Of a stretch of DNA of 64,000 nucleotides, positions 1 through 64,000 are shown piece after piece. The position numbers were made by a program, and so were the translations under genes. The DNA is from Mesostigma viride (Eukaryota > Streptophyta > Mesostigmatophyceae > Mesostigmatales > Mesostigmataceae): contig RPFO01001109.1 of assembly GCA_009746045.1 (NCBI GenBank), forward strand, positions 1-64,000, written 5' to 3'. Below the pieces are notes generated by a model. That model searched no databases. It was not told the origin of the DNA and worked only from the letters and a program-made list of their open reading frames with translations. Each line of letters starts with the position of its first letter. Position 1 is the first letter of the stretch.

Positions 1-831
1 TGGATGGATGGCGCTTATTATCGAAGTCCTAGTGACAGGGGTATGTGGGCACCACGGCCCGAATCTGGGGTACTGTGAATGCCTCCCACCGGCTTGGGGG
101 TGTCACACGCGGAGCCCCCACTGGCTTGGGGGTGGTCTCCTTCATTACTAATTGCCACCTATCCTTGCGAACAATTGGCCCCCAGATTACAGACACATCG
201 ATGGATTACGACACTACTTTGCAATACTCGTCGCAAATGAGGACGTCTTGAAGTCACATGTGACGGGATGGGCCGCGGCAACAGGGGTTATAATTTTGCT
301 GCTGTTGTTCGAAGGGGCGCACTTTGACATGTATTTTCTACACTTTGACATGTATGCTCGGTTTCTTTCAAAGCACACCTAGTCAATGTTTGCGGTGCAT
401 GGTTCACGCACGAGATGAAGGAGCAAGAGGTGGCCCGGAACGAGGGTGAGTAAAGGTGAGTCGTTTTTTTGTTGAATTGAGGGAATTACTATTCTATGCG
501 GTCAAGATAGAGCCATCAGGTTTCTTCCTAGTATTCTGATCCTAGTATTGTTGGTGATGGTTGTTGTGAAGCCTCTTTTTGCAGCGCGACCTTGATTTTA
601 TTATTTAAGTTATGTAAATGATATAGGCAACGGACGAACTGAAGTGCACGCGATAGCAGGAACGGTAGTAGTTGAAAGACTTCGACAATTTCCGTCATCA
701 GGTTGTCCCCGCACCTTTTTGTAGGCACATTGCCTTGTCAATTAGTACATGCAAATATATATACGATTCCATCAAAATACGATCAGAATATATACGATTC
801 CATCAAACTTTTTTTAGAGTTTGTTGATTCC
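1..831. other. No recognisable gene
   Basis: I see no supported coding region here. The only structure is a short direct repeat (ATATATACGATTCCATCAAA at about 757-776 and 788-807), followed by a T-rich stretch. It could be the scar of an excised or truncated insertion, but nothing proves that. Confidence 0.4.
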
Positions 832-1372
832 CTGAATTGATAGTAAAAAGCTGCTAGCAGGCCATGGAGACGAATTGTATTAGTGCAGGCCACGCACGAA
901 TTTTGAAGTGGCCCGCCGAGCGGCTGTACAATTTTTCCCAGTGAGCGCGCTGCCAAGTGTACTTGTGGGCAAATTTTTAAGTGCCCCGTCACTTCGAGGT
1001 ATTAAAAAATTAGGCTACGGTACGAATTCAGCGAATTTCAGAGAATTTTCAGTCGAACGAAAGGAAGTGACGCCAACTGCCAAAAAGTTTCTGTTACGAA
1101 TTTTCTAGTCCAACACTTGGCGCAAAAGGAAGTGACGGCCAAAACGTTTCCGCTACAAAAATTTCAGTCCCTGAGGCATGGGACAAAGTGCACGCGACAG
1201 CAGGAAAAGGTCAAGTTAAATAAAACTGGCGCAAAGTCCGGCCGGCGGAAAATTCGCTCGGCTGCAAAAAATTCGGCAAGAATTTCGGCGCAATGTCCGG
1301 TTTTCGGACGATTGAAACTAGCGTTTTTTTCTTGCAAAAATCTACCCCATTCCGCGTGGGACCACCCACATG
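832..1372 (+). repeat. R1 dispersed repeat, copy 1
   Basis: This segment shares long blocks with 27277-27605 (opposite strand) and with 57640-57770. Shared landmarks, in order, are AAGCTGCTAGCAGGCCA, a GGACAAAGTGCACGC block, several TTCGGCGCAA motifs, CGGACGATTGAAA, a T-rich GCGTTTTTTTCTTGC block, and the end CCCCATTCCGCGTGGGACC. It encodes nothing recognisable. Its right end falls inside the integrase C-terminal region of the gypsy element, so it either inserted there or marks a recombination that removed the 3' end of that element. It may be a fragment of a non-autonomous transposon. Three copies in 64 kb suggest a common family. Confidence 0.7.
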
Positions 1373-4190
1373 ACGTCATCAAACTTGGTGAGAACCTTGT
1401 AGGGGCCCAGGAACATGGGACGAAGCTTAGTCTTCAGCTCCTTCTCCACCTTGTGTGAGAATCGTCCGATCTGTGGGCCCTCCACCAGGACCCAATCGCC
1501 CACTTCAATGGACGGCGCCCGGTTATCCCGCTTGCCGGCCGTCCTCTCCAGATACCGCTCGGTCGCGGCACGGTAGCCCTGGACTGCACTGTTATGAGCC
1601 TGGTGCATCCGCTGCAGCAAGCGATCAACCCCCTGGCGTGTGTCCAGCTTGACCTGATCCTCTCCCCGTTCGGGGCTCATAAGCAGGTCGGGAGGCGTGA
1701 GAGGGTGCCTGCCAGAGTTGAGGAAAAAGGGGTAAATCCGTGGGCGGCCTGGGGAGCATTGTTCAGGGAGAACTCCACCAAGCCCAGAAGCTCCTCCCAA
1801 TTGCTGCCCACCGCGTCGGTGTAGTGTCGCATGGTCTCCTGCACTGTGCGGTTCAACCGCTCCACCAGATGTGACGACGAACTGTGGTATGCCGTGCCCA
1901 GCGACACCTTGGTGCCCAGCCGTTCGAAGAACTCCTGCCAGAATTTGGCCGTGAAGAGCTTGTCGCGGTCGGAGATGAACTGTCGGCTGAGCCCATGGAA
2001 CCGGAACACGTGCGTCAGGTATATCTTGGCGCACTCCTCTGCAGTGAGGTCGGCCGGACACGGGGCCAGGTGACACATGCGCGTCAGGCGGTCCACGAAC
2101 ACCAGAACCATGCTGTTGCCGCTCTTCGCCTTCTTGAACGGGCCGATGAAGTCCATCATGATAGAATCCCAAGGACCCATCGGATCAGGTAACGTCTTGG
2201 GGACGGCTTGCGAGCCCGTGTTCCTGGACTTCATGATCTGGCACGAGGGGCACTGGCGCACATATGTCTCAATATACTCCTTCATCCCTGGCCAGTAGAA
2301 ATGTTTGCGGGCCCGAGGATAGAGACGGTGGCTTCCTTGATGTCCGCCTAGAAGCGAGTCGTGGAACTCGTGAAGCAAGGCGGCTCTACAAAGCTCCGGG
2401 ACATACAGCCGCCATTCCTCCGGCTGGATACTCACGAACAGGCGTCCATCCTGGAACTTGCAAGGGTAGGCACCCATCGCTGGGGATGCGCCCGGATGGC
2501 TTCAAGCGCCGCTTCCTCCGTGACCGTGAAACGACTGATCATCGTCTCCAGGTCCGACGTGACTGTGAACGCGTCCGCGGCCGGTTCTGGCTCCGCACCC
2601 GTCTGGTTGACGAATTCGGAGAAGACTGTGGGCGGGCCGATCGGCTGAAGCTGAAAAATTCCCTGGGGCGGCACCACATGGCTAAGGGGCATGCGCATAT
2701 GCGATCCCTCCCCCTCCCCGGGGGTATCCACGTCCTCGTGGGCATGCGCCTCCTCCAAGAGAGGTGACAAGTCATCACTGGTGGTGTGTCCCAGATGAAA
2801 CAGGTGGCGGGCCCGGGGAGACCGTGGCTCCGCGCCGTAGGCGGTCCCCGGGGCGGCCACTGGTACGCAAGTGGTATGAAGCACATCCATGTCCTCGTAG
2901 AACCAATAGTCCGCCCGTCGCGAAAGGGCGTCTGGCACCACGTTGTCTGCGCCCTTGACGTATTGGATCTTGAATGGCGCAAACTGTGACAAGTACTCCA
3001 TCCACCGCGCTTGGCGGGGCGTCAGGTTGGGCTGCACCAGGAGGTGGGTGAGCGGCCGGTGGTCGGTGTGGATCACCAGGCGGTGGGGGTCGAGATCCCC
3101 CTGCTCACTAATGGCCACCGAAAACTGGGCCCCCAGAAGATGATGACGCCACGTGTGGCAGCTGTAGACTACTGCCAGAAGCTCCTGCTGATGCACTGGG
3201 TAATTCCGCTCCGCCGGAATCATTGTGCGTGAGATATACTCGATGGGCTGAAGACCCTTGCCTTGGTCCTGCAAGAGGACACCCCCGATGGCCACCTTGC
3301 TGGCGTCCGTAGCCACGACGAAAGGAAGGGCCGGGTCCGGCAGGATAAGGACTGGTGCTGTGGTGAGGTGGCGCTTAAGCGCCTCAAAAGCCTGTTGGCA
3401 CTGTTCAGCCCAGAGGAACGGGGTACCCTTCTTGAGAAGAGCGTTGATCGGAGCGGCGATGGTGGCGAACCGCGGGATGAACCGTCGGTAGTAAGATGCC
3501 AATCCCAGGAAGCTGCGCACCCCCTTCACGTCCGTAGGGACAGGCCATTGCTGGACGGACTCGATCTTCTCTGGGTCGGTCGCGATGCCGTCTGCTGACA
3601 AGGTATGGCCCAGAAACGGCACGCAGCGGCCGGCGCGCACCTTGGCTTTCCGCGCCGAAAGGTGCTCATCCTCCATGATCTGCAGCACGGCGTCCACATC
3701 CTCTAGGTGCTCCTCGAACGTCTTGGAGTACACCAGGATGTCGTCCAGATACGCCAGCGCGCACGTGCGCTTGTAGGTCCAGGGCGGGCGCGCCCCCTTC
3801 TGCGGGTCCGCCAGGTCCTGGGAGACCTGCGGCAAGTGGGCTGTGCCCATCACCGGACGGAGGATATCATTCATCAGCATCTGGAAGGACGCCGGCGAAT
3901 TGCACAGCCCCATTGCAGCCACCCGAAACTGATAGTGACCGAAGGGCGTAGCGAACGCGGTCTTGTGGCAGTCTTCTGGAGCGATGCGCAGCTGCCAAAA
4001 CCGTCCGCACAGTCGATGACGGTGAAACACGTGGCCCCCTGGACACGGTTGAAGATGTCGTCGATCCGCGGTAGGGATACCGGGACTTGACGGTGATGGC
4101 GTTCAGCTTCCGGTAATCCGTCACCAGACGCCACTTGCCTCCTGGCTTGGGAACGAGCAGCACGCCCGCTGAGAAGGGCTGTTGCTGGGT
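1373..4190 (-). pseudogene. Gypsy RT-RNase H-integrase region, frameshifted
   Basis: This is the continuation of the polyprotein: reverse transcriptase (start motif LLVPKPGGKWRLVTDYRKLN, catalytic YLDD near 3730-3755), RNase H (VATDAS, then HTDHRPL and DALSRR), and integrase. The integrase has an HHCC-type zinc region (HEFHDSLLGGHQG to CPSCQ) and its three acidic residues in MMDFIGPF, SDRDKLF and HLVERLN. It copies element RNA into DNA and inserts it. Single-base frame breaks occur near 4190, 4080, 4000, 2470 and 1735, and homology resumes in another frame each time. The reading stops in the integrase tail (GPYKVLTKFDDV), where R1 sequence begins, so any chromodomain is missing. Clustered one-base losses, partly in homopolymers, could be assembly errors rather than decay. 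Family and order are clear. Confidence 0.9.
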
Positions 4191-7085
4191 TCGATGAGCC
4201 CCGCGTCGAGCAGTGAAATGAGGATCTTCTTGAGCTCCACCAGCTCGACTGGGCCCATGCGGTACATGGGAGACACGGTAGGACCGGAACCCTCCTGGAG
4301 CTGGACACGATGCAACACCGATCGATTGGGAGGGAACTGGGGGGTGCGGTCCGCAAAAAGGGTAGTGCGCTTCTCCAGGACGGCATTGAACCGCGCCAGC
4401 TCATCCGGTGTGAATCCGGCACCGATCTCGTTAAGCAGAGCCTGAGTGCTATCCAGGTCTATGCGATACATCGCGTACTCCTTGCCCTTCCGAAGCTGGC
4501 GCGCCAGCGTCTTGCTGCTCATCAGGATCTGGGACGCTGGTCGAGGCCCGTCCGCCGAGCGCTCGTGTGTAATGTTATGGACCTCCGCGGCCTGTGCCCT
4601 ATACTCGCTGTCAGGGCACCAGAATGAACCATCCGGAAACCAAACTACCCGCCGGCGCACACTGATGTCCACATCCTGCTTGTCCAGCCAGTCCACGCCA
4701 ATGATGATGTCGGCAGCGCCCAGCGGCGCAATAGTCGCCACCAGGTCCACCGGCGTGCCCTGCAGCACACCCTTAATGTCTGCTAGGCCCGGCGATTGGT
4801 GTCGCCGACCGTCTGAGTAGGTGACATAGACTGCCGTGGTGTGAGGCCGGGGTACCAGGCCCAGCCGACGCACCAGGGCCTCGTTGATGAAGGACGTGGA
4901 GGCGCCGGTGTCGACCAGGAACTTCACGTCCATGATCGTTTTCTCCTTCAAATACGGATCAAGGACGGTGGGAGGGACCAATAACCCTCCGCTGAAAAGA
5001 AACAGATGCCGCGAATCTCCCTGAGATGCACGCGCCGCCGGTTGGGAGGGCGCGTCTGCGGCCACGTTATTAACATCTACCTCTACTCTAGTTGACTCCG
5101 CGTCTGGGCTACCATCTGATTTTTCTATCCTATCCCCTACCCCGGGACCCAAGCCCATGGGCAGGGCTACTACTCCCGAGGAGCGGTGGGACGGGAGGCC
5201 GCCTCGCCCGACCACCCGCCCTCTTCCCCCCCTCCTCCTCTTCGTCAGCCCCCCCTCCTCATCGTCGTACTCGTAGCCAGCCACTGCCTGCGTTTGGCCT
5301 GAAGAGGAGGACTGTCGCCGCGCCTCCATCTCGTTGACCGCACGCAACACACCCTTGGTAGAGCTGGTCGCGGGTGGTCGCGGCTGCTGGTACTGCGTCG
5401 GGGCCTGTCTGGCGTGCTGCAGGCGAGCCGCACGCTCACCCGCGTTGCGGGGTCGATCCCGAGGACCGGAGGAGTCGGGGCGGCTGCCGAAGGCCGGGCC
5501 GGAGAAACGAACACTGGGTGTCCCCTCTCCTGTCCCACGACTGGCGTTCTTGCCCCGGAGCTTGGGGCAGTCGCGCTTGAGGTGCCCCACCTCGCTGCAC
5601 ATGAAACAGCGCGCCTTGCTAGCGTCGATCGCGTTGACGCCAGGATCAGTGTAGCCCTCGTCAGGGTCGTCGAGGTACTCGTCCTCCTCCTCGCCGGCGA
5701 AATCAGTGGAGTACATCTGGTTCACCCGTCGCGGGGGAGTAGGTCTGAAGAAACGGCGCACTGATGGGGCACGCCCGCGAGCCACTACGTCGGCCACCTG
5801 TAGGAGATACCTCTGGATATTCAAGATGTCCCACTCTTCCCAAGGGACATCGGCATAGTGCTTGAATACCTCATCCTGCAGCTCAGGACAGAGTGCCTCG
5901 ATGAACCTGCTCTTGTACTCGTACCAGGTCATGTCAGCCAGGTAGGCGGCGCTGGACTCGAACTTAGACAGAAACTCGCGATATGGGGTGGTCCCCTGGC
6001 GCAGCTTGCTGAAGGCCATCCGCTCGTGGAGTGTAGCATCTGGGGGCACCAGCTTGCGACGCACGCGGTCCATCAGTTCCGCCAAGGTTTGCGGGTATGA
6101 CTGGGACGCGATGCTCTCACAGTTCAAGATGCTTATCACCGAGGGGTCCATACAGGAGTTAATCACCAGATCAATCAGATCACTGGTGGCCAGCTGCCAG
6201 TTGTGATGATTGCGCCAGATGGTATACTGTCGTCGCCACATGCGTCCCCATTCCTCTACCTCGCGCGGTTTCATGTCCGCGTGCAGCTTGGGTACATTCT
6301 TGAAATTGGGCATCGGTGGGGCCTTTACTGCGGCGGTGACAGGCCCACCGACGTCTACGTGGGGGATATCGCCGAAGTCGGGGGGCTGCGACCGGGGGAG
6401 AGGGCTGGATCTGGGCGGCGTACCATGAGTCCGCCGCACCTGGACGGACGAGGGGTGTTCGTATCCCGGGTCATCCAATGCCACCCTGCTGAAACTGAAG
6501 TTGCCAGCAGGCGCAGGCGAGGGGACCGCGCTTTGGTTAAGCACCCGTGGACGCTGCGGTTGAGAAGCCGGGCGCTGGACTGGCGTGTGAGTCTCCTCGT
6601 CTCTGGTGGTGACACTGCTCCTGGTCTCCCCTGGGCTGGTCCGAGGTCTATGAGTACCAACAGGCGGGCCCTGCGTGACAGTTCCCTCGTCCGTCTCGTT
6701 AGTTCCTTCCAGGTCATCGAACTCGCCATCTGCCCCTGGGGCCTCCCCTTCCTCGTCCGAATACCATAACGCCGTGGGTAACAGGGACGTGCTGCCGAAG
6801 GACACCCTGCGTCTGCCCCGGTGCGGGGGACCCGGTGGAGGTCCCTGGGGCCGCCCCCGACCTGCCCAAGGATGCGTTGGTCGCCCGGTGACTGGCTGCT
6901 GCTGGCGGTAGTGCAGGGTATCTCCATTCTCGTCTCCCCGCTGCTCTGGATCCGGTGGTAGCCATTGTGGTCTCGTCTGGGGTTGTTGCTGCTGCGTCCG
7001 GGGTTGCTGCTGTTGCCATTGCTGCTGTGGTGACCGTTGCTGCTGCTGATGCTGCTGCTGCTGTTGCTGCTGCTGCGGTTGCTGC

Positions 7086-7117
<32 letters not shown>

Positions 7118-7474
7118 TTGCTGCTGCTGCTGTTGCTGCTGCTGCTGTTGCTGCTGCTGCCGTTGCTGCTGCTGCGAGTACTCTTGGAGTCTCTCTCGGT
7201 CGTTCCTGTCATCTCCCTGCCTGGGTAAGGCGTCTATATTGTCCCCATCCGCTGGGAACCTAGGGTTCTGATCTCTGGATCGTGGGGAGCCTTCCGCAGG
7301 TCTCTCCATGACCTCACCTGTATCTGTCCCTGCTTGGACGTGCAGTGGTACCTCTATACCCTCTGTACCGTGCTCGTGGTTGTCTACCGGTTCTATCTCT
7401 GTATTCTCTAGATCTCGTTCTCTAATCTCTTCCTCTGTATCTCTGGCGTTCCTTGTTTGGGACCGTGTGGGCAT
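4191..7474 (-). CDS. Gypsy Gag-protease polyprotein (N-terminal part of pol)
   Basis: About 1090 residues are open in one frame. Residues 101 to about 165 are glutamine-rich, encoded by a CAG/CAA repeat. A capsid-like helical region follows (from about MPNFKNVPKLHADMKPRE to QVADVVARG). Next comes a CCHC zinc knuckle (CFMCSEVGHLKRDC, residues about 623-636; 5568-5608) and an aspartic protease with the active-site motif VDTGAS (residues about 853-858; 4899-4916) and GVDWL further on. The frame then enters the start of reverse transcriptase and breaks near 4190. Gag packages the element RNA and the protease processes the polyprotein. The start codon at 7474 is the first in-frame ATG, 132 bases after the upstream ORF. 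No frame break is visible in this portion, unlike the rest of pol. Confidence 0.85.
6975..7175. repeat. CAG/CTG trinucleotide tract
   Basis: An interrupted (CTG/TTG)n run on the plus strand encodes the polyglutamine segment of Gag on the minus strand. The opposite-strand reading frames of leucine or alanine are artefacts. The length probably varies between copies. Confidence 0.85.
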
Positions 7475-7606
7475 GGTGCTCGTACCGGTATCTTACACTG
7501 CAGGCAACACCTCCCCAGGAAGGAAGAGAGAGAAAGAGAGAGAGCAACCACGTGCTATAGAGCTATAACTATAGAACCTAATACTACTCCCTAGTACTGG
7601 TCTCCT

Positions 7607-7945
7607 CTACTGCTTGCTAGGGCCAATGGTCAGCTGAGAGAAAGTCACTGTAACTGCTGTCCCCTCCCCCTGACTGCTGAGTGTGGGTGGCTTGGAGCAT
7701 TCACGTGTGGTGTGCATCCCCTCAGGCAATGGCATGTGTTCCCTAACAAACCTATCTGCATCTGTAATGTTATCAAACCCTTTCCACTTAGCACTAGAGC
7801 CTTGGGACAATATCTTATCTTTAATATGCTCCTCACACGTCTTCCAGCTGTAGAATATAGCAGGCCTACCCTTATCCCCGTCGTGAGCTACTGCGTAGTA
7901 AGGAAATCCAGACTGTCCACCCTTGTTTATTTTACGTCGTGGCAT
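7607..7945 (-). CDS. Small ORF with RNase H1 N-terminal / caulimovirus viroplasmin-like domain
   Basis: 112 residues beginning MPRRKINKGG. Residues about 14-72 fit the small domain found at the N-terminus of eukaryotic RNase H1 and in the caulimovirus viroplasmin protein. The pattern is YYAVAHDG, then IFYSWKTCEEHIKDK, then AKWKGFDNITDADRFVREHMP. In that family the domain binds RNA/DNA hybrid or double-stranded RNA. Here it stands alone, without an RNase H catalytic domain, and is followed by a low-complexity tail. It lies on the coding strand of the gypsy element between the candidate 5' LTR and gag, so it is probably an accessory ORF of the element, possibly assisting reverse transcription. 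Independent insertion of a host fragment is the alternative. The domain call rests on pattern recognition only. Confidence 0.65.
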   Translation of the reverse strand: MPRRKINKGGQSGFPYYAVAHDGDKGRPAIFYSWKTCEEHIKDKILSQGSSAKWKGFDNITDADRFVREHMPLPEGMHTTRECSKPPTLSSQGEGTAVTVTFSQLTIGPSKQ

Positions 7946-8020
7946 GTTACATCATAGTCTGGCAGCGGCTTGCAAGCAAGAGAGAAAGGGGAAACCCAGG
8001 CTACCTCTAATGCAGTGACC

Positions 8021-10116
8021 TTAACCCTTAAATGGTGCTCGCGCCTATTTGTAGGCGCGAGTTGAACTCGCGCCTACAAATAGGCGCGAGATGGGAAGCG
8101 GCGCGGCGCGAATGCCAGTAGACATTTCCGTGATATTTTTAGGTCTGCTGCTAGAGCTAGATGTGCTCTACGCCCTGATACCGGACATCACTATGTTTCG
8201 ACCAAGTCTACAGGGACTAATTAACGGTTACAGTACAGGGGGTACCCAGGTCCACCGGGACGAAAGTGAATGTAAAATAATTACGAACATGCATATTCGA
8301 GGCTATGGCGGTGCAGAAAACTGATTGGTGTAGGAGCATCGATGCATGGATTCGTTCCAAATTTTGTAGGCATTATTTATGCGTTATAAAGATGCTGTAG
8401 CCGCAGTCGCGCAACATTTACTGAGGTGCGCAATCATCTCGGTCTGGGTTTTACTGCGTCAACGCGTGTTTATTGTGACGGGAGTGACAATGAAGCTAGC
8501 ACTTGTTATCGGCGGCTTTATAATTGAATATTTCGCATCGAGTAAATTTGTTACGATGTATTTCGAATATTTCATTAGTGTCGTGGGCCAGGAAAGTCTT
8601 GACGCATCGGCCCTGTCGTCAGCTTGCTAGCTGTCCTTGAGCCTTTTTTTTGCGGTTTCGACCTGGCGTAGTTTAGTGTCCCTGCGGTTACCGTCGACAA
8701 GATAAAGTCGTCGTATCACTCGGTAAGTAATCTCGGACTCATTGTTGAAGGTTTGGGATGTCAAAGTTGCTTCGTTACTACTTTTCTGTAATGGTTTGTG
8801 GTGGTGGTTGCGCACAGCCATTACGGTCAGATTTTCATCAGTTTTGTGCATGATTGGCTGCGTCTGCACCAAATATACTAGAATAATGATTGGTGTTACA
8901 TGTAAATAAGTTCTATATGGTATCATGATGGTTTCTATAGCCTAAATCCTTAAGAATAGATGGTATCCTGGCCTGTTTTTGGTTAGCCTTTTAGCTTTGT
9001 TAGTATTGCTGTTGTGCAGTCACCCCATCTGTCTTCATGTAACACCTGTGGAGGTCCCAGTGCCCTGCTTGCATTCAAAAGAAGGTCCATGAGTTGTCTC
9101 TGTGTCATTTCATCTCAGGCAAGCATATGGAGGTCATTTTTTATGTTGTGGATGCATGGGCTACGTAGCCCCTTGCACACGTGCATTTGGGCCTTGGCAC
9201 AGTGGTATACCTGCTAGTAGAGCTTGGTAGCCACCACATGGTGACGTTTTCTTTAGAACAACATGAGGCATAGTTTAAGCTGTGTGTTAGTGATCATTTT
9301 GAGCATTACCCGGCCATTCAAAAGCACCATTGTGCACGCCTCATACCATTGTAATGCCACTTAGTGCCGCATGTCGCCCCGTAGCCAGTTAACAGCTGAA
9401 ATGATGAAGCCCAGCATATAAGGAGCTCCAGTTAGCATTTCCAATGATCTAGGCTTACTTTTACTTATTTAGTGTAGCACTGACATGTGAGAAAAACTGT
9501 GCATGTGGTAGGCTTGTGTGGTGGGTAGTCATTGGCCTTACCATGCCATGATACGCGCGAATGTGACTGTGCACTGGCATGGCTACCTATGTTTAATCGC
9601 TGTTATGGATGTTCTGTATGCTGGAATTGATGAAATAATGCATGTTTGATCATTTATGATGTTTTATGATGCTACGGACTGAGGCGCCTGCCTTGTAATG
9701 CTAGCAAATGTCACCAGCCAAACTGGCTCCTATTTTTAGGCGCGAGTTATTTTTAGATAATGCATCTGGGTCCCTGGGACAACCTGTCATGTCAGTGTTC
9801 AGAAGCCATGCCTGGCTACCCAAGCAACTGCCTTTAAAATGTTGGGAGCAACGGAACTGTTTTCAGGTGTAATAATGCATTATACATGAGTGTTTTTCTC
9901 GCACTCGCGCACCCCCCTGAGGGTGGTGCTATATTTAGCACCCATAGGACATTGCAACATGACCAATGACATGACCCCCAAGTAAGTCCCTATATGTGTG
10001 TGCTTTGGTCCCAGTATGGACCCTAAATTGTTTTTAGGTTAGGTTGTGGACATTACCATGCAAGGTGCAACTGGAGCCTATTTTTAGGCGCGAGTTGGAC
10101 ACCATTTAAGGGTTAA
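8021..10116. mobile_element. Non-autonomous TTAA-type (piggyBac-like) DNA transposon, copy 1
   Basis: The element is flanked by TTAA on both sides (8021-8024 and 10113-10116). It has perfect 13-bp terminal inverted repeats, CCCTTAAATGGTG (8025-8037) and CACCATTTAAGGG (10100-10112). TTAA target duplications and termini starting CCC are hallmarks of piggyBac transposons. About 2088 bp lie between the flanks and contain no transposase-sized ORF, so mobility would need a transposase supplied elsewhere. Subterminal GGCGCGAG motifs occur at both ends. It is inserted in the leader of the gypsy element and is therefore younger. A relative of almost equal length in opposite orientation lies at 58245-60332. 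Confidence 0.85.
8038..8090. repeat. 53-bp subterminal palindrome of TTAA transposon copy 1
   Basis: CTCGCGCCTATTTGTAGGCG and its extension form one hairpin, repeated after a TTGAA spacer as the inverted form, giving a nested, almost perfect palindrome. The motif TATTTTTAGGCGCGAG recurs near 9732 and at 10080-10095 close to the other end. Such subterminal repeats are typical transposase-binding sites, which is inference here. Confidence 0.75.
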
Positions 10117-10783
10117 ACAAACGAGGAGAGGGAGCACGGAGTATATCACAGCACACGCCCGAGCCTTCCGCAGGAACGGGCTATACGCACACACGGAGGT
10201 AAACACCGTCAACACAGTCGGCAACAGCCAGACGGTATCCACCCCCACGACCCCTTGCAGGTCAAACAACGAATGTCCGTCTCCGCGACGTCCATGGGCA
10301 CCAACAACATTTACAACCTATAGAGGCACAACATATAACATAAACCCCCTGCGCGCGCGTTCCCGGATAGAGAGCAAGCTCGCCAGCTAGCCTTCAGCAG
10401 GCATAGCTTTGTAAAGAAAGAATTCTAACTAGGGGACGTACCATCTTCGATGACGTTAATCCCTCCTGAACTGGCCGCCACCCGGTGTCGTTGAAGGCAA
10501 GCCCTGGCCGCCACTAGGTGTCGTTGAAAACAGGAGGGCTGAACGCTATAGTTGACAGCACCTCACCACAGGACTATTGCTAGCCCCGCCGAGTATCCCA
10601 GACTGGCCGCTTGCTGCTAGGTCGTCGTTGAATCCCTTTACGGGCTGGCCGCCGGCCTGACAGCAATCGTTGAATTCCGGAACCTCTACCTACGCCAAGC
10701 TTCGTCTTGGTATCCTAATTGGCTCACTAACCCTCTCCGCGAGAGTTAGCTAACCTTTCCAGCACATTTCCTCCGATAACCAG
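10117..10783 (-). other. Gypsy leader with short degenerate repeats
   Basis: Non-coding sequence lies between the candidate 5' LTR and the inserted DNA transposon. Four degenerate units of the form CTGGCCGC followed within about 25 bases by TCGTTGAA begin near 10471, 10504, 10603 and 10644. Directly inside the LTR edge, the minus strand starts CTGGTTATCGGAGG, which partly resembles a primer-binding site for initiator tRNA-Met. No gene is seen. Confidence 0.5.
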
Positions 10784-11371
10784 TGTTACGTCCCTGCCCA
10801 GACTCACCTAGCTAGCCTGAGCTACGTAGCAAAAGACCCTTCTTGCCGGAATTAGGAATAATTCAAGATAGCCTAAAGTAGGTTGCGCTTCACGACGTGA
10901 GTCGTGAGATATCTGGCATCACGGCTTAATGCCAAGCTAATTAGTTCACACTTATAATGGCTAGCAATACCAATTACAAATGGATAATGCCCCGGGCTCA
11001 ATGTGTAGGCGTATTCGCACTTATCATTCATTAAACCAAGAGGACGAGACTCTCGTCCTTGGACCAATTTAACCTAGGTTGGTTGCGGCGCAGATACACG
11101 CCAATTTCCTTAGAACAATCCGAGTCACTCATTCCACGTAGGATCCGGGCCGACATCGACCCTCAACTATAGGATCCACGCCTAGAACCACTGACAGACT
11201 CAGAACCGGCGCGGCGCCACAGCGCCGGCCCCTAAAAGGACAACCTAGGACCAAAATAACTAGTCCAATTCACACAATAGCCAAGGTCCGTAAAACCCAA
11301 GTTCAATAGACCAAACAGCCTTAGTAATTTATTCCATTGTTACGTCCAGCCAAAAGGGCAGGGACGTAACA
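10784..11371 (-). repeat. Candidate 5' LTR of the gypsy element (588 bp)
   Basis: The segment begins and ends with the same 16-bp sequence in inverted orientation, TGTTACGTCCCTGCCC, giving the TG...CA ends expected of an LTR. It lies at the expected position upstream of the leader and next to a plausible primer-binding site. No second copy exists in the window because the 3' end is lost, so this cannot be confirmed by LTR pairing. The alternative is a short inverted-repeat transposon, but no convincing target duplication flanks it. Confidence 0.55.
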
Positions 11372-11442
11372 CCAAGTGGCCAAGCAGTAATTAAAGCAAT
11401 ATAAGCTACTGAACAAGAAAGGAAAGTGCCAAGTGTTACCAC

Positions 11443-12366
11443 TCAGGCAAGACCACCACGGCTGGCCCCAGGCGCGTCCTGGTTCTCCTTGTCGCTGTCG
11501 TCGTCGCTGTCGCTCACCACAATCAGCTCTGGCACCCTGCTACCCGCTGCGCCGTCGTCGACCCGCTGTCGGCCCGCGATGACTGAATCGTCACCGTTGG
11601 TATAATAGTAGACAGGTGACAACCCGTCGTTGGCACCCCGCGGATTGTATCTTGGCACCTCGTGGTCGCCAAGTGTCTCGTCGCCTAGCCCAGCGACACC
11701 CCCTGCTCCCACCTCAAGGTCACTATCGTACCCAAGAGGTGCAAACTCTTCCCAACGCGTCACACGAACGCGAAGGGGCTGGGGCAGTTCCTGAAAAGGA
11801 ACTCTTGCTCGCTCCGGAAACCTGCCGACTCTTGCCGCGCGCTGTCCTCCGGTGATGGCTTCCGCTGTCGCCCCGACCTCTGCAAGCCGCCTGTGATGCT
11901 CCGCTCCGCGTCGTTCACGCCTAACTGGTCCCGCTGCGACACCCTCGTCGCCGATGACGCCTGCGAAAGTACGTGGTAAACCCGCACCCGCTGCTGTCGG
12001 TACAAACTCGTGTCGCACTGCGCCAGCTGCCTCCGCAACCTCGCAACGCCTTGCCGCCAACTCCGCACGCACTCGCTCAGCTACTGCTGTAATCACCGTC
12101 TGGATGCCGACCAAACCGTGAAGCTCCTGCTCGAGGTCGTCGATGCTCCGGTGCTCCGGAATGACGATGGTTTGTACGTGCCGCAGAATTCGCTCCCAAT
12201 CTTCGACCTGGTCGTCGACGAATTGCACGAAGCTGCGATTAACAGGCGGACGATCTGCAAGCAATAAAGATAGATCCCGAACGACACGACGCAATTCAGG
12301 TGAAATCGAACCCCCAGCAGACTGCCGAAACCGGAAATCCTGCTGCCGTTGTTCTTCCTGCACCAT
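11443..12366 (-). CDS. Hypothetical protein, helical with acidic SD-rich tail
   Basis: A 307-residue open frame. The first ~130 residues look helical and charged (for example VDDQVEDWERILRHVQTIV). The middle is rich in alanine and arginine, and the C-terminus is acidic (VVSDSDDDSDKENQ). I recognise no domain. It ends 72 bases from the candidate gypsy LTR and runs in the same direction as the Gag-like ORFs upstream, so it may belong to an older element or be host sequence. The frame is GC-biased, and some chance of a non-coding open frame remains. Confidence 0.4.
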   Translation of the reverse strand: MVQEEQRQQDFRFRQSAGGSISPELRRVVRDLSLLLADRPPVNRSFVQFVDDQVEDWERILRHVQTIVIPEHRSIDDLEQELHGLVGIQTVITAVAERVRAELAARRCEVAEAAGAVRHEFVPTAAGAGLPRTFAGVIGDEGVAAGPVRRERRGAEHHRRLAEVGATAEAITGGQRAARVGRFPERARVPFQELPQPLRVRVTRWEEFAPLGYDSDLEVGAGGVAGLGDETLGDHEVPRYNPRGANDGLSPVYYYTNGDDSVIAGRQRVDDGAAGSRVPELIVVSDSDDDSDKENQDAPGASRGGLA

Positions 12367-13389
12367 TCACCACCGGACGAACTCCTTGTCGTCAACGCTG
12401 CACACCGCAACCGGCAACGACCCTCCTGGCCGTTCCGCTGAGACTGGTTGTAATTTGAGTTAACGTTCCTAGCAAACGCAATGTGAAGGATATGGTTGCA
12501 ATGCAGCAATGTGTGAATATGGTTGGAAACGGAGCTTTGTTAAAATTGGATAATGTTACAGCGCTCACACACTTGAGGCTTGTACACGCGCTTGCCAAGT
12601 CAAGGCACAACACGTGAGGCGGGCTCGCAAGAGATCTACCCAAATGGCACTGGCCTATTGTTTATATACTTGTGCACTGTGCTTGCTAGTCCTGAGCAAC
12701 CTAAGAGGTATGCTCAGTAATAACACCCCCGGTACAGTATTCACTACCTGTACAGCGCCCAGCTCCTATACCGGCAGTAGGTCTGCCATACAGGCACAGT
12801 GACCACAGAGCACAGTCCACAGTGACTATTGCATCTGCACCTAGAAGTCCAGGACTAAGCCTGCGGTACCAACAGACCACAGGTTAAGGTTCCTATTTCC
12901 TGCGTACGACGTATTAATCCAATACCGTCGTAGGTACAGCACCTAATTCCTGTCAGCCCAGGAATTACTGTCGACCCCATATGTCGTCGGCAAATATTCA
13001 CGTCCGACTTAGAAGAACAGCCGGCTCGCGCTCGCGCGCGACCGGGAAGTCGGAACGCCATAACTTTCTTGATACTTGTCGGAATGAACTCGTTCCGGTG
13101 CCGCTGGAATCGCAGAGATATGCCGAATCAGGATCACGCCAATGCGCTTGGCGTTAACTCCAGGCCCTTCCAGCAAGGTCCCTTGGCCTTCCAGGCCAGC
13201 ACCTGCTGGAGACCCACCACCTGCATGAGGCATAGGGAATTCAGCTGCAGCATTGTTATTGCAATCCAGTGGAAGAACAACATCTTTACACCCTTGGTGC
13301 TGCACAAGGGGCACACCCCCGTCCTTATGTACATCCAGCACACCTTCCCCAAGGGGTGATTGACTATTTACAGGGGATGGTGTAGCTAG
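12367..13389. other. No recognisable gene
   Basis: This lies between the hypothetical ORF and the end of the split Gag gene. Short frames exist on both strands (for example minus 13341-13009), but none resembles a known protein or continues the gag frame convincingly. It is probably the 3' untranslated part or decayed remainder of the outer element. Confidence 0.4.
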
Positions 13390-13512
13390 TCACTGCTGCC
13401 CAGACTGGCCCCCTGCCCCAGCAGGCTTGGCCTTTCTGTCAGGGCACTCACGACGCCAGTGACCTTCCTTGCCACACACAAAGCATGCTCCACCCTTCTT
13501 CCCAGACCCAGC
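13390..13512 (-). pseudogene. 3' end of interrupted Gag gene with zinc knuckle
   Basis: On the minus strand this reads GSGKKGGACFVCGKEGHWRR and onward to a TGA stop at 13392-13390. It contains a CCHC knuckle (C-x2-C-x4-H-x4-C, 13444-13485). It continues, in frame, the glycine/lysine-rich Gag that ends at 19095 on the far side of the copia-like element, once one copy of the 5-bp target duplication is ignored. The two pieces were therefore one gene before the copia-like insertion. After the stop there is no protease or polymerase, suggesting a Gag-only element. Confidence 0.75.
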
Positions 13513-13894
13513 AGTTGAGAAAGACTTTGGAAGGGTTTGGTTGCAATGGCTGCGGCCCCTTGGCCGCTGTTTATTGCTTTAATTTATACATTTACAGCGT
13601 CAACCTTCTAGAGATGCCTAGAAACCTTGTCCTGCACTGTCGTTACAAGTATGGCAATGCAGTATGCGTTGTGCACATGGAACCTTCTAGACACCAGACG
13701 CCAAACTTAAGTCTGCCATGGTTATATCTTAACAACCCGTGGCAAGACTGCAACCATTGTGGCAACCATTTTGGCCAACGACATGAGTCGCGCCGGATTC
13801 ATTGTCCGCATCCAGGTAATCAACATCACGTGCGGCAAACTGATATATTGCATAACCGAGCCCTGCCCAGCATCATTTGTAATGCTTTACAACT
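13513..13894 (-). repeat. 3' LTR of nested copia-like element
   Basis: It is nearly identical to 18708-19089. The ends are AGTTG...CAACT as short inverted repeats. Just inside it on the coding strand lies AAAAAGAAAAG, a plausible polypurine tract. Confidence 0.88.
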
Positions 13895-14118
13895 CCAGCA
13901 CTTTTCTTTTTCATGTGGCAAAGATGGCCAGCGTACTCTTATCAGTCATTAACGGCCGCGCGGGCCATGCCATCATGAATAGCAACTACAACACCGACAT
14001 AGTCTCAGAGGGTAATGCCCACTGAACATTATTATACAAGAGGTAATAACTCCCGGGGAAAACCTACCAAGGCTGAAAACCCGTGGCGCGGGGCCATTCA
14101 TGGTTCAACGCAACTCAA

Positions 14119-17100
14119 CTAGTGCGAAGACTGACCCAGTGATAGCCTATTCATCGTGTGTCGCAGAAGCGGGTACTGTGCCTTAGCTGAGCTATACAGT
14201 TTAGTAAGGGCATCGGAGTAGTTCCTTTCGCCCGGCACATGCTGGGTACTGACACAATCAGAGAACTCCTTGACCCTGAGGAAGTCCAAGTCCCGGGTGC
14301 GGGCATAAGGGTTCTCAATGAAATCAACAACCGCCTGGCTGTCCGTGCGTATCACGCGACGGAGATGCGGAGTGGTGCCGCCCACCGCGAGAATCCAGCA
14401 AATGAGCGCGTGGAAGTAGGACAGCTCGCTCGCAGCCTCGCAGTATGCGCGCGCCTCAGCGGTGTCGGATCCCACATACACGCGGCGGTGCAAACGGGAA
14501 TACCATGCAAAGATGGAAGACATCGTGGGTTGGTCAGCGTTGCAAATGGTAGTGACAGCAGCGCACCTACCACGCATCTTGGTGAGCACGCGGGCATCTA
14601 GGGAACTGTCGCAATAAGACACAAGCTCCACGGGCTTATCCCAGTCTACACCTTGTAACATCAACCCGGGTGAGGCCAGGAGGTACTGCACAATCACCGC
14701 ACGGTCAATAAGGCACAGTACATTGTCAGGCAGTCGGCTAAGGACAGCCAAATCAGGGCTAGTGGTGCAGGCCAGCCAATTAAGCTTGCCACGCAATGTC
14801 CCACACTCAGACGCAAGAAGCGGCCCACTGCTGCTCATCACCTCCTTAACCAAATCCTGCACATAGCTGCCCTTGGGCTGAAGCAACATCGCCCACTTGC
14901 CGTGCTCATCGTGATCCATGACAGTGTCCATGCCCATGAACTGAACCACCTTGCCCGGCTCACGGAAAATAAGCTTGCCCACAGGGTACCTGGCATGCAC
15001 AATGCTATGGAACCAGGCAATCCATTCACGCGGGCCAAAGCAATCACAGTCATCCGCATGCACGAACACAAACACCAGCTCGCCCTTCCAGACGCCCACA
15101 AACAAGGAGGGGTCCAAGTCACTGTACACCATGCGAGCTGTGTCAAGGAGAAGGCGCTCTAGGCTCAGGCGCCAAGCCCGTGGACCAGCCACGGTCCCAT
15201 CAACCGCCTTTATCAACCGCATAAACTTCTTTCCTACAAGAGGCTCCCAGATTTTGGGTGTCCTAACATAGAGGGGTGTGGTTCCATCCCATAGCCGAGC
15301 ACTTTCATTGGCATCCCCGTGGAGGTAAGCCTTTGAAAAATCTAGCACAGCGGACCCATGTGGCATACCCCTATTCAAGCGCCCTAGATGAAAGCACACT
15401 ACCATGCGCCACGTATCTTTGTTTAAACCTGGCGCAGTCAAGGCCGAAGGGGGCAGGTCAGAAGATCCAGAAAACTCTAGCACTACAGGTCTAGCAAATT
15501 CTACTTTCCTATCAGTGCCCGGGACGGGCTTCATCTGAAATGTCCACTTAAAGCGAAGCAATCTGCCATCCCTCGGTACAACGTCCACAGGCTCCACACA
15601 CCCCAGCCCTAGCCATCGTTCCCCCGCAGCCAAGATGGCACCTTGGGTATTGTCTAGACCCTCCTCAGTCGAGACGTGCCTGGCTACATCAAAGAAGGAC
15701 ATGGGGCTCTCTTTAGCAAAGTCATGAAAATTAAGCCCCAAGCTTTCAGGGGTAAGGGCCTTAGGGGTAATGAGATCACGGGCAGGAGGCAACTCAGAAT
15801 CATTGTACTCTACCCCTTTCAGGGCTGCCACCATAGGCAAGGAGAGGCCCCTAGTCGCTACATCAAGGGAGAAATTGTTTAATCTCAGGTAACCGAATCC
15901 CGCTCGAGACAACTGTGTGCTACTAACTGTGACCCCGGGTAGGGACAAGAATGGCTGCCCCAAAAGTGCTGGGCCCTCGTATCCCTCCACCACACACATA
16001 GGCGTCTCAACACCCAGGATCTCTAGTGGGATCTCCCCCAAGACCTTGTAAGACCCCGACCTAGCAAAGTCAGTGACCTGGGTCCACCGGGAGGGAAACA
16101 AGGGACAATCATCATCTACACAATACTCCCCAATAATGGAGACCTGGGCTTGGGTGTCTACGAGAAGCCCACACTGAAGTGACCAAGTGGCCGAGAGTGA
16201 GGAAATCACAGCGATGCTCGGGTCAAGCTGAGGTGGTGCACTGCCCATTGCACAGGTTGGGTTGCGAAGGGAAGCAAGCCCCATGGTATTGTCTCGGCGC
16301 CTCAGCCCTAGCACAATCTTGTTCAGCAAACCACCACGCCCCTGGCTAGGCTGACTAACGGCAGCCGGATCCTGGCTAACGGCAGGAGTAAAGCCCGCCC
16401 TACTACCCTCGCGCAGGTCAGCAGGGGGCTCGCTCATTACGCCTCGAACATCCTCCGCTAGAGCCCGCACGTCCCCATCATCATCTACGTCACCATCGTC
16501 CTCGCTATTCCCCACAAAGACATCCATAGGGTCAGAGGCAGGCAGAGAACGAGGGGGAGAGGTGGGAACATCACCTGGCTCTCGCACGAAGTGCGCCACG
16601 TCCGCGTAGTAGTGGAGAAGTCGCTCCCATGCGCTCGTGTGCGGCAGGTAAGGCTTGAGTCTGCTCCAGGGAATGTGGTGTTGCTTGCCCTGCAAGGACA
16701 CAATCGCCTTGCGTACATGCACGTCCACAGCCTCCACAGTGGCTGGGCCCTCCCATTGTCCCCTCTTGCCAAAGGAGCCCTCATCATGAATCCAAACCTG
16801 GTCCCCTACGCTATAGGCGGTAACCGGCCTACGCATATCCCTTCGAACCAGATTGGCAAACTTTTGCTGCAAATGCTGTGCCCATTCCTCTTCTACTTCA
16901 GGCAGGTAGTGGCCATGCTGCAAGCCCTCTGCAGTGATAACACAATTGCGCGAAGGCACTGAAAGGAGCACACGGCGGTTTAGGCATGCAGAAATATGCA
17001 AAGCCCACACTAAACGGGAAGCATAAGAACCAAGAGCAGCCTCACCGTTCCGCCGTGCAGCTTGTTTAAATTCCTGCACAGCACGTTCCACCAAACCTTG

Positions 17101-17755
17101 CCCTTCATGGTCTTGACGGCCCACTGTCCGGAGGTACTCAAACCCCGGCTTGCCCTCAAAGCATGCGAACTGCCTGTCCATTTGTAGTGACTCAATAGGA
17201 GAGAAAAACGCAGAGAGAATGTCAATAGCCTCCGCCAAATCTCCGCTGACTGACCCCGCAGCGGGATGACTGCTACATTATGAGCATACCTATCTATGGC
17301 TATGAAATAAGGGAGAAACGCCCAGAACAGTACGTCGCCTACAATCTGCCCTTTGCATGCGGAGGGATGCTTAGCATGGTGGCGGGGAAGCTTTGGCCCA
17401 GTAGCCTGACACACAGGACAATGCGCATAGCAATCTCGACATGCTGCCAAAAGCTCTGCCCCACCCAGTGCATTTGCAAATTTATAAGCATTTGTGCCAT
17501 GGCCAAATAATGTGTGCAGACGAGAGGCAATTCCGTAAATAGAAACAAGCTTTTCATTACCATCAGTTACGGGTACACTGTCCGATAAATCTTGTGCTGC
17601 CCCTTGATTCTCATTTGCCAATGGCCGCTCCGCTGGGCTAGACTGCAGAACCCTATCACTGTCGAATACGCCCTGTCCTGGGCCGTCTAGTTTCCCTGCT
17701 GCGCCTGCTGCGCCTGCTGCGCCTGCTGCGGACGAACCCAGCGCATGCTCCGACG
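14119..17755 (-). CDS. Copia-like Pol: integrase, DTQA protease-like segment, RT, RNase H
   Basis: The N-terminal part (about 17755-17265) carries a copia-type zinc region (HTLFGH, then CPVCQ) and the first integrase aspartate (FIAIDRYAHN). One frame step near 17265 leads into a 1039-residue frame with the second aspartate (MDRQFACFEGKPG) and glutamate (GLVERAVQEFK). Around residue 360 of that frame is GLLVDTQAQVSII (motif at 16141-16161), followed by ALLGQPFLSLPG. These look like a retropepsin active site and its C-terminal signature, but with Q in place of the usual G. Reverse transcriptase follows (LDFSKAYLHGD; catalytic VHADD at 15049-15060), then RNase H (YCDSS, SDTAEARAYCEA, RTDSQAVVDF). 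No protease precedes integrase. The protease position between integrase and RT is unlike standard Ty1/copia. Confidence 0.85.
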
Positions 17756-18678
17756 AGGCCTCCTAATGGGCCCGGCCTACCCTCGTCGGCAGTGGCATCG
17801 TTTTTCTTGTCCGGCTGCCTGCCGGACTTGCAGAACCTGGCCTTGTGGCCTGGCTTGTGGCATTTGCCACACAAATTGGTCGACAGAGGAAAATTCTTGT
17901 TGGCATTGCAGCTGTCACGGTTGTGGCCAGTGCCCTGGCACCTCGGGCACTTCTCGCGTCTGTCGCCCTCCCCAAAAACAGCACTGATGCTTGCTGTTCC
18001 CGCGGGCTTGGTGGCAGATCCCCTTCCCGCCAATTCCTGTGCCGCGCCACCGAGGGCGAAGGCCTCCCGGATGGCAGTAAAGCTGGCAGCCCTGCTTTCC
18101 AGCTTTTCCTTTGTCAGGACGGGAGCCAAGCCTTGGATACTGCTGTCAGTAATCACACCACTGGCGAGGGCCTTGCCCAGGAAAAGCACGACGCTGAAAT
18201 CATCTGGAAAAGTCAACGTAGTGTCTTCCAGCATCCTCTCGAATGCCAGTGTCGCCTGGACCGGGTCGCCCGACACCTCAAAAGTGAGGATCCGCATCAT
18301 ATCTTTGATCGACTTGAGCAGGCCCTCGGGCACCAGGAGTTCCTTCAAACGGCTGTAAAAGTCCGCCCACTCCATCTTCTTCTCGTGGGCAATCCGGATC
18401 AAATCACGGACGGCCGGCATTCCCGACGAGCCGTGTCCACTGAATCGCAACGTAGCAACGTGGTCGTTGTCCAGGAAACTCACTGTCTTCGCGTACCAGT
18501 ACCCCAGGCCGTCGTAGTAGTCCTTCTTCTCCGGGTCCTTGCTGCCGGGTGGCAGCGGCTTGGGCAGCAAACGCATTGCCAATTCGTGCTGCTTTAATTT
18601 GTTCATTTCCTTCTTGTCCTGTCCAGTCAGGACAATGGCGTCAGTCTCAGCGCTTGCTGCAGCACGGCTACGAGCCAT
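17656..18678 (-). CDS. Copia-like Gag with two zinc knuckles
   Basis: 340 residues starting 29 bases inside the 5' LTR. The first two thirds are a helical capsid-like region. Two CCHC knuckles follow (CPRCQGTGHNRDSC and CGKCHKPGHKARFC), which bind the element RNA. The frame then runs into an RSR-rich tail encoded by four GCCTGCTGC repeats (17700-17736) and stops. The overlapping second frame is open through the same repeats and continues into integrase, so Gag and Pol overlap and could be joined by ribosomal frameshifting or by a lost base. No PBS matching a tRNA that I know is evident next to the LTR. Confidence 0.85.
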   Translation of the reverse strand: MARSRAAASAETDAIVLTGQDKKEMNKLKQHELAMRLLPKPLPPGSKDPEKKDYYDGLGYWYAKTVSFLDNDHVATLRFSGHGSSGMPAVRDLIRIAHEKKMEWADFYSRLKELLVPEGLLKSIKDMMRILTFEVSGDPVQATLAFERMLEDTTLTFPDDFSVVLFLGKALASGVITDSSIQGLAPVLTKEKLESRAASFTAIREAFALGGAAQELAGRGSATKPAGTASISAVFGEGDRREKCPRCQGTGHNRDSCNANKNFPLSTNLCGKCHKPGHKARFCKSGRQPDKKNDATADEGRPGPLGGLVGACAGFVRSRRSRRSRRSRETRRPRTGRIRQ

Positions 18679-18707
18679 GGAAAAAAAAATCTGTGTTTAA
18701 GAGTACG

Positions 18708-19089
18708 AGTTGAGAAAGACTTTGGAAGGGTTTGGTTGCAATGGCTGCGGCCCCTTGGCCGCTGTTTATTGCTTTAATTTATACATTTACAGCGTCAACC
18801 TTCTAGAGATGCCTAGAAACCTTGTCCTGCACTGTCGTTACAAGTATGGCAATGCAGTATGCGTTGTGCACATGGAACCTTCTAGACACCAGACGCCAAA
18901 CTTAAGTCTGCCATGGTTATATCTTAACAACCCGTGGCAAGACTGCAACCATTGTGGCAACCATTTTGGCCAACGACATGAGTCGCGCCGGATTCATTGT
19001 CCGATTCCAGGTAATCAACATCACGTGCGGCAAACTGATATATTGCATAACCGAGCCCTGCCCAGCATCATTTGTAATGCTTTACAACT
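18708..19089 (-). repeat. 5' LTR of nested copia-like element
   Basis: 382 bp, almost identical to 13513-13894 and abutting the CCAGC duplication at 19090-19094. The Gag start codon lies only about 30 bases inside. Confidence 0.88.
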
Positions 19090-20334
19090 CCAGCCCCACC
19101 CTTGCCAGGCTTCCCCTGGCCTCCCTGAGACTGCCCACCCTGCTTGCCCTGGTTGCCTTGAGCTTGGCCCTTGCCTTGCCCTTGGCCACCCTTACCCTGC
19201 TGACCACCAGCTTGCTGGCTCCCAACCCCTCCTTGGGAACCTGCACCCTTGCCACCCTGAGCCCCCTGCCTCTGGCGCCTGAAGCGCTTACGCTTGTTGG
19301 GCCTTGCCCCACCACGGGCTGGGTACCCGGGGACATCACCTTGGCCCTGCACAGCGGAGGTGGCATTGCTGCCATGGGATTGGATAGCTTTGCAGGCAGG
19401 GTCTGGCTTCCTTATGCTGAGGATTACAAGCTCCAGAGCACGCAAGGAGCCATCAGTCTGGTTAAGAAACATGCGGGCACCATTCCTCCCATCCACACTC
19501 AGACCCATACGGTCCAGGAAATAGTCTGCCAAGGCCCTATCTGTGACCAGGAAGCCATACTTGGCCCCCTTGTCCCTGATACGGTTGAGCCTAGCCCATT
19601 CCTCTGCCACAGGACCCACTATCTCAAAGGTGTCATACTGATGCTTATAATAGTTGGTGAGGTTGAGAACCTTGTCAGAGAACTCCTCCCTCAACCCATC
19701 CAGGAACTGTGCTCAGGTTAGCTTATCCTTGACAGCAGTCCTAGCCTTCTCCCTGCATGACACGCTCTGATGAGTCCCTGTTGCACGTGGACGAGTGAAA
19801 CACTTGCACTAGGTTGACAGTGGGGTCCACGGAGAACACAACAAGCTCCATGTCCTCTAGCCACTTGTCCAAAGCTTCCTGTGCTAGTGGTGGGTTAAGA
19901 GGCTTTTGTCCATTCATAACAGTGACAGCACTCATGTGAGGCCTCGACCCTGGCAGCGCCTTTACTGGTTCAACCACAGCGGGTGTCACAACAACAGCAC
20001 CACTTGGTCCAGCAGGCACAGGGGAGAACACATCCACATGAAGCCTCTTACCATTGCCGTCAGCGGAGGGGTCCCTCTTACGCTTCTCCACAGTGGTTGC
20101 CCATTCGCCAGGTGCCGTTATTGCATCAGATGGCCCTGTCGCCCGCACCTTGCGCGCCTCCTCCACCGAGTCTTCGTGTCGCCTCTTGCTCCCTGGCCGC
20201 TTTCCCCCATCGCCGTCGCTGGCTGGGATCGCCTCTCCCACCAGCGCCTCCTTGTCCTTCCTAGGCTCCTGGCTCTCCCCAGCCGGTGCCTCCGCCTCGC
20301 CCTTGTCGCCGTCGCCCGGTTTGCCACGAGGCAT
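19090..20334 (-). pseudogene. Gag-like gene, N-terminal and central part, interrupted
   Basis: The start is most plausibly the ATG at 20334 (MPRGKPGDGDKGE), just after a TATATA sequence. The first ~120 residues are charged and disordered with basic patches such as KRPGSKRR and EKRKRD. A capsid-like helical region follows (LAQEALDKWLEDMELVVFSVD; later EEFSDKVLNLTNYYKHQYD and GRNGARMFLNQTDG), then a glycine/glutamine/lysine-rich linker. One frame step near 19745 and an in-frame TGA near 19715 break it. The copia-like element then splits it; the zinc-knuckle end is at 13390-13512. It resembles the Gag of an LTR retrotransposon, but no polymerase accompanies it. Confidence 0.65.
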
Positions 20335-20386
20335 TATATACAAGTGGGGACACAACAATAAAGGCGAAGGAAAAGGAAGAACTGAC

Positions 20387-20944
20387 TCAAGCACTGGCGT
20401 CGCTGGGGGATGCCGTGGGCACCGTCCCAGCTACTGACTCAGCACCTGCTTGGTTCGCTGCCTCCAGCTCTCGCTCTTGAGCAGTGGCTGCGATGGGCGT
20501 CTCTGGCCGCTCCTCGTCGCTGCCAGCGGCGTCCTCCCCGTCGGCGTAGGGTCCTAGCACTCTGCTAACGGGTCGCCCGTCTGCAGATTTCTCCACTGGG
20601 ATCCGGGGCTCGCTCCCACTCTGGCGATCCCACTCAAGGTTCTTCACCCACCGCGTCCCACCACCCCGCTTGTTGTTGCAGGCCCCACGACCACCGTAGT
20701 CGTGTTCGGGCTCTTGCGGGACGTGCAGCTCAGCACGACGTCGTGCAGCGTACCCTTCTACGGTACCGTCGCCTTCGTCAATCTGCTGAGATGAACGTTC
20801 GATGATCCCCTCTGGCTGATCAACGAATTGGTAATGGAAGTCTTCTGGCGTTACCTCCCGACCCGTGATGACCTCGACCACTGGATCGTGCGCTTCTGGT
20901 TCCGCCGCCCGCGGTGTGTCGAGTGTTGACCAATTAAATCCCAA
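20387..20944 (-). CDS. Hypothetical acidic protein upstream of Gag-like gene
   Basis: 185 residues, charged and proline/alanine-rich, with no recognised domain. It overlaps the next upstream frame (20934-21350) by 11 bases, and the two are probably one gene broken by an indel. It ends about 50 bases before the Gag start, in the same direction, so it could be an additional ORF of the same element. Confidence 0.35.
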   Translation of the reverse strand: MGFNWSTLDTPRAAEPEAHDPVVEVITGREVTPEDFHYQFVDQPEGIIERSSQQIDEGDGTVEGYAARRRAELHVPQEPEHDYGGRGACNNKRGGGTRWVKNLEWDRQSGSEPRIPVEKSADGRPVSRVLGPYADGEDAAGSDEERPETPIAATAQERELEAANQAGAESVAGTVPTASPSDASA

Positions 20945-21350
20945 ATGGTCGTGTGGTTATCACCCACCGATCTGCGTTGCCCCGTGACTCCTGCAAAAGA
21001 ATGTTCACGAGGTGTTCGCACGTCTGGGAAACCACCTCTGCCGACGACCAGGGGTTGTCGACCTCGCGCGCCTGCGCTTGCCTGATCACGTCCGGGACCT
21101 CAACTCCCGCGCCCAGCACAGAAGTTGCCACCTGATGGTTGAACAGTCGCGCTGCTCCCAGTCCAATGGCCACTATCTGGCCCAGTGCCTCCCGCGCCAA
21201 ATCCAGCTGCGACACGGTCACGTGCCCGCCCTGGTGAGCCACCTCCAGACCGTAAATCGTCGAGGACAGCTCGTCCCTCAGCGACACAAACTTTTCGACG
21301 GCCTCTCGCGACAATTCGCCGGGAGCTGTCGAAGCCTCAATCTGCATCAC
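20934..21350 (-). CDS. Hypothetical helical protein
   Basis: 138 residues predicted to be largely helical (VEKFVSLRDELSSTIYGLEV; LDLAREALGQIVAIGLGAA; VVSQTCEHLVNILLQES). No family is recognised. It is likely the N-terminal part of the protein continued at 20387-20944, after one frame break. Its general make-up resembles the first part of the ORF at 11443-12366, but I cannot align them with confidence. Confidence 0.35.
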   Translation of the reverse strand: MMQIEASTAPGELSREAVEKFVSLRDELSSTIYGLEVAHQGGHVTVSQLDLAREALGQIVAIGLGAARLFNHQVATSVLGAGVEVPDVIRQAQAREVDNPWSSAEVVSQTCEHLVNILLQESRGNADRWVITTRPFGI

Positions 21351-24190
21351 AATGGGGTCGCTCGCCGCCGGCCCTGCTGCAGTTCCAAAATGCTAACTCC
21401 AACCCTTTCTTCTTTTGGAGCTGGACCAGCTTGAAACAAGCCTAACCTTGCTTGTGCCCACTCAGCCACAGACCGCTTGTGTTAAGCCTCCCACGGTCCT
21501 AAATTTAGGACTTTGTCCTAAATCGTCCTAGTGGTCACTATAACCGAGGTACCGGGGGGGGGGGGTCACTATATGGACCGTACCCCATGTCCACCGTACC
21601 CGGCATGATGTACCCGACCCGTGGTACCGGCACATGGTACCCGGATTCCGTACCCGGGTACCGGGTATAATGGCGGGAAAGTAGGTACCTCGACCAAAAA
21701 TATAACCGATTTTGGAGCGAAAAAGTGGGTGCGGGAATGAAGTGAGGTGGATATGGCGACCTGACAATCGTGGCCGGCGTTTTCACGTGCGTTTATCATT
21801 TCGGGCGCCCAGTAGCAAAAACGAAAGGTTGTTAGTTATGCTTAAAGGCTGTGAATATTTTCTGCGCAAGTTTTTATGTGTAGCGCTGTAGCACAGCGGC
21901 ACAACACAAATGGGTCGCAGATCGCCTGCTCGCGGAGGGTCGATTTTGGCACAAACATGTTAGTGTATTAGCAATGGTGGTGCGAATCAAGCCAGGAAAT
22001 TTTTGTGGACGATTTTTATTATAGTCTGGAGTTTAGAAACGGAGTATTTGACATGGGAGCGCCTGGGCCGTGATATTCTTGCCCGATTTCCATTGTCGAC
22101 CATGTTTTAGGGACGTTCAGGCTGGGCAGCGAGCGCACCTTATAGGTCTTCACTTTCGGTATTTCTTGGACCTAGAACGCAGCACAAGCGTGGTTTATAT
22201 CATTGTCGAACCGGTTGGCCAGCTTTGGTGCGCTCAGCTCTCGGAAAGCTGACCTCGCTGCGGATTTCAGCGACTTTTTTGCAACCATCTGGAATGAGGC
22301 GACGTAAGTAGCAGGTACGTGCCGGGTTGTCCTAGATCATGAGTGTAACTGGCAACGCTGTCGTGGTGTTTTAAGTCAGCCAGCTATGCCTAAAAAGAGG
22401 GGACGCTCTCTGTGCACATAACTGTCACACATAGTTGGTTTACGTCATACAATTTTTTACGTCTCTATCTTCGTCGTCCGCTGCAGCTAAAACACACATG
22501 CGTAAGAGCAGTTTTACTCATGTGTTAGTTATAAACCATGGTCCTATGGCCTGCAGTCGTTCAGGGTGTTCTCAGACAGTATATACAGTATGGTTTACGT
22601 GTTACATGCACCCTGAATTCGCTCACAAAGCGTTGCATGTTAGCACACCGTTGTTTTGTAACTTGATTTGGCTGCATTCATGTGTTAGTTGCAATGCAAA
22701 TGCATTGTTTTTTCATCGCTGGGTGGTGGTCAGCATGTCCGTGATGTCAAAGAAGGTTTGGCATATGCTTAGAGAAAGTTTACCGCAAGGGGTGGGCCAT
22801 GTTCAAGCCGGGCAACCTCAGCAACCATGCAACCGTATATTGCATTACCTGCACCATCTGTGACACCGTTAAGCACGCGTATATATAGAGGCAGCCACAG
22901 CAGGGCATGGCCTTGTTATGCGCTGCCCCGCCATCCCAAGGCCTCGTAGGGTCCCCTAGCGCTTGTAAGATGCTCAAGGGACCGTGTGGATAGCATGGTC
23001 ATGCGTTGACACTAATTGGTCCTAATGGTCCTAAAACCCACATTTTGGCCAAATTCGCGCTTTGAGGTCTGGCAGGTGGCAGGGCCCATTCATGCACTAA
23101 ATGTAATTAGTTGACCCCAGGTTTTTGATAGAAACTAAAAAAGTGTGTTATCTGTCATGGGCACGAATGCCAGGGTCAAATTTTAATGTTTGCATATATA
23201 TATTTTAATTCCACTTGGTCCTAAATTTAGGACTTTTACTGGGAAGATGGACACTTGGTCCCCTTGGGGTTGATCAGACCAGATAGGGCCCAGGGTCCTG
23301 CCTCCTTTTGGGTAACAATAATACGAGTTAGAAAGAGCTCCCAACGTATGTGAGCTCTTGGTCTTTCACAGCGCGTCTTAGCCAATGTTGCAAGGCAGCA
23401 ACCTTAAATCTGTTCACCAGGCCACGACCACGATGGGCACTTCCACGACCAAGGTGGCACCCACGGTTCGTGCTTTCCGAGATAGCTGGTCATCCCCCAT
23501 GACCAAGCTATATCCTTTGCGTTGTTCCTCGTTCCCATCGGCATGACGAGGCACGTGCAGGCGTGCAAGCAAATCCACAACGTCCACTGGCATCAGTGCA
23601 GAGCCAGGACGTACTGGATTTGCCTAGACTCTGCAACCTAGGAAGTACAGGACCTGTCACAAGCCTAGGTTGCAAGGTCTAGTATCCTTGCAGCCCTGTG
23701 CCAGCTCCAGTACCCTACTAGTCACAGGCTGCTGCTCCTCCTGGTCTACGTGGACCACAGTCACGTGATAAACAGGCTAAGCCTGTGCAGGCACGGCCTG
23801 CCACGTGTCCTGTCCACTATACCAGAGGACTGCACCCTAGTCGGCCACGGATGGCTAGGACTTCGGGACTTGATATCTTTCTCGTCCCTTGTCTGTTTCA
23901 GGCGGTCAGCACGGCGTTGGAAAGGTCTTTCCAAACTGCATCCACTTAGCATATTGGTTGCCCAAAATGCTAACTGCATGGTCACCGCAACCTAATTGCG
24001 CCTACGTCTTCAGGCCCCTGCGCGCTGCCGCCCCCGGCCACATCAATCCAAAAACGCGTTTTGGTTCCCTGGTAATTATTTCAAGATAGGCTAATAGTCA
24101 GTTTGGCCTCAAATTTGGCACCAAGGTACCTAATCAGATATCTTATGATGCCATGTGGTCAAAAAATTTTTTGGGAGTCGGCACCATGGT
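21351..24190. other. Gene-poor region with short repeats
   Basis: No supported gene in 2.8 kb. Noted structures: a run of 13 G near 21554; about ten GTACC motifs between 21548 and 21670; and the palindrome GTCCTAAATTTAGGAC near 21498, repeated near 23218, with looser GGTCCTAA motifs around 23015-23030. These may bound a decayed non-coding insertion. Confidence 0.4.
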
Positions 24191-24194
24191 AACA

Positions 24195-24990
24195 TGGTGA
24201 CATTTGCTAGCAAAAAATACCGTATTTTCAGCACTTTCTGGCATGTATGCATATATATAATGACATCAAATGAACTCAGTTGGGCCTGGAACTTTGCACA
24301 TGTTCTAAACACATCCCATGCAGCATGCCCACAAAGTTTCAGGCTGGTTGGATGACAAATTGGTGACAAATGCTAGCATAAATACCCCAAAAATGCAGTT
24401 TTTCATGGTTTTTTAAGGGTTTTATCACACATATGCATACATAATGACACCAAATGAACTCAGTTGGGCCTGGAACTTTGCACATGTTCTAAACACATCC
24501 CATGCAGCATGCCCACAAAGTTTCAGGCTGGTTGGATGACAAATTGGTGACAAATGCTAGCATAAATACCCCAAAAAATGCAGTTTTTCATGGTTTTTTA
24601 AGGGTTTTATCACACATATGCATACATAATGACACCAAATGAACTCAGTTGGGCCTGGAACTTTGCACATGTTCTAAACACATCCCATGCAGCATGCCCA
24701 CAAAGCTTCAGGCTGGTTGGATGACAAATTGGTGACAAATGCTAGCATAAATACCCCCAAAATGCAGTTTTTCAGTGTTTTCCAAGTATTTCATCATAGG
24801 TTTGCACATATATAAGACCCAAGTGGACTCAGTTGGAGCTAGAACTTGGCACATGTTCTAAACACATCCCATGCAGCATGCCCACAAAGCTTCAGGCTGG
24901 TTGGATGACAAATTGGTGACAGATGCTAGCATAAATACCACAGAAAAAGCAGCTTTCTATTGTTCTTACAAGGGTTTCATGGCAATCATT
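24195..24990 (+). repeat. ~185-bp tandem satellite, about 4-5 copies
   Basis: A unit containing CCAAATGAACTCAGTTGGGC, then GCACATGTTCTAAACACATC, CATGCAGCATGCCCACAAAG and GGATGACAAATTGGTGACA repeats. Equivalent points lie at 24259, 24443, 24628 and 24813, a period of 184-185 bp. Inner copies are nearly identical and the outer copies more diverged. The unit length is in the range of many centromeric or dispersed satellites. It has no coding capacity. Confidence 0.85.
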
Positions 24991-25129
24991 CCACCTTGGT
25001 GTACAGAAGGTTCCAAACAACACATCATTACATTATGCATCATATTTACAATGCAGGAAGGCATACTTGGGGGCACATGCCTATAGTACAATGCATTAAT
25101 AACACACCTCTAGCCAGCTAGCTAGCTAT

Positions 25130-25400
25130 ATAGTGGCTAATGCCACACCCGGGGGCACGTTCTCACGGCCCTGCTGCATCCTTTTCCTTTTCTTCTTCTC
25201 TGCATCTGACAGGGGCCTGCCCCCCATCTTCTCATCCACCAGCCTGGTGAGCACCCTGACGTTGGTGACTTGGGTCCGCTACCCTACCCCCATGGCACGC
25301 TTGGCCTTACGCTTGGTGAAGGTGGAGGGGTGGGTGCGACAGTTGGTCTGGGTTTTCATCATCCCCTTCCTCCAGTGCATGCGTGTGCTCCAACGCCTAA
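25130..25400 (-). pseudogene. Possible coding fragment, basic and K/R-rich
   Basis: The minus strand reads through one TAG as a plausible protein: [19 protein letters not shown], then [20 protein letters not shown], ending [13 protein letters not shown]. Composition differs from the surrounding repeats. I do not recognise it; it may be the remnant of a transposon ORF abutting the microsatellite. Confidence 0.25.
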
Positions 25401-25410
25401 GCAGAGAAGC

Positions 25411-25511
25411 ACACACACACACACACACACATACATACACACACGTCGATCCCTTACCCACCCACACACACACACATACACATGTATCCACCCACCCATG
25501 CATACACGTAG

Positions 25512-25550
<39 letters not shown>

Positions 25551-25575
25551 CGTACGCACGCACGCACGCAGTCAT
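25411..25575 (+). repeat. CA and CACG microsatellites
   Basis: (CA)n from 25411 with ATACATACAC interruptions, then (CACG/GCAC)n from about 25512 to 25570. This is low-complexity DNA. All open frames through it are artefacts. Confidence 0.95.
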
Positions 25576-25580
25576 ACATA

Positions 25581-26158
25581 CCCTCCCTCCCTCCCTCCCT
25601 CCCTCCCTCCCTCCCTCCCTCCCTCCCTCCCTCCCTCCTCCCTCCCTCCCTCCCTCCCTCCCTCCCTCCCTCCTCCCTCCCTCCCTCCCTCCCTCCCCCT
25701 CCTCCCTCCCTCCCTCCCTCCCTCCTCCCTCCTCCCTCCCTCCCTCCCTCCCTCCCTCCCTCCCTCCTCCCTCCCTCCCTCCCTCCCTCCCTCCCTCCCT
25801 CCCTCCCTCCCTCCCTCCCTCCCTCCCTCCCTCCCTCCCTCCTCCCTCCCTCCCTCCCTCCCTCCCTCCCTCCCTCCTCCCTCCCTCCCTCCCTCCCTCC
25901 CTCCCTCCCTCCCTCCCTCCCTCCCTCCCTCCCTCCCTCCCTCCCTCCCTCCCTCCCTCCCTCCCTCCCTCCTCCCTCCCTCCCTCCCTCCCTCCCTCCC
26001 TCCTCCCTCCCTCCCTCCCTCCCTCCTCCCTCCCTCCCTCCCTCCCTCCCTCCCTCCCTCCCTCCCTCCCTCCCTCCCTCCTCCCTCCCTCCCTCCCTCT
26101 CCTCCCTCCCTCCCTCCCTCCCTCCCTCCCTCCCTCCCTCCCTCCCTCCCCCCTCCCT
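25581..26158 (+). repeat. (CCCT)n microsatellite, ~580 bp
   Basis: An almost uninterrupted CCCT array with occasional CCT or CT phase changes. The strand bias is absolute: pyrimidines on plus, GGGA purines on minus. It is capable of triplex or G-quadruplex structure in principle. The long open frames across it on both strands are not genes. Confidence 0.97.
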
Positions 26159-26159
26159 C

Positions 26160-27276
26160 ATTCATACACCCGTTCATTCATGCATGCAGCCGCTCATCAT
26201 TAACACGCCTCCGTTGGGAAACTCACGGGGTATGAACTATGAAACGGGCGGTAAGAAAGGAAGAAGGAGCCGCCTCCCCAACATGCCGCCCGGCAAAGGC
26301 AGCGATGGGCCGTCCAGGAGGGAAACACTGCGCTTTGCCTTGTACGCCGGGGTGCGCAGGCGACGTGCGGGCACTGTCGCGTGTAAATTTGCCTGCCCGC
26401 CCCAGTCCTTCTCGGAACGCCTCCCCAGAGCATGCCGTCATGGTAAGAGCTCTTTTCGCCCGTCGCCGGAAGCTTAAACCACAAGAATACGCCGGTTAAT
26501 GACCAGAAAATGGGGGGTTGTCGACGTTATAAACCAGTAGCTGTGGTTTTTCCCGCACCCCGAGCACACTCCGGACGGGGCCAGCAAGCCCCGCCCGCAG
26601 GATAAACACCGGGCGATGTTGCTGCGCCCAAGCGAAGTCATATAGCTGCAAGAAAAGACGTAAAAGCGATTAAAAGCACGACATGCAGTGTTGCCCCTGT
26701 CAGCGCTCCTATAATTCTCACTTTTTCGCGGAAGGGGCGTAAAAATCGGAAACGCAAAATTAAGGGAAATCCTACGCTGGGTTTCTTTGAAATGATGTAA
26801 GGAACTGGTGGAACGTGTTCGTTTCCACCGTCAAGTAGTTTGGGCAACGAGACCTTACCTTAAAGATGCACGGGTCTGGTCGGACGGCGAGCAAAAACTG
26901 CGCCAACTGCGTGCTTGTCCTCGTTCACACCCAATACAGCAGCGTTTCGCGAGTTTTTTTGTGAATATTATTTTTCCCTATGACAATGCCGTTCGAACAA
27001 GCGAAATCCGGTACACAATGGCTTCGTATTCCGTGAGCAATAAATTTTCAGCTACCATAGCCTTGCACACCGAATTTCAGTCAACATTGCACGCGCGCAC
27101 CGAATTTCGTCAACTTTCGCGCGGGAATTACCGGGGAACCGCCCGGCGCTGCGCCGGATTGATGTGGCCCCGCCCTGATTGGACCTGCTGGGCTGGCCCC
27201 GCTGCCGGCCCCGCCCTGATTGGTGTCAGAAAATAGACCCAGGAATAGCCTCGAAATTATATATTGCATGTGTAAC
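26160..27276. other. No recognisable gene
   Basis: About 1.1 kb with no supported coding region. The sequence CCCCGCCCTGATTGG occurs twice near 27169 and 27210 as a short tandem duplication. Confidence 0.4.
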
Positions 27277-27605
27277 TCATGGGTGGTCCCACGCGGAATG
27301 GGGTAGATTTTTGCAAGAAAAAAACGCTAATTTCAATCGTCCGAAAACCGGACATTGCGCCGAAATTCTTGCCGAAAATTTGGCAGCCGAGCGAATTTTT
27401 TGCCGGACGGACTTTGCGCCGAAATTTTTTGTCTGCCGTGCTTCGAACTCAACCGACTCCTGCTGTTGCGTGCACTTTGTCCGATGCCTGCAGGCCACGC
27501 ACGAATTTTGCGACCGAAATATGACGACTAGACAAGTTTATCGACGACCTACATCGATCTATTGCCACTTTTAAAGTCCTTGGCCTGCTAGCAGCTTTTC
27601 AATTA
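27277..27605 (-). repeat. R1 dispersed repeat, copy 2
   Basis: The reverse complement matches 832-1372 in order: the end GGGTGGTCCCACGCGGAATG, the CGATTGAAA block, TTCGGCGCAA motifs, the GGACAAAGTGCACGC block, and AAGCTGCTAGCAGGCCA. The internal part is shorter than in copy 1, so the two copies differ by a deletion. Confidence 0.75.
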
Positions 27606-27660
27606 TCAATGCCGGGAACAAAATCGCAGAAATTTTTTATTGAATCAGTATATATATGTG

Positions 27661-28225
27661 CATCGATGTCTCCGTGGCTCGGCCGCTTTCCGGTCGCCAC
27701 ATCCTCCGGGCGGCTGTGGATGCCGGCGCTGCTGCCGCTGTGGCTGAGCGCGACAAGTTTGCCTCCTACGGCAATGTGGGGCCCCACCGGGTCATCCCCT
27801 TTGTCCTTGAGGAGTTCGGGGCCATGGGCCCCAAGACAGCGGAGTTTTTCCACGAGTGCTGCCAGCGCCGTGAAGACCGCCTCGACCTCGAGGGTCAGAC
27901 CGCCCCGTGGTCGGCCCGCACGTGGTCCTCGTATTGGCGGCAGCGTCTGTCACTCGCCCTCACTCGCACCGTGGCTGATGTGTTATTCCGCCGCACCCGG
28001 GCCGACTTTGTCGCGACCCATGCGGTCTAGATCCCTTCCAGGCCTGCATGGTGGGCCGGTGCCCAGCGCTGTTGCTGCGTGTAGTTTTGTGATGTATAGT
28101 TAGTTGTACCTTGTGCCGCTGGCGTGATCCTTGGATGTCTGTGTCAGATTACTATTAATTTCTTCAGGGTTATTCTCCCAGTTATCGGGTTTTTCCTTAT
28201 GTTGCATGCCTATCTCACCTCCGTA
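27661..28225 (+). mobile_element. 5'-truncated LINE with endonuclease-domain tail, subfamily 2
   Basis: The coding part (27661-28030) reads IDVSVARPLSGRHILRAA and onward through VGPHRVIPFVLEEFGAMGP and SARTWSSYWRQRLSLALTRT to a TAG. This is the end of the same protein family as 28392-29123. A 3' untranslated segment of about 190 bp follows. It starts just at the IDV motif, so everything upstream is lost. It lies tail-to-tail with the minus-strand LINE copy next door. Confidence 0.75.
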
Positions 28226-28251
28226 ATCTATCATTCTCAATGAATATATAT

Positions 28252-29123
28252 TAAAAATATAATTACTTACAGCAGAGTGAAATCACTCAAACCAAAGCAA
28301 ACGCCCAGCTATAAACCTATATACAGAGCCATGTCAAAGCTCTATACTACGAAGTACGATAAGACCAATGGAAACGCCTAACGGGAGGAACCTAATAGCC
28401 CTGCTGCACCGCAAAATCAGCCCGCGTACGGCGGAGCATGATGTCCGCCATGGCCCGAGTCAGCGCCACCGACAAGCGCTGACGCCAATATGACGTCCAG
28501 GTCCGCGCCGACCATGGGGCCCGCTGGCCCTCCAGGTCCAGCCGGTCCTCCCGGAGCCGGCAACACTCCTTGAAGAAGGCGGAGGTCAGGGGCCCCATGG
28601 CCCCAAACTCCTCCAGGACAAAGGGCACCACACGATGGTGCCCGACGTCGCCGTAGGCCAGGAGCTTGGCCCGCTCCGCCCGGTCCGCCGTGTAACCTGC
28701 CGTGAGGGAGGCCCCAGCCACGTGGCTAAGAGCCAAGGGCCGCGCCACCGAAACGTCAATAAGCAGATGCCGGCCACCCCCCTCAAAGTCCAGCACCACG
28801 ATGTCAGGCCGGTGGTTGGGGGAATAGAAGGCAGCGCCATCCGCATCCTCGGACCGGATGTTCGCGTGGGGGAAAACCGACCGAATCATGGCGAGCACCA
28901 CCGTCAGGAGGACAGTGTGCAAATACAAATACCAATTCTGATTCTGTTGGCCCCCCATGCAGGCAAGGTAGTGAGTCCCCGTGGGATCCAGCGGCTGCCC
29001 ACAGCTACCACAAGGCCGCCCGGCCGGAACAAGAGGCTGCGGGGCAAATAGCTGGTGCCGGAGCGCCACCGAGTAGTGGCTGGGAGCCAAGGCGAATGGG
29101 GGGGCCATGGGAAGAGCACGAAG
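28252..29123 (-). mobile_element. 5'-truncated LINE, restriction-like endonuclease type, copy A
   Basis: The minus strand encodes about 240 residues ending GY-stop at 28392, then a ~140-base 3' untranslated region ending at TAATTATATTTTTAA. The element is flanked by GAATATATAT on both sides (28242-28251 and 29124-29133), a convincing target duplication. Copies B (29148) and C (37687) share the same 3' end. Confidence 0.85.
28392..29123 (-). pseudogene. LINE C-terminal fragment: CCHC finger and restriction-like endonuclease
   Basis: The fragment carries CGSCGQPLDPTGTHYLAC (C-x2-C-x9-H-x3-C), followed by a region with RPDIVVLDF and LLIDVSVARP. That is the RPD...D pattern of the restriction-enzyme-like endonuclease found downstream of reverse transcriptase in R2/CRE/NeSL-type LINEs. 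This domain nicks the target so that the RNA can be copied in place. The reverse transcriptase is missing because of 5' truncation, so the fragment is dead. Copy C (37687-38350) matches it residue for residue where they overlap, indicating recent activity. Confidence 0.7.
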
Positions 29124-29147
29124 GAATATATATAGGTGAATATATAT

Positions 29148-29281
29148 TAAAAATATAATTACTTACAGCAGAGTGAAATCACTCAAACCAAAGCAAACGC
29201 CCAGCTATAAACCTATATACAGAGCCATGTCAAAGCTCTATACTACGATAAGACCAATGGAAACGCCTAACGGGAGGAACC
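29148..29281 (-). mobile_element. LINE copy B, 3' tail only
   Basis: 134 bases matching the 3' untranslated region of copies A and C, with a 7-base deletion relative to them (in the TACTACGA block). It is preceded by GAATATATAT (29138-29147) and followed by TATATAT, so it is an independent, extremely truncated insertion immediately beside copy A. Confidence 0.8.
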
Positions 29282-29406
29282 TATATATGTGCACATGGTG
29301 GTGAATATATATGTGCACATGTCCGTAATTTTATCATTCTCAATGAATATACATATGTGCACATAAAGTCGACATTGTCGAGTATTTGACAACTTAGGCA
29401 TTGCGC

Positions 29407-30009
29407 CTAGAAAAAGGTGCCCCATCCGTCGATGTCGAAATCGCCGAAGGAGTACACTCCCTGGTACAGGTCTCCCCTGTAGTTGGGAGGCTCGCCTGTA
29501 TACATTTTGGTGTTCCACTTGGCCCCGCCGTTCTCCGCAGCAGCCAGGAACTCCTGCTGGGCCTCAGCCCTCAGGCGCATCATTGATACATTGGGAGAGC
29601 CCGGAATTTCCGTGCTCTCCACCACCACTCTCGCCTGATTGTCAGGCACGCATTGGTAAGCAGGGTTCAAATCTGAATCGGGTGGCACCAGATCGATCAT
29701 GCCATTGCCGAACGCAATGACACCTGCACCCCACTGTGCAGAAGGTCCGAGCAACTCTACATCAATTCTGATGTTTGCAGCGTGCTCATTTTTGTCGACC
29801 ATCACATAGGTATGCTGAGAACCGAAAATATTGCTCTGCTCCATTTGTGACAGTGTTAAATTTCGGCAAGCTTGGCTGCTTGCAATCGACAGGAAATTGG
29901 TGACCCCGACAGCCAGACGCGCAAGGGTTATAACTGCAGGTAGAACCCAAAATTTGTCGATAAGGAGTAATGGAAGGGCACGACCACCAGTCACTAGTAT
30001 TCGCTTCAC
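29407..30009 (-). CDS. Hypothetical protein with hydrophobic N-terminus
   Basis: 200 residues. Residues about 11-45 are hydrophobic (ALPLLLIDKFWVLPAVITLA and onward) and could be a membrane anchor or signal. The remainder is polar with several acidic turns (RIDVELLGPSAQWGAGVIAF; FGDFDIDGWGTFF at the end). I recognise no family. It lies downstream of the transposase-like gene in the same orientation, about 650 bases from its stop, with an inverted-repeat element between. An intron near the N-terminus is possible because an alternative frame is open there. Confidence 0.4.
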   Translation of the reverse strand: MKRILVTGGRALPLLLIDKFWVLPAVITLARLAVGVTNFLSIASSQACRNLTLSQMEQSNIFGSQHTYVMVDKNEHAANIRIDVELLGPSAQWGAGVIAFGNGMIDLVPPDSDLNPAYQCVPDNQARVVVESTEIPGSPNVSMMRLRAEAQQEFLAAAENGGAKWNTKMYTGEPPNYRGDLYQGVYSFGDFDIDGWGTFF

Positions 30010-30165
30010 CGGACACCTTTTTCAGCTTCCGGATAAAATTCAGCAAGAGCAGCGGCGATTAGATACTAAATATTGCGTTATTGGTTCGTACCGTACCCAG
30101 ACAAAAATTGTACTAGTGACGCAATTGTACTAGGCGGAATGACAACTGCGCCCGGCAAATAAGTA

Positions 30166-30376
30166 TTTATTGCTCCAACCCCACAAAAACTTGTTCCGGA
30201 GCTGTTCGAAGCGAAGAGCAATGGAAGGGATCGGACCCGAGCCAGATTTGAGTGCGGAACATGATGGCTGGCCTACCTCACTCCGAACATTAATGTGGAC
30301 CCGGGTTCGAATCCTGTCAGTGCTATTCGCTTCGAACAGTTCCGGAACGATTTTTTTTGTGGGGGTGGAGCAATAA
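30166..30376. mobile_element. ~210-bp inverted-repeat element with RNA-polymerase-III box B-like motif
   Basis: The ends are inverted repeats of about 50 bp: ATTTATTGCTCCAACCCCAC to TGTTCGAAGCGAA on the left, mirrored by TTCGCTTCGAAC to GGAGCAATAAAT on the right. The centre contains GGGTTCGAATCC, which matches the tRNA box B consensus. It may be a MITE or a foldback tRNA-derived SINE. No clear target duplication is visible. Confidence 0.6.
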
Positions 30377-30633
30377 ATTCTCGACATGCAGAAACAAATG
30401 TCGAATAGATTGTGCAAAAAAATATCGAAATCCTTATCATTATTTAAATATACAGCATAAAATTATGTTGCAGTAAAAAATAACTGTTAATTGAAGGCCG
30501 CAAAAAATTATCAACTACCCTTAAACTTGACCACAGAAAGATCTCGAAAAATATATACAATATATGCGGCCACCTTTTTACACCCTACTGAAGCCCCACT
30601 CTAAAGATATAATACGAGCCGAAACTAGGGCGT

Positions 30634-30655
30634 CGTCTACCCGCAGCGAGACCCC
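30634..30655. repeat. Intron-type palindrome copy 3' of the transposase-like gene
   Basis: CGTCTACCCGCAGCGAGACC is a diverged member of the 22-bp palindrome family, 11 bases after the last stop codon of the minus-strand gene. Confidence 0.6.
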
Positions 30656-30665
30656 AATTTCTTGT

Positions 30666-31412
30666 TTAAGTCGGTGCCGGCCCCTCCGGGGCTTCATCCT
30701 TGATCACCAGCGTAGTAAGCCACTTGTCGAGCTCCTTGCTCATCCTGATGTCGGCACACATTCCGTCGCTGCGCACGCGTGCTTCTAGCCGGAGAGCCGG
30801 AGCGACGCAGAGATAGCAATTCACAAGCTCGGGCTGGCGTGACGGTGGCCAATCCTCAACGTTGAGCGTGAAATGCAGGGGGTCATGCTTATCCCGCTTC
30901 CAAATCCGAACGGGAAGAATGCCGTTCCCGGCGAGGAACAGCTCCTTCTCCCGTCCGTTCCGGCCCTCGACCCACCTCTCGAAGTTCTCGTCTAACACGA
31001 TCGGCCCGGCTTCGCTTACAACCTCAGCCAACCAGAACGGGTGGATGGGATCGTGATCCGTGTCCTTGTCCGATGGAACTGCCACATAGTCGTGGAGTCT
31101 CATCTGCCGGCCCATCGCCTCCCGCTTGTCCTTCAGCTGCTCCCCCCGCGTCACCATGCGAACCGGAGGGTTGGGCTGGCTCGGTGGCAGCAAACGGACA
31201 GTTTTCATCGAGCTTCCTGCATCATTGAACTCGATGATAAACGACCACTCGCTTAGACATCCCTCAAACCGCCCAGCCAAACAGGGCGGACAGTAGCAGG
31301 AATAGCGCCTAATCATCAAAAGGCCAGGGTCGGACTTGTCCAGTCGCCACCAATGCGCCTTCTTGATGCCAGGCACCTCCTCAACCTCCGCGCGTCGGCC
31401 GGACTCGACGTC
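30666..31412 (-). CDS. Transposase-like gene, exon 5
   Basis: Begins after the acceptor AG at 31414-31413 with DVESGRRAEVEEV. It includes AHWWRLDKSDPGLLMIRRYS followed by CYCPPC...C, a Cys-rich motif typical of the C-terminal part of this family. It ends GPAPT-stop. The remaining ~200 residues are well conserved in appearance (no stops), with WxLAEVV and LNVEDWPP segments, but no named domain. Confidence 0.6.
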   Translation of the reverse strand, partial: DVESGRRAEVEEVPGIKKAHWWRLDKSDPGLLMIRRYSCYCPPCLAGRFEGCLSEWSFIIEFNDAGSSMKTVRLLPPSQPNPPVRMVTRGEQLKDKREAMGRQMRLHDYVAVPSDKDTDHDPIHPFWLAEVVSEAGPIVLDENFERWVEGRNGREKELFLAGNGILPVRIWKRDKHDPLHFTLNVEDWPPSRQPELVNCYLCVAPALRLEARVRSDGMCADIRMSKELDKWLTTLVIKDEAPEGPAPT

Positions 31413-31483
31413 CTGTCATCAAATAGTTAGGACAAAAAGAATACCGTTCAAGTTAGCAAAATTGACCAAAAACCAATAAAACA

Positions 31484-31824
31484 GGGTATAGCTGCAGAGA
31501 GACCCCTTACAAAAAAAAAAATTAACGACAAGACATCAAGTGATCAAAATTCGACACAGGGTATAGCTGCAGAGAGACCCCATTCGAATCATAATAACAA
31601 CGTACGACAAGATATCAAGTGATCGAAATTCGACACAGGGTATAGCTGCAGAGAGACCCCATTCGAATCATAATAACAACATACGACAAGATATCAAGTG
31701 ATCGAAATTCGACACAGGGTATAGCTGCAGAGAGACCCCTTCATACCGATAGAACAAGCGAAATTTCATACCTAAAAGAAAAGCAACCCATGGACAGTAT
31801 GTAGGGTCTCTCTGCAGAGATACC
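31484..31824. repeat. Intron 4 tandem array with five palindromes
   Basis: Units of about 79 bp (AAGTGATCGAAATTCGACAC plus palindrome plus CATTCGAATCATAATAACAA) repeat with palindromes at 31484, 31559, 31638, 31717 and 31804. Each core reads GGGTATAGCTGCAG plus AGAGACCCC; the last is GGGTCTCTCTGCAGAGATACC. The array lies wholly within intron 4 (31413-31898). Confidence 0.85.
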
Positions 31825-31898
31825 TTTATTGGGTTTGAATTTTTATAGAACAGCGGCAGTTGACGTCTTAAAACCTGAAATAACACAAAATTCCGTAC

Positions 31899-32664
31899 CG
31901 GGGGTAAAAGGAAGAAGTGGCGAGTGACGTTCTCGGCCCGCGCGCGGGCCGACTCCCTGCTCGATGTCTTGCCGCCCTGCCAGTTCTGGTTCAAGTAGGC
32001 GACTAGCTGGTGGGTCTCAAGTATATGTGCTGGTTTTCGGGAATCCTCTGCATTTCCCTCAAGGCGCACTTGCACTTCGCTCCTTGACCATCCACCTCCC
32101 CCTTCCCATGCTGCTCCCCCATGTAGTGGAACTCAAAGGCCTGCAGGTCGGGATCCCCCATGAGCAGACCGTTAATCTGGTTAATCACGTACCTGGACTT
32201 AACCTTACCGAGCACATGTACAGGTTTCGCACCTCTACCCCTACTTCTACCCGCAGTGTTTCCAGAATCTTGCGAAGAGCGTATACGAGTGCGCGCTCGC
32301 CCCGCTTGATACTGGAATCCCCCAGGAAAAAGAAGACGCGCTTTTCCAGCTCGCCGTTGAGCCGATAACGCACGATCATGGGCATCAGGATGTGGCTGCG
32401 CTTGTGGAAGTACTGCGATTGCAGTTGGACGTAGTTGCTGTTCTCGTAGTTCTCGGCCCAGTCGCCGTGCACGAGCACGTCCCCCTCTCTCAGATTCTTC
32501 TCCCGATCCTTGATTGTATCCGCCTGCGACCAGGCCGTAAAGCAGTGCACGGTGAACTTGTCCCACCTCTTACGAATCTCGTCCCGCAGCTCAGCTGGGG
32601 TGGACCTCATTTGGACTTGCTCGGGCCGCTTCACCTTCTTCGCCGCCCTGCCATCGGTCTCGCC
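31899..32664 (-). pseudogene. Transposase-like gene, exon 4 (catalytic core), frameshifted
   Basis: Starts GETDGRAAKKVKRPEQ after the AG at 32666-32665. It carries EGDVLVHGDWAENYENSNYV (first acidic residue, 32446-32463), FFFLGDSS, then after a frame break KSRYVINQINGLLMGD and FEFHYMGEQHGKGEVDGQGA (32087-32110), then after a second break THQLVAYLNQNWQ. In related proteins an SDG motif precedes the KSRY-like segment. Here it falls exactly at the first frame break and is not seen. The exon ends at GTACGG (donor at 31898). Confidence 0.6.
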
Positions 32665-32740
32665 CTGTTTCGCAAAGGTCCGCAGACAGTTTCGATTTGC
32701 AATAAAATCGCATTTCGATCAGATAACTGCAACTTACACA

Positions 32741-32762
32741 GGGTCTCGCTGCAGCTATAGGT
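32741..32762. repeat. Palindrome in intron 3
   Basis: GGGTCTCGCTGCAGCTATAG plus G, inside the 158-base intron 32822-32665. Confidence 0.75.
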
Positions 32763-32822
32763 CACAAAAACAAAAAGTCAACAACATTTTAACGGAGAAA
32801 TTTAAAATCAAAACCTACTCAC

Positions 32823-33160
32823 CCTCACCCCTCGGGTCACAGTCTGCTCCACCATCTCGAACTTGAACCAATTCAGAATCTCCGTGGAATTCTTGTCCCG
32901 ATCACACTGCACCCAGTTATGGATGCCGCATGATTCCTCAGGACAGAACCCCTCCACACACGCCATCTTCAGTATGCGGTGAACCCTCTCCGTCCTCGGC
33001 ACCCCATCTTCGTCCTCCACCAGCCTCTCAGAAATGTCGAGGTCTTCCAGGTCCCGTCCCCGCCATTCATCTTCCCCCTCCCCCTCTTCCATCCCCCCGC
33101 CCATTCCGCCCCCTTCACGCAGCCCGTTATCCCTGCCGTCAGCCTCGGCGTGTCACGGAC
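32823..33160 (-). CDS. Transposase-like gene, exon 3
   Basis: The 3' part reads VHRILKMACVEGFCPEESCG then HNWVQCDRDKNSTEILNWFK, with a clear donor GTGAGT at 32822. Joining it to exon 4 keeps the frame. The 5' boundary is uncertain; a candidate acceptor lies near 33145-33160. Cys/His spacing fits the zinc-binding middle of the family. Confidence 0.55.
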
Positions 33161-34483
33161 GCGAGCTAATATGTCATCCGGGCGCCCACTATGCACAAGA
33201 CCGGTGACGTGCGCAAGGAATTTGTTTTCTACGCATTTTCGACAAAGGCTAGTGACCGCGGGGGGGGGACACTAGCACTTGCAGCATAAGAGCGGACGAA
33301 AGTGTACGTGCACGCGCGCCGGGCCAGGCACAGCTGGGCGCGCAGCACTGACTTGAGCGGACGGCAGCACAAGTGCGCAGCGTCGAGAGGATCATACGCG
33401 TGTTAGTGGACAGCTGGAGCTGAAGCTGGACTGCTGGACTTCAACAGCGCCGAGGCTATTGACAGGCCAGGTGTCTTTGTGGTGTAGAATAGCGGGTCAA
33501 CGTTATGAGGACTGGACAGAAAATGGAAAAGGACATTTTGCGGTGCGGAGCCAGATCGCTGGAATGAATGCGAAATCGCTGGCAGCCCTACAAAGGGATT
33601 TCTTCTAGAAAGGAACGATTAGACGCAATGTTTGCTGGGCCACTCACACGCAAGGTGTGAGCATGCAGATTTTCTGAAGGATATTATGCTTCGACCTTGC
33701 TGGACGTGACTCAATGTCGGACATTCCCAGGGACAGAAATGCCGGAGCCTCTAGGAGATGAGATCGGCAACAGGGTAGCAATTTAGATTTGTCGGGATGC
33801 CTTCCTGCTTTTGTTGGCATGTGTGGTAGAAAGCCAGGACGGCAACTGGAATGCGGTTTCTATTTGCATGGTTCAGGCAGCAAGATAGTTTTGGCATTCC
33901 TGGCTGGACTGACAAGTGTGGCGTGTGTCATGCGTGTGGCATGACGAATGGTTTGGTTCATAGTCGAAGAGGACTCTCACGCAGCGTGTAGTCTCTTCGA
34001 GTCTCTCGTTAGTGGCCTTCGTGTTTCTCCCTTTCCTTGGGAGCAAGGCCGGTAGCATGTCATGGAGCGCTGCCTTACTGCGGGCTCGTGAGCATGGAGT
34101 GCATCGATATTGAGACTATCAACGTGTTGTAATTGTATTAACTTTCTCAATAAATTCCGCATGTGCGGCTTCATCATCAGACTGTGCAAAGTGTGTGTTG
34201 TGAAAGCATTGTTCTATAGCAGGGGAGGCAAAAGCACCCTCTTGCACCATCATATTGTCGCAATTAGAGTAGTTGGAGCGTCTAGCTAACGCCCCAGCAA
34301 GGATATTCAAACGCGGCACGCGACGGTACACAAGGGGATCAAGAAGGTGGTCATCAGGCACGAGGGACAGTTCCTTGTCCTCGGCTGAGAGCCCTCATTT
34401 CATTATCATGGGACAGGTCCTCGCCCACCCCACAGGGCATGCAGTTAAGGCAGGCACGTCAGCTCAGCTCATTTGGGGTTTAC
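33161..34483 (-). other. Long intron 2 or insertion, no recognised gene
   Basis: 1.3 kb between exon 2 and exon 3, much longer than the other introns of this gene (158-486 bases). There is no palindrome, no ORF of note and no recognisable transposon ends. It may be an intron enlarged by a decayed insertion. Confidence 0.45.
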
Positions 34484-35691
34484 CAAATTAAGCTGAGTGG
34501 CCAGCCGCCATGGTGGCGCCGGAGATTGTGGCACGCAGACGCGACAGGCGGACACCGGGCAGTGAAAGTGCTTGATCCAGTCCGTCGTGTGAATGGCTTT
34601 CCACATTCCGCAAGTACCGTCCGGCAGTCTGTACTTGGAGCATCCCGCACACTCAGCGCCACATTGGCACTTCTTGCCGTGGTGCGCATTGCAGTACGAG
34701 GTCCACGCCCCCATGGCCGACTGCATGGTGACGTGCTTCTCACACGCGCACAGGTTCCTCTCCTTCCACTTGCCCTTGATGCAATCGGGCGCGTATTTGC
34801 AGAAGGTCGTGTAGCCCACGTGAATGCCCACCTCCTTATCATACTGGTCACTCCTTTTGTTCCAGTACGCGTGCTTTTCGAGAAAGTGATCGTACATGTC
34901 CTCCTTGGAGGTCATGTAATAGCGCGCTCCCTCAACGGCGACGAGCACCCCGTGATTGCCACGGCCCTCCCTGCTGTAAGTGCGCTTGACATCCTTCATC
35001 TGGGAGGAGGCGCGCGACTCATCATCGTGCATCCACGCGTCCACTATCGCGTCAATCACGAATTGCGGCAAAGGGCGCCCCTGGCGAGCCTGCGCGTGTC
35101 TGAGGTAGTCCAGCTTCTGCTGCCTCCGAATCGCGCGAATTCCGCGAATCTTCTTGGCGTCCATCCCCGTCAGCTTCTCCAACTCCGCGGCCGAAAACTC
35201 CTTCTCCAAGTCGTCACCACAGTAAAGCGTGGACATCAGCACCATCCTGACGTCTCTGTCTGGGTCGCTTTTGGTCAGACCATCAAAAAAGCCGTTAATC
35301 CGAGCCACCCAGAACCTGTTCAGTTCTGCCATCCGCTCCTGATTGTAAAGATTTTTCGCCTCCTCATGATACAGCCCGTGACCTAGTTCAGCAGCCCTAG
35401 AGTTAAAGCCAGCAATCATCTGCTCGAATGCCGGCCCCCGCCCCTCGGTTTTTGTCATCGCCTGAGCCGCTTCAAACGCCTTGTCAGCGAAAAATTCCCC
35501 AATAACCCTCTTGGATTTCTTGTATTCTCCCGGCCGCTTGACTTCCTTGGCTTCAGGCTGCGCTGGATTCTGGTTCTCATCTCCGAAAACCCTTTTTGCG
35601 CCAGTTGGCTGCTTCGTCCCGGTGTTCAACTTAATTGCACTGAATCCTGGACGACCGGACGCAAGGGCGAAAACTCCCACCCGTTCGCGTG
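34484..35691 (-). CDS. Transposase-like gene, exon 2 (Cys-rich N-terminal region)
   Basis: About 400 residues beginning RERVGVFALASGRPGFSAIK after the AG at 35693-35692; the first codon is split with exon 1. It contains a low-complexity start (AKRVFGDENQNPAQPEAKEV), a helical region (AAELEKLTGMDAKKIRGIRA, LPQFVIDAIVDAWMHDDE) and a Cys/His cluster: FCKYAPDCIKGKWKERNLCA, CEKH, then CQCGAECAGC and CGMWKAIHTTDWIKHFHCPV. The helix plus basic-rich part may bind DNA. The donor is probably GTAAAC at 34483. Only conceptual translation supports this. Confidence 0.6.
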
Positions 35692-35800
35692 CTGCATGCA
35701 ATGACGACCGGCATAACGAAATCCATGCAAATCGAGTATCGTTGGGAAAAGCGACAATTACAGACAAAGTTCGAAAGTGTATCATTTTTTACCACGATTG

Positions 35801-36062
35801 GGGTCTAGCTGCAGCTAGACCCTTAGTAGAGGGGCTTTTTCCGTTAGACGAAAAGATTACCGGATGTGGTGAACTTAGCATACCCAAACCAAGATTGGGG
35901 TCTCGCTGCAGCTAGACCCTTCATTGCGGCGTGCGATTGATAAATCACAGACTTCTGATTCATTAATTTTATAGTAACCATAAAGAGGGTCTAGCTGCAG
36001 CGAGACCCTTGAATTTAAGCTATTGCTTGTGGTTAGAAATGGTCTAGCTGCAGAGAGACCCC
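35801..36062. repeat. Four palindromes in intron 1
   Basis: Copies at 35801-35822, 35898-35919, 35987-36008 and 36041-36062 inside the 404-base intron 1 (36095-35692). Cores are GGGTCTAGCTGCAGCTAGAC plus CC and close variants mixing the TAG and TCG arms. Confidence 0.85.
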
Positions 36063-36095
36063 AATAAGGACGAAAAGATTTCAGGTTTTCCTCAC

Positions 36096-36147
36096 CTTCG
36101 CGGCTCATTCTCTTATTAGTTCTCCCAGGACACTCAGATACCTGCAT
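36096..36147 (-). CDS. Transposase-like gene, exon 1
   Basis: A short first exon, MQVSECPGRTNKRMSRE, with donor GTGAGG at 36095. Splicing to 35691 gives an in-frame join (codon GCA across the junction). The start is the only nearby ATG. Confidence 0.5.
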
Positions 36148-37507
36148 GGCGGGAATAACAAAAATAACACAGTAGCATTGATAAAATGGCTATCAGAAAA
36201 TATATATACTAATACATTTTGCAAAAGATTTTATAATATATTGTGAATAGCATGGATTAATTTCCACATACTTTAATAATATGGTATGTTAAAGTATATA
36301 GAATCATTATTTAGGAAATCATTTACAAGAAAAAGTGGTATACAGTATTATTATTTTATAGTTCGGCAATCTATAATAGTAAGACATACCGGATGGCAGG
36401 TTTATCAGCGGCCTCCAGGGCTATAGCGTCTCGCTGCAGCGTGACCGTTTGGTGCTATGACTGATTTCAGTAGATGTGCAGAAAAAAATTTATTACCATG
36501 ACCACACCAGGAATCGAACCCAGAACCTCATTGTACATTTCTGCATGGTAACGATGTCAACCAAACATCCGAATGTTCCGGGGTAAATTGGCTGGAGGTC
36601 GTCTCTTTTTATACCTGCGGCCACAAGCACGGGTGACGGCATATTGGATGTCGTCCAATCCGCTAGCTTGGTGTCCAAAAAATGGGATCGAGCCTTTGCA
36701 CCAGCGCCGCGCTTCCAGTTTTCAGTTCCGTGGGGAGGAACGAGGATGCCACGTTTCCAATTTTTTCAATACCGTTCAGCCCTGTGACGCCGCGTCCGGT
36801 TTGCGAATTGCGACGGTCCCATTGCACATCGAAAAAGAAGCGCAGCCGCAGAGAGACCCCATCGCTGATACGAGCTGCCATATCGTTTCGACGTTTGCAT
36901 GCTACCTGCTGGATTATAAAATCCTACGTTGATACCTGCCTGGTGCCGGAAGTTTACAAGGAAATCGGTCTGCTTTCGCCGCACAACGAAAAAAAGGTGA
37001 GCTTTTGCCGCATCCTGGATGGTAGGCTGACTAAAATTGTTCTATCAAAAACGGCAACTAAACAGCGCATGCACGCCGACGACACAGTTAGCCAGCTGGG
37101 CGAAGACATGTCCTTGCTGCCATCGCAAGAAACTCTACGTTGCAGCAAGAGTGATAAATCTCTCTGGGCTACTTCTTTTCGTTGCTAGCGGAACCCTGCA
37201 GACATCTCAGTAGAGTCAGCTAAGCCGATCCTAATCCACATCTGGCATCCATCCCTTTAGTCTAGTTGCCCTGGAGCGTTTCTTTGTCTCGCACATGTCG
37301 ATCATGGTGGTGCTAGGCTTTCACTTGGGTCACCCTTTCAATGTTTGCTATGCCTTTGGTCTGGTTAGGTTATAGGTGTAGATGTGCACATACTGCATTT
37401 GCCGCGTTTCTAATCGGTGCTCACGTTAATGCTGTTTTTCCCCCTTCCTTTATGCGTGCAGGTAAATGTGCAACGAATATGGGCTCTTTATCCCTGGCTG
37501 CTTCGTG
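36148..37507. other. Spacer between the two palindrome-rich genes
   Basis: AT-rich from 36180 to 36400. It carries diverged palindromes at 36426-36447 and about 36838-36860. A 70-base segment at about 36488-36560 resembles a degenerate minus-strand tRNA or tRNA-derived repeat: GGGTTCGATTCC box B-like sequence, a mirrored GTTACCATG, but no matching acceptor stem. Open frames at 36573-37188 exist but I cannot support them. Confidence 0.4.
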
Positions 37508-37686
37508 GTGGGGTGCTGGCAGTAAATACATATGTGGGGGGTTGCTGGCATGAATAAATAAATGTGGGGGGGTGATGCTACGTATCAATAAATGTGGGGG
37601 GGGGATGCTACGTATAAATACATGTGGGGGGGTTGCTGGCATGCATAAATAAATGTGGGGGGGTGCTGGCATGAATAAATATATGT
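37508..37686 (+). repeat. 30-bp G-rich minisatellite, block 1
   Basis: Units of the form TGCTGGCATGAATAAATAAA followed by TGTGGGGGG. The block is interrupted at 37687 by LINE copy C. Confidence 0.9.
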
Positions 37687-38350
37687 TAAAAATATAATTA
37701 CTTACAGCAGAGTGAAATCACTCAAACCAAAGCAAACGCCCAGCTATAAACCTATATACAGAGCCATGTCAAAGCTCTATACTACGAAGTACGATAAGAC
37801 CAATGGAAACGCCTAACGGGAGGAACCTAATAGCCCTGCTGCACCGCAAAATCAGCCCGCGTACGGCGGAGCATGATGTCCGCCATGGCCCGAGTCAGCG
37901 CCACCGACAAGCGCTGACGCCAATATGACGTCCAGGTCCGCGCCGACCATGGGGCCCGCTGGCCCTCCAGGTCCAGCCGGTCCTCCCGGAGCCGGCAACA
38001 CTCCTTGAAGAAGGCGGAGGTCAGGGGCCCCATGGCCCCAAACTCCTCCAGGACAAAGGGCACCACACGATGGTGCCCGACGTCGCCGTAGGCCAGGAGC
38101 TTGGCCCGCTCCGCCCGGTCCGCCGTGTAACCTGCCGTGAGGGAGGCCCCAGCCACGTGGCTAAGAGCCAAGGGCCGCGCCACCGAAACGTCAATAAGCA
38201 GATGCCGGCCACCCCCCTCAAAGTCCAGCACCACGATGTCAGGCCGGTGGTTGGGGGAATAGAAGGCAGCGCCATCCGCATCCTCGGACCGGATGTTCGC
38301 GTGGGGGAAAACCGACCGAATCATGGCGAGCACCACCGTCAGGAGGACAG
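37687..38350 (-). mobile_element. LINE copy C, endonuclease-domain tail, inserted in minisatellite
   Basis: It is flanked by AATAAATATATGT on both sides (37674-37686 and 38351-38363). The minus strand encodes the same endonuclease fragment as copy A, from VLAMIRSVFPHANIRSED to QQGY-stop at 37827, followed by the same 3' untranslated region. It is 5'-truncated at 38350. It is identical to copy A over the shared protein as far as I can read. Confidence 0.88.
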
Positions 38351-38762
38351 AATAAATATATGTGGGGGGGTGCTGGCATGCATAAATAAATGTGGGGGGT
38401 TGCTGGCATGAATAAATAAATGTTGGGGGGTGCTGCTACGTATAAATACATGTGGGGGGAGGATGCTACGTATAAATACATGTGGGGGGATGCTGCTACG
38501 TATAAATACATGTGGGGGGGGGATGCTACGTATCAATACATGTGGGGGGTTGCTGGCATGAATAAATAAATGTGGGGGGGTGATGCTACGTATCAATACA
38601 TGTGGGGGGGTGCTGCTACGTATCAAAACATGTGGGGGGGGGATGCTACGTATCAATACATGTGGGGGGGGGATGCTACGTATCAAAACATGTGGGGGGG
38701 GGATGCTACGTATGAATACATGTGGGGGGGTGCTGCTACGTATCAATACATGTGGGGGGGGG
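38351..38762 (+). repeat. 30-bp G-rich minisatellite, block 2
   Basis: A continuation of the array with both unit types: GCTGGCATGAATAAATAAAT plus GTGGGGGG, and GATGCTACGTATCAATACAT plus GTGGGGGGG. Confidence 0.9.
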
Positions 38763-39545
38763 ATTGAATTGAATTGAATTGAATTGTAACATAACTCCGT
38801 TGGGAGTATATGTAGCACATAGCCCTTGAGAGGGGGCATATGGCCTATCATACATCCTAAGCTACTTCCTGCAAGGGTGGGGATGTAAAGGACCCTTGCT
38901 CTAGGTGCACCAGGGCACTTGCATCCCCATGATCTTCAAGCTATGCCCAGCGAAGGGGGAGCCTGTCATGGGGGGGAAGATCAGCATAGCTATACAAAAA
39001 GGCTAGGGCATGGCGTCTCAGCAGAGAGTTACTCCCTGCATGGGCACAACATAACTAAATAAAGCTAGGCATCATCTGGAGTGTGGCACATCATAGGCAC
39101 ACATGTACATGATTAAATAAAGCGTGTGGCTTAGCTAGCTAGGATAGTGCCTCTAGGAGGCGTACATGTACATGGCCACGGTCTATCTGTTCTACACTAC
39201 TATACTGCTGTAGTCCCCTAAGCTGGGGCGTCTGGAGTCGTTGGGGCCGCGGGGGTCGCCTGCCAGGGCTTGTGGCCGACGTAGATGGCCGCCCCCTTCC
39301 AGTACACCGGCTGCCCCGCCTTGGTCTGCCGGAGCTGGAGGTAGGTCGGCCATAGCTCCCGTCGCCGTTGTTGCTGCGCCAGGGTCAAGTCGTCGTCAAG
39401 GGTGAAGAGAGTCTTCTCGAGCCGCTTGCGGCGTCGGAGAAAAGAAATCTTGTCCGCCGGGGTCTTAAAGGTGAGAAGGAGCGGGGGCGGCCCTGCCTTA
39501 CCCCGCGCGCGGGGAAGGCGGTGGGCGACCAGGTCGATCTCGGAG
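38763..39545 (-). mobile_element. LINE-derived element with ORF1-type end and no RT
   Basis: The plus-strand left edge is a (TTGAA)n tail followed by TAACATAACTCCGTTGGGAG and ATGTAGCACAT. That block recurs at the 3' end of the LINE at 47576-49317 (TAACATGTCTCCGTTGGGAG, ATGTAGCACAT), so both use a related 3' terminus. Instead of reverse transcriptase, the minus strand upstream encodes an ORF1-like end. It is inserted into the minisatellite with a probable G-run/GAT target duplication. Confidence 0.7.
39218..39544 (-). pseudogene. LINE ORF1-like C-terminal fragment
   Basis: 108 residues read PPPLLLTFKTPADKISFLRR, then KTLFTLDDDLTLAQQQRRRE, then YWKGAAIYVGHKPWQ and a stop at 39218. The pattern (a hydrophobic strand, a basic helix, a D-D-L segment, an R-R-E helix) resembles the RNA-binding C-terminal region of L1 ORF1 proteins. 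The 5' part is missing. A plus-strand frame across the same region is not coding. Confidence 0.55.
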
Positions 39546-41659
39546 GGGGGGGATGCTACGTATCAATACATGTGGGGGGGGATGCTACGTATCAATACAT
39601 GTGGGGGGGGATGCTACGTATGAATACATGTGGGGGGTGCTGCTACGTATCAATACATGTGGGGGGGGATGCTACGTATCAATACATGTGGGGGGTGCTG
39701 CTACGTATCAAAACATGTGGGGGGGGATGCTACGTATCAATGCATGTGGGGGGGGGATGCTACGTATGAATACATGTGGGGGGGGGATGCTACGTATGAA
39801 TACATGTGGGGGGGTGCTGCTACGTATCAATACATGTGGGGGGGGGATGCTACGTATCAATACATGTGGGCGGGGGATGCTACGTATAAATGCATGTGGG
39901 GGGTTGCTGGCATGAATAAATAAATGTGGGGGGTTGCTGGCATGAATAAATAAATGTGGGGGGTGCTGGCATGCATAAATAAATGTGGGGGGGTGCTGGC
40001 ATGCATAAATAAATGTGGGGGGGTGCTGGCATGAATAAATAAATGTGGGGGGTTGCTGCTACGTATAAATAAATGTGGGGGGGTGCTGGCATGAATAAAT
40101 AAATGTGGGGGGGTGCTGGCATGAATAAATACATGTGGGGGGTTGCTGCTACGTATAAATACATGTGGGGGGGGGATGCTACGTATAAATGCATGTGGGG
40201 GGGTGCTGGCATGAATAAATGAATGTGCCGGGGGGTGCTGGCATGAATAAATAAATGTGGGGGGGTGATGGCATGAATTATTCAATGTGGGGGGGTGCTG
40301 GCATGAATAAATAAATGTGGGGGGTTGCTGGCATGAATAAATAAATGTGGGGGGGTGATGTAATGAATAAATACATGTGGGGGGTTGCTGGCATGAATAA
40401 ATAAATGTGGGGGTTGCTGGCATGAATAAATAAATGTGGGGGGTGCTGGCATGCATAAATAAATGTGGGGGGGGTGCTGGCATGCATAAATAAATGTGGG
40501 GGGGTGCTGGCATGAATAAATAAATGTGGGGGGGTGCTGCTACGTATAAATGCATGTGGGGGTTGCTGGCATGAATAAATAAATGTGGGGGGGTGATGGC
40601 ATGAATAAATAAATGTGGGGGGGTGCTGGCATGAATAAATAAATGTGGGGGGTGCTGCTACGTATAAATGCATGTGGGGGGTTGCTGGCATGAATAAATA
40701 AATGTGGGGGGTTGCTGGCATGAATAAATAAATGTGGGGGGTTGCTGGCATGAATAAATAAATGTGGGGGGTGCTGGCATGAATAAATAAATGTGGGGGG
40801 TGCTGCTACGTATAAATGCATGTGGGGGGTTGCTGGCATGAATTAATAAATGTGGGGGGTTGCTGGCATGAATAAATAAATGTGGGGGGGTGCTGGCATG
40901 AATAAATAAATGTGGGGGCCGGTGCTGCTACCTATCAATACATGTGGGGGGTGATGGCATGAATAATTAAATGTGGGGGGTGATGGCATGAATTATTAAA
41001 TGTGGGGGGTGCTGGCATGAATAAATAAATGTGGGGGTGCTGCTACGTATAAATGCATGTGGGGGGTTGCTGGCATGAATTAATAAATGTGGGGGGTTGC
41101 TGGCATGAATAAATAAATGTGGGGGGGTGCTGGCATGAATAAATAAATGTGGGGGGGTGCTGGCATGAATAAATAAATGTGGGGGTGCTGCTACGTATAA
41201 ATGCATGTGGGGGGTTGCTGGCATGAATTAATAAATGTGGGGGGTTGCTGGCATGAATAATTAAATGTGGGGGGGTGCTGGCATGAATAAATAAATGTGG
41301 GGGGGTGCTGCTACGTATCAATACATGTGGGGGGGTGATGGCATGAATAATTAAATGTGGGGGGGTGATGGCATGAATTATTAAATGTGGGGCCGGGGTG
41401 CTGGCATGCATAAATGAATGTGGGGGGGTGCTGTCATGAATAAGTAAATGTGGGGGGGTGCTGGCATGAATAATTATTTATGTGGGGGGGTGCTGGCATG
41501 AATAAATAAATGTGGGGGGGTGATGGCATTAATTATTCAATGTGGGGGGGTGCTGGCATGAATAAATAAATGTGGGGGGGTGCTGGCATGAATGGTTACA
41601 TGTGGGGGGGTGATGGCATGAATAATTAAATGTGGGGGGGTGCTGGCATGAATAAATTT
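39546..41659 (+). repeat. 30-bp G-rich minisatellite, block 3
   Basis: About 2.1 kb of units of roughly 30 bp. ACGTATCAATACATG-type units dominate at the left (39546-39900) and CATGAATAAATAAATG-type units at the right, with hybrids between. Every unit carries a run of 5-8 G on the plus strand. Opposite-strand open frames of PPHLFIHAS-type repeats are artefacts. The two inserted LINE pieces show that the array was once continuous from 37508. Confidence 0.93.
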
Positions 41660-41699
41660 TTGTTGTGCACTGTTTTTCATTGTTGTGATAGAATTCACG

Positions 41700-42180
41700 C
41701 ATGGACGTTAGGGTCTCGCTGCGGGTAGACCCTCGGAATGTTGTTTTTGTATTGACGTAAGGGTCTCGCTGAAGGGAGACCCCAAGGAATGTCAATTTTT
41801 CATGTTTTCATGATGGGGGGGTCTTTCTTTTCTCACCCTTAAACTGATTTGTTTTTGTATCGACGTTAGGGTCTCGCTGCAGCGAGACCCCTACGAATGT
41901 CGACTTTTAATGTTTGCAAGATGGGAGGGGGCTTTCTTCGCTCACCCTAAAAAAGATTTGTTTTTGTTTGACGTTAGGGTCTCGCTGCAGCGAGACCCCA
42001 AGGAATGTATACTTTTTATGTTTGCATGATGGGAGGTTGCTTTCTTCGCTCACCCTAAAAATGATTTGTTTTTGTTTGAAGTTAGGGTCTCGCTGCAGCG
42101 AGACGCCAAAGTTTTGCATTAAAGTAAATGTACTTTTTAGAATCCACGAAAGGGTCTAGCTGCAGCGAGACCCCTCCCCA
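41700..42180 (+). repeat. Tandem 108-bp repeats carrying palindromes, upstream of plus-strand gene
   Basis: Palindromes at 41711, 41761, 41869, 41977, 42085 and 42152. The middle copies are spaced exactly 108 bp and share flanks (TTTGTTTTTG before; GAATGT and ATGATGGGAG-like sequence and CTTTCTTCGCTCACCCTAAA after). The array ends about 70 bases before the first ATG of the plus-strand gene, so it is in its promoter, leader or a 5' intron. Confidence 0.88.
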
Positions 42181-42252
42181 TCGTTTTTCTGCCTGCAATT
42201 CAGATTCTGAATGACATTAGTGAAACTTGCTTTTTTGAATATTGTTCTGCAG

Positions 42253-43489
42253 ATGTCGTCCTCCTATTCCGATTCTGTCAAGGCCACTCCCGTTTCACCC
42301 AAGATGACGTCGAACACCTCGCCGGACCGAACGGCAACGGAGGCGTTTCCTCCGTTGCCGGTCGGTCCCGTAAATGCTCTGGCGAGGTCCCCCCCCCCGA
42401 GTCCCCCTTGCCCTCCAAGTCCCTCTTGCCCCCCAGCGAGTTGGACAGAATTTTACCCCCCAACTCCCTCGCTGCTGCGTCTCGCGCTCCGTCCCGCTCT
42501 CCGCCCCGTAAGTCTCCATCGCCGCCCCCCAAGTCGGCCGTAGCTACTGCGTCCCACTCGCCGTCCCGCAAGTCCCCCAAGTCCCCCGCAACTGCGTCCC
42601 GCTCTCCGCCCCGCAAGTCTCCATCGCCTCCCCCCAAGTCCGTAGGTACTGCGTCCCGCTCCGCCCGCAAGTCCCCCAAGTCCCCCGCAACTGCGTCCCG
42701 CTCTCCGCCCCGTAAGTCTCCATCGCCGCCCCCCAAGTCCGTAGCTCCTGCGTCTCGCTCGCCGTCCCGCTCTCCTTCCCCCAAGTCCCGCTCGCCGCCA
42801 CCCAAGTCCCCCGCTTCTGCGTCCCGCTCGCCGTCCCCCAAGCATTCCAGTTCTAAGCGTAAGCCTGCTTCCGAGTGCATGGGTAGAGGAAGACGACCGC
42901 ACCAAAGAGCTCAGGAAGCTGAGGAAGTCTATCAATCTTCTTATTGAGGAGGACGAGCGCGATAAGATTAACGGGAGGCCTGAAGACCCGGACTCGCCGG
43001 TTCGGGAGTCGCGTCGGGAGCTGTTGTCCGATTTGTTAGCAAAGGCCGCAACATTTGCTGACGACTACGCGGCTCTCGACAAGAAGGACAAGGAGAAGGA
43101 GAAGGCGGAGAGGGAGGCCATCGAGAAGGCGGAGAGGGAGAGGGTGGAGAGGGAGGAGAAGGAGAGGCTGGAGAAGGCGGAGAGGGAGGAGGAGGAGAGG
43201 GAGTACAAGGAGAAAAAGGCTGCCCAGGAGAAGGAGCACAGGATCCTGGTGGCGAAGCAGAAGGAGGAGGCGAAGAAGAAGACGGAGGCGGCAGCCAAGG
43301 AACTTCTTGCGGAGGAGGCTGCTTTTTTTGCAGATGCGACAGGAGAGGATGAAGGCGGACGAGGCCGCGAGGAAGATGGAGGAGGAGGCTGCGAGGAAGG
43401 AGGAGGAGGCTGCGAAGGCGGTTGAGGGGGAGAAGGACGAGAACGTGAAGAAGGGGTGGGCTCCCGAAGGATGTTCAGTCGATTATCAG
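42253..43489 (+). CDS. Plus-strand gene, exon 1: SR-like repeat and coiled coil
   Basis: Starts at the ATG after TTCTGCAG (MSSSYSDSVKATPVSPK). It then has at least ten units of the type SRSPPRKSPSPPPKS, and a ~150-residue charged coiled coil (KDKEKEKAEREAIEKAERER, later MKADEAARKMEEEAARKEEE). Frame breaks fall in a C-run near 42390 and near 42885 and 43325 (a T-run followed by GCAG, which could instead be a cryptic acceptor). The exon ends SVDYQ before GTATGT at 43490. SR repeats suggest a nuclear protein, but this is composition only. Confidence 0.5.
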
Positions 43490-43589
43490 GTATGTTTATT
43501 GATGTGAGACGTACATTTTTCAGATGCCTTTTGAACGGCGTGTGTGTATCGTAGAAAGGGTGGGATTTTATGTCATACATTGATCGTAA

Positions 43590-43610
43590 GGGTATAGCTG
43601 CGGAGAGACG
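43590..43610. repeat. Palindrome in intron 1 of the plus-strand gene
   Basis: GGGTATAGCTGCGGAGAGAC lies in intron 43490-43684. Sister copies in later introns are at 44937-44958, 45392-45413, 46036-46057, 47387-47408, 47457-47478 and 52405-52425. Confidence 0.75.
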
Positions 43611-43684
43611 TTGACCTAGGAGTTAAGGTTGTTGACGACGACGACGACGATGTGTGGCCTTTTTTTTACTCTTGTTGTCTGCAG

Positions 43685-44725
43685 CCCGACACGGTGGCCA
43701 TTCTGAAACAGTACCTGGCTCAGGCTGAGTCTGAGTCTGGGGCGAGTCGTAGAGCCGAAAAGGGCTTGATCGGCTTGATCCGCTTTCTTTCGGCCGAGAT
43801 AGCGTTTGCAGAGAAGTCCGGTGTCGTCGTGGACCGTCCGGCGTCGGCACACATAATTTGGAAGAACGACCGCCTGGGCCGTCTTGCATTGTTCGAAGCC
43901 ACACAGCGAGCCATTCATGGGAAGAGGGTCGTTGGTGACGACGTTTATGAGGTTTTGAAGATCGCGCACTCGTGCATCCTTAATCTGAAGGAGGATGTCG
44001 GACGTTACTTTCCTCGTCGTGCTTTAATATGGTCGACGCTCTTTGATGAGGTTGAAAAGTTCGAGGTCCACATTGGCGTCACATCGAGGCTTCCTATATG
44101 GAAACCTTGAAAATCACTGCGTTGCATCAGCTCTTTAAACTCATGACTGGAGATATGAAAGCGGATTCGAGGGCTTCACTGTCGGAAGATGAAGTGTTTG
44201 ATATTGTCAGGAAAGGATTTGTTGACATGTCCAACAGTGACTTTATCGTAATTGTGCCGGGAAGAATGAATGACGTAGGAGGATTGGAGGAGCGCGCACA
44301 TGAAGTGATCGCGCATTTGGACATGCAAGAGACCACTTACTGCAATCTTTTGTTAAGTGGCGGACGACTTTCTTGTCAGCCCGGACGCCAGCCTTTCGCG
44401 GGAAGCGGTCGCTTTCTTTTTGGATTGGGCTGGACAGGTGATCCAAAGTTTCCGGCACCGGGACTTCCATGTTATTCAGACATATAAGCCACACCGGGAA
44501 TCGTCCAGGAATGGTTGGATCAAATCTCGTTGGTTGATTGTCTCCAGAGTATCCGAACCAAGTTAGACACGGAGTGGTCTGATTTAGAGGCGGGAGGCCA
44601 TTGGCAGTCCCTCGAGTTGTTCTTCGAGGCGGAATTGAGGCGGCAATCTGGAAAAGGAGAGAGCCCATCAAGTGCCGATATGGCCTTTGGGGAAGATTTT
44701 GAGGAGGTGGAAGTTCTACGTTTCG
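43685..44725 (+). CDS. Plus-strand gene, exon 2
   Basis: The acceptor TGTCTGCAG precedes PDTVAILKQYLAQAESESGA. Further segments are FLSAEIAFAEKSGVVVDRPA, ILNLKEDVGRYFPRRALIW, then after frame breaks near 44085, 44345 and 44500 the frames ETLKITALHQLFKLMTGDMK, DDFLVSPDASLSREAVAFFL and LDTEWSDLEAGGHWQSLEL. It ends before GTACGT at 44726. The protein looks globular and helical with no recognised domain. Confidence 0.45.
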
Positions 44726-44832
44726 GTACGTTAACTTGCCGATATCGTTTATCGATTTGGTTTGTTTCCATTCCCTGAATAGGGCTCTATATGCTGACCA
44801 ACCTTCATGGTTTGTCCTGTCATATCATGCAG

Positions 44833-45346
44833 GGGGGCTCCATGCCAGGGGACGTATCGGAGGATGTAACGAATTTGTCAGACTTGGTTGATAAGGTGGG
44901 TGCTTGTCCGTCGAGTTTCCACGAGCATCTTACATGGGGTCTAGCTGCAGGTAGACCCTCACCCTTTTATTGAGACTGACATCTTCGGCTAATTTCAACG
45001 GTGCCCCCACCAATCTGTTGTCTTTTTTCAGGGGGCGGCTGCGGCGATGGCTGTTGACAGTGCTGGTCTTTGGTCTGGACTCGAGATGGAAATGGTAAGC
45101 ATTAAACGATATCCGGATGTCTGCATTTCGCCTGAAGTTTTAGTGAGCGCATTATGCGAAATATACAAATGTCGACTAATTTTGATTTCCAATGAGCTGT
45201 CGTATTCGGTGTTGACAGGGGGGGGTTTGGCCTCAGCAGGCGCTGCCGGAGAGGAAGAAAACGCTGGAGGAGATGAGGATGGGGGGGATGAAAACGCTGG
45301 AGGAGATGAGGATGGGGGAGACGCTGAGGGAGAAGTGGCTGTGCAG
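44833..45346 (+). CDS. Plus-strand gene, exons 3-5 (small exons)
   Basis: Three short exons with good GT/AG borders: 44833-44895 (GSMPGDVSEDVTNLSDLVDK), 45032-45094 (AMAVDSAGLWSGLEMEM) and 45219-45346 (acidic, two EENAGGDEDGGD-type repeats). They are separated by introns of 136 and 124 bases. All three begin with a G-run at the acceptor. The first two are exactly 63 bases long, so they may be duplicated or skipped without changing frame. Confidence 0.45.
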
Positions 45347-45471
45347 GTACGTTCATCCGCCGCGAGTTCGTGTGATTTTTTTCGTGCTGAGGGGTATCTC
45401 CGCAGAGAGACGATGGTGCAACAATCGAACTGAGGTCAAGTCCCTTCTTGTTGTTTTTTTTTGTCATGCAG

Positions 45472-46013
45472 GCGGGGGCTGTCGCTGGGGGTACTGCGGG
45501 GGGGAAGGCGGCGAAGCCCGAATTGACTGAGCATGAAAGGGAAAAGCTGGATTCCCGCAAGAAGGTTGCGAAGGATCATATTATTGCTGTTGGCCTGATC
45601 ATGCTTAAGTCTCCGCCCGATGGCGTCGATTCGGAGGGACCTGCGGGGTCCGAGTTTCGCAAGTACCTGACACGACTTGAGGCGGAAGTCGATGCCGATT
45701 TCGATACGGAGGTGTTGGGTGCCGCTACCTTTAAAGTGAATTGGCATATGAATTTGTAAATCTGGTGAAGTCGAAAGCCACCAAGAATTTCAAGTGGCAG
45801 CCTAAGGAGTACTCAGAGGCAAAGGTTGACAAGATCGAGAAATTCATGAAGGCTGATTTTCGTCGTCGGGCCGCTGAGGGAAAAAGGGCGCTGAATGCGG
45901 TGGCAAAGGCTAACAGTAAGAAGAACGCGGAGGCGAAGGCGGCGGAGAAGGAGGCGAAGAAGGCGGAGAAGGAGAAGGCTAAGGAGGCCAAGAAGCAGCA
46001 GAAAACTGGACAG
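45472..46013 (+). CDS. Plus-strand gene, exon 6
   Basis: Begins AGAVAGGTAGGKAAKPELTE after TGTCATGCAG. It contains DSRKKVAKDHIIAVGLIMLK and, after a frame break near 45740, AYEFVNLVKSKATKNFKWQP and a lysine/alanine-rich coiled coil (AEKEAKKAEKEKAKEAKKQQ). It ends TGQ before GTACGA at 46014. Function unknown. Confidence 0.45.
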
Positions 46014-46202
46014 GTACGATTGTTGTGAAAATTTAGACCTCTCGCTGCGGGTAGACGCTGACTGGCTGCGGGACTTGGTGTTTAGTGTCAGTAAGGTATT
46101 ATTCCAACAGAACTTTGTTCGTCCCTGAACAGGATGTCGTGGTCGGCCTAAATATTACTGACTTGAGCAAATCCTGCGGTCCTTTTCGATTTTTTACTTC
46201 AG

Positions 46203-47366
46203 GATGACGGGGGGGACGAAGACGCCACGGTGGAGAAGAAGTTACCTGGTCATGACGCCGTGTTCGCGCTGGTGAAGGATATGCTCAAGTACTGCTCGAG
46301 TAGGCGGATGGCGGACGTCGATGACCTGCCAAACTGGCCCGAGTTCTCCCCCTTTCTTGAGCTGCTCCGGTCACTCAACAAGCTTTTTAAGGAGGGGGTG
46401 CTCACGAGCAGTGGGAACCCGGACACCGACCCTATCATTGAAAGCTGGAAGCCTTCGAAAAAGGTCGACTCGAACAAGGAGGTCAGGGACCAGAACATCC
46501 GGAAGGCCAATACTCTCAGGGAAACGCGTTGGATTCGGCCGGCCGATTTTAAGCAGACCGGATGTTTCAGTATGCGGATCCAGACGGTCAACGCGCTTAT
46601 TTTGCCAGAGGCTTTGAGGCAGCGGCGTTTAAACCTTGAAACCATTAAGGAGAACGGCCGCATTCTCCTAAATGCGCGGGACAACAGCTTGCACTTCAAG
46701 GTTGTTGTCCCGGTCTGGCAGTTCCCTTTCCAGGCGCTTGCCGAATCTCAACCTGACCTGTTCGACAAGCAAATCTTGTGCATGCCGGATTTCGTCAAGT
46801 GGCTGAAGATTCACCACGGCGCCAAGATTGACGCGGAGGATGTGGGGTCCAGGTACTTCCGGCCCCTTTCGGATACTGAAGTCGACGTGTGGCTTAACAC
46901 GGAGTCCACCACCTCTTTCCTCGCGAGAGGACTTGAGTGGCGTACCTACGCCAAGGTCCACGTGGAAGCAGTTTTGCCTCAGGACATCCAGGGCAGTCGG
47001 GGTGTGTTCAACCTGCTGTGCAATACTGCGATGAAGCACTACGATCCGAAATTTTTTGAGGAACGGGTACCGGTACCGTATCTGGTTCTCCGGTACGCGG
47101 TGGTGGATGGGAACCACTACTTCAAGGGGTTGAAGTCGTTTCTCAGGGGGCCGGATGGCGGGTGGGGAGAGGTTCGGGCACTGATGTGCGAGGGTGGGGC
47201 GGAGTCCAATTTCGCAAACACTCCTAAGGAGGCGGAGCACGCATTCCAGGACCTGTTGCGGAAATTCCGTGGTGGTTACATGGGTACGAATGTCATTCTT
47301 CTGAAGGGTGGCGACCTCCTCCCGTCGTGGAGTGAGCAGCGAAATCTACCTAACCTTAAAGAAGAT
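46203..47366 (+). CDS. Plus-strand gene, exon 7 (main globular domain)
   Basis: 388 codons without a frame break, the best-preserved exon: DDGGDEDATVEKKLPGHDAV, MRIQTVNALILPEALRQRRL, LHFKVVVPVWQFPFQALAES, VPVPYLVLRYAVVDGNHYFK, to NLPNLKED before GTAAGC at 47367. It is alpha/beta in appearance with many aromatic residues. I do not recognise the fold. It begins and ends in phase 0. The following intron carries palindromes and the large LTR-like insertion. Confidence 0.55.
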
Positions 47367-47386
47367 GTAAGCTATCTGTTTTGGCA

Positions 47387-47478
47387 GGGTCTAGCTGCGG
47401 GTAGACCCTCGGAATTTTCGTGGTGATTTGTTGTGTGCGCTTCAAGTTTTTTGGGAGGGTCTCGCTGCAGCTAGACCC
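47387..47478. repeat. Two palindromes in intron 7
   Basis: GGGTCTAGCTGCGGGTAGAC plus CC at 47387-47408, and GGGTCTCGCTGCAGCTAGAC plus CC at 47457-47478. They lie upstream of the insertion at 47520; another copy follows the insertion at 52405. Confidence 0.85.
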
Positions 47479-47575
47479 TCTCCTTTTTTTGTTGGAATTT
47501 TCGTTGCGTATTGTCGGCCTGTCGCCTACCGTGCAGAAGCCTTCCCCCTTGGCCCCATGCGCGGTCTAAATGCAT

Positions 47576-49317
47576 TAAAAAATTAAATTAAATTAAATTA
47601 TAACATGTCTCCGTTGGGAGATCATGTAGCACATATTCCAGGTTGGATGGGTGGTGTGGAGGAAGCCGCGTAATCGAACTAACCTACTCTAAGCTAGATC
47701 TAGTCTAGAAAAGCCTATCTACGCTACTCATCAAAACGGCTCCTCCGTTTGGGGGGAGGCGGCTTGCCCACAGGGGCTGGCGTGTGCGCCTTGACAATCT
47801 TCTTCCACCGCGTCTTGTCCTGCATGGCAGTCCAAAGACGGGAGAGAGAGTGGATGCGGTACTCAAACTGGGCTGGGACCACTAGGTCGTCCAGCAACAT
47901 CTGGGTATAGGTCATGGCATGTTTCCCTACCTTTTTAGGAATGTTCTTGGGGCCAGGCCAGGTCAAAATGTGCCGCCCCGGTTGGCCGAGCCGCTGGGGA
48001 CCGGCCAGACCAAGGGCGGTGTCGACCTGGCTGGTGCGAGCAAGATGTCCTACAAATGCTATCCTACGCTGTCTAATCTCGTCCGAAATACGCGGCATAC
48101 CGTGATACAAAGACTCTAAGGACCTACGCTGAGAAAACCCGACATTCAGGACCTGTCGGAGCATCCGGGTTACCGTGCCGTCTAGCTTGGCTGCCAGTGT
48201 TGCCGTGAGTGTCCATGCCTCGGCGCCATACGTGAGCACCGTGAGGACGAGGACCTTGAAGAGCATGCGCTTGCGGTGCTCGTCCAGGCCCTTGGAGCGC
48301 CAGTAGGTGTTGAGCGAACGGAGCTTGGCCCAGGAAAGGCCGATGCGGGTGTCCACATCGTCGGCAGTGTCCGGAAGCCAACTCCCCAACAGCTTGAAGC
48401 GGTCGCGGAGTGGGACCTCCGTCCCGTCTAGCAGGCGCGGCAGCGGGGGGCGACTGGAGGCCCCAATCACCATCGCCTCAGTTTTGACACTAATCTCCAA
48501 CCCCACCGCCCTCGCCTCCAGGCCCAGACAGTCCAGCCAGGTCTGAATGTGCTCGGGGCGCGCGATGAGGGTGGTGTCGTCCGCATAAATCAGGTCAGCC
48601 AGGCGGTAACCCGTGCTAACCCCGCCGTGCCCACGCTCGTTAAGGATGTCCAAGCCTGGCTCGAACCCCTTAAGAGCAGTAAAGCGCGCACGTGCCTGGC
48701 GCATGACGTGGTCCACGACAATAATGAACAGGTATGGAGACAGGACACAACCTTGCCACACCCCGTGGTGAAGGGGGAATGGTGGGGTGGTGCCTTCCGC
48801 AGTCCGCACTACTGCCTGTGAGCCCTCATACAGTCGGCGAATGGCAGCAATAAACGCTGGTGGCACGCGGTCCAGAGCTAGGATGGCCCAAAGAGCCTCC
48901 CAGAGGACCGTGTCAAAGGCCTTGATATAGTCAACAAAAATGAGGACCAGCGGCAAACTGTCAGGGGGAAGGCGACGCACCTCCTCCATCAACCGGCGCG
49001 CGACAAACACAGCCATGACAGTGTTACGACCACTACGGAAACCCATCTGAGACTCACCCAGGTGTGGGTCCAGCGCGGCGCGGAGCCTGTGCAGCATCAT
49101 GCGCATGAAGACCTTCAGCGCGGCGCTCTGGAGGCAGACACCCCGGTAGTTACCGGGGTCAGCAGCAGAGCCCTTCTTGTACAGCATGACGCGGATGGCC
49201 GTCTGCCACTCAGCAGGCGGAGGCTCGTCAGAGAGCAGGACACGGTTGCAGAACGCCAGCAGAAGATCCCTAACCGCCGGATCAGGGGTCTTCAGCAGCT
49301 CTGGGCTCAGCAGAAAG
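47576..49317 (-). mobile_element. 5'-truncated LINE (RT) inserted in LTR-like unit 1
   Basis: It is flanked by a 15-bp target duplication GCGGTCTAAATGCAT (47561-47575 and 49318-49332). The 3' end on the minus strand is a (TTTAA)n tail. 1742 bp. The duplicated target sequence is also present undisturbed in unit 2 near 50701-50720, which confirms the insertion. Confidence 0.93.
47724..49317 (-). CDS. LINE reverse transcriptase, N-terminally truncated
   Basis: Open from the 5' truncation (TAFLLSPELLKTPDPAVRDL) to a TGA or TAG at 47724 with no frame break, about 530 residues. Reverse transcriptase motifs are in order: GVCLQSAALKVFMRMMLHRL, SQMGFRSGRNT, FVDYIKAFDTV (first catalytic aspartate), GVWQGCVLSPYLF, and LIYADDTTLIA (catalytic YADD). 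The tail has YGAEAWTLT and RRIAFVGHLAR, typical of LINE ORF2 C-termini. No restriction-like endonuclease follows, so the endonuclease was probably an N-terminal APE domain now lost. A single intact frame implies a young copy. Confidence 0.92.
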
Positions 49318-50657
49318 GCGGTCTAAATGCATATCCACTGCAATTACCATGCGGGCAAAGACCAATTATAAATTCAGGGAACCAAATAACATGGCTCTAT
49401 GCCTCCCTAGCATAGTCAAACAAGGTCAGCCAAGCTCAGTAGGCCTCCCTTTTCATTACGGAAGATGATGTGTGGGCTCTGCCCCACTGGCAGCCACCCG
49501 TTGCAAGAGCAGTTCCTACCGACCTTTATGACATAACGCTTAACAAGATTTTGTTATTCACAAATAAAATTGAGAATACATTTTAGCCAAAACCAATGTT
49601 CATCAACAAGAAAGACTGGCTAATTCCAGCCCCTGGCCTGCCTAGCTTCGAGCAAACAAGTCCGGCATGTCCAATACCATGAACATCCGCTACCCGCTCT
49701 CCTTACGGAAGTTGGCCTTGTCCGGATGTATGCCAACACCCAGCCAACCGCTCTCACCCTAAGCTACCGACAGTGCCCAGGCGAATCTACCATACTGGCA
49801 GTCCCTGCGACGACTGTCCTCGAGACAAATCCAAAAAGGCTTAACTTGTATGCCTATCTCGCCTCGACCCATGAAAACAATCTCGCAACCATCACGGAGG
49901 TTGCGGCCGGGTTGTTCTACTAGTTAATCACATGAAGACAACTGCGTCGTTGTGAAGTGAAAACTGAACGAACAACGACCACAATGGCCGACTGTTCATC
50001 CTTTTAACCTGCGCAAGCTAACCTTTCCAACATGACATCAGCCAGTGACAACCAAAATACGCTGAACAAGGTGCCGCAAATCTAGCATGCGCTTTTTAAC
50101 GTTAGATCAGCTGGTGCTTGCCTGACACAAACCAAATCTCATGAACAAATCTGTCCAAGCACGAGCTAAACAACTTGTAGATATTTTGCAACACTAAAAA
50201 GCGCTGCCGCAATCAGAAATTAACCAGGCTAAATTGCCGGCCATCTCAGGCACCGCTGCTCAAAGCGTGCTGACCGTTCGCGACGTTTCACGTGTAGCCC
50301 TGGTCGTTCTCCACAAAGTCTGGTGTCCCTCGCTGTAGTCCTGGCAGAGCACGTGATCACTGGGCCGGCAGCCAGCCCAACATGCCTGGCCTGCCTTAGT
50401 GGCGCGCGCCAGCGCCTAGACTGCCCTGGTGACGACCGGTAGCCCAAATCCCCCCTTAGCCCACTGCCGCAAATGCGAACGCACTCGCACTTGGACAAAT
50501 TCAGAAGATCCGCCGACGATTCAACGGACACGTGATTCCGCGGCGCGGCGCCAAGACAAAGCGGTAAAGTAAACCGCAAGGGTTCCACGGACGTAAAAGT
50601 CACGTCACAATAGTTTACCCGCGCGTAAATAAGAACGTAATGGACCGGCACGCGACA
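49318..50657. repeat. LTR-like unit 1, right part
   Basis: Continues unit 1 after the LINE and ends GGCACGCGACA. Two short frames (plus 49726-49923, minus 50229-50651) recur identically in unit 2 because the units are duplicates. Neither resembles a protein. Confidence 0.75.
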
Positions 50658-50659
50658 GC

Positions 50660-52378
50660 TGTCGCCTACCGTGCAGAAGCCTTCCCCCTTGGCCCCATGC
50701 GCGGTCTAAATGCATATCCACTGCAATTACCATGCGGGCAAAGACCAATTATAAATTCAGGGAACCAAATAACATGGCTCTATGCCTCCCTAGCATAGTC
50801 AAACAAGGTCAGCCAAGCTCAGTAGGCCTCCCTTTTCACCCCCTCTCGCGAGCAGCCTCAACGCGAGCGACAAAGAAAGGAGGGGTCATGAAGAAACAAG
50901 CGCACAGGCTGCGCTGTCCAAAGGGGGAAAAAAAAAAAATGGGGTGATACCCCCCCCCCAGCCCTCAGCTGGGTGCAAGAAGAAGACCATGCTTTTCATT
51001 TTTCAAGGATAAGCAATAACCCTGACATGCATGCTTTTAAAGGCTTAGCAATAACCCCTTCAATGGTTTTTTACAGGGAAAAGCCTAACCTCTTCAGATG
51101 CTTTTGAAGGCTAAGCAATAACCTCTTTCCACCACTAGGCCGGTAGGCCTGACTCCTGACAAGGTTGTTCGTTCAGTTACGGAAGATGATGTGTGGGCTC
51201 TGCCCCACTGGCAGCCACCCGTTGCAAGAGCAGTTCCTACCGACCTTTATGACATAACGCTTAACAAGATTTTGTTATTCACAAATAAAATTGAGAATAC
51301 ATTTTAGCCAAAACCAATGTTCATCAACAAGAAAGACTGGCTAATTCCAGCCCCTGGCCTGCCTAGCTTCGAGCAAACAAGTCCGGCATGTCCAATACCA
51401 TGAACATCCGCTACCCGCTCTCCTTACGGAAGTTGGCCTTGTCCGGATGTATGCCAACACCCAGCCAACCGCTCTCACCCTAAGCTACCGACAGTGCCCA
51501 GGCGAATCTACCATACTGGCAGTCCCTGCGACGACTGTCCTCGAGACAAATCCAAAAAGGCTTAACTTGTATGCCTATCTCGCCTCGACCCATGAAAACA
51601 ATCTCGCAACCATCACGGAGGTTGCGGCCGGGTTGTTCTACTAGTTAATCACATGAAGACAACTGCGTCGTTGTGAAGTGAAAACTGAACGAACAACGAC
51701 CACAATGGCCGACTGTTCATCCTTTTAACCTGCGCAAGCTAACCTTTCCAACATGACATCAGCCAGTGACAACCAAAATACGCTGAACAAGGTGCCGCAA
51801 ATCTAGCATGCGCTTTTTAACGTTAGATCAGCTGGTGCTTGCCTGACACAAACCAAATCTCATGAACAAATCTGTCCAAGCACGAGCTAAACAACTTGTA
51901 GATATTTTGCAACACTAAAAAGCGCTGCCGCAATCAGAAATTAACCAGGCTAAATTGCCGGCCATCTCAGGCACCGCTGCTCAAAGCGTGCTGACCGTTC
52001 GCGACGTTTCACGTGTAGCCCTGGTCGTTCTCCACAAAGTCTGGTGTCCCTCGCTGTAGTCCTGGCAGAGCACGTGATCACTGGGCCGGCAGCCAGCCCA
52101 ACATGCCTGGCCTGCCTTAGTGGCGCGCGCCAGCGCCTAGACTGCCCTGGTGACGACCGGTAGCCCAAATCCCCCCTTAGCCCACTGCCGCAAATGCGAA
52201 CGCACTCGCACTTGGACAAATTCAGAAGATCCGCCGACGATTCAACGGACACGTGATTCCGCGGCGCGGCGCCAAGACAAAGCGGTAAAGTAAACCGCAA
52301 GGGTTCCACGGACGTAAAAGTCACGTCACAATAGTTTACCCGCGCGTAAATAAGAACGTAATGGACCGGCACGCGACA
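50660..52378. repeat. LTR-like unit 2 (1719 bp)
   Basis: A complete unit, TGTCGCC to GCGACA. It contains an extra 338-bp block at 50839-51176 with three imperfect repeats of GGCTTAGCAATAACC (near 51000, 51040 and 51105), an A-run and a C-run. Apart from that block it matches unit 1. Confidence 0.75.
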
Positions 52379-52483
52379 GGCCGTTTCTTTTTCGAATTTT
52401 GTTAGGGTCTATCCGCAGCTATACCCCTCGCCTTTTATGGCTGAGTTTTGTCGTTGCTCGCTGGATGTTAATTGATGTCGCAG

Positions 52484-53847
52484 GGGGTGCTGACCGGCAA
52501 GCTGGAGAAGCTGTTCGACATCGCCAAGGGGGCGAATTCGGAGGACTGACTTAGCCGTGGCGGATCGTACGCTGGGCCAGGCGTTGTTTGACGTGTGGAA
52601 CTACAACAAGCTATATCTATACGGCAAAGTCACGCGTGGGAAGGGCCACTATATTGCTGATGGCCACTATACCAATCTGCTCACGTACATCCTCCCGGCT
52701 ATGCGGCAAGCGGGGGGAAGGGAAGGGAATGTGGAGCCGGCAGCGGTGGATGTACACGAGGAGGAAGCAGAAGGAAAGAAAAAACCGGCCCACAGCATTG
52801 CTTCAGTGCATTCCGCTTACAGTCGCACGCTGGCCAACACGTTTCTCCGTCTGACACAGGAGCAGACTGATGATCCTGCCTCAACAAAACCCGCGCCTGA
52901 GGAGGTGATGATGCAAAGGTGCAAATTCGCCAATGCAGAGTGGGGAGAAGAAAGGCCAGAAGGTCTCTTGGACCGCTTTCAGGAACTTGGCCAGCCTTCC
53001 TATGATGGACGCCGTGATCGATTGCATCATGAGCTGCCAGGTTGGACCGGAAAAGCTCACCAAGTTGGTGGAGTTCGCCAAGGATGTGCTGGAGTGCCTG
53101 CGGCTGACCATTTGCGCCAGATTCAAGGAGGATGTGACGCTGGAAGCGCAATGCAAGGACGCAAAGGGCAAGGAGTTTGTGGCGTCTCATATTTTCGAAC
53201 TCGTCTTCAATCTCCATCCTCTTCCTCGGCCGGTCGGCAGGAAGGAGATTGTGGCCAGATACCGGGAATTTTGGGATGTGGCCGTCATCATAACGAGGAA
53301 CATCGCCTACCTTCTTAAAGCCAAAAAACACGCCGCACATCTGAGGATTCCGAGAAAGGATCTCATGAGTGGCAAGATCGACTTTCAGGAGATTCTGCTA
53401 AAAGAGAGCGAGGACAAGACGGTGGGTTTGGCACTTTTGGCTCCGGAAGCGTTCAGGAAGTACGCTAAAAAAGTTGGATTACTCGAAGGGGGGGTGAAGG
53501 AGGCGGCGATGAAGGGGCCGGTGAAGGGGCTGGAGAAGGGGAAGGGGAAGGGGAAGGAGACGGAGGCGAAGAAGGAGGAGGAGGCGAAGGGGAAGGAGGA
53601 GTGGGACGTTGTGTATGAGTGGCATAGTCTGGACTGGGGCCGTCGCCGGGTCTGGTTTTGCTGTCAGGTCCTCCTCGATGATGATGATGACAAGTCGCTC
53701 GTCAAGCAGGTGGCAGGCGAGGTTGCCTCAGCTTCAGCCCACCCCTTTCCCTTGGGCAGGTCCCTTCCGTGCCTGAGCCTGCTGAACTTGGCGAACCTCT
53801 GGGGTGATAAGTGTCTCAGTGTCCAGAGGCCTCAATTGAGGCCTTTT
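52484..53847 (+). CDS. Plus-strand gene, exon 8 region
   Basis: After the acceptor TGATGTCGCAG the frame reads GVLTGKLEKLFDIAKGANSE, then a TGA at 52547. One base later in frame it continues LAVADRTLGQALFDVWNYNK and LYLYGKVTRGKGHYIADGHY. A second frame break near 52920 leads to DAVIDCIMSCQVGPEKLTKL, FVASHIFELVFNLHPLPRPV, FWDVAVIITRNIAYLLKAKK and a lysine/glutamate/glycine-rich tail. It is either the continuation of the gene with indels or a second gene starting near 52557. No domain is recognised. The 3' part merges into the hairpin-flanked insertion at about 53848. Confidence 0.45.
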
Positions 53848-53868
53848 GGCTCAATTGAGGCCTTTTTT
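53828..53868. repeat. Duplicated hairpin GGCCTCAATTGAGGCC
   Basis: GGCCTCAATTGAGGCC followed by TTTT at 53828-53847, then a second copy lacking one base (GGCTCAATTGAGGCC) followed by six T at 53848-53866. The same hairpin with flanking A and T runs occurs at 55549-55575. The stem plus T-run resembles a terminator-like structure, but this is eukaryotic DNA. Confidence 0.75.
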
Positions 53869-55548
53869 CCCAAGATCTCACAAAGTACGGCATTTTGGCG
53901 GGAAGGACCGGTCCTATGGGTCGTCCGGCCCCAGTGGCGCGAATCTGGTACATGTGCTGAGCGTCCTGACCCGTTGGGGTCGACAGGGGTCGACGGTTAC
54001 TGAAAAATACGTGAGGTGGAAAAGTACCTATTTTGGCCACTTTCGTGCAACGGGACGAGGAATTTTCACGAATGCACGACCATGGCGGCCTCGAGTAAAA
54101 TGGACCGTATGGCCACGTTCGTGCATCATTTCGAGCAGTATGGAGCGCGTTGGGCAGATAAGTTATCCTTGAAGCTAGCCCGACCGCTAAATGTGTCAAA
54201 AGTCGATTTATAAATTCGTGGGATCGTTATTTGTGTGCTGAATGCCAGGTTAGTGAAGTTCAGATGGGGCGTAGATGGCGTTGATAGTGCGCCTGCCAGC
54301 AGGACGATGCTTCGATATGTTGGGAAGGATACTAGCGGAACGGCGGGGGGGGGTGTTGGGGCAGCCGTGACTAAAGGGGCGCTGGTTATATTCGAGCCTT
54401 TTGTCGTGAATCCATAGGTAGAGGAAGGGGTGTTTTTAGCTAGGAAAAACTGGGTTGCGGACAATAAACGCGCGCGCGCCCCCAGATATGGGAGCGCAGT
54501 TATGCGAACAGCGCTGGTGAGGCCGCTGCAGCCGCTTTCATACGTCAATGGACGAAGCATGGAGCGTCTGTCCGGCCAGATTAGCGGGCTGCATCGCTTC
54601 CGGACAACTTGAAAACGCCGAGCTTGAACAGCTTTTCTGATGCAGCCACGTTCAGCGCCAACGCATGTGCGTGCTTAGTGATCCCGGGTGTGAGGGGTGT
54701 GAAAGGTAAGTGCGTCCTGGTGGTAGAAAGGGAATGGCATCGATTTGCTTGTGATATCGCCGGTTTTTAGCTGCCTATCGGCACCTAGTGCCGAGGTAAC
54801 GTAAGGCAGGCTATATTGCTTCGTGCAGTGCTCTGCGGCTGGCCCCCACCGTGTAGACGTGTTTACTTTCCATAAGAAGCATGGCAGTTCCTGCCATGCT
54901 GGCCATGTCTCAGGCAACCCTTGCAAAGCTTAAAATCAAGCTAGAGGTCTAGAAGACAGTGCAAATGGTGTCCAGTTATGCTTGTATATCTTGCCATGTG
55001 CTGTTCATCTGCTGCCGCGGCAGCAAACCCCTGTCAGAATATACCGTAACAACGTAGATATTGGGGCTATGTGAGTGAAGCTAAGCGCTTGGAAGGTCAC
55101 ACCTATTATTATAATGCATGATCCTTGTGCGTGTTTGTAATAGAGGCTTTGGATTCCTCATGGTTACGTGCAATACCCATGGCAGGCTGTTGCTGCCTGC
55201 AGTGCTGCGCGACAGCCCCGGCCGTGCAATTGTGTAAGAGGCGTCCCTTGGGGAGCATGCCATGTCATGCCATGCTTACCGTGTTGTGGGGAAACCTCGT
55301 AAGGTCCAAAAGACACCTAAGAGGCAGAGGGAACTGAGTACTAGCGCCTTTTTTCTGCTTGCATCTATGGTCATGCTGTGTTTATGGTGCCACCGCAGCG
55401 ACACCCTGTTTTGTTAAATCATAATTAAATAGGTATTGGGGCTATATGACTGATGTTAAGTGCTGGCAACCCCAAAACAATCATAATAATGCATGGCCTA
55501 TGCTCATATTTGGAAAAAAGTTGTTTGGCTGCATGCAACACCCAATAT
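53868..55548. mobile_element. ~1.7-kb insertion in the plus-strand gene, unclassified
   Basis: The coding phrase SIEAFF (TCAATTGAGGCCTTTTT) occurs on both sides of this segment, at 53851-53867 and 55560-55576. After the right copy the protein continues WTLGHKWSNFQRGWWSYG. The segment therefore looks inserted with a ~17-bp duplication. It contains no recognisable ORF. An imperfect internal repeat links about 55040-55120 with 55420-55500 (TATTGGGGCTATRTGA, ATTATAATGCATG). It is possibly a SINE/LINE-derived or hairpin-targeting element. Confidence 0.45.
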
Positions 55549-55575
55549 AAAAAAGGCCTCAATTGAGGCCTTTTT
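55549..55575. repeat. Hairpin GGCCTCAATTGAGGCC, right copy
   Basis: A-run, GGCCTCAATTGAGGCC, T-run: a 27-base almost perfect palindrome at the right edge of the insertion. Confidence 0.75.
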
Positions 55576-56800
55576 CTGGACATTGGGACATAAGTGGAGT
55601 AACTTTCAGAGAGGGTGGTGGTCGTACGGTCCTTGCCCGCCAGCCTCGTACATTCCCGAACCGGGGGGGATCTACGATCATGTGCTGAAGGCTTGCGCCC
55701 AAGAGTTTTTCTCCAGGTTCGAACCGATGGTGATCGTGTTTGGTACCGAGCCGGCGATTAAGGGGTTTCTAGAGATAGTGGAAAGGATCGGGATTGGGAG
55801 TGAATTGTGGGAGCGGCTTGAACAGGGGGAAGGTGATGGGGGGCCTAGGCTCGGAAGGGCGAAGAAGCGAAAAGCTTCCCACGGAGCTGGGGGTCCTTCG
55901 TCGGCCGTGGTGGACAGGGATGACCAACAGTTGTTGGAGGGAGGGGATGGAGGGGATGGAGGTCCGGCAGGAGGGTCTACTCGCGGAGAGACCCCCGTCG
56001 AGGTGAGAACGCAGCAGGCCGAACAGATGACGGGGCCTGAAGGTGATGCGGATCCGCCTGCGGCGAAGAAGCCCGCTTCTCAAGTGACTCGACGGGCAGT
56101 CGTGTCACTTGCTGAGGATGATGGAGGTGGGCCTTCCAAGCCTGCCGCGCCGCAGCCCGTTTTTCAGGTTCCGAAGAAGCAGCTTCGGGTTCCCCCGCCG
56201 ACTCTGCCCACCCCGGCGCCTCTGCCCAGTTCTCAGGTACCGAAGAAGCAGCTTCGGGTTCCCCCGCCGACTCTGGCCATTTCTCAGGTACCGAAGAAGC
56301 AGCTTCGTAAGCCAGTTGTGGCAGTGGCTGATTCGGACGACGATGCTGAGGAGGAGGAGGAGGAGGAGGACGACGATGCTGAGGAGGAGGAGGGGGAGGA
56401 GGAGGAGGAGGAGGAGGAGGAGCAGCACGTTGCTACCAAGAAATCCGCCAAGGGTGGGAAGGCTGCGGAGCACGTTGCTTCCAAGAAATCGGCCAATTAA
56501 GGTGGGGAAGGCTGCCAAGCCTGCCCTGCCTCAGAAACGGCGTCGAAAAGCAGTTGTGCTTTCAGATTCGGACGATGAGGAGGAGAAGGAGGAGGAGGAT
56601 GGCGGCGGAGAGGAGGAGGACGGGGGAAAGGAGCGCGTTGCTTCCAAAAAGTTACCCAAGACCGCGAAGACTGCCAAGGTTGCCGAGCCCGCCAAACCCG
56701 CCCCGGCGCCTGCCCCCCACCCCCAGACGGGGTCTACCTGCGAGCAGAGGTCGAAGGAAAAGGCCAACAAGGGTAAGAAAAAATCTGCGAGTGAATTCTG
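55556..56800 (+). CDS. Plus-strand gene, exon 9 region: acidic, repeat-rich
   Basis: SIEAFFWTLGHKWSNFQRGW, PASYIPEPGGIYDHVLKACA and FEPMVIVFGTEPAIKGFLEI form a globular start. Three repeats of the form QVPKKQLRVPPPTL follow, then long acidic D/E runs, and KSAKGGKAAEHVASKKSAN. After a frame break near 56500 the frame continues PALPQKRRRKAVVLSDSDDE and a KTAKTAKVAEPAKPAPAPAP stretch to a donor GTATGT at 56801. Acidic and basic blocks suggest a chromatin- or nucleic-acid-associated protein. The palindrome at 55973-55994 lies inside the coding frame (GGSTRGETP). Confidence 0.45.
55973..55994. repeat. Palindrome copy inside coding sequence
   Basis: GGGTCTACTCGCGGAGAGAC plus CC, translated as part of GGSTRGETP. 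A weaker relative (GGGTCTACCTGCGAGCAGAG) is at 56729-56750, also in an open frame. Confidence 0.6.
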
Positions 56801-56895
56801 GTATGTCGAGTGTTTTGATTTTTTACGGTTGGCAGTCCGATTTCTACTAACTCGATTTTAGTCATGCGTTGATGGCATGATCGGTTTGCTTGCAG

Positions 56896-57460
56896 GTAAG
56901 GAGGATGTGGAGCAGTTACTTCGCTTGGCAAATGTGGCGGTGGGCTTCGGACCAGCGGCTGTACATGCTGACACTTCCGGACGGGAGGAGCCTAAGGGGG
57001 CGGAAGACAGTCAGGCGGGCGATGAGGATGATGAGAAGCCCACGTTGGAAATGAGACTTATGGACGGGGAAATGGGGTTCGGAGCACCAGAGGCCTTTTG
57101 GTGTGATGGGTGGACTTCAGCCATTATGCAAGCAGGGAACAAGGATACGGCTACGCCAATGTATGCCAAGCTAGAAGACGTCATGCTTTATGTATGGGCA
57201 GGTGTCTGGATACGACACCAAGTGGAGGGACGTCGCATTCAAGTTTTTCGCTGAGGGGGAGAAGGGAGGGAAGTTGAAGAACAAGTTGTGGTGGATGCCG
57301 CTGGACTACGCGATGAAGGTGGTAAAGCTGACGGATGGCAAGAGCTGGAAGGATGTGGAAGTCTGGGCGCCTGCAAAGGAGATCGATAGCAAGAGGAGGA
57401 AGTCGAAAACGGAACAGCAGATCGCGGAAGCGAAATTACGGAAGAGGCCCTCGAAAGCTT
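56896..57460 (+). CDS. Plus-strand gene, last exon
   Basis: After TTGCTTGCAG the frame reads KEDVEQLLRLANVAVGFGPA, then MRLMDGEMGFGAPEAFWCDG and KLEDVMLY. After one frame break near 57195 it reads SGYDTKWRDVAFKFFAEGEK, WWMPLDYAMKVVKLTDGKSW and a K/R-rich end RPSKA-stop at 57460. The phase at the 56800/56896 junction is unresolved. No recognised domain. Confidence 0.45.
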
Positions 57461-57639
57461 GAGGGGAAGTTAGCACTTGGACATGCGCCAGCTGGCAATG
57501 CTCGTCCTATGGTTAATACAAAGGTTAGGATGATGTCGAGTCTCTTCACGTAATATTTACATGAATTACTAACTTTCAAGCCTCTCGATGTGGAATGTAC
57601 GCTCAAATTGACATGAATTAAGCATTATGACACCAAATT

Positions 57640-57770
57640 AGCTCGAAAATACGCGATCGGACGCCAAATTCGCGCGAAAAAACGCGATCGGACGATTGAA
57701 ACTAGCGTTTTTTTCTTGCAAAATGCGCCAAAAATGACCCCATTCCGCGTGGGACCGCCCTCATCTCAAC
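57640..57770 (+). repeat. R1 dispersed repeat, copy 3 (partial)
   Basis: Matches the right end of copy 1: CGGACGATTGAAACTAGCGT, T-run, CTTGCAAAA, then CCCCATTCCGCGTGGGACC. It carries a small insertion (TGCGCCAAAAATGA) just before the terminal motif. CGCGATCGGACG is tandemly duplicated upstream. Confidence 0.75.
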
Positions 57771-58244
57771 TTTGTTGCCATAGCCAGTTTTTATTGCGGA
57801 GCCTGAGGCATAATTGTTAAGGAGACAACCCAAAGGTTAAAATGCTACGTTGCCTGCCTGAAAGCTGGCAAGTCACAAAAACACGCAATATTGGCCGTCC
57901 AGTTAGGAGCGGCGCATTCGTGGGCGTTGGATGCATTTGGCCCATACATGGGTGAAGGGCGCGGCGCCCAGCACTTGGTACTCTACCTAGTAGATCAGAT
58001 TTCTTTCCACAAGTGCATACGGCTCAACTTAAACATTTTGTCACGCCTTAATTGTTAGGGCGTCCGCTAGTATCATTTATGGACACAGCCACGCAAGCAA
58101 TGATCCAAGTAATTCTGACACCGTAGGTACGAAAAGTATTGTGCCGGAATTACAACTTCGGCACTCTGTAACTTTTGCTATACGGCACTATTTTCAGTGC
58201 TACAAACTGTGCCGGAAATATCACGGCAAGCCCTACTTAGCCTA
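57771..58244. other. No recognisable gene
   Basis: Spacer before the second TTAA transposon. A GTGCCGGAA motif appears twice (near 58141 and 58210). Nothing coding. Confidence 0.4.
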
Positions 58245-60332
58245 TTAACCCTTCAACTGTCAAAACTCGAACCACGAGAACGGACTGAGTTTGGGTATCT
58301 TTGTGCGCCTGAGAGTAACTAGCCAAATAACATTTTCTGGCCCACCCTTGGAACCAAGCATGCTTTTATATCAAATAATGTTTGGGAAATTTGGTTGGTC
58401 ACATATCCATGCCCTACACCTGCTAAAAATAGCACCCCCCTCAGGGGGGTACAGTGCACATGGGGTTGGAGACATATATAATGCATTATCGACCATTTAC
58501 ACAAATCAGTTGGCCCTGGCCTTTTAAAGGCAGGTTATTATAATCATAGACATGCCATCAATGCATTCACAACATGAAATGTCACAAAACTGTGGACGCT
58601 AGCTACAAAATGGCCAAAGCCAGCTGGCACCGTTATAACGGTGCCAGCTGGCAGGGGTATAAATGGTAGCATAACAACACAAAACTTTATTCCAATTGGC
58701 ATGAAACAACAAGGGATGCCCAATTGGGCATCATGCACCATACCCAGGTGATAAAACAAGAGACCATGCCATATAACACATGCCAACATGCCGCAAGGGG
58801 CCAAAATGGCACTAGCGCGCGCGTGCGGTATACATAGCGCAAGACTAGCCAAGGGTGTAGCTAACTGTCAATTGGGCTACCTGGCTATGTGCCAAACTAC
58901 GGATTGCGCCTCTGGGTGCGCAGATCCTGCCTGCTACAAGGCCCTGTCAGCTGGGTGCCAGCTGCCAACGTGCGGGTCGTGCGGCCATTGGCCTCAGCCC
59001 ATGCGCGGCCAGCCGGGCTGCGGGCTGACAAGGGCTGCATGGCACGCTGGCGGCGGGCGTCGTCGTCGTCGAGGCCAGCCACTGGCCCAGCGTGGAAGCT
59101 GAGATAAGCCAGCATATAAGACACAAGACCATGCTAAAAAATAGGTGAAAGGCTCATTAATCAAGGCCTCAAGCGCGCGTCAAAGGGGTGGCAAGGAGCT
59201 ACATCACTAACCCACCCGATGAATGACAAAACACCTCCACGTTCTTTGCAACAATAAAGAAAACAAAATGAACAAGTTGGTAATGCTTCCATGCAAACAG
59301 GTATTGGGTATCTCCATGTTTGTCACATGCAATGGATGCAAAATCAGAAGGTGGGCGTTGGCCAGCAAAACAAGAAGCCATGCCTAAAACTGGTCAGAAA
59401 AGAACTTGTCTCGGGCTGTTTGAGCCAGGAAAAGCATTGGGTAATCACCTTTACCATATTACTAACCAATACCAACCGTTATCACGCTATTTCCGTTGCA
59501 GCCTCAGCTAACAGCGACCAAACATGGTCCAAAATCTGCTTGACCTGATGGTATTCCACAACTATGACAAGCCGATGCGTAGAGGGAGCAAAACAACAAA
59601 ATGACAATCACAAGCCCTCGATTATAACCCTGATATTAGTTATAAACGATAATACAACCATATACGGTTAACGGAACACGCTAGGAGGCTAGAACGTACC
59701 AGGTCGGAACAGCAGATTACCTTTCCTGCGGGAGCCAGCACGCCCGATTCATGGACGTAGCCTCGGGCCTTTCCTGGCTGCCAATTCTAGCAAATCTGGT
59801 TGGGAACAACGTCAAAGGTTTATCCATGCGCAAATACCTCGAAAATTTCCGCCTAGCAACATGCAGCACTCGCACTGTCACCGCCTGGCCGCTGACATGA
59901 TTTGCTGCGCCGACCAGCACCCCGATGACCCATCTACGCATCTTCAAACGTTCCATGGCTGGGGATAAAACGTTTTTAGGACTTGAAAATCATGCCTACA
60001 AAATTTGAGTCCATTATGTCAAGCCATTCTCTCGTACCAGTCAGTTGCGTGCACCGCCATAGCCGTGCGCGTCAATATTTTTCATGCACGTCGGTCCCGT
60101 TGGACCATGGTACCCCCCTAACTTTGCTCAAGCATATCTCCCTGGCCAGGTGTCCAAAATACGGTCTGAATAGCGCCAGGCATAGCTTACGTCTAGATCT
60201 TTCGATCCCCCCAGGTTTGACCGTTAAATTATTATTGGCGCGGCGCCTGGTTCTGCCACAAACTCAGTCCGTTAGAGTGGCGCGAGTTCAACTGGCGCCA
60301 CGAAAACGGACTCAGTACAGTTTAAGGGTTAA
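58245..60332. mobile_element. Non-autonomous TTAA-type (piggyBac-like) DNA transposon, copy 2
   Basis: Flanked by TTAA (58245-58248 and 60329-60332) with inverted ends CCCTTCAACTGT and ACAGTTTAAGGG (one mismatch in 12). Length 2080 bp, against 2088 bp for copy 1. Subterminal pairs ACGGACTGAG (left) and ACGGACTCAG (right) and a GTGGCGCGAG hairpin near 60276-60300 recall copy 1. TATAATGCATTAT followed by TTTTAAAGGC near 58481-58535 matches the reverse complement of about 9830-9885, so it is a diverged relative in opposite orientation. No transposase ORF. Confidence 0.85.
58619..58652. repeat. Perfect 34-bp palindrome
   Basis: GCCAGCTGGCACCGTTA followed immediately by its exact reverse complement, inside TTAA transposon copy 2. 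Confidence 0.9.
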
Positions 60333-61405
60333 TTATATCGACCAGATATACGGCAGGCGGGTGCGATTATTAGGGACGCAAACCCTAATACCTCCGTGTA
60401 CATCAGGATGGCCACAAACACAATTATCTCACATAGGCAGTTGGGCACATGATCATAGGGTCAAAACCCTGACACCCCCGTTGCTCAACTAGCCGGGTAG
60501 CCGGGTATACAACAGGTTCCCTGACACCCCCCTTGCACGACTATCCTGATGTTAAGGACAGACAGGGACCAAAACACGGTTATTACAAACACAAAGATGA
60601 CTGGAGCCCCCAAGTGTCCGTGGGAGTGCGCTACAGCCGGTGATTTCTGGTACTGGTTGCTGGTGACTGGTACTTGTCACTGATGAGGCAGATATGCTGG
60701 CAGTTACTCCTGCTCCTGCCCGCCACGTCTGGTCGGGGTGGGTGACTGCGGCAATGCCTAGAGACAGGGGTGCTCAGGTGCTGCTGCAGCTCTCAAGACG
60801 CCACGTCTGGTCGCTGGGTGCAGCTGGCAGCTGAAGCTACTGCGTGCTGTCTCAGGTGTGGAACCCATAGTAGGGGATCTCCATGGTGTTGCCAGGGGGA
60901 GTGGTGTCCGTGCTGCCGGTGAAGGTAAGATGGGCTGCTGGAAGTCCCCCGTCGGTGTGATTGGCGCGGGTGGGACGCAGGTGAGGGTACTTGTGCCAGC
61001 AGGTAGCCTCCACGTGAGAGTAGCGGCCACAGTGGGTGCACAGTTGAGTAACTCTAGAGCCCTAGGATCTGGCTCTAAGTTCCCCATGTCCGTCCGCACG
61101 CCTTCCGCTAGCGTCCGCTAAGCCGCCGGCTATAATCCGGCGGTCCGATGCGGTCGACCGGTCTAAGGGCGGCGCCTAGGGTCGGCGCCACCTAGGCCCC
61201 AGTCCGGGGCCTTATCCGGGTCGGTACGGACAGCTAGCTTGTCCCACGGTTACGGCTAACCGGATAGGCTTTGCTGGCTAAGACATAAACCAGTGGTTGG
61301 CCAGCTCCGACAGCAGTTCTCTGTGTTCACCTTATCCCAAGCTCAACGTGACCGACCGCCATAGCTGAGCCGGTCGGGCTTTAACTTGTATTCATAAAAA
61401 TCCCG
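60333..61405. other. No recognisable gene; possible 5' flank of the copia-like element
   Basis: It contains CCCTGACACCCCC motifs (near 60466 and 60521), CCACGTCTGGTCG twice (60722 and 60800), and a GGCGCC-rich palindromic stretch at 61168-61192. An LTR for the following element might lie here, but I cannot define it because its partner would be outside the window. Confidence 0.35.
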
Positions 61406-62640
61406 ATGGCTTCCGGTACACGGAGCCGCACGGGCGAACACACAGATACGCCAAGTGGCGAGGCCGCCGGGACCGTCCTGCCACGCTTTAGTGCGGACGA
61501 GGCCACGAGGTTGATGCAAACCCTCGTGGCGCAACCGGAACTGGCCAAGCATACCAGATGCACCGTGCATACGGGCATGAGGCCCAAGCCGAGGTAGAGG
61601 GGGCACACATGTTAGGGGCACCTTTATACAACGAGCTGAAGAATGTGCGTGCTCAGTGTCCTGCCTGCATCAAGATCAGGAAGAAGTCGCGTAGGCGGCA
61701 TGCCAAGACTCCACCCTTGGAGCGAGGGTACCTTGTGGGGGATGTCATGCACATGGAAGGGGGGGACACCTATTTCATAGTCAAGGATAGGTTCAGCAAG
61801 GCCACCTACATTGAGCCGCTGCCTCACATGTTTGAGGCTGACCTGCACAGGGCTATCAAGATCAGCCTGGCTTTCTTTCATCCCGTAGTGGAGCTCATGC
61901 TAGACCAGCAGTTCCGCTGTGTGCAAGGTTTGCCGGGGATGGAGGCCGTGGTCATCGTGGGGCGTGAGGATCACGGCAATATGGGCATGATAGATCGCAC
62001 TGTAAGCTATGTCAAGACTGTGGCAGCCAAGCGACAGGATAACCCACATGGCAAATCCTACGCGGTCAAGACGGCGTGGTGCAAGGAGCTCATGCATGTG
62101 TGCAACCATAGGCACGTGCTTGATGTCAAGGGCTTTGGGCTAGTCACGCCTCGGGGGCTGTCAGCGGGCACCTACTCACCCGAGGTAGTAGAGGCATACC
62201 AACAGCATCTACAGGATACCGCCGCCAAGCTGCGGCTCAAGGATGCCACGCTGCCTGATTTGTCTAGCGCTTTTGAGGTCGGGCAGTTGGTCATGTTCCA
62301 CAAGGAGAGCTCGCCCAGCGGCAAACGGGGCACCATGCAGGGGCCTGGGGCCATCACAAAGTTAGACTGGCCGCTGCGGGTCATAGACATAGAGTGGAAT
62401 GATCGGGTGTATAGGGTACCATGGGCATCGGTGGCAGGCTATAAGCAAGGGGATAGCATGGAGAGTGAGCTGGCAGCCAACAGGGCACTGGGGTGGGTAG
62501 TGAAGGATAATGCGCCTGTCGTAGCATCTGAGGTGGTACCCCACGGGTCGCTCCCAGGGGCAGACACAGCTACACCCCCCCCTCCCCTGGGCCCCAATAT
62601 GACCCCGTGGATGGGTGGGATGAGGATGGGGTGGGTTTGA
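61406..62640 (+). pseudogene. Copia-like element 2 integrase
   Basis: Starts MASGTRSRTGEHTDTPSGEA and FSADEATRLMQTLVAQPELA. One frame step near 61560 leads into HRAYGH...CPAC (copia zinc region), FIVKDRFSKATYIEPL (first aspartate) and LMLDQQFRCVQGLPG (second aspartate). Then comes GMIDRTVSYVKTV, where the glutamate expected from the sister element (GLVERAVQEFK) is replaced by aspartate. The tail resembles the small DNA-binding domain (VGQLVMFHKESSPSGKRGTM, WNDRVYRVPWASV). Integrase would insert the cDNA. With D for E and a frame break, activity is doubtful. Confidence 0.75.
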
Positions 62641-64000
62641 CGGGACCTAGTGCACGTAGTGACTCACCTCCTGTGCTAGCCACGGATAATGTGGGAGGCC
62701 CGCCTAGCGTGGCCTCGCCGGAGGGTCAGGGTCCTGCCCATGCGCCTCGCCCACCTAGGGACCTGGCTTCAACGGTCACGGCCTTGTGGCGTGCTCAGGC
62801 GCTTAAAGCGAAAGCTGCATCAGGGGTGGCTCAGGTCAAAACTCTCTCACAGGGGGTCAGGCCGGTTAAGTCAGCCTTGTTTCCTACGTGTAGACCGTGG
62901 CAGCTGGTGGCTGTGGACACGCAAGCATCCGTGTCTATTATCTCTCGTCGGGCAGCCACCCTGTATCCAGTGCTAGAGTCGCCGTACAAATCGGTGACCG
63001 ACTTTGCAGGCACTTCGGCATATCAAGTTACCGGGATGGTGGTGCTGCCGGTGTTGGGCATTGACACGCCGTTTCACGTCGTGGATGGCTACGAGGATGT
63101 GGCCTTGCTGGGCGAACCTTTCGTATCATACCCGGGGTTCTCAGTGTCCGCTGACTTGCTGTCAGTCGCGGGGGTGGGCAGCATCCCGCTTCGCGAGTAC
63201 CACGCTCCATTGGGGGTGGTGGTCGGGCAGCCCGGCGTCGTGCGGCGCTTACCGATGGCGGCGTTTTCCACACCGCCGCTCGTCCAGTCCATCATTCAGC
63301 CTCAGGATTGGCACCCGCGCAGCTTCGGCCTCCACTCACACTCACTGGCGGCGGATAGCCCTGTGACGTGGGAGCAACTTGTCCTGGACTGTCAAGATCC
63401 TCTCAAGTTTGCTTTGTGGCGCGACGCGTTCATTCGAGCCAAGGAGCAGTGGCGAGAGCGCGAGGTCTACCGAGGATTGGAGAGTGTGCCAGCCGGGGCC
63501 ACGCGGTTGCGGTTGAAGTTCGTGCTCACCTACAAGCCGGACGAGACCAACTCTTCGGTGGTGTTCCGGGTTAGGCCCGTGGTCACGGAGACGAAGGGGT
63601 CCTCCCCGCTGGATGCCAAGGATCTTTATACCCCTGGGCTCAACCATGTTTCGCATCGGCTACTGACGGTCATCTACTTGGGCAAGCGGAACGCGGGCAA
63701 GGACTACGGGATGTGGTGCGGTGACTTTCAGCGGGCATTCCTCCACAGCGACGCTGGGGTCGCGCAGCAAACATGGCAAGGCACCCGCTACGTGGTGAAG
63801 GTCCCGGTGGTCTGGCAGGATGGCACCATTGGCAGCGAGTATATCGAGCTGTTGACAGGGGTGGAGGGGCTGCAGAGCTCTCCCATCATCTTCCGCATTT
63901 CCGCGGAGGAGGTCTTGCAGAGCTTAGGGGCCACGTACCATCGCGCTGATCCTAACTTCTTTGTGGTCCCCACCGGCGTCCCTGGCGAGCCAGCCCTCTT
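62590..64000 (+). CDS. Copia-like element 2 protease-like segment and reverse transcriptase (incomplete)
   Basis: A frame open from before 62600 to the window end, one step from the integrase frame. After a linker it reads WQLVAVDTQASVSIISRRAA (DTQA at 62916-62927) and DVALLGEPFVSYPGFSVS, parallel to the other element's LLVDTQAQVSII and ALLGQPFLSLPG. These are the two halves expected of a retropepsin, with Q instead of G at the active site. Reverse transcriptase follows: LRLKFVLTYKPDE, VFRVRPVVTETKG, YGMWCGDFQRAFLHSDAG (equivalent to the copia D-x-A-F-L-H motif). The catalytic DD box lies beyond 64000. Confidence 0.75.

Follow-up and report, generated by a model that had tools for sequence, protein, structure and literature searches.

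Palindromic sites dispersed through the noncoding DNA of a giant transposon of Mesostigma viride are putative binding sites of an element-encoded protein

The window analysed was a stretch of 64,000 nucleotides of Mesostigma viride DNA. Based on the comparison of copies, the two neighbouring genes of the window were found to be parts of one giant DNA transposon, which occupied positions 27281..57760 (30480 bp including nested insertions) and had its boundaries in common with copies on C1 and C2. Another copy, copy A, was 20658 bp long. The inverted ends of the transposon read GGGTGGTCCCACGCGG, and terminal inverted repeats were present at both ends, on the left at 27281..27344 (plus strand, beginning with GGGTGGTCCCACGCGGAATGGGGT) and on the right at 57688..57760 (minus strand), as in a cut-and-paste TIR DNA transposon. 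Target site duplications had a fixed length of 4 bp in all five complete copies; the duplication was TCAT in the window (27277..27280 and 57761..57764) and TTAG, AGGG, GCCT and GCCA elsewhere.

The transposon carried three genes, one for the transposase, a large companion gene and a third, small one, and introns were predicted by eye from GT-AG borders, the reading frame and a comparison of families. The transposase gene (30666..36108, minus strand; P0001, E 9.7e-58) was broken in its catalytic core in the window. Copies A, B and C had an open core, and copy A carried a frame change outside it. The 440 Mb genome contained 124 scored matches to this transposase with identities of 89-100%. The shared motifs D-x-A-E-N-Y, S-D-N-C and H-G-K-G-E-V-D-G were recorded, and a weak structure model (pLDDT 61) matched mainly RNase H-fold enzymes in Foldseek, with TM-scores near 0.2-0.35 and only two matches at E ≤0.001; the catalytic core may thus be a putative RNase H-like one. 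The transposase of a related family, family 3, matched DUF7869 short of the cut-off (E 0.024), which was regarded as a lead only. In the translations, a helix-turn-helix-like stretch was noticed by eye in the N-terminal half of the transposase.

The companion gene (42253..57462, plus strand) carried no recognised domain and was interrupted by nested insertions in the window, its exon limits being approximate. The third gene (29410..29844, minus strand) encoded a protein of 145 aa, which was 59% identical to its family 3 counterpart and had further matches in the genome. No Pfam family was found for the third-gene proteins of the window, of copy C and of family 3, and the predicted structure (pLDDT 33) was useless as a model. 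More generally, no family for the proteins or DNA of the element emerged from the Pfam, PDB sequence and Rfam searches: pieces of the element proteins gave nothing above the Pfam family cut-offs, and the Rfam scan of the window gave zero matches at the gathering score. Protein searches with one companion-gene exon and one transposase exon gave no match at E 0.01. Viral contigs scanned with the palindrome and the transposase gave no match either, in a set from which the source genome of the window was possibly left out.

Three inserted elements had been claimed within this region. Two of them, at 47.5-52.4 and 53.8-55.6 kb, were indeed insertions that copy A lacked, but the segment at 37.5-41.6 kb was not simply an insertion. 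There, a G-rich 30-bp satellite separated the two divergent genes (37505..41657); it was common to copies A-D and two copies on C16, and only the LINE fragment within it was an extra of the window copy.

The element carried a family of 22-bp palindromes, which were scored with a symmetric matrix built from 16 window sites at thresholds of 8 and 10 bits. In the window, 27 sites passed the 8-bit threshold and 26 the 10-bit threshold, whereas 40 first-order Markov simulations gave a mean of 0.05 sites above 8 bits and a maximum of one. Hence, the original prediction of about 28 copies was well founded, as 26 of its 28 positions scored above 8 bits, some after a shift of one base; the remaining two, 36838 (-1.2 bits) and 56729 (-1.5 bits), fell below the threshold. 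The consensus half-site was approximately GGGTMTMKCYG, and the sites were located in introns, 5' regions and at the 3' edge of the element genes.

On the transposase side, single sites were found ~80 bp upstream of the third gene (29926..29947, 13.9 bits), ~11 bp past the transposase stop codon (30633..30654) and upstream of the transposase gene (36426..36447, with a likely family 3 counterpart at L039:4396). Predicted intron 3 (31413..31898, minus strand) carried five sites (31484, 31559, 31638, 31717 and 31804; 31484..31825), a 79-bp tandem repeat accounting for four, and predicted intron 2 (32665..32822, minus strand) carried one (32741..32762). The sites between 35801 and 36041, seemingly in the 5' flank (35801, 35898, 35987 and 36040 in the matrix scan; 35801..36061), fell within predicted intron 1 (35692..36095, minus strand), which had GT-AG borders and was supported by a second family, the N-terminus MSREARERV being found in both. 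It had been stated that three of four introns of this gene carried palindromes; the introns do carry them, but three introns were predicted and all three had sites, the region of a possible fourth being one open frame in family 3. On the companion side, six sites lay 5' of the gene (41711, 41761, 41869, 41977, 42085 and 42152; 41711..42173), partly within a 108-bp tandem repeat, six in predicted introns (43590, 44937, 45392, 46037, 47387 and 47457; 43590..47478), one in an intron split by a LINE (52405..52426) and one within the open reading frame (55973..55994). The proposed confinement to introns and flanks was therefore correct for 26 of the 27 sites, which lay outside the exons predicted by eye, but not for 55973. 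Similarly, no site above 8 bits was found outside 29.9-56.0 kb, in agreement with the site-free outer parts of the window described before (1-30 and 57-64 kb), except that the site at 29926 had been overlooked.

Across the genome, 3345 places matched the palindrome at ≤3 mismatches. A spread unrelated to these gene families, the outcome against which the prediction had been set, was not seen among the genome matches listed: the 50 places listed, all of them exact, lay within copies of the window element. The window outside the transposon contained zero sites at ≤3 mismatches.

The sites held their positions across the seven copies compared, the exceptions being the number of sites in the arrays and the absence of a single site from one C16 copy. 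Variable columns made up 18/594 (3.0%) of the palindromes versus 203/1914 (10.6%) of ten chosen noncoding intervals (odds ratio 0.26, p 5e-10, the p values being overstated because the compared copies are close relatives), and the coding value of 388/6857 (5.7%) was also above that of the palindromes. Divergence dropped inside the 22-bp site, and none of 5000 shifted-window sets was as conserved as the sites, both for all 27 and for the 19 non-array sites. Gene conversion could have contributed additionally to this conservation.

These data bear on the proposal that the palindromes are introner-like, that is, an intron-creating or otherwise independently mobile intronic repeat of neutral effect. 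The many intronic copies and the tandem arrays, indicative of local amplification, would agree with it. However, the sites were under constraint and kept their places across two families, some lay outside introns, single sites showed no target duplications of their own on inspection by eye, and no empty-site copy occurred among the seven apart from the array and C16 differences. The proposal was not borne out, and such an origin is considered very unlikely.

Further, the palindromes were compared with those of two related families. Family 3, whose transposase core was 66% identical to that of the window family (family 1), contained, within 10 kb, 19 sites that exceeded 8 bits (0.08 under the null), and sites were present at seven of seven comparable places. 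The companion side of family 3 was known from the layout alone, in which the array lay beyond the satellite. The half-site was shifted at position 6, which was T in 53/54 half-sites of family 1 and A or G in 36/38 of family 3 (16/18 outside the family 3 array). When intron 3 was aligned between the two families, the best alignments were the palindromes, while the remainder agreed at 102/228 bases, like shuffled sequence (mean 0.446); the aligned site of intron 2 and that past the stop codon agreed at 12/22 bases each, hardly above the remainder. In family 2, the part common to two stretches contained no family 1 or family 3 sites, only AT-rich palindromes, and a search of family 2 for ends like those of family 1 found none. 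Outside the common part, one of the two stretches had two places that scored 17.6 and 14.2 bits with the matrix of family 3. Both family 1 and family 3 had the third gene, but neither of the two family 2 stretches was found to contain it, an absence that carries little weight because these stretches cease to match each other ~0.6 kb past the stop codon of the transposase. A link between the third gene and the palindromes may be suspected from these sequences, three families being too few to establish it.

Taken together, the sites are a feature of a single transposon family, in which they are constrained in place and in sequence, and they recur at corresponding places in a second family, where the half-site is altered. 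It might be argued that a transcription or chromatin factor of the host binds them, either exploited by the transposon or silencing it, since introns and 5' regions are also where enhancers or silencers of the host may lie, and the element-encoded binder is a candidate only. Nevertheless, the exact genome places listed all fell in copies of the element, the rest of the window was free of related sites, and a half-site shift between two families of one genome is easier to reconcile with family-specific proteins. A host factor was thus judged unlikely.

The original prediction had also offered an RNA hairpin acting in splicing or termination. Most palindromes do lie in predicted introns and one just past a stop codon, and in two sites of family 3 the pair at position 2 had changed on both sides (19/19 paired versus 15.5 after shuffling). 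Apart from this exception, the covarying base pairs of a structured RNA were not observed: the arms varied nearly independently, pairing at the variable positions in family 1 and outside position 2 in family 3 was about as frequent as after shuffling, and the would-be stem was mismatched in many sites. Because the arms hardly covary, hairpins functioning in splicing or 3' end formation were regarded as very unlikely.

It was proposed instead that the giant transposon probably encodes a sequence-specific DNA-binding protein, which acts as a homodimer, and that the palindromes are its binding sites. Such a dimer would bind the 22-bp palindromes, thereby marking the noncoding DNA of the element itself, and the binding would control the expression or the chromatin state of the element genes. 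We infer the binding of a protein, its origin from the element and an effect of the binding; the third gene would be the first candidate for the binder, and the helix-turn-helix-like stretch of the transposase the second. The suggestion of a transposase-binding repeat shared by two genes of one transposon was therefore right in outline, given the ends, the target duplications, the many copies and the appearance of protein-binding sites, although the transposase is only a candidate binder. Internal transposase sites serving transposition, like an internal transpososome enhancer, would fit the helix-turn-helix-like stretch and an element that looks recently active. However, copy A carried zero sites above 8 bits within ~970 bp of its left end or 1.75 kb of its right end, where it has its own inverted repeats, and its sites were dispersed, unclustered, across ~18 kb. 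Such a role was considered improbable.

The element was also compared with known systems. CACTA (En/Spm) transposons are two-gene elements with many short repeats, which are clustered near the ends and bound by the element protein TnpA. The two-gene organisation with many short repeats is similar, whereas the present sites are internal and not subterminal. Ginger DNA transposons, as described in PMC2836005, have TIRs and 4-bp target duplications like the present element, but their termini are TGTNR and the duplications of Ginger1 mostly CCGG or CCGT; here, the termini were GGGTGG and the five duplications all differed. The VANDAL elements of Arabidopsis are multi-gene DNA transposons whose VANC proteins recognise motifs in their own introns, in intergenic or other noncoding DNA and in tandem repeats, and the motif differs between related families (PMC5735166 and PMC10398659). 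The palindrome system may be read, as its best analogy, as resembling VANC/VANDAL in layout, having a multi-gene DNA transposon, motifs in its own noncoding DNA including introns, some in tandem repeats, and a motif that differs between related families, here 1 and 3. On the other hand, the present site is a two-fold symmetric one of 22 bp, whereas the motif of VANC21 is 9 bases long and PMC5735166 nowhere uses the word "palindrome". The transposase is also different, and neither a VANC-like protein nor a Mutator-like transposase was recognised by Pfam in the pieces of the element proteins scanned.

It is tentatively suggested, as a possibility that we do not favour, that a giant transposon lacking a recognisable Mutator transposase independently evolved family-specific tagging. 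A small element protein and 20-30 cognate 22-bp palindromes in introns and at gene edges would then co-diverge between families, so that each family would recognise its own copies and keep them active against host silencing. A CpG transition excess, sought as a trace of silencing, was not seen, and the demethylation form of this idea gains no support because of that.

To our knowledge, few transposons recognise themselves by a protein and dispersed internal sites, VANC/VANDAL being the one published case found. If the proposal holds, the present element would be a second such case, from another transposon lineage and with long palindromic sites, and with two families available in a single genome, the co-evolution of the site and its protein could be tested; a very specific protein-DNA binding pair would also be gained. 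It would further serve as a warning that a motif conserved in introns may work for a mobile element and not for splicing.

The stretches around other occurrences of the palindrome in the 440-Mb assembly aligned to positions 27281-57760 of the window, and the alignment ended at those bounds. Retrotransposons and introns in the window identify it as eukaryotic DNA. Inverted repeats starting GGGTGGTCCCACGCGG were present at both ends of this giant transposon, and 4-bp target duplications flanked the ends in all five complete copies (TCAT in the window, and TTAG, AGGG, GCCT and GCCA in copies A, B, C and D, respectively). Copy A was 20,658 bp long, and the window copy was longer because of five extra stretches at about 27663-29306, 30142-30436, 33150-34547, 47519-52379 and 53813-55580. 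A 30-bp G-rich satellite (37505-41657) separated the two divergent genes; it was common to the copies compared and was therefore regarded as part of the element.

Judged by its sequence, the minus-strand gene is a predicted transposase. A search of 5.8 billion proteins (2534 candidates sharing words) gave a single match to its core, the database protein P0001 (E 9.7e-58, 47% identity), with the shared motifs D-x-A-E-N-Y, S-D-N-C-x-x-Q-F-K and H-G-K-G-E-V-D-G. The structural model, built from three sequences, was of moderate quality (pLDDT 61), and its matches were mostly RNase H-fold enzymes with low TM-scores (best E 1.5e-4). The core was disrupted in the window copy and open in copies A, B and C. 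The genome search scored 133 matches out of 755 candidates; of these, 124 were 89-100% identical, many of them 100%, which points to recent activity of the element; the remaining nine, at 66% identity, constituted family 3. The transposase of family 2, a more distant family, was 52% identical to P0001. Domain searches with the plus-strand companion gene gave no recognised domain. A third gene of 145 aa was located near the left end of the element.

Other repeats were recorded as well. A G-rich satellite of 29-30 bp was located upstream of the transposase gene in all three families seen (also in stretches L034-L037 and at L039:586-3158); its sequence differed between families, the satellite of family 2 having, like that of family 1, a 30-bp unit. 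A LINE-like fragment occurred twice (28239-28915 and 37674-38350, 99.7% identical), the second time inside the satellite of the element, and a LINE insertion contained a 1.2-kb direct repeat (49452-50658 and 51172-52379, 99.9% identical). The segment 13513-19094 was a probable LTR retrotransposon with 387-bp direct repeats (99.5% identical) flanking retroelement frames, and a tandem repeat of a 184-bp unit (3.8 copies, 93% alike) occupied 24253-24956. Where a Gypsy-like pol frame ends, 884-1371 held a relative of the giant transposon that has suffered a deletion, in which 1170-1367 matched the left end of the element (85%) and 903-1171 the DNA adjoining the satellite (90%).

A symmetric weight matrix built from 16 sites detected 27 palindromes above 8 bits in the 64-kb window, all within 29.9-56.0 kb, when simulated sequence gave a mean of 0.05. 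Since the matrix was trained on the window sites themselves, the strict evidence lay in how far the count exceeded this simulated mean and in the sites recurring in other copies. Of the 28 positions listed in the original prediction, 26 passed the matrix and two (36838 and 56729) failed, and a site at 29926 had been overlooked.

The order and places of the sites were the same in the window copy, in copies A-D and in the part covered by two copies on contig C16. The deviations were, in copy B, an intron 3 one unit short together with a pair of weak additional matches within inserted DNA (14.0 and 7.8 bits), one array unit fewer in copy C, and an intron 1 site missing from one C16 copy. The three predicted introns of the transposase gene contained 4, 1 and 5 sites; intron 1 was backed by family 3, in which the phase and the start MSREARERV were identical. 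In the companion gene, sites were present in five of seven predicted introns, called by eye. Outside introns, the companion gene had six sites on its 5' side, and the transposase gene had one upstream and another ~11 bp past its stop; a further site preceded the third gene by ~80 bp, and one fell within an open frame.

When six copies were compared with copy A, palindrome bases differed by 0.2-1.5%, bases 4-40 bp away by 2-5% and the rest by 1.6-3.3%, the drop being restricted to the palindrome. Columns varying in any copy numbered 18/594 in palindromes (6 of the 18 in one site), 203/1914 in ten noncoding intervals of our own choice and 388/6857 in coding sequence, and when windows were displaced by 26-120 bp, none of the 5000 sets was equally conserved, either for all sites or for the 19 non-array sites; the copies share ancestry, and both results represent non-independent events. 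Gene conversion would be expected to hit the flanks too and is no ready explanation for conservation that ends at the edges of the 22-bp site.

The 10-kb family 3 stretch L039 contained 19 sites by a matrix fitted on L039 itself (0.08 in 60 simulations): ten in a companion-side array, mostly of 58-bp units, one upstream of the transposase, three, one and two in introns 1, 2 and 3, one directly after the stop and one before the third gene. Each of the seven places that carry sites in family 1 and fall within L039 was also occupied in family 3. In intron 3 the palindromes were the best alignments between the families (21/22 bases), and outside them 102/228 aligned bases were identical, against an average of 0.446 for shuffled introns. 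Aligned sites shared 13/22 bases in intron 1, and 12/22 both for intron 2 and for the site beyond the stop; the place was thus better kept than the sequence. The array units differed (79 and 108 bp in family 1, 58 bp in family 3), hence the arrays had expanded separately. The base at half-site position 6 differed between the families: T in 53/54 half-sites of family 1, but A or G in 36/38 of family 3 (16/18 outside the array). This shift argues for a family-specific protein. Neither matrix found a site above 8 bits in the 18-kb family 2 stretch Y. In the other family 2 stretch, L037, positions 4532 and 4730 (the latter carrying TCACTCTGCAGAGTGA) matched the family 3 matrix at 14.2 and 17.6 bits; they lay 8 kb from a family 2 transposase, beyond the part common to both stretches. 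In the window, 571-592 scored 17.1 bits with the family 3 matrix and -1.9 with that of family 1; it adjoins the deleted relative at 884-1371 and may be a degenerate site from a different family.

Across 20 distinct sites of family 1, and likewise in family 3, pairing between the arms was about at the shuffled level, except at family 3 position 2, where C-G replaced G-C in 2/19 sites. An RNA hairpin accounts less well than a dimeric DNA-binding protein for two nearly independent half-sites on a common two-fold axis. That the sites serve a host regulon is less likely, because all 50 exact genome places listed fell within element copies, each complete copy having 18-19 sites with ≤3 mismatches, and no such site occurred elsewhere in the window. 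We propose the third gene product as the first candidate for the protein binding the palindromes, and infer that such binding would have an effect. This gene occurred in families 1 and 3, and the family 2 stretches yielded no copy of it; however, a sample of three families is no proof, and the two stretches of family 2 diverge soon after the transposase stop.

VANC of the Arabidopsis VANDAL elements is the closest precedent in the literature surveyed. VANC is reported to bind motifs within the noncoding DNA of its own family, introns included, and these motifs sit in tandem repeats differing between families (PMC5735166). CpG transitions showed no clear excess (25/1759 versus 54/5323), which counts against a demethylation form of the idea; CpG transversions were raised alike (44/1759 versus 92/5323). 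Literature on intron and transposon palindromes, giant algal transposons, transposase autoregulation and anti-silencing, with subscription journals thinly covered, yielded no such system outside VANDAL.
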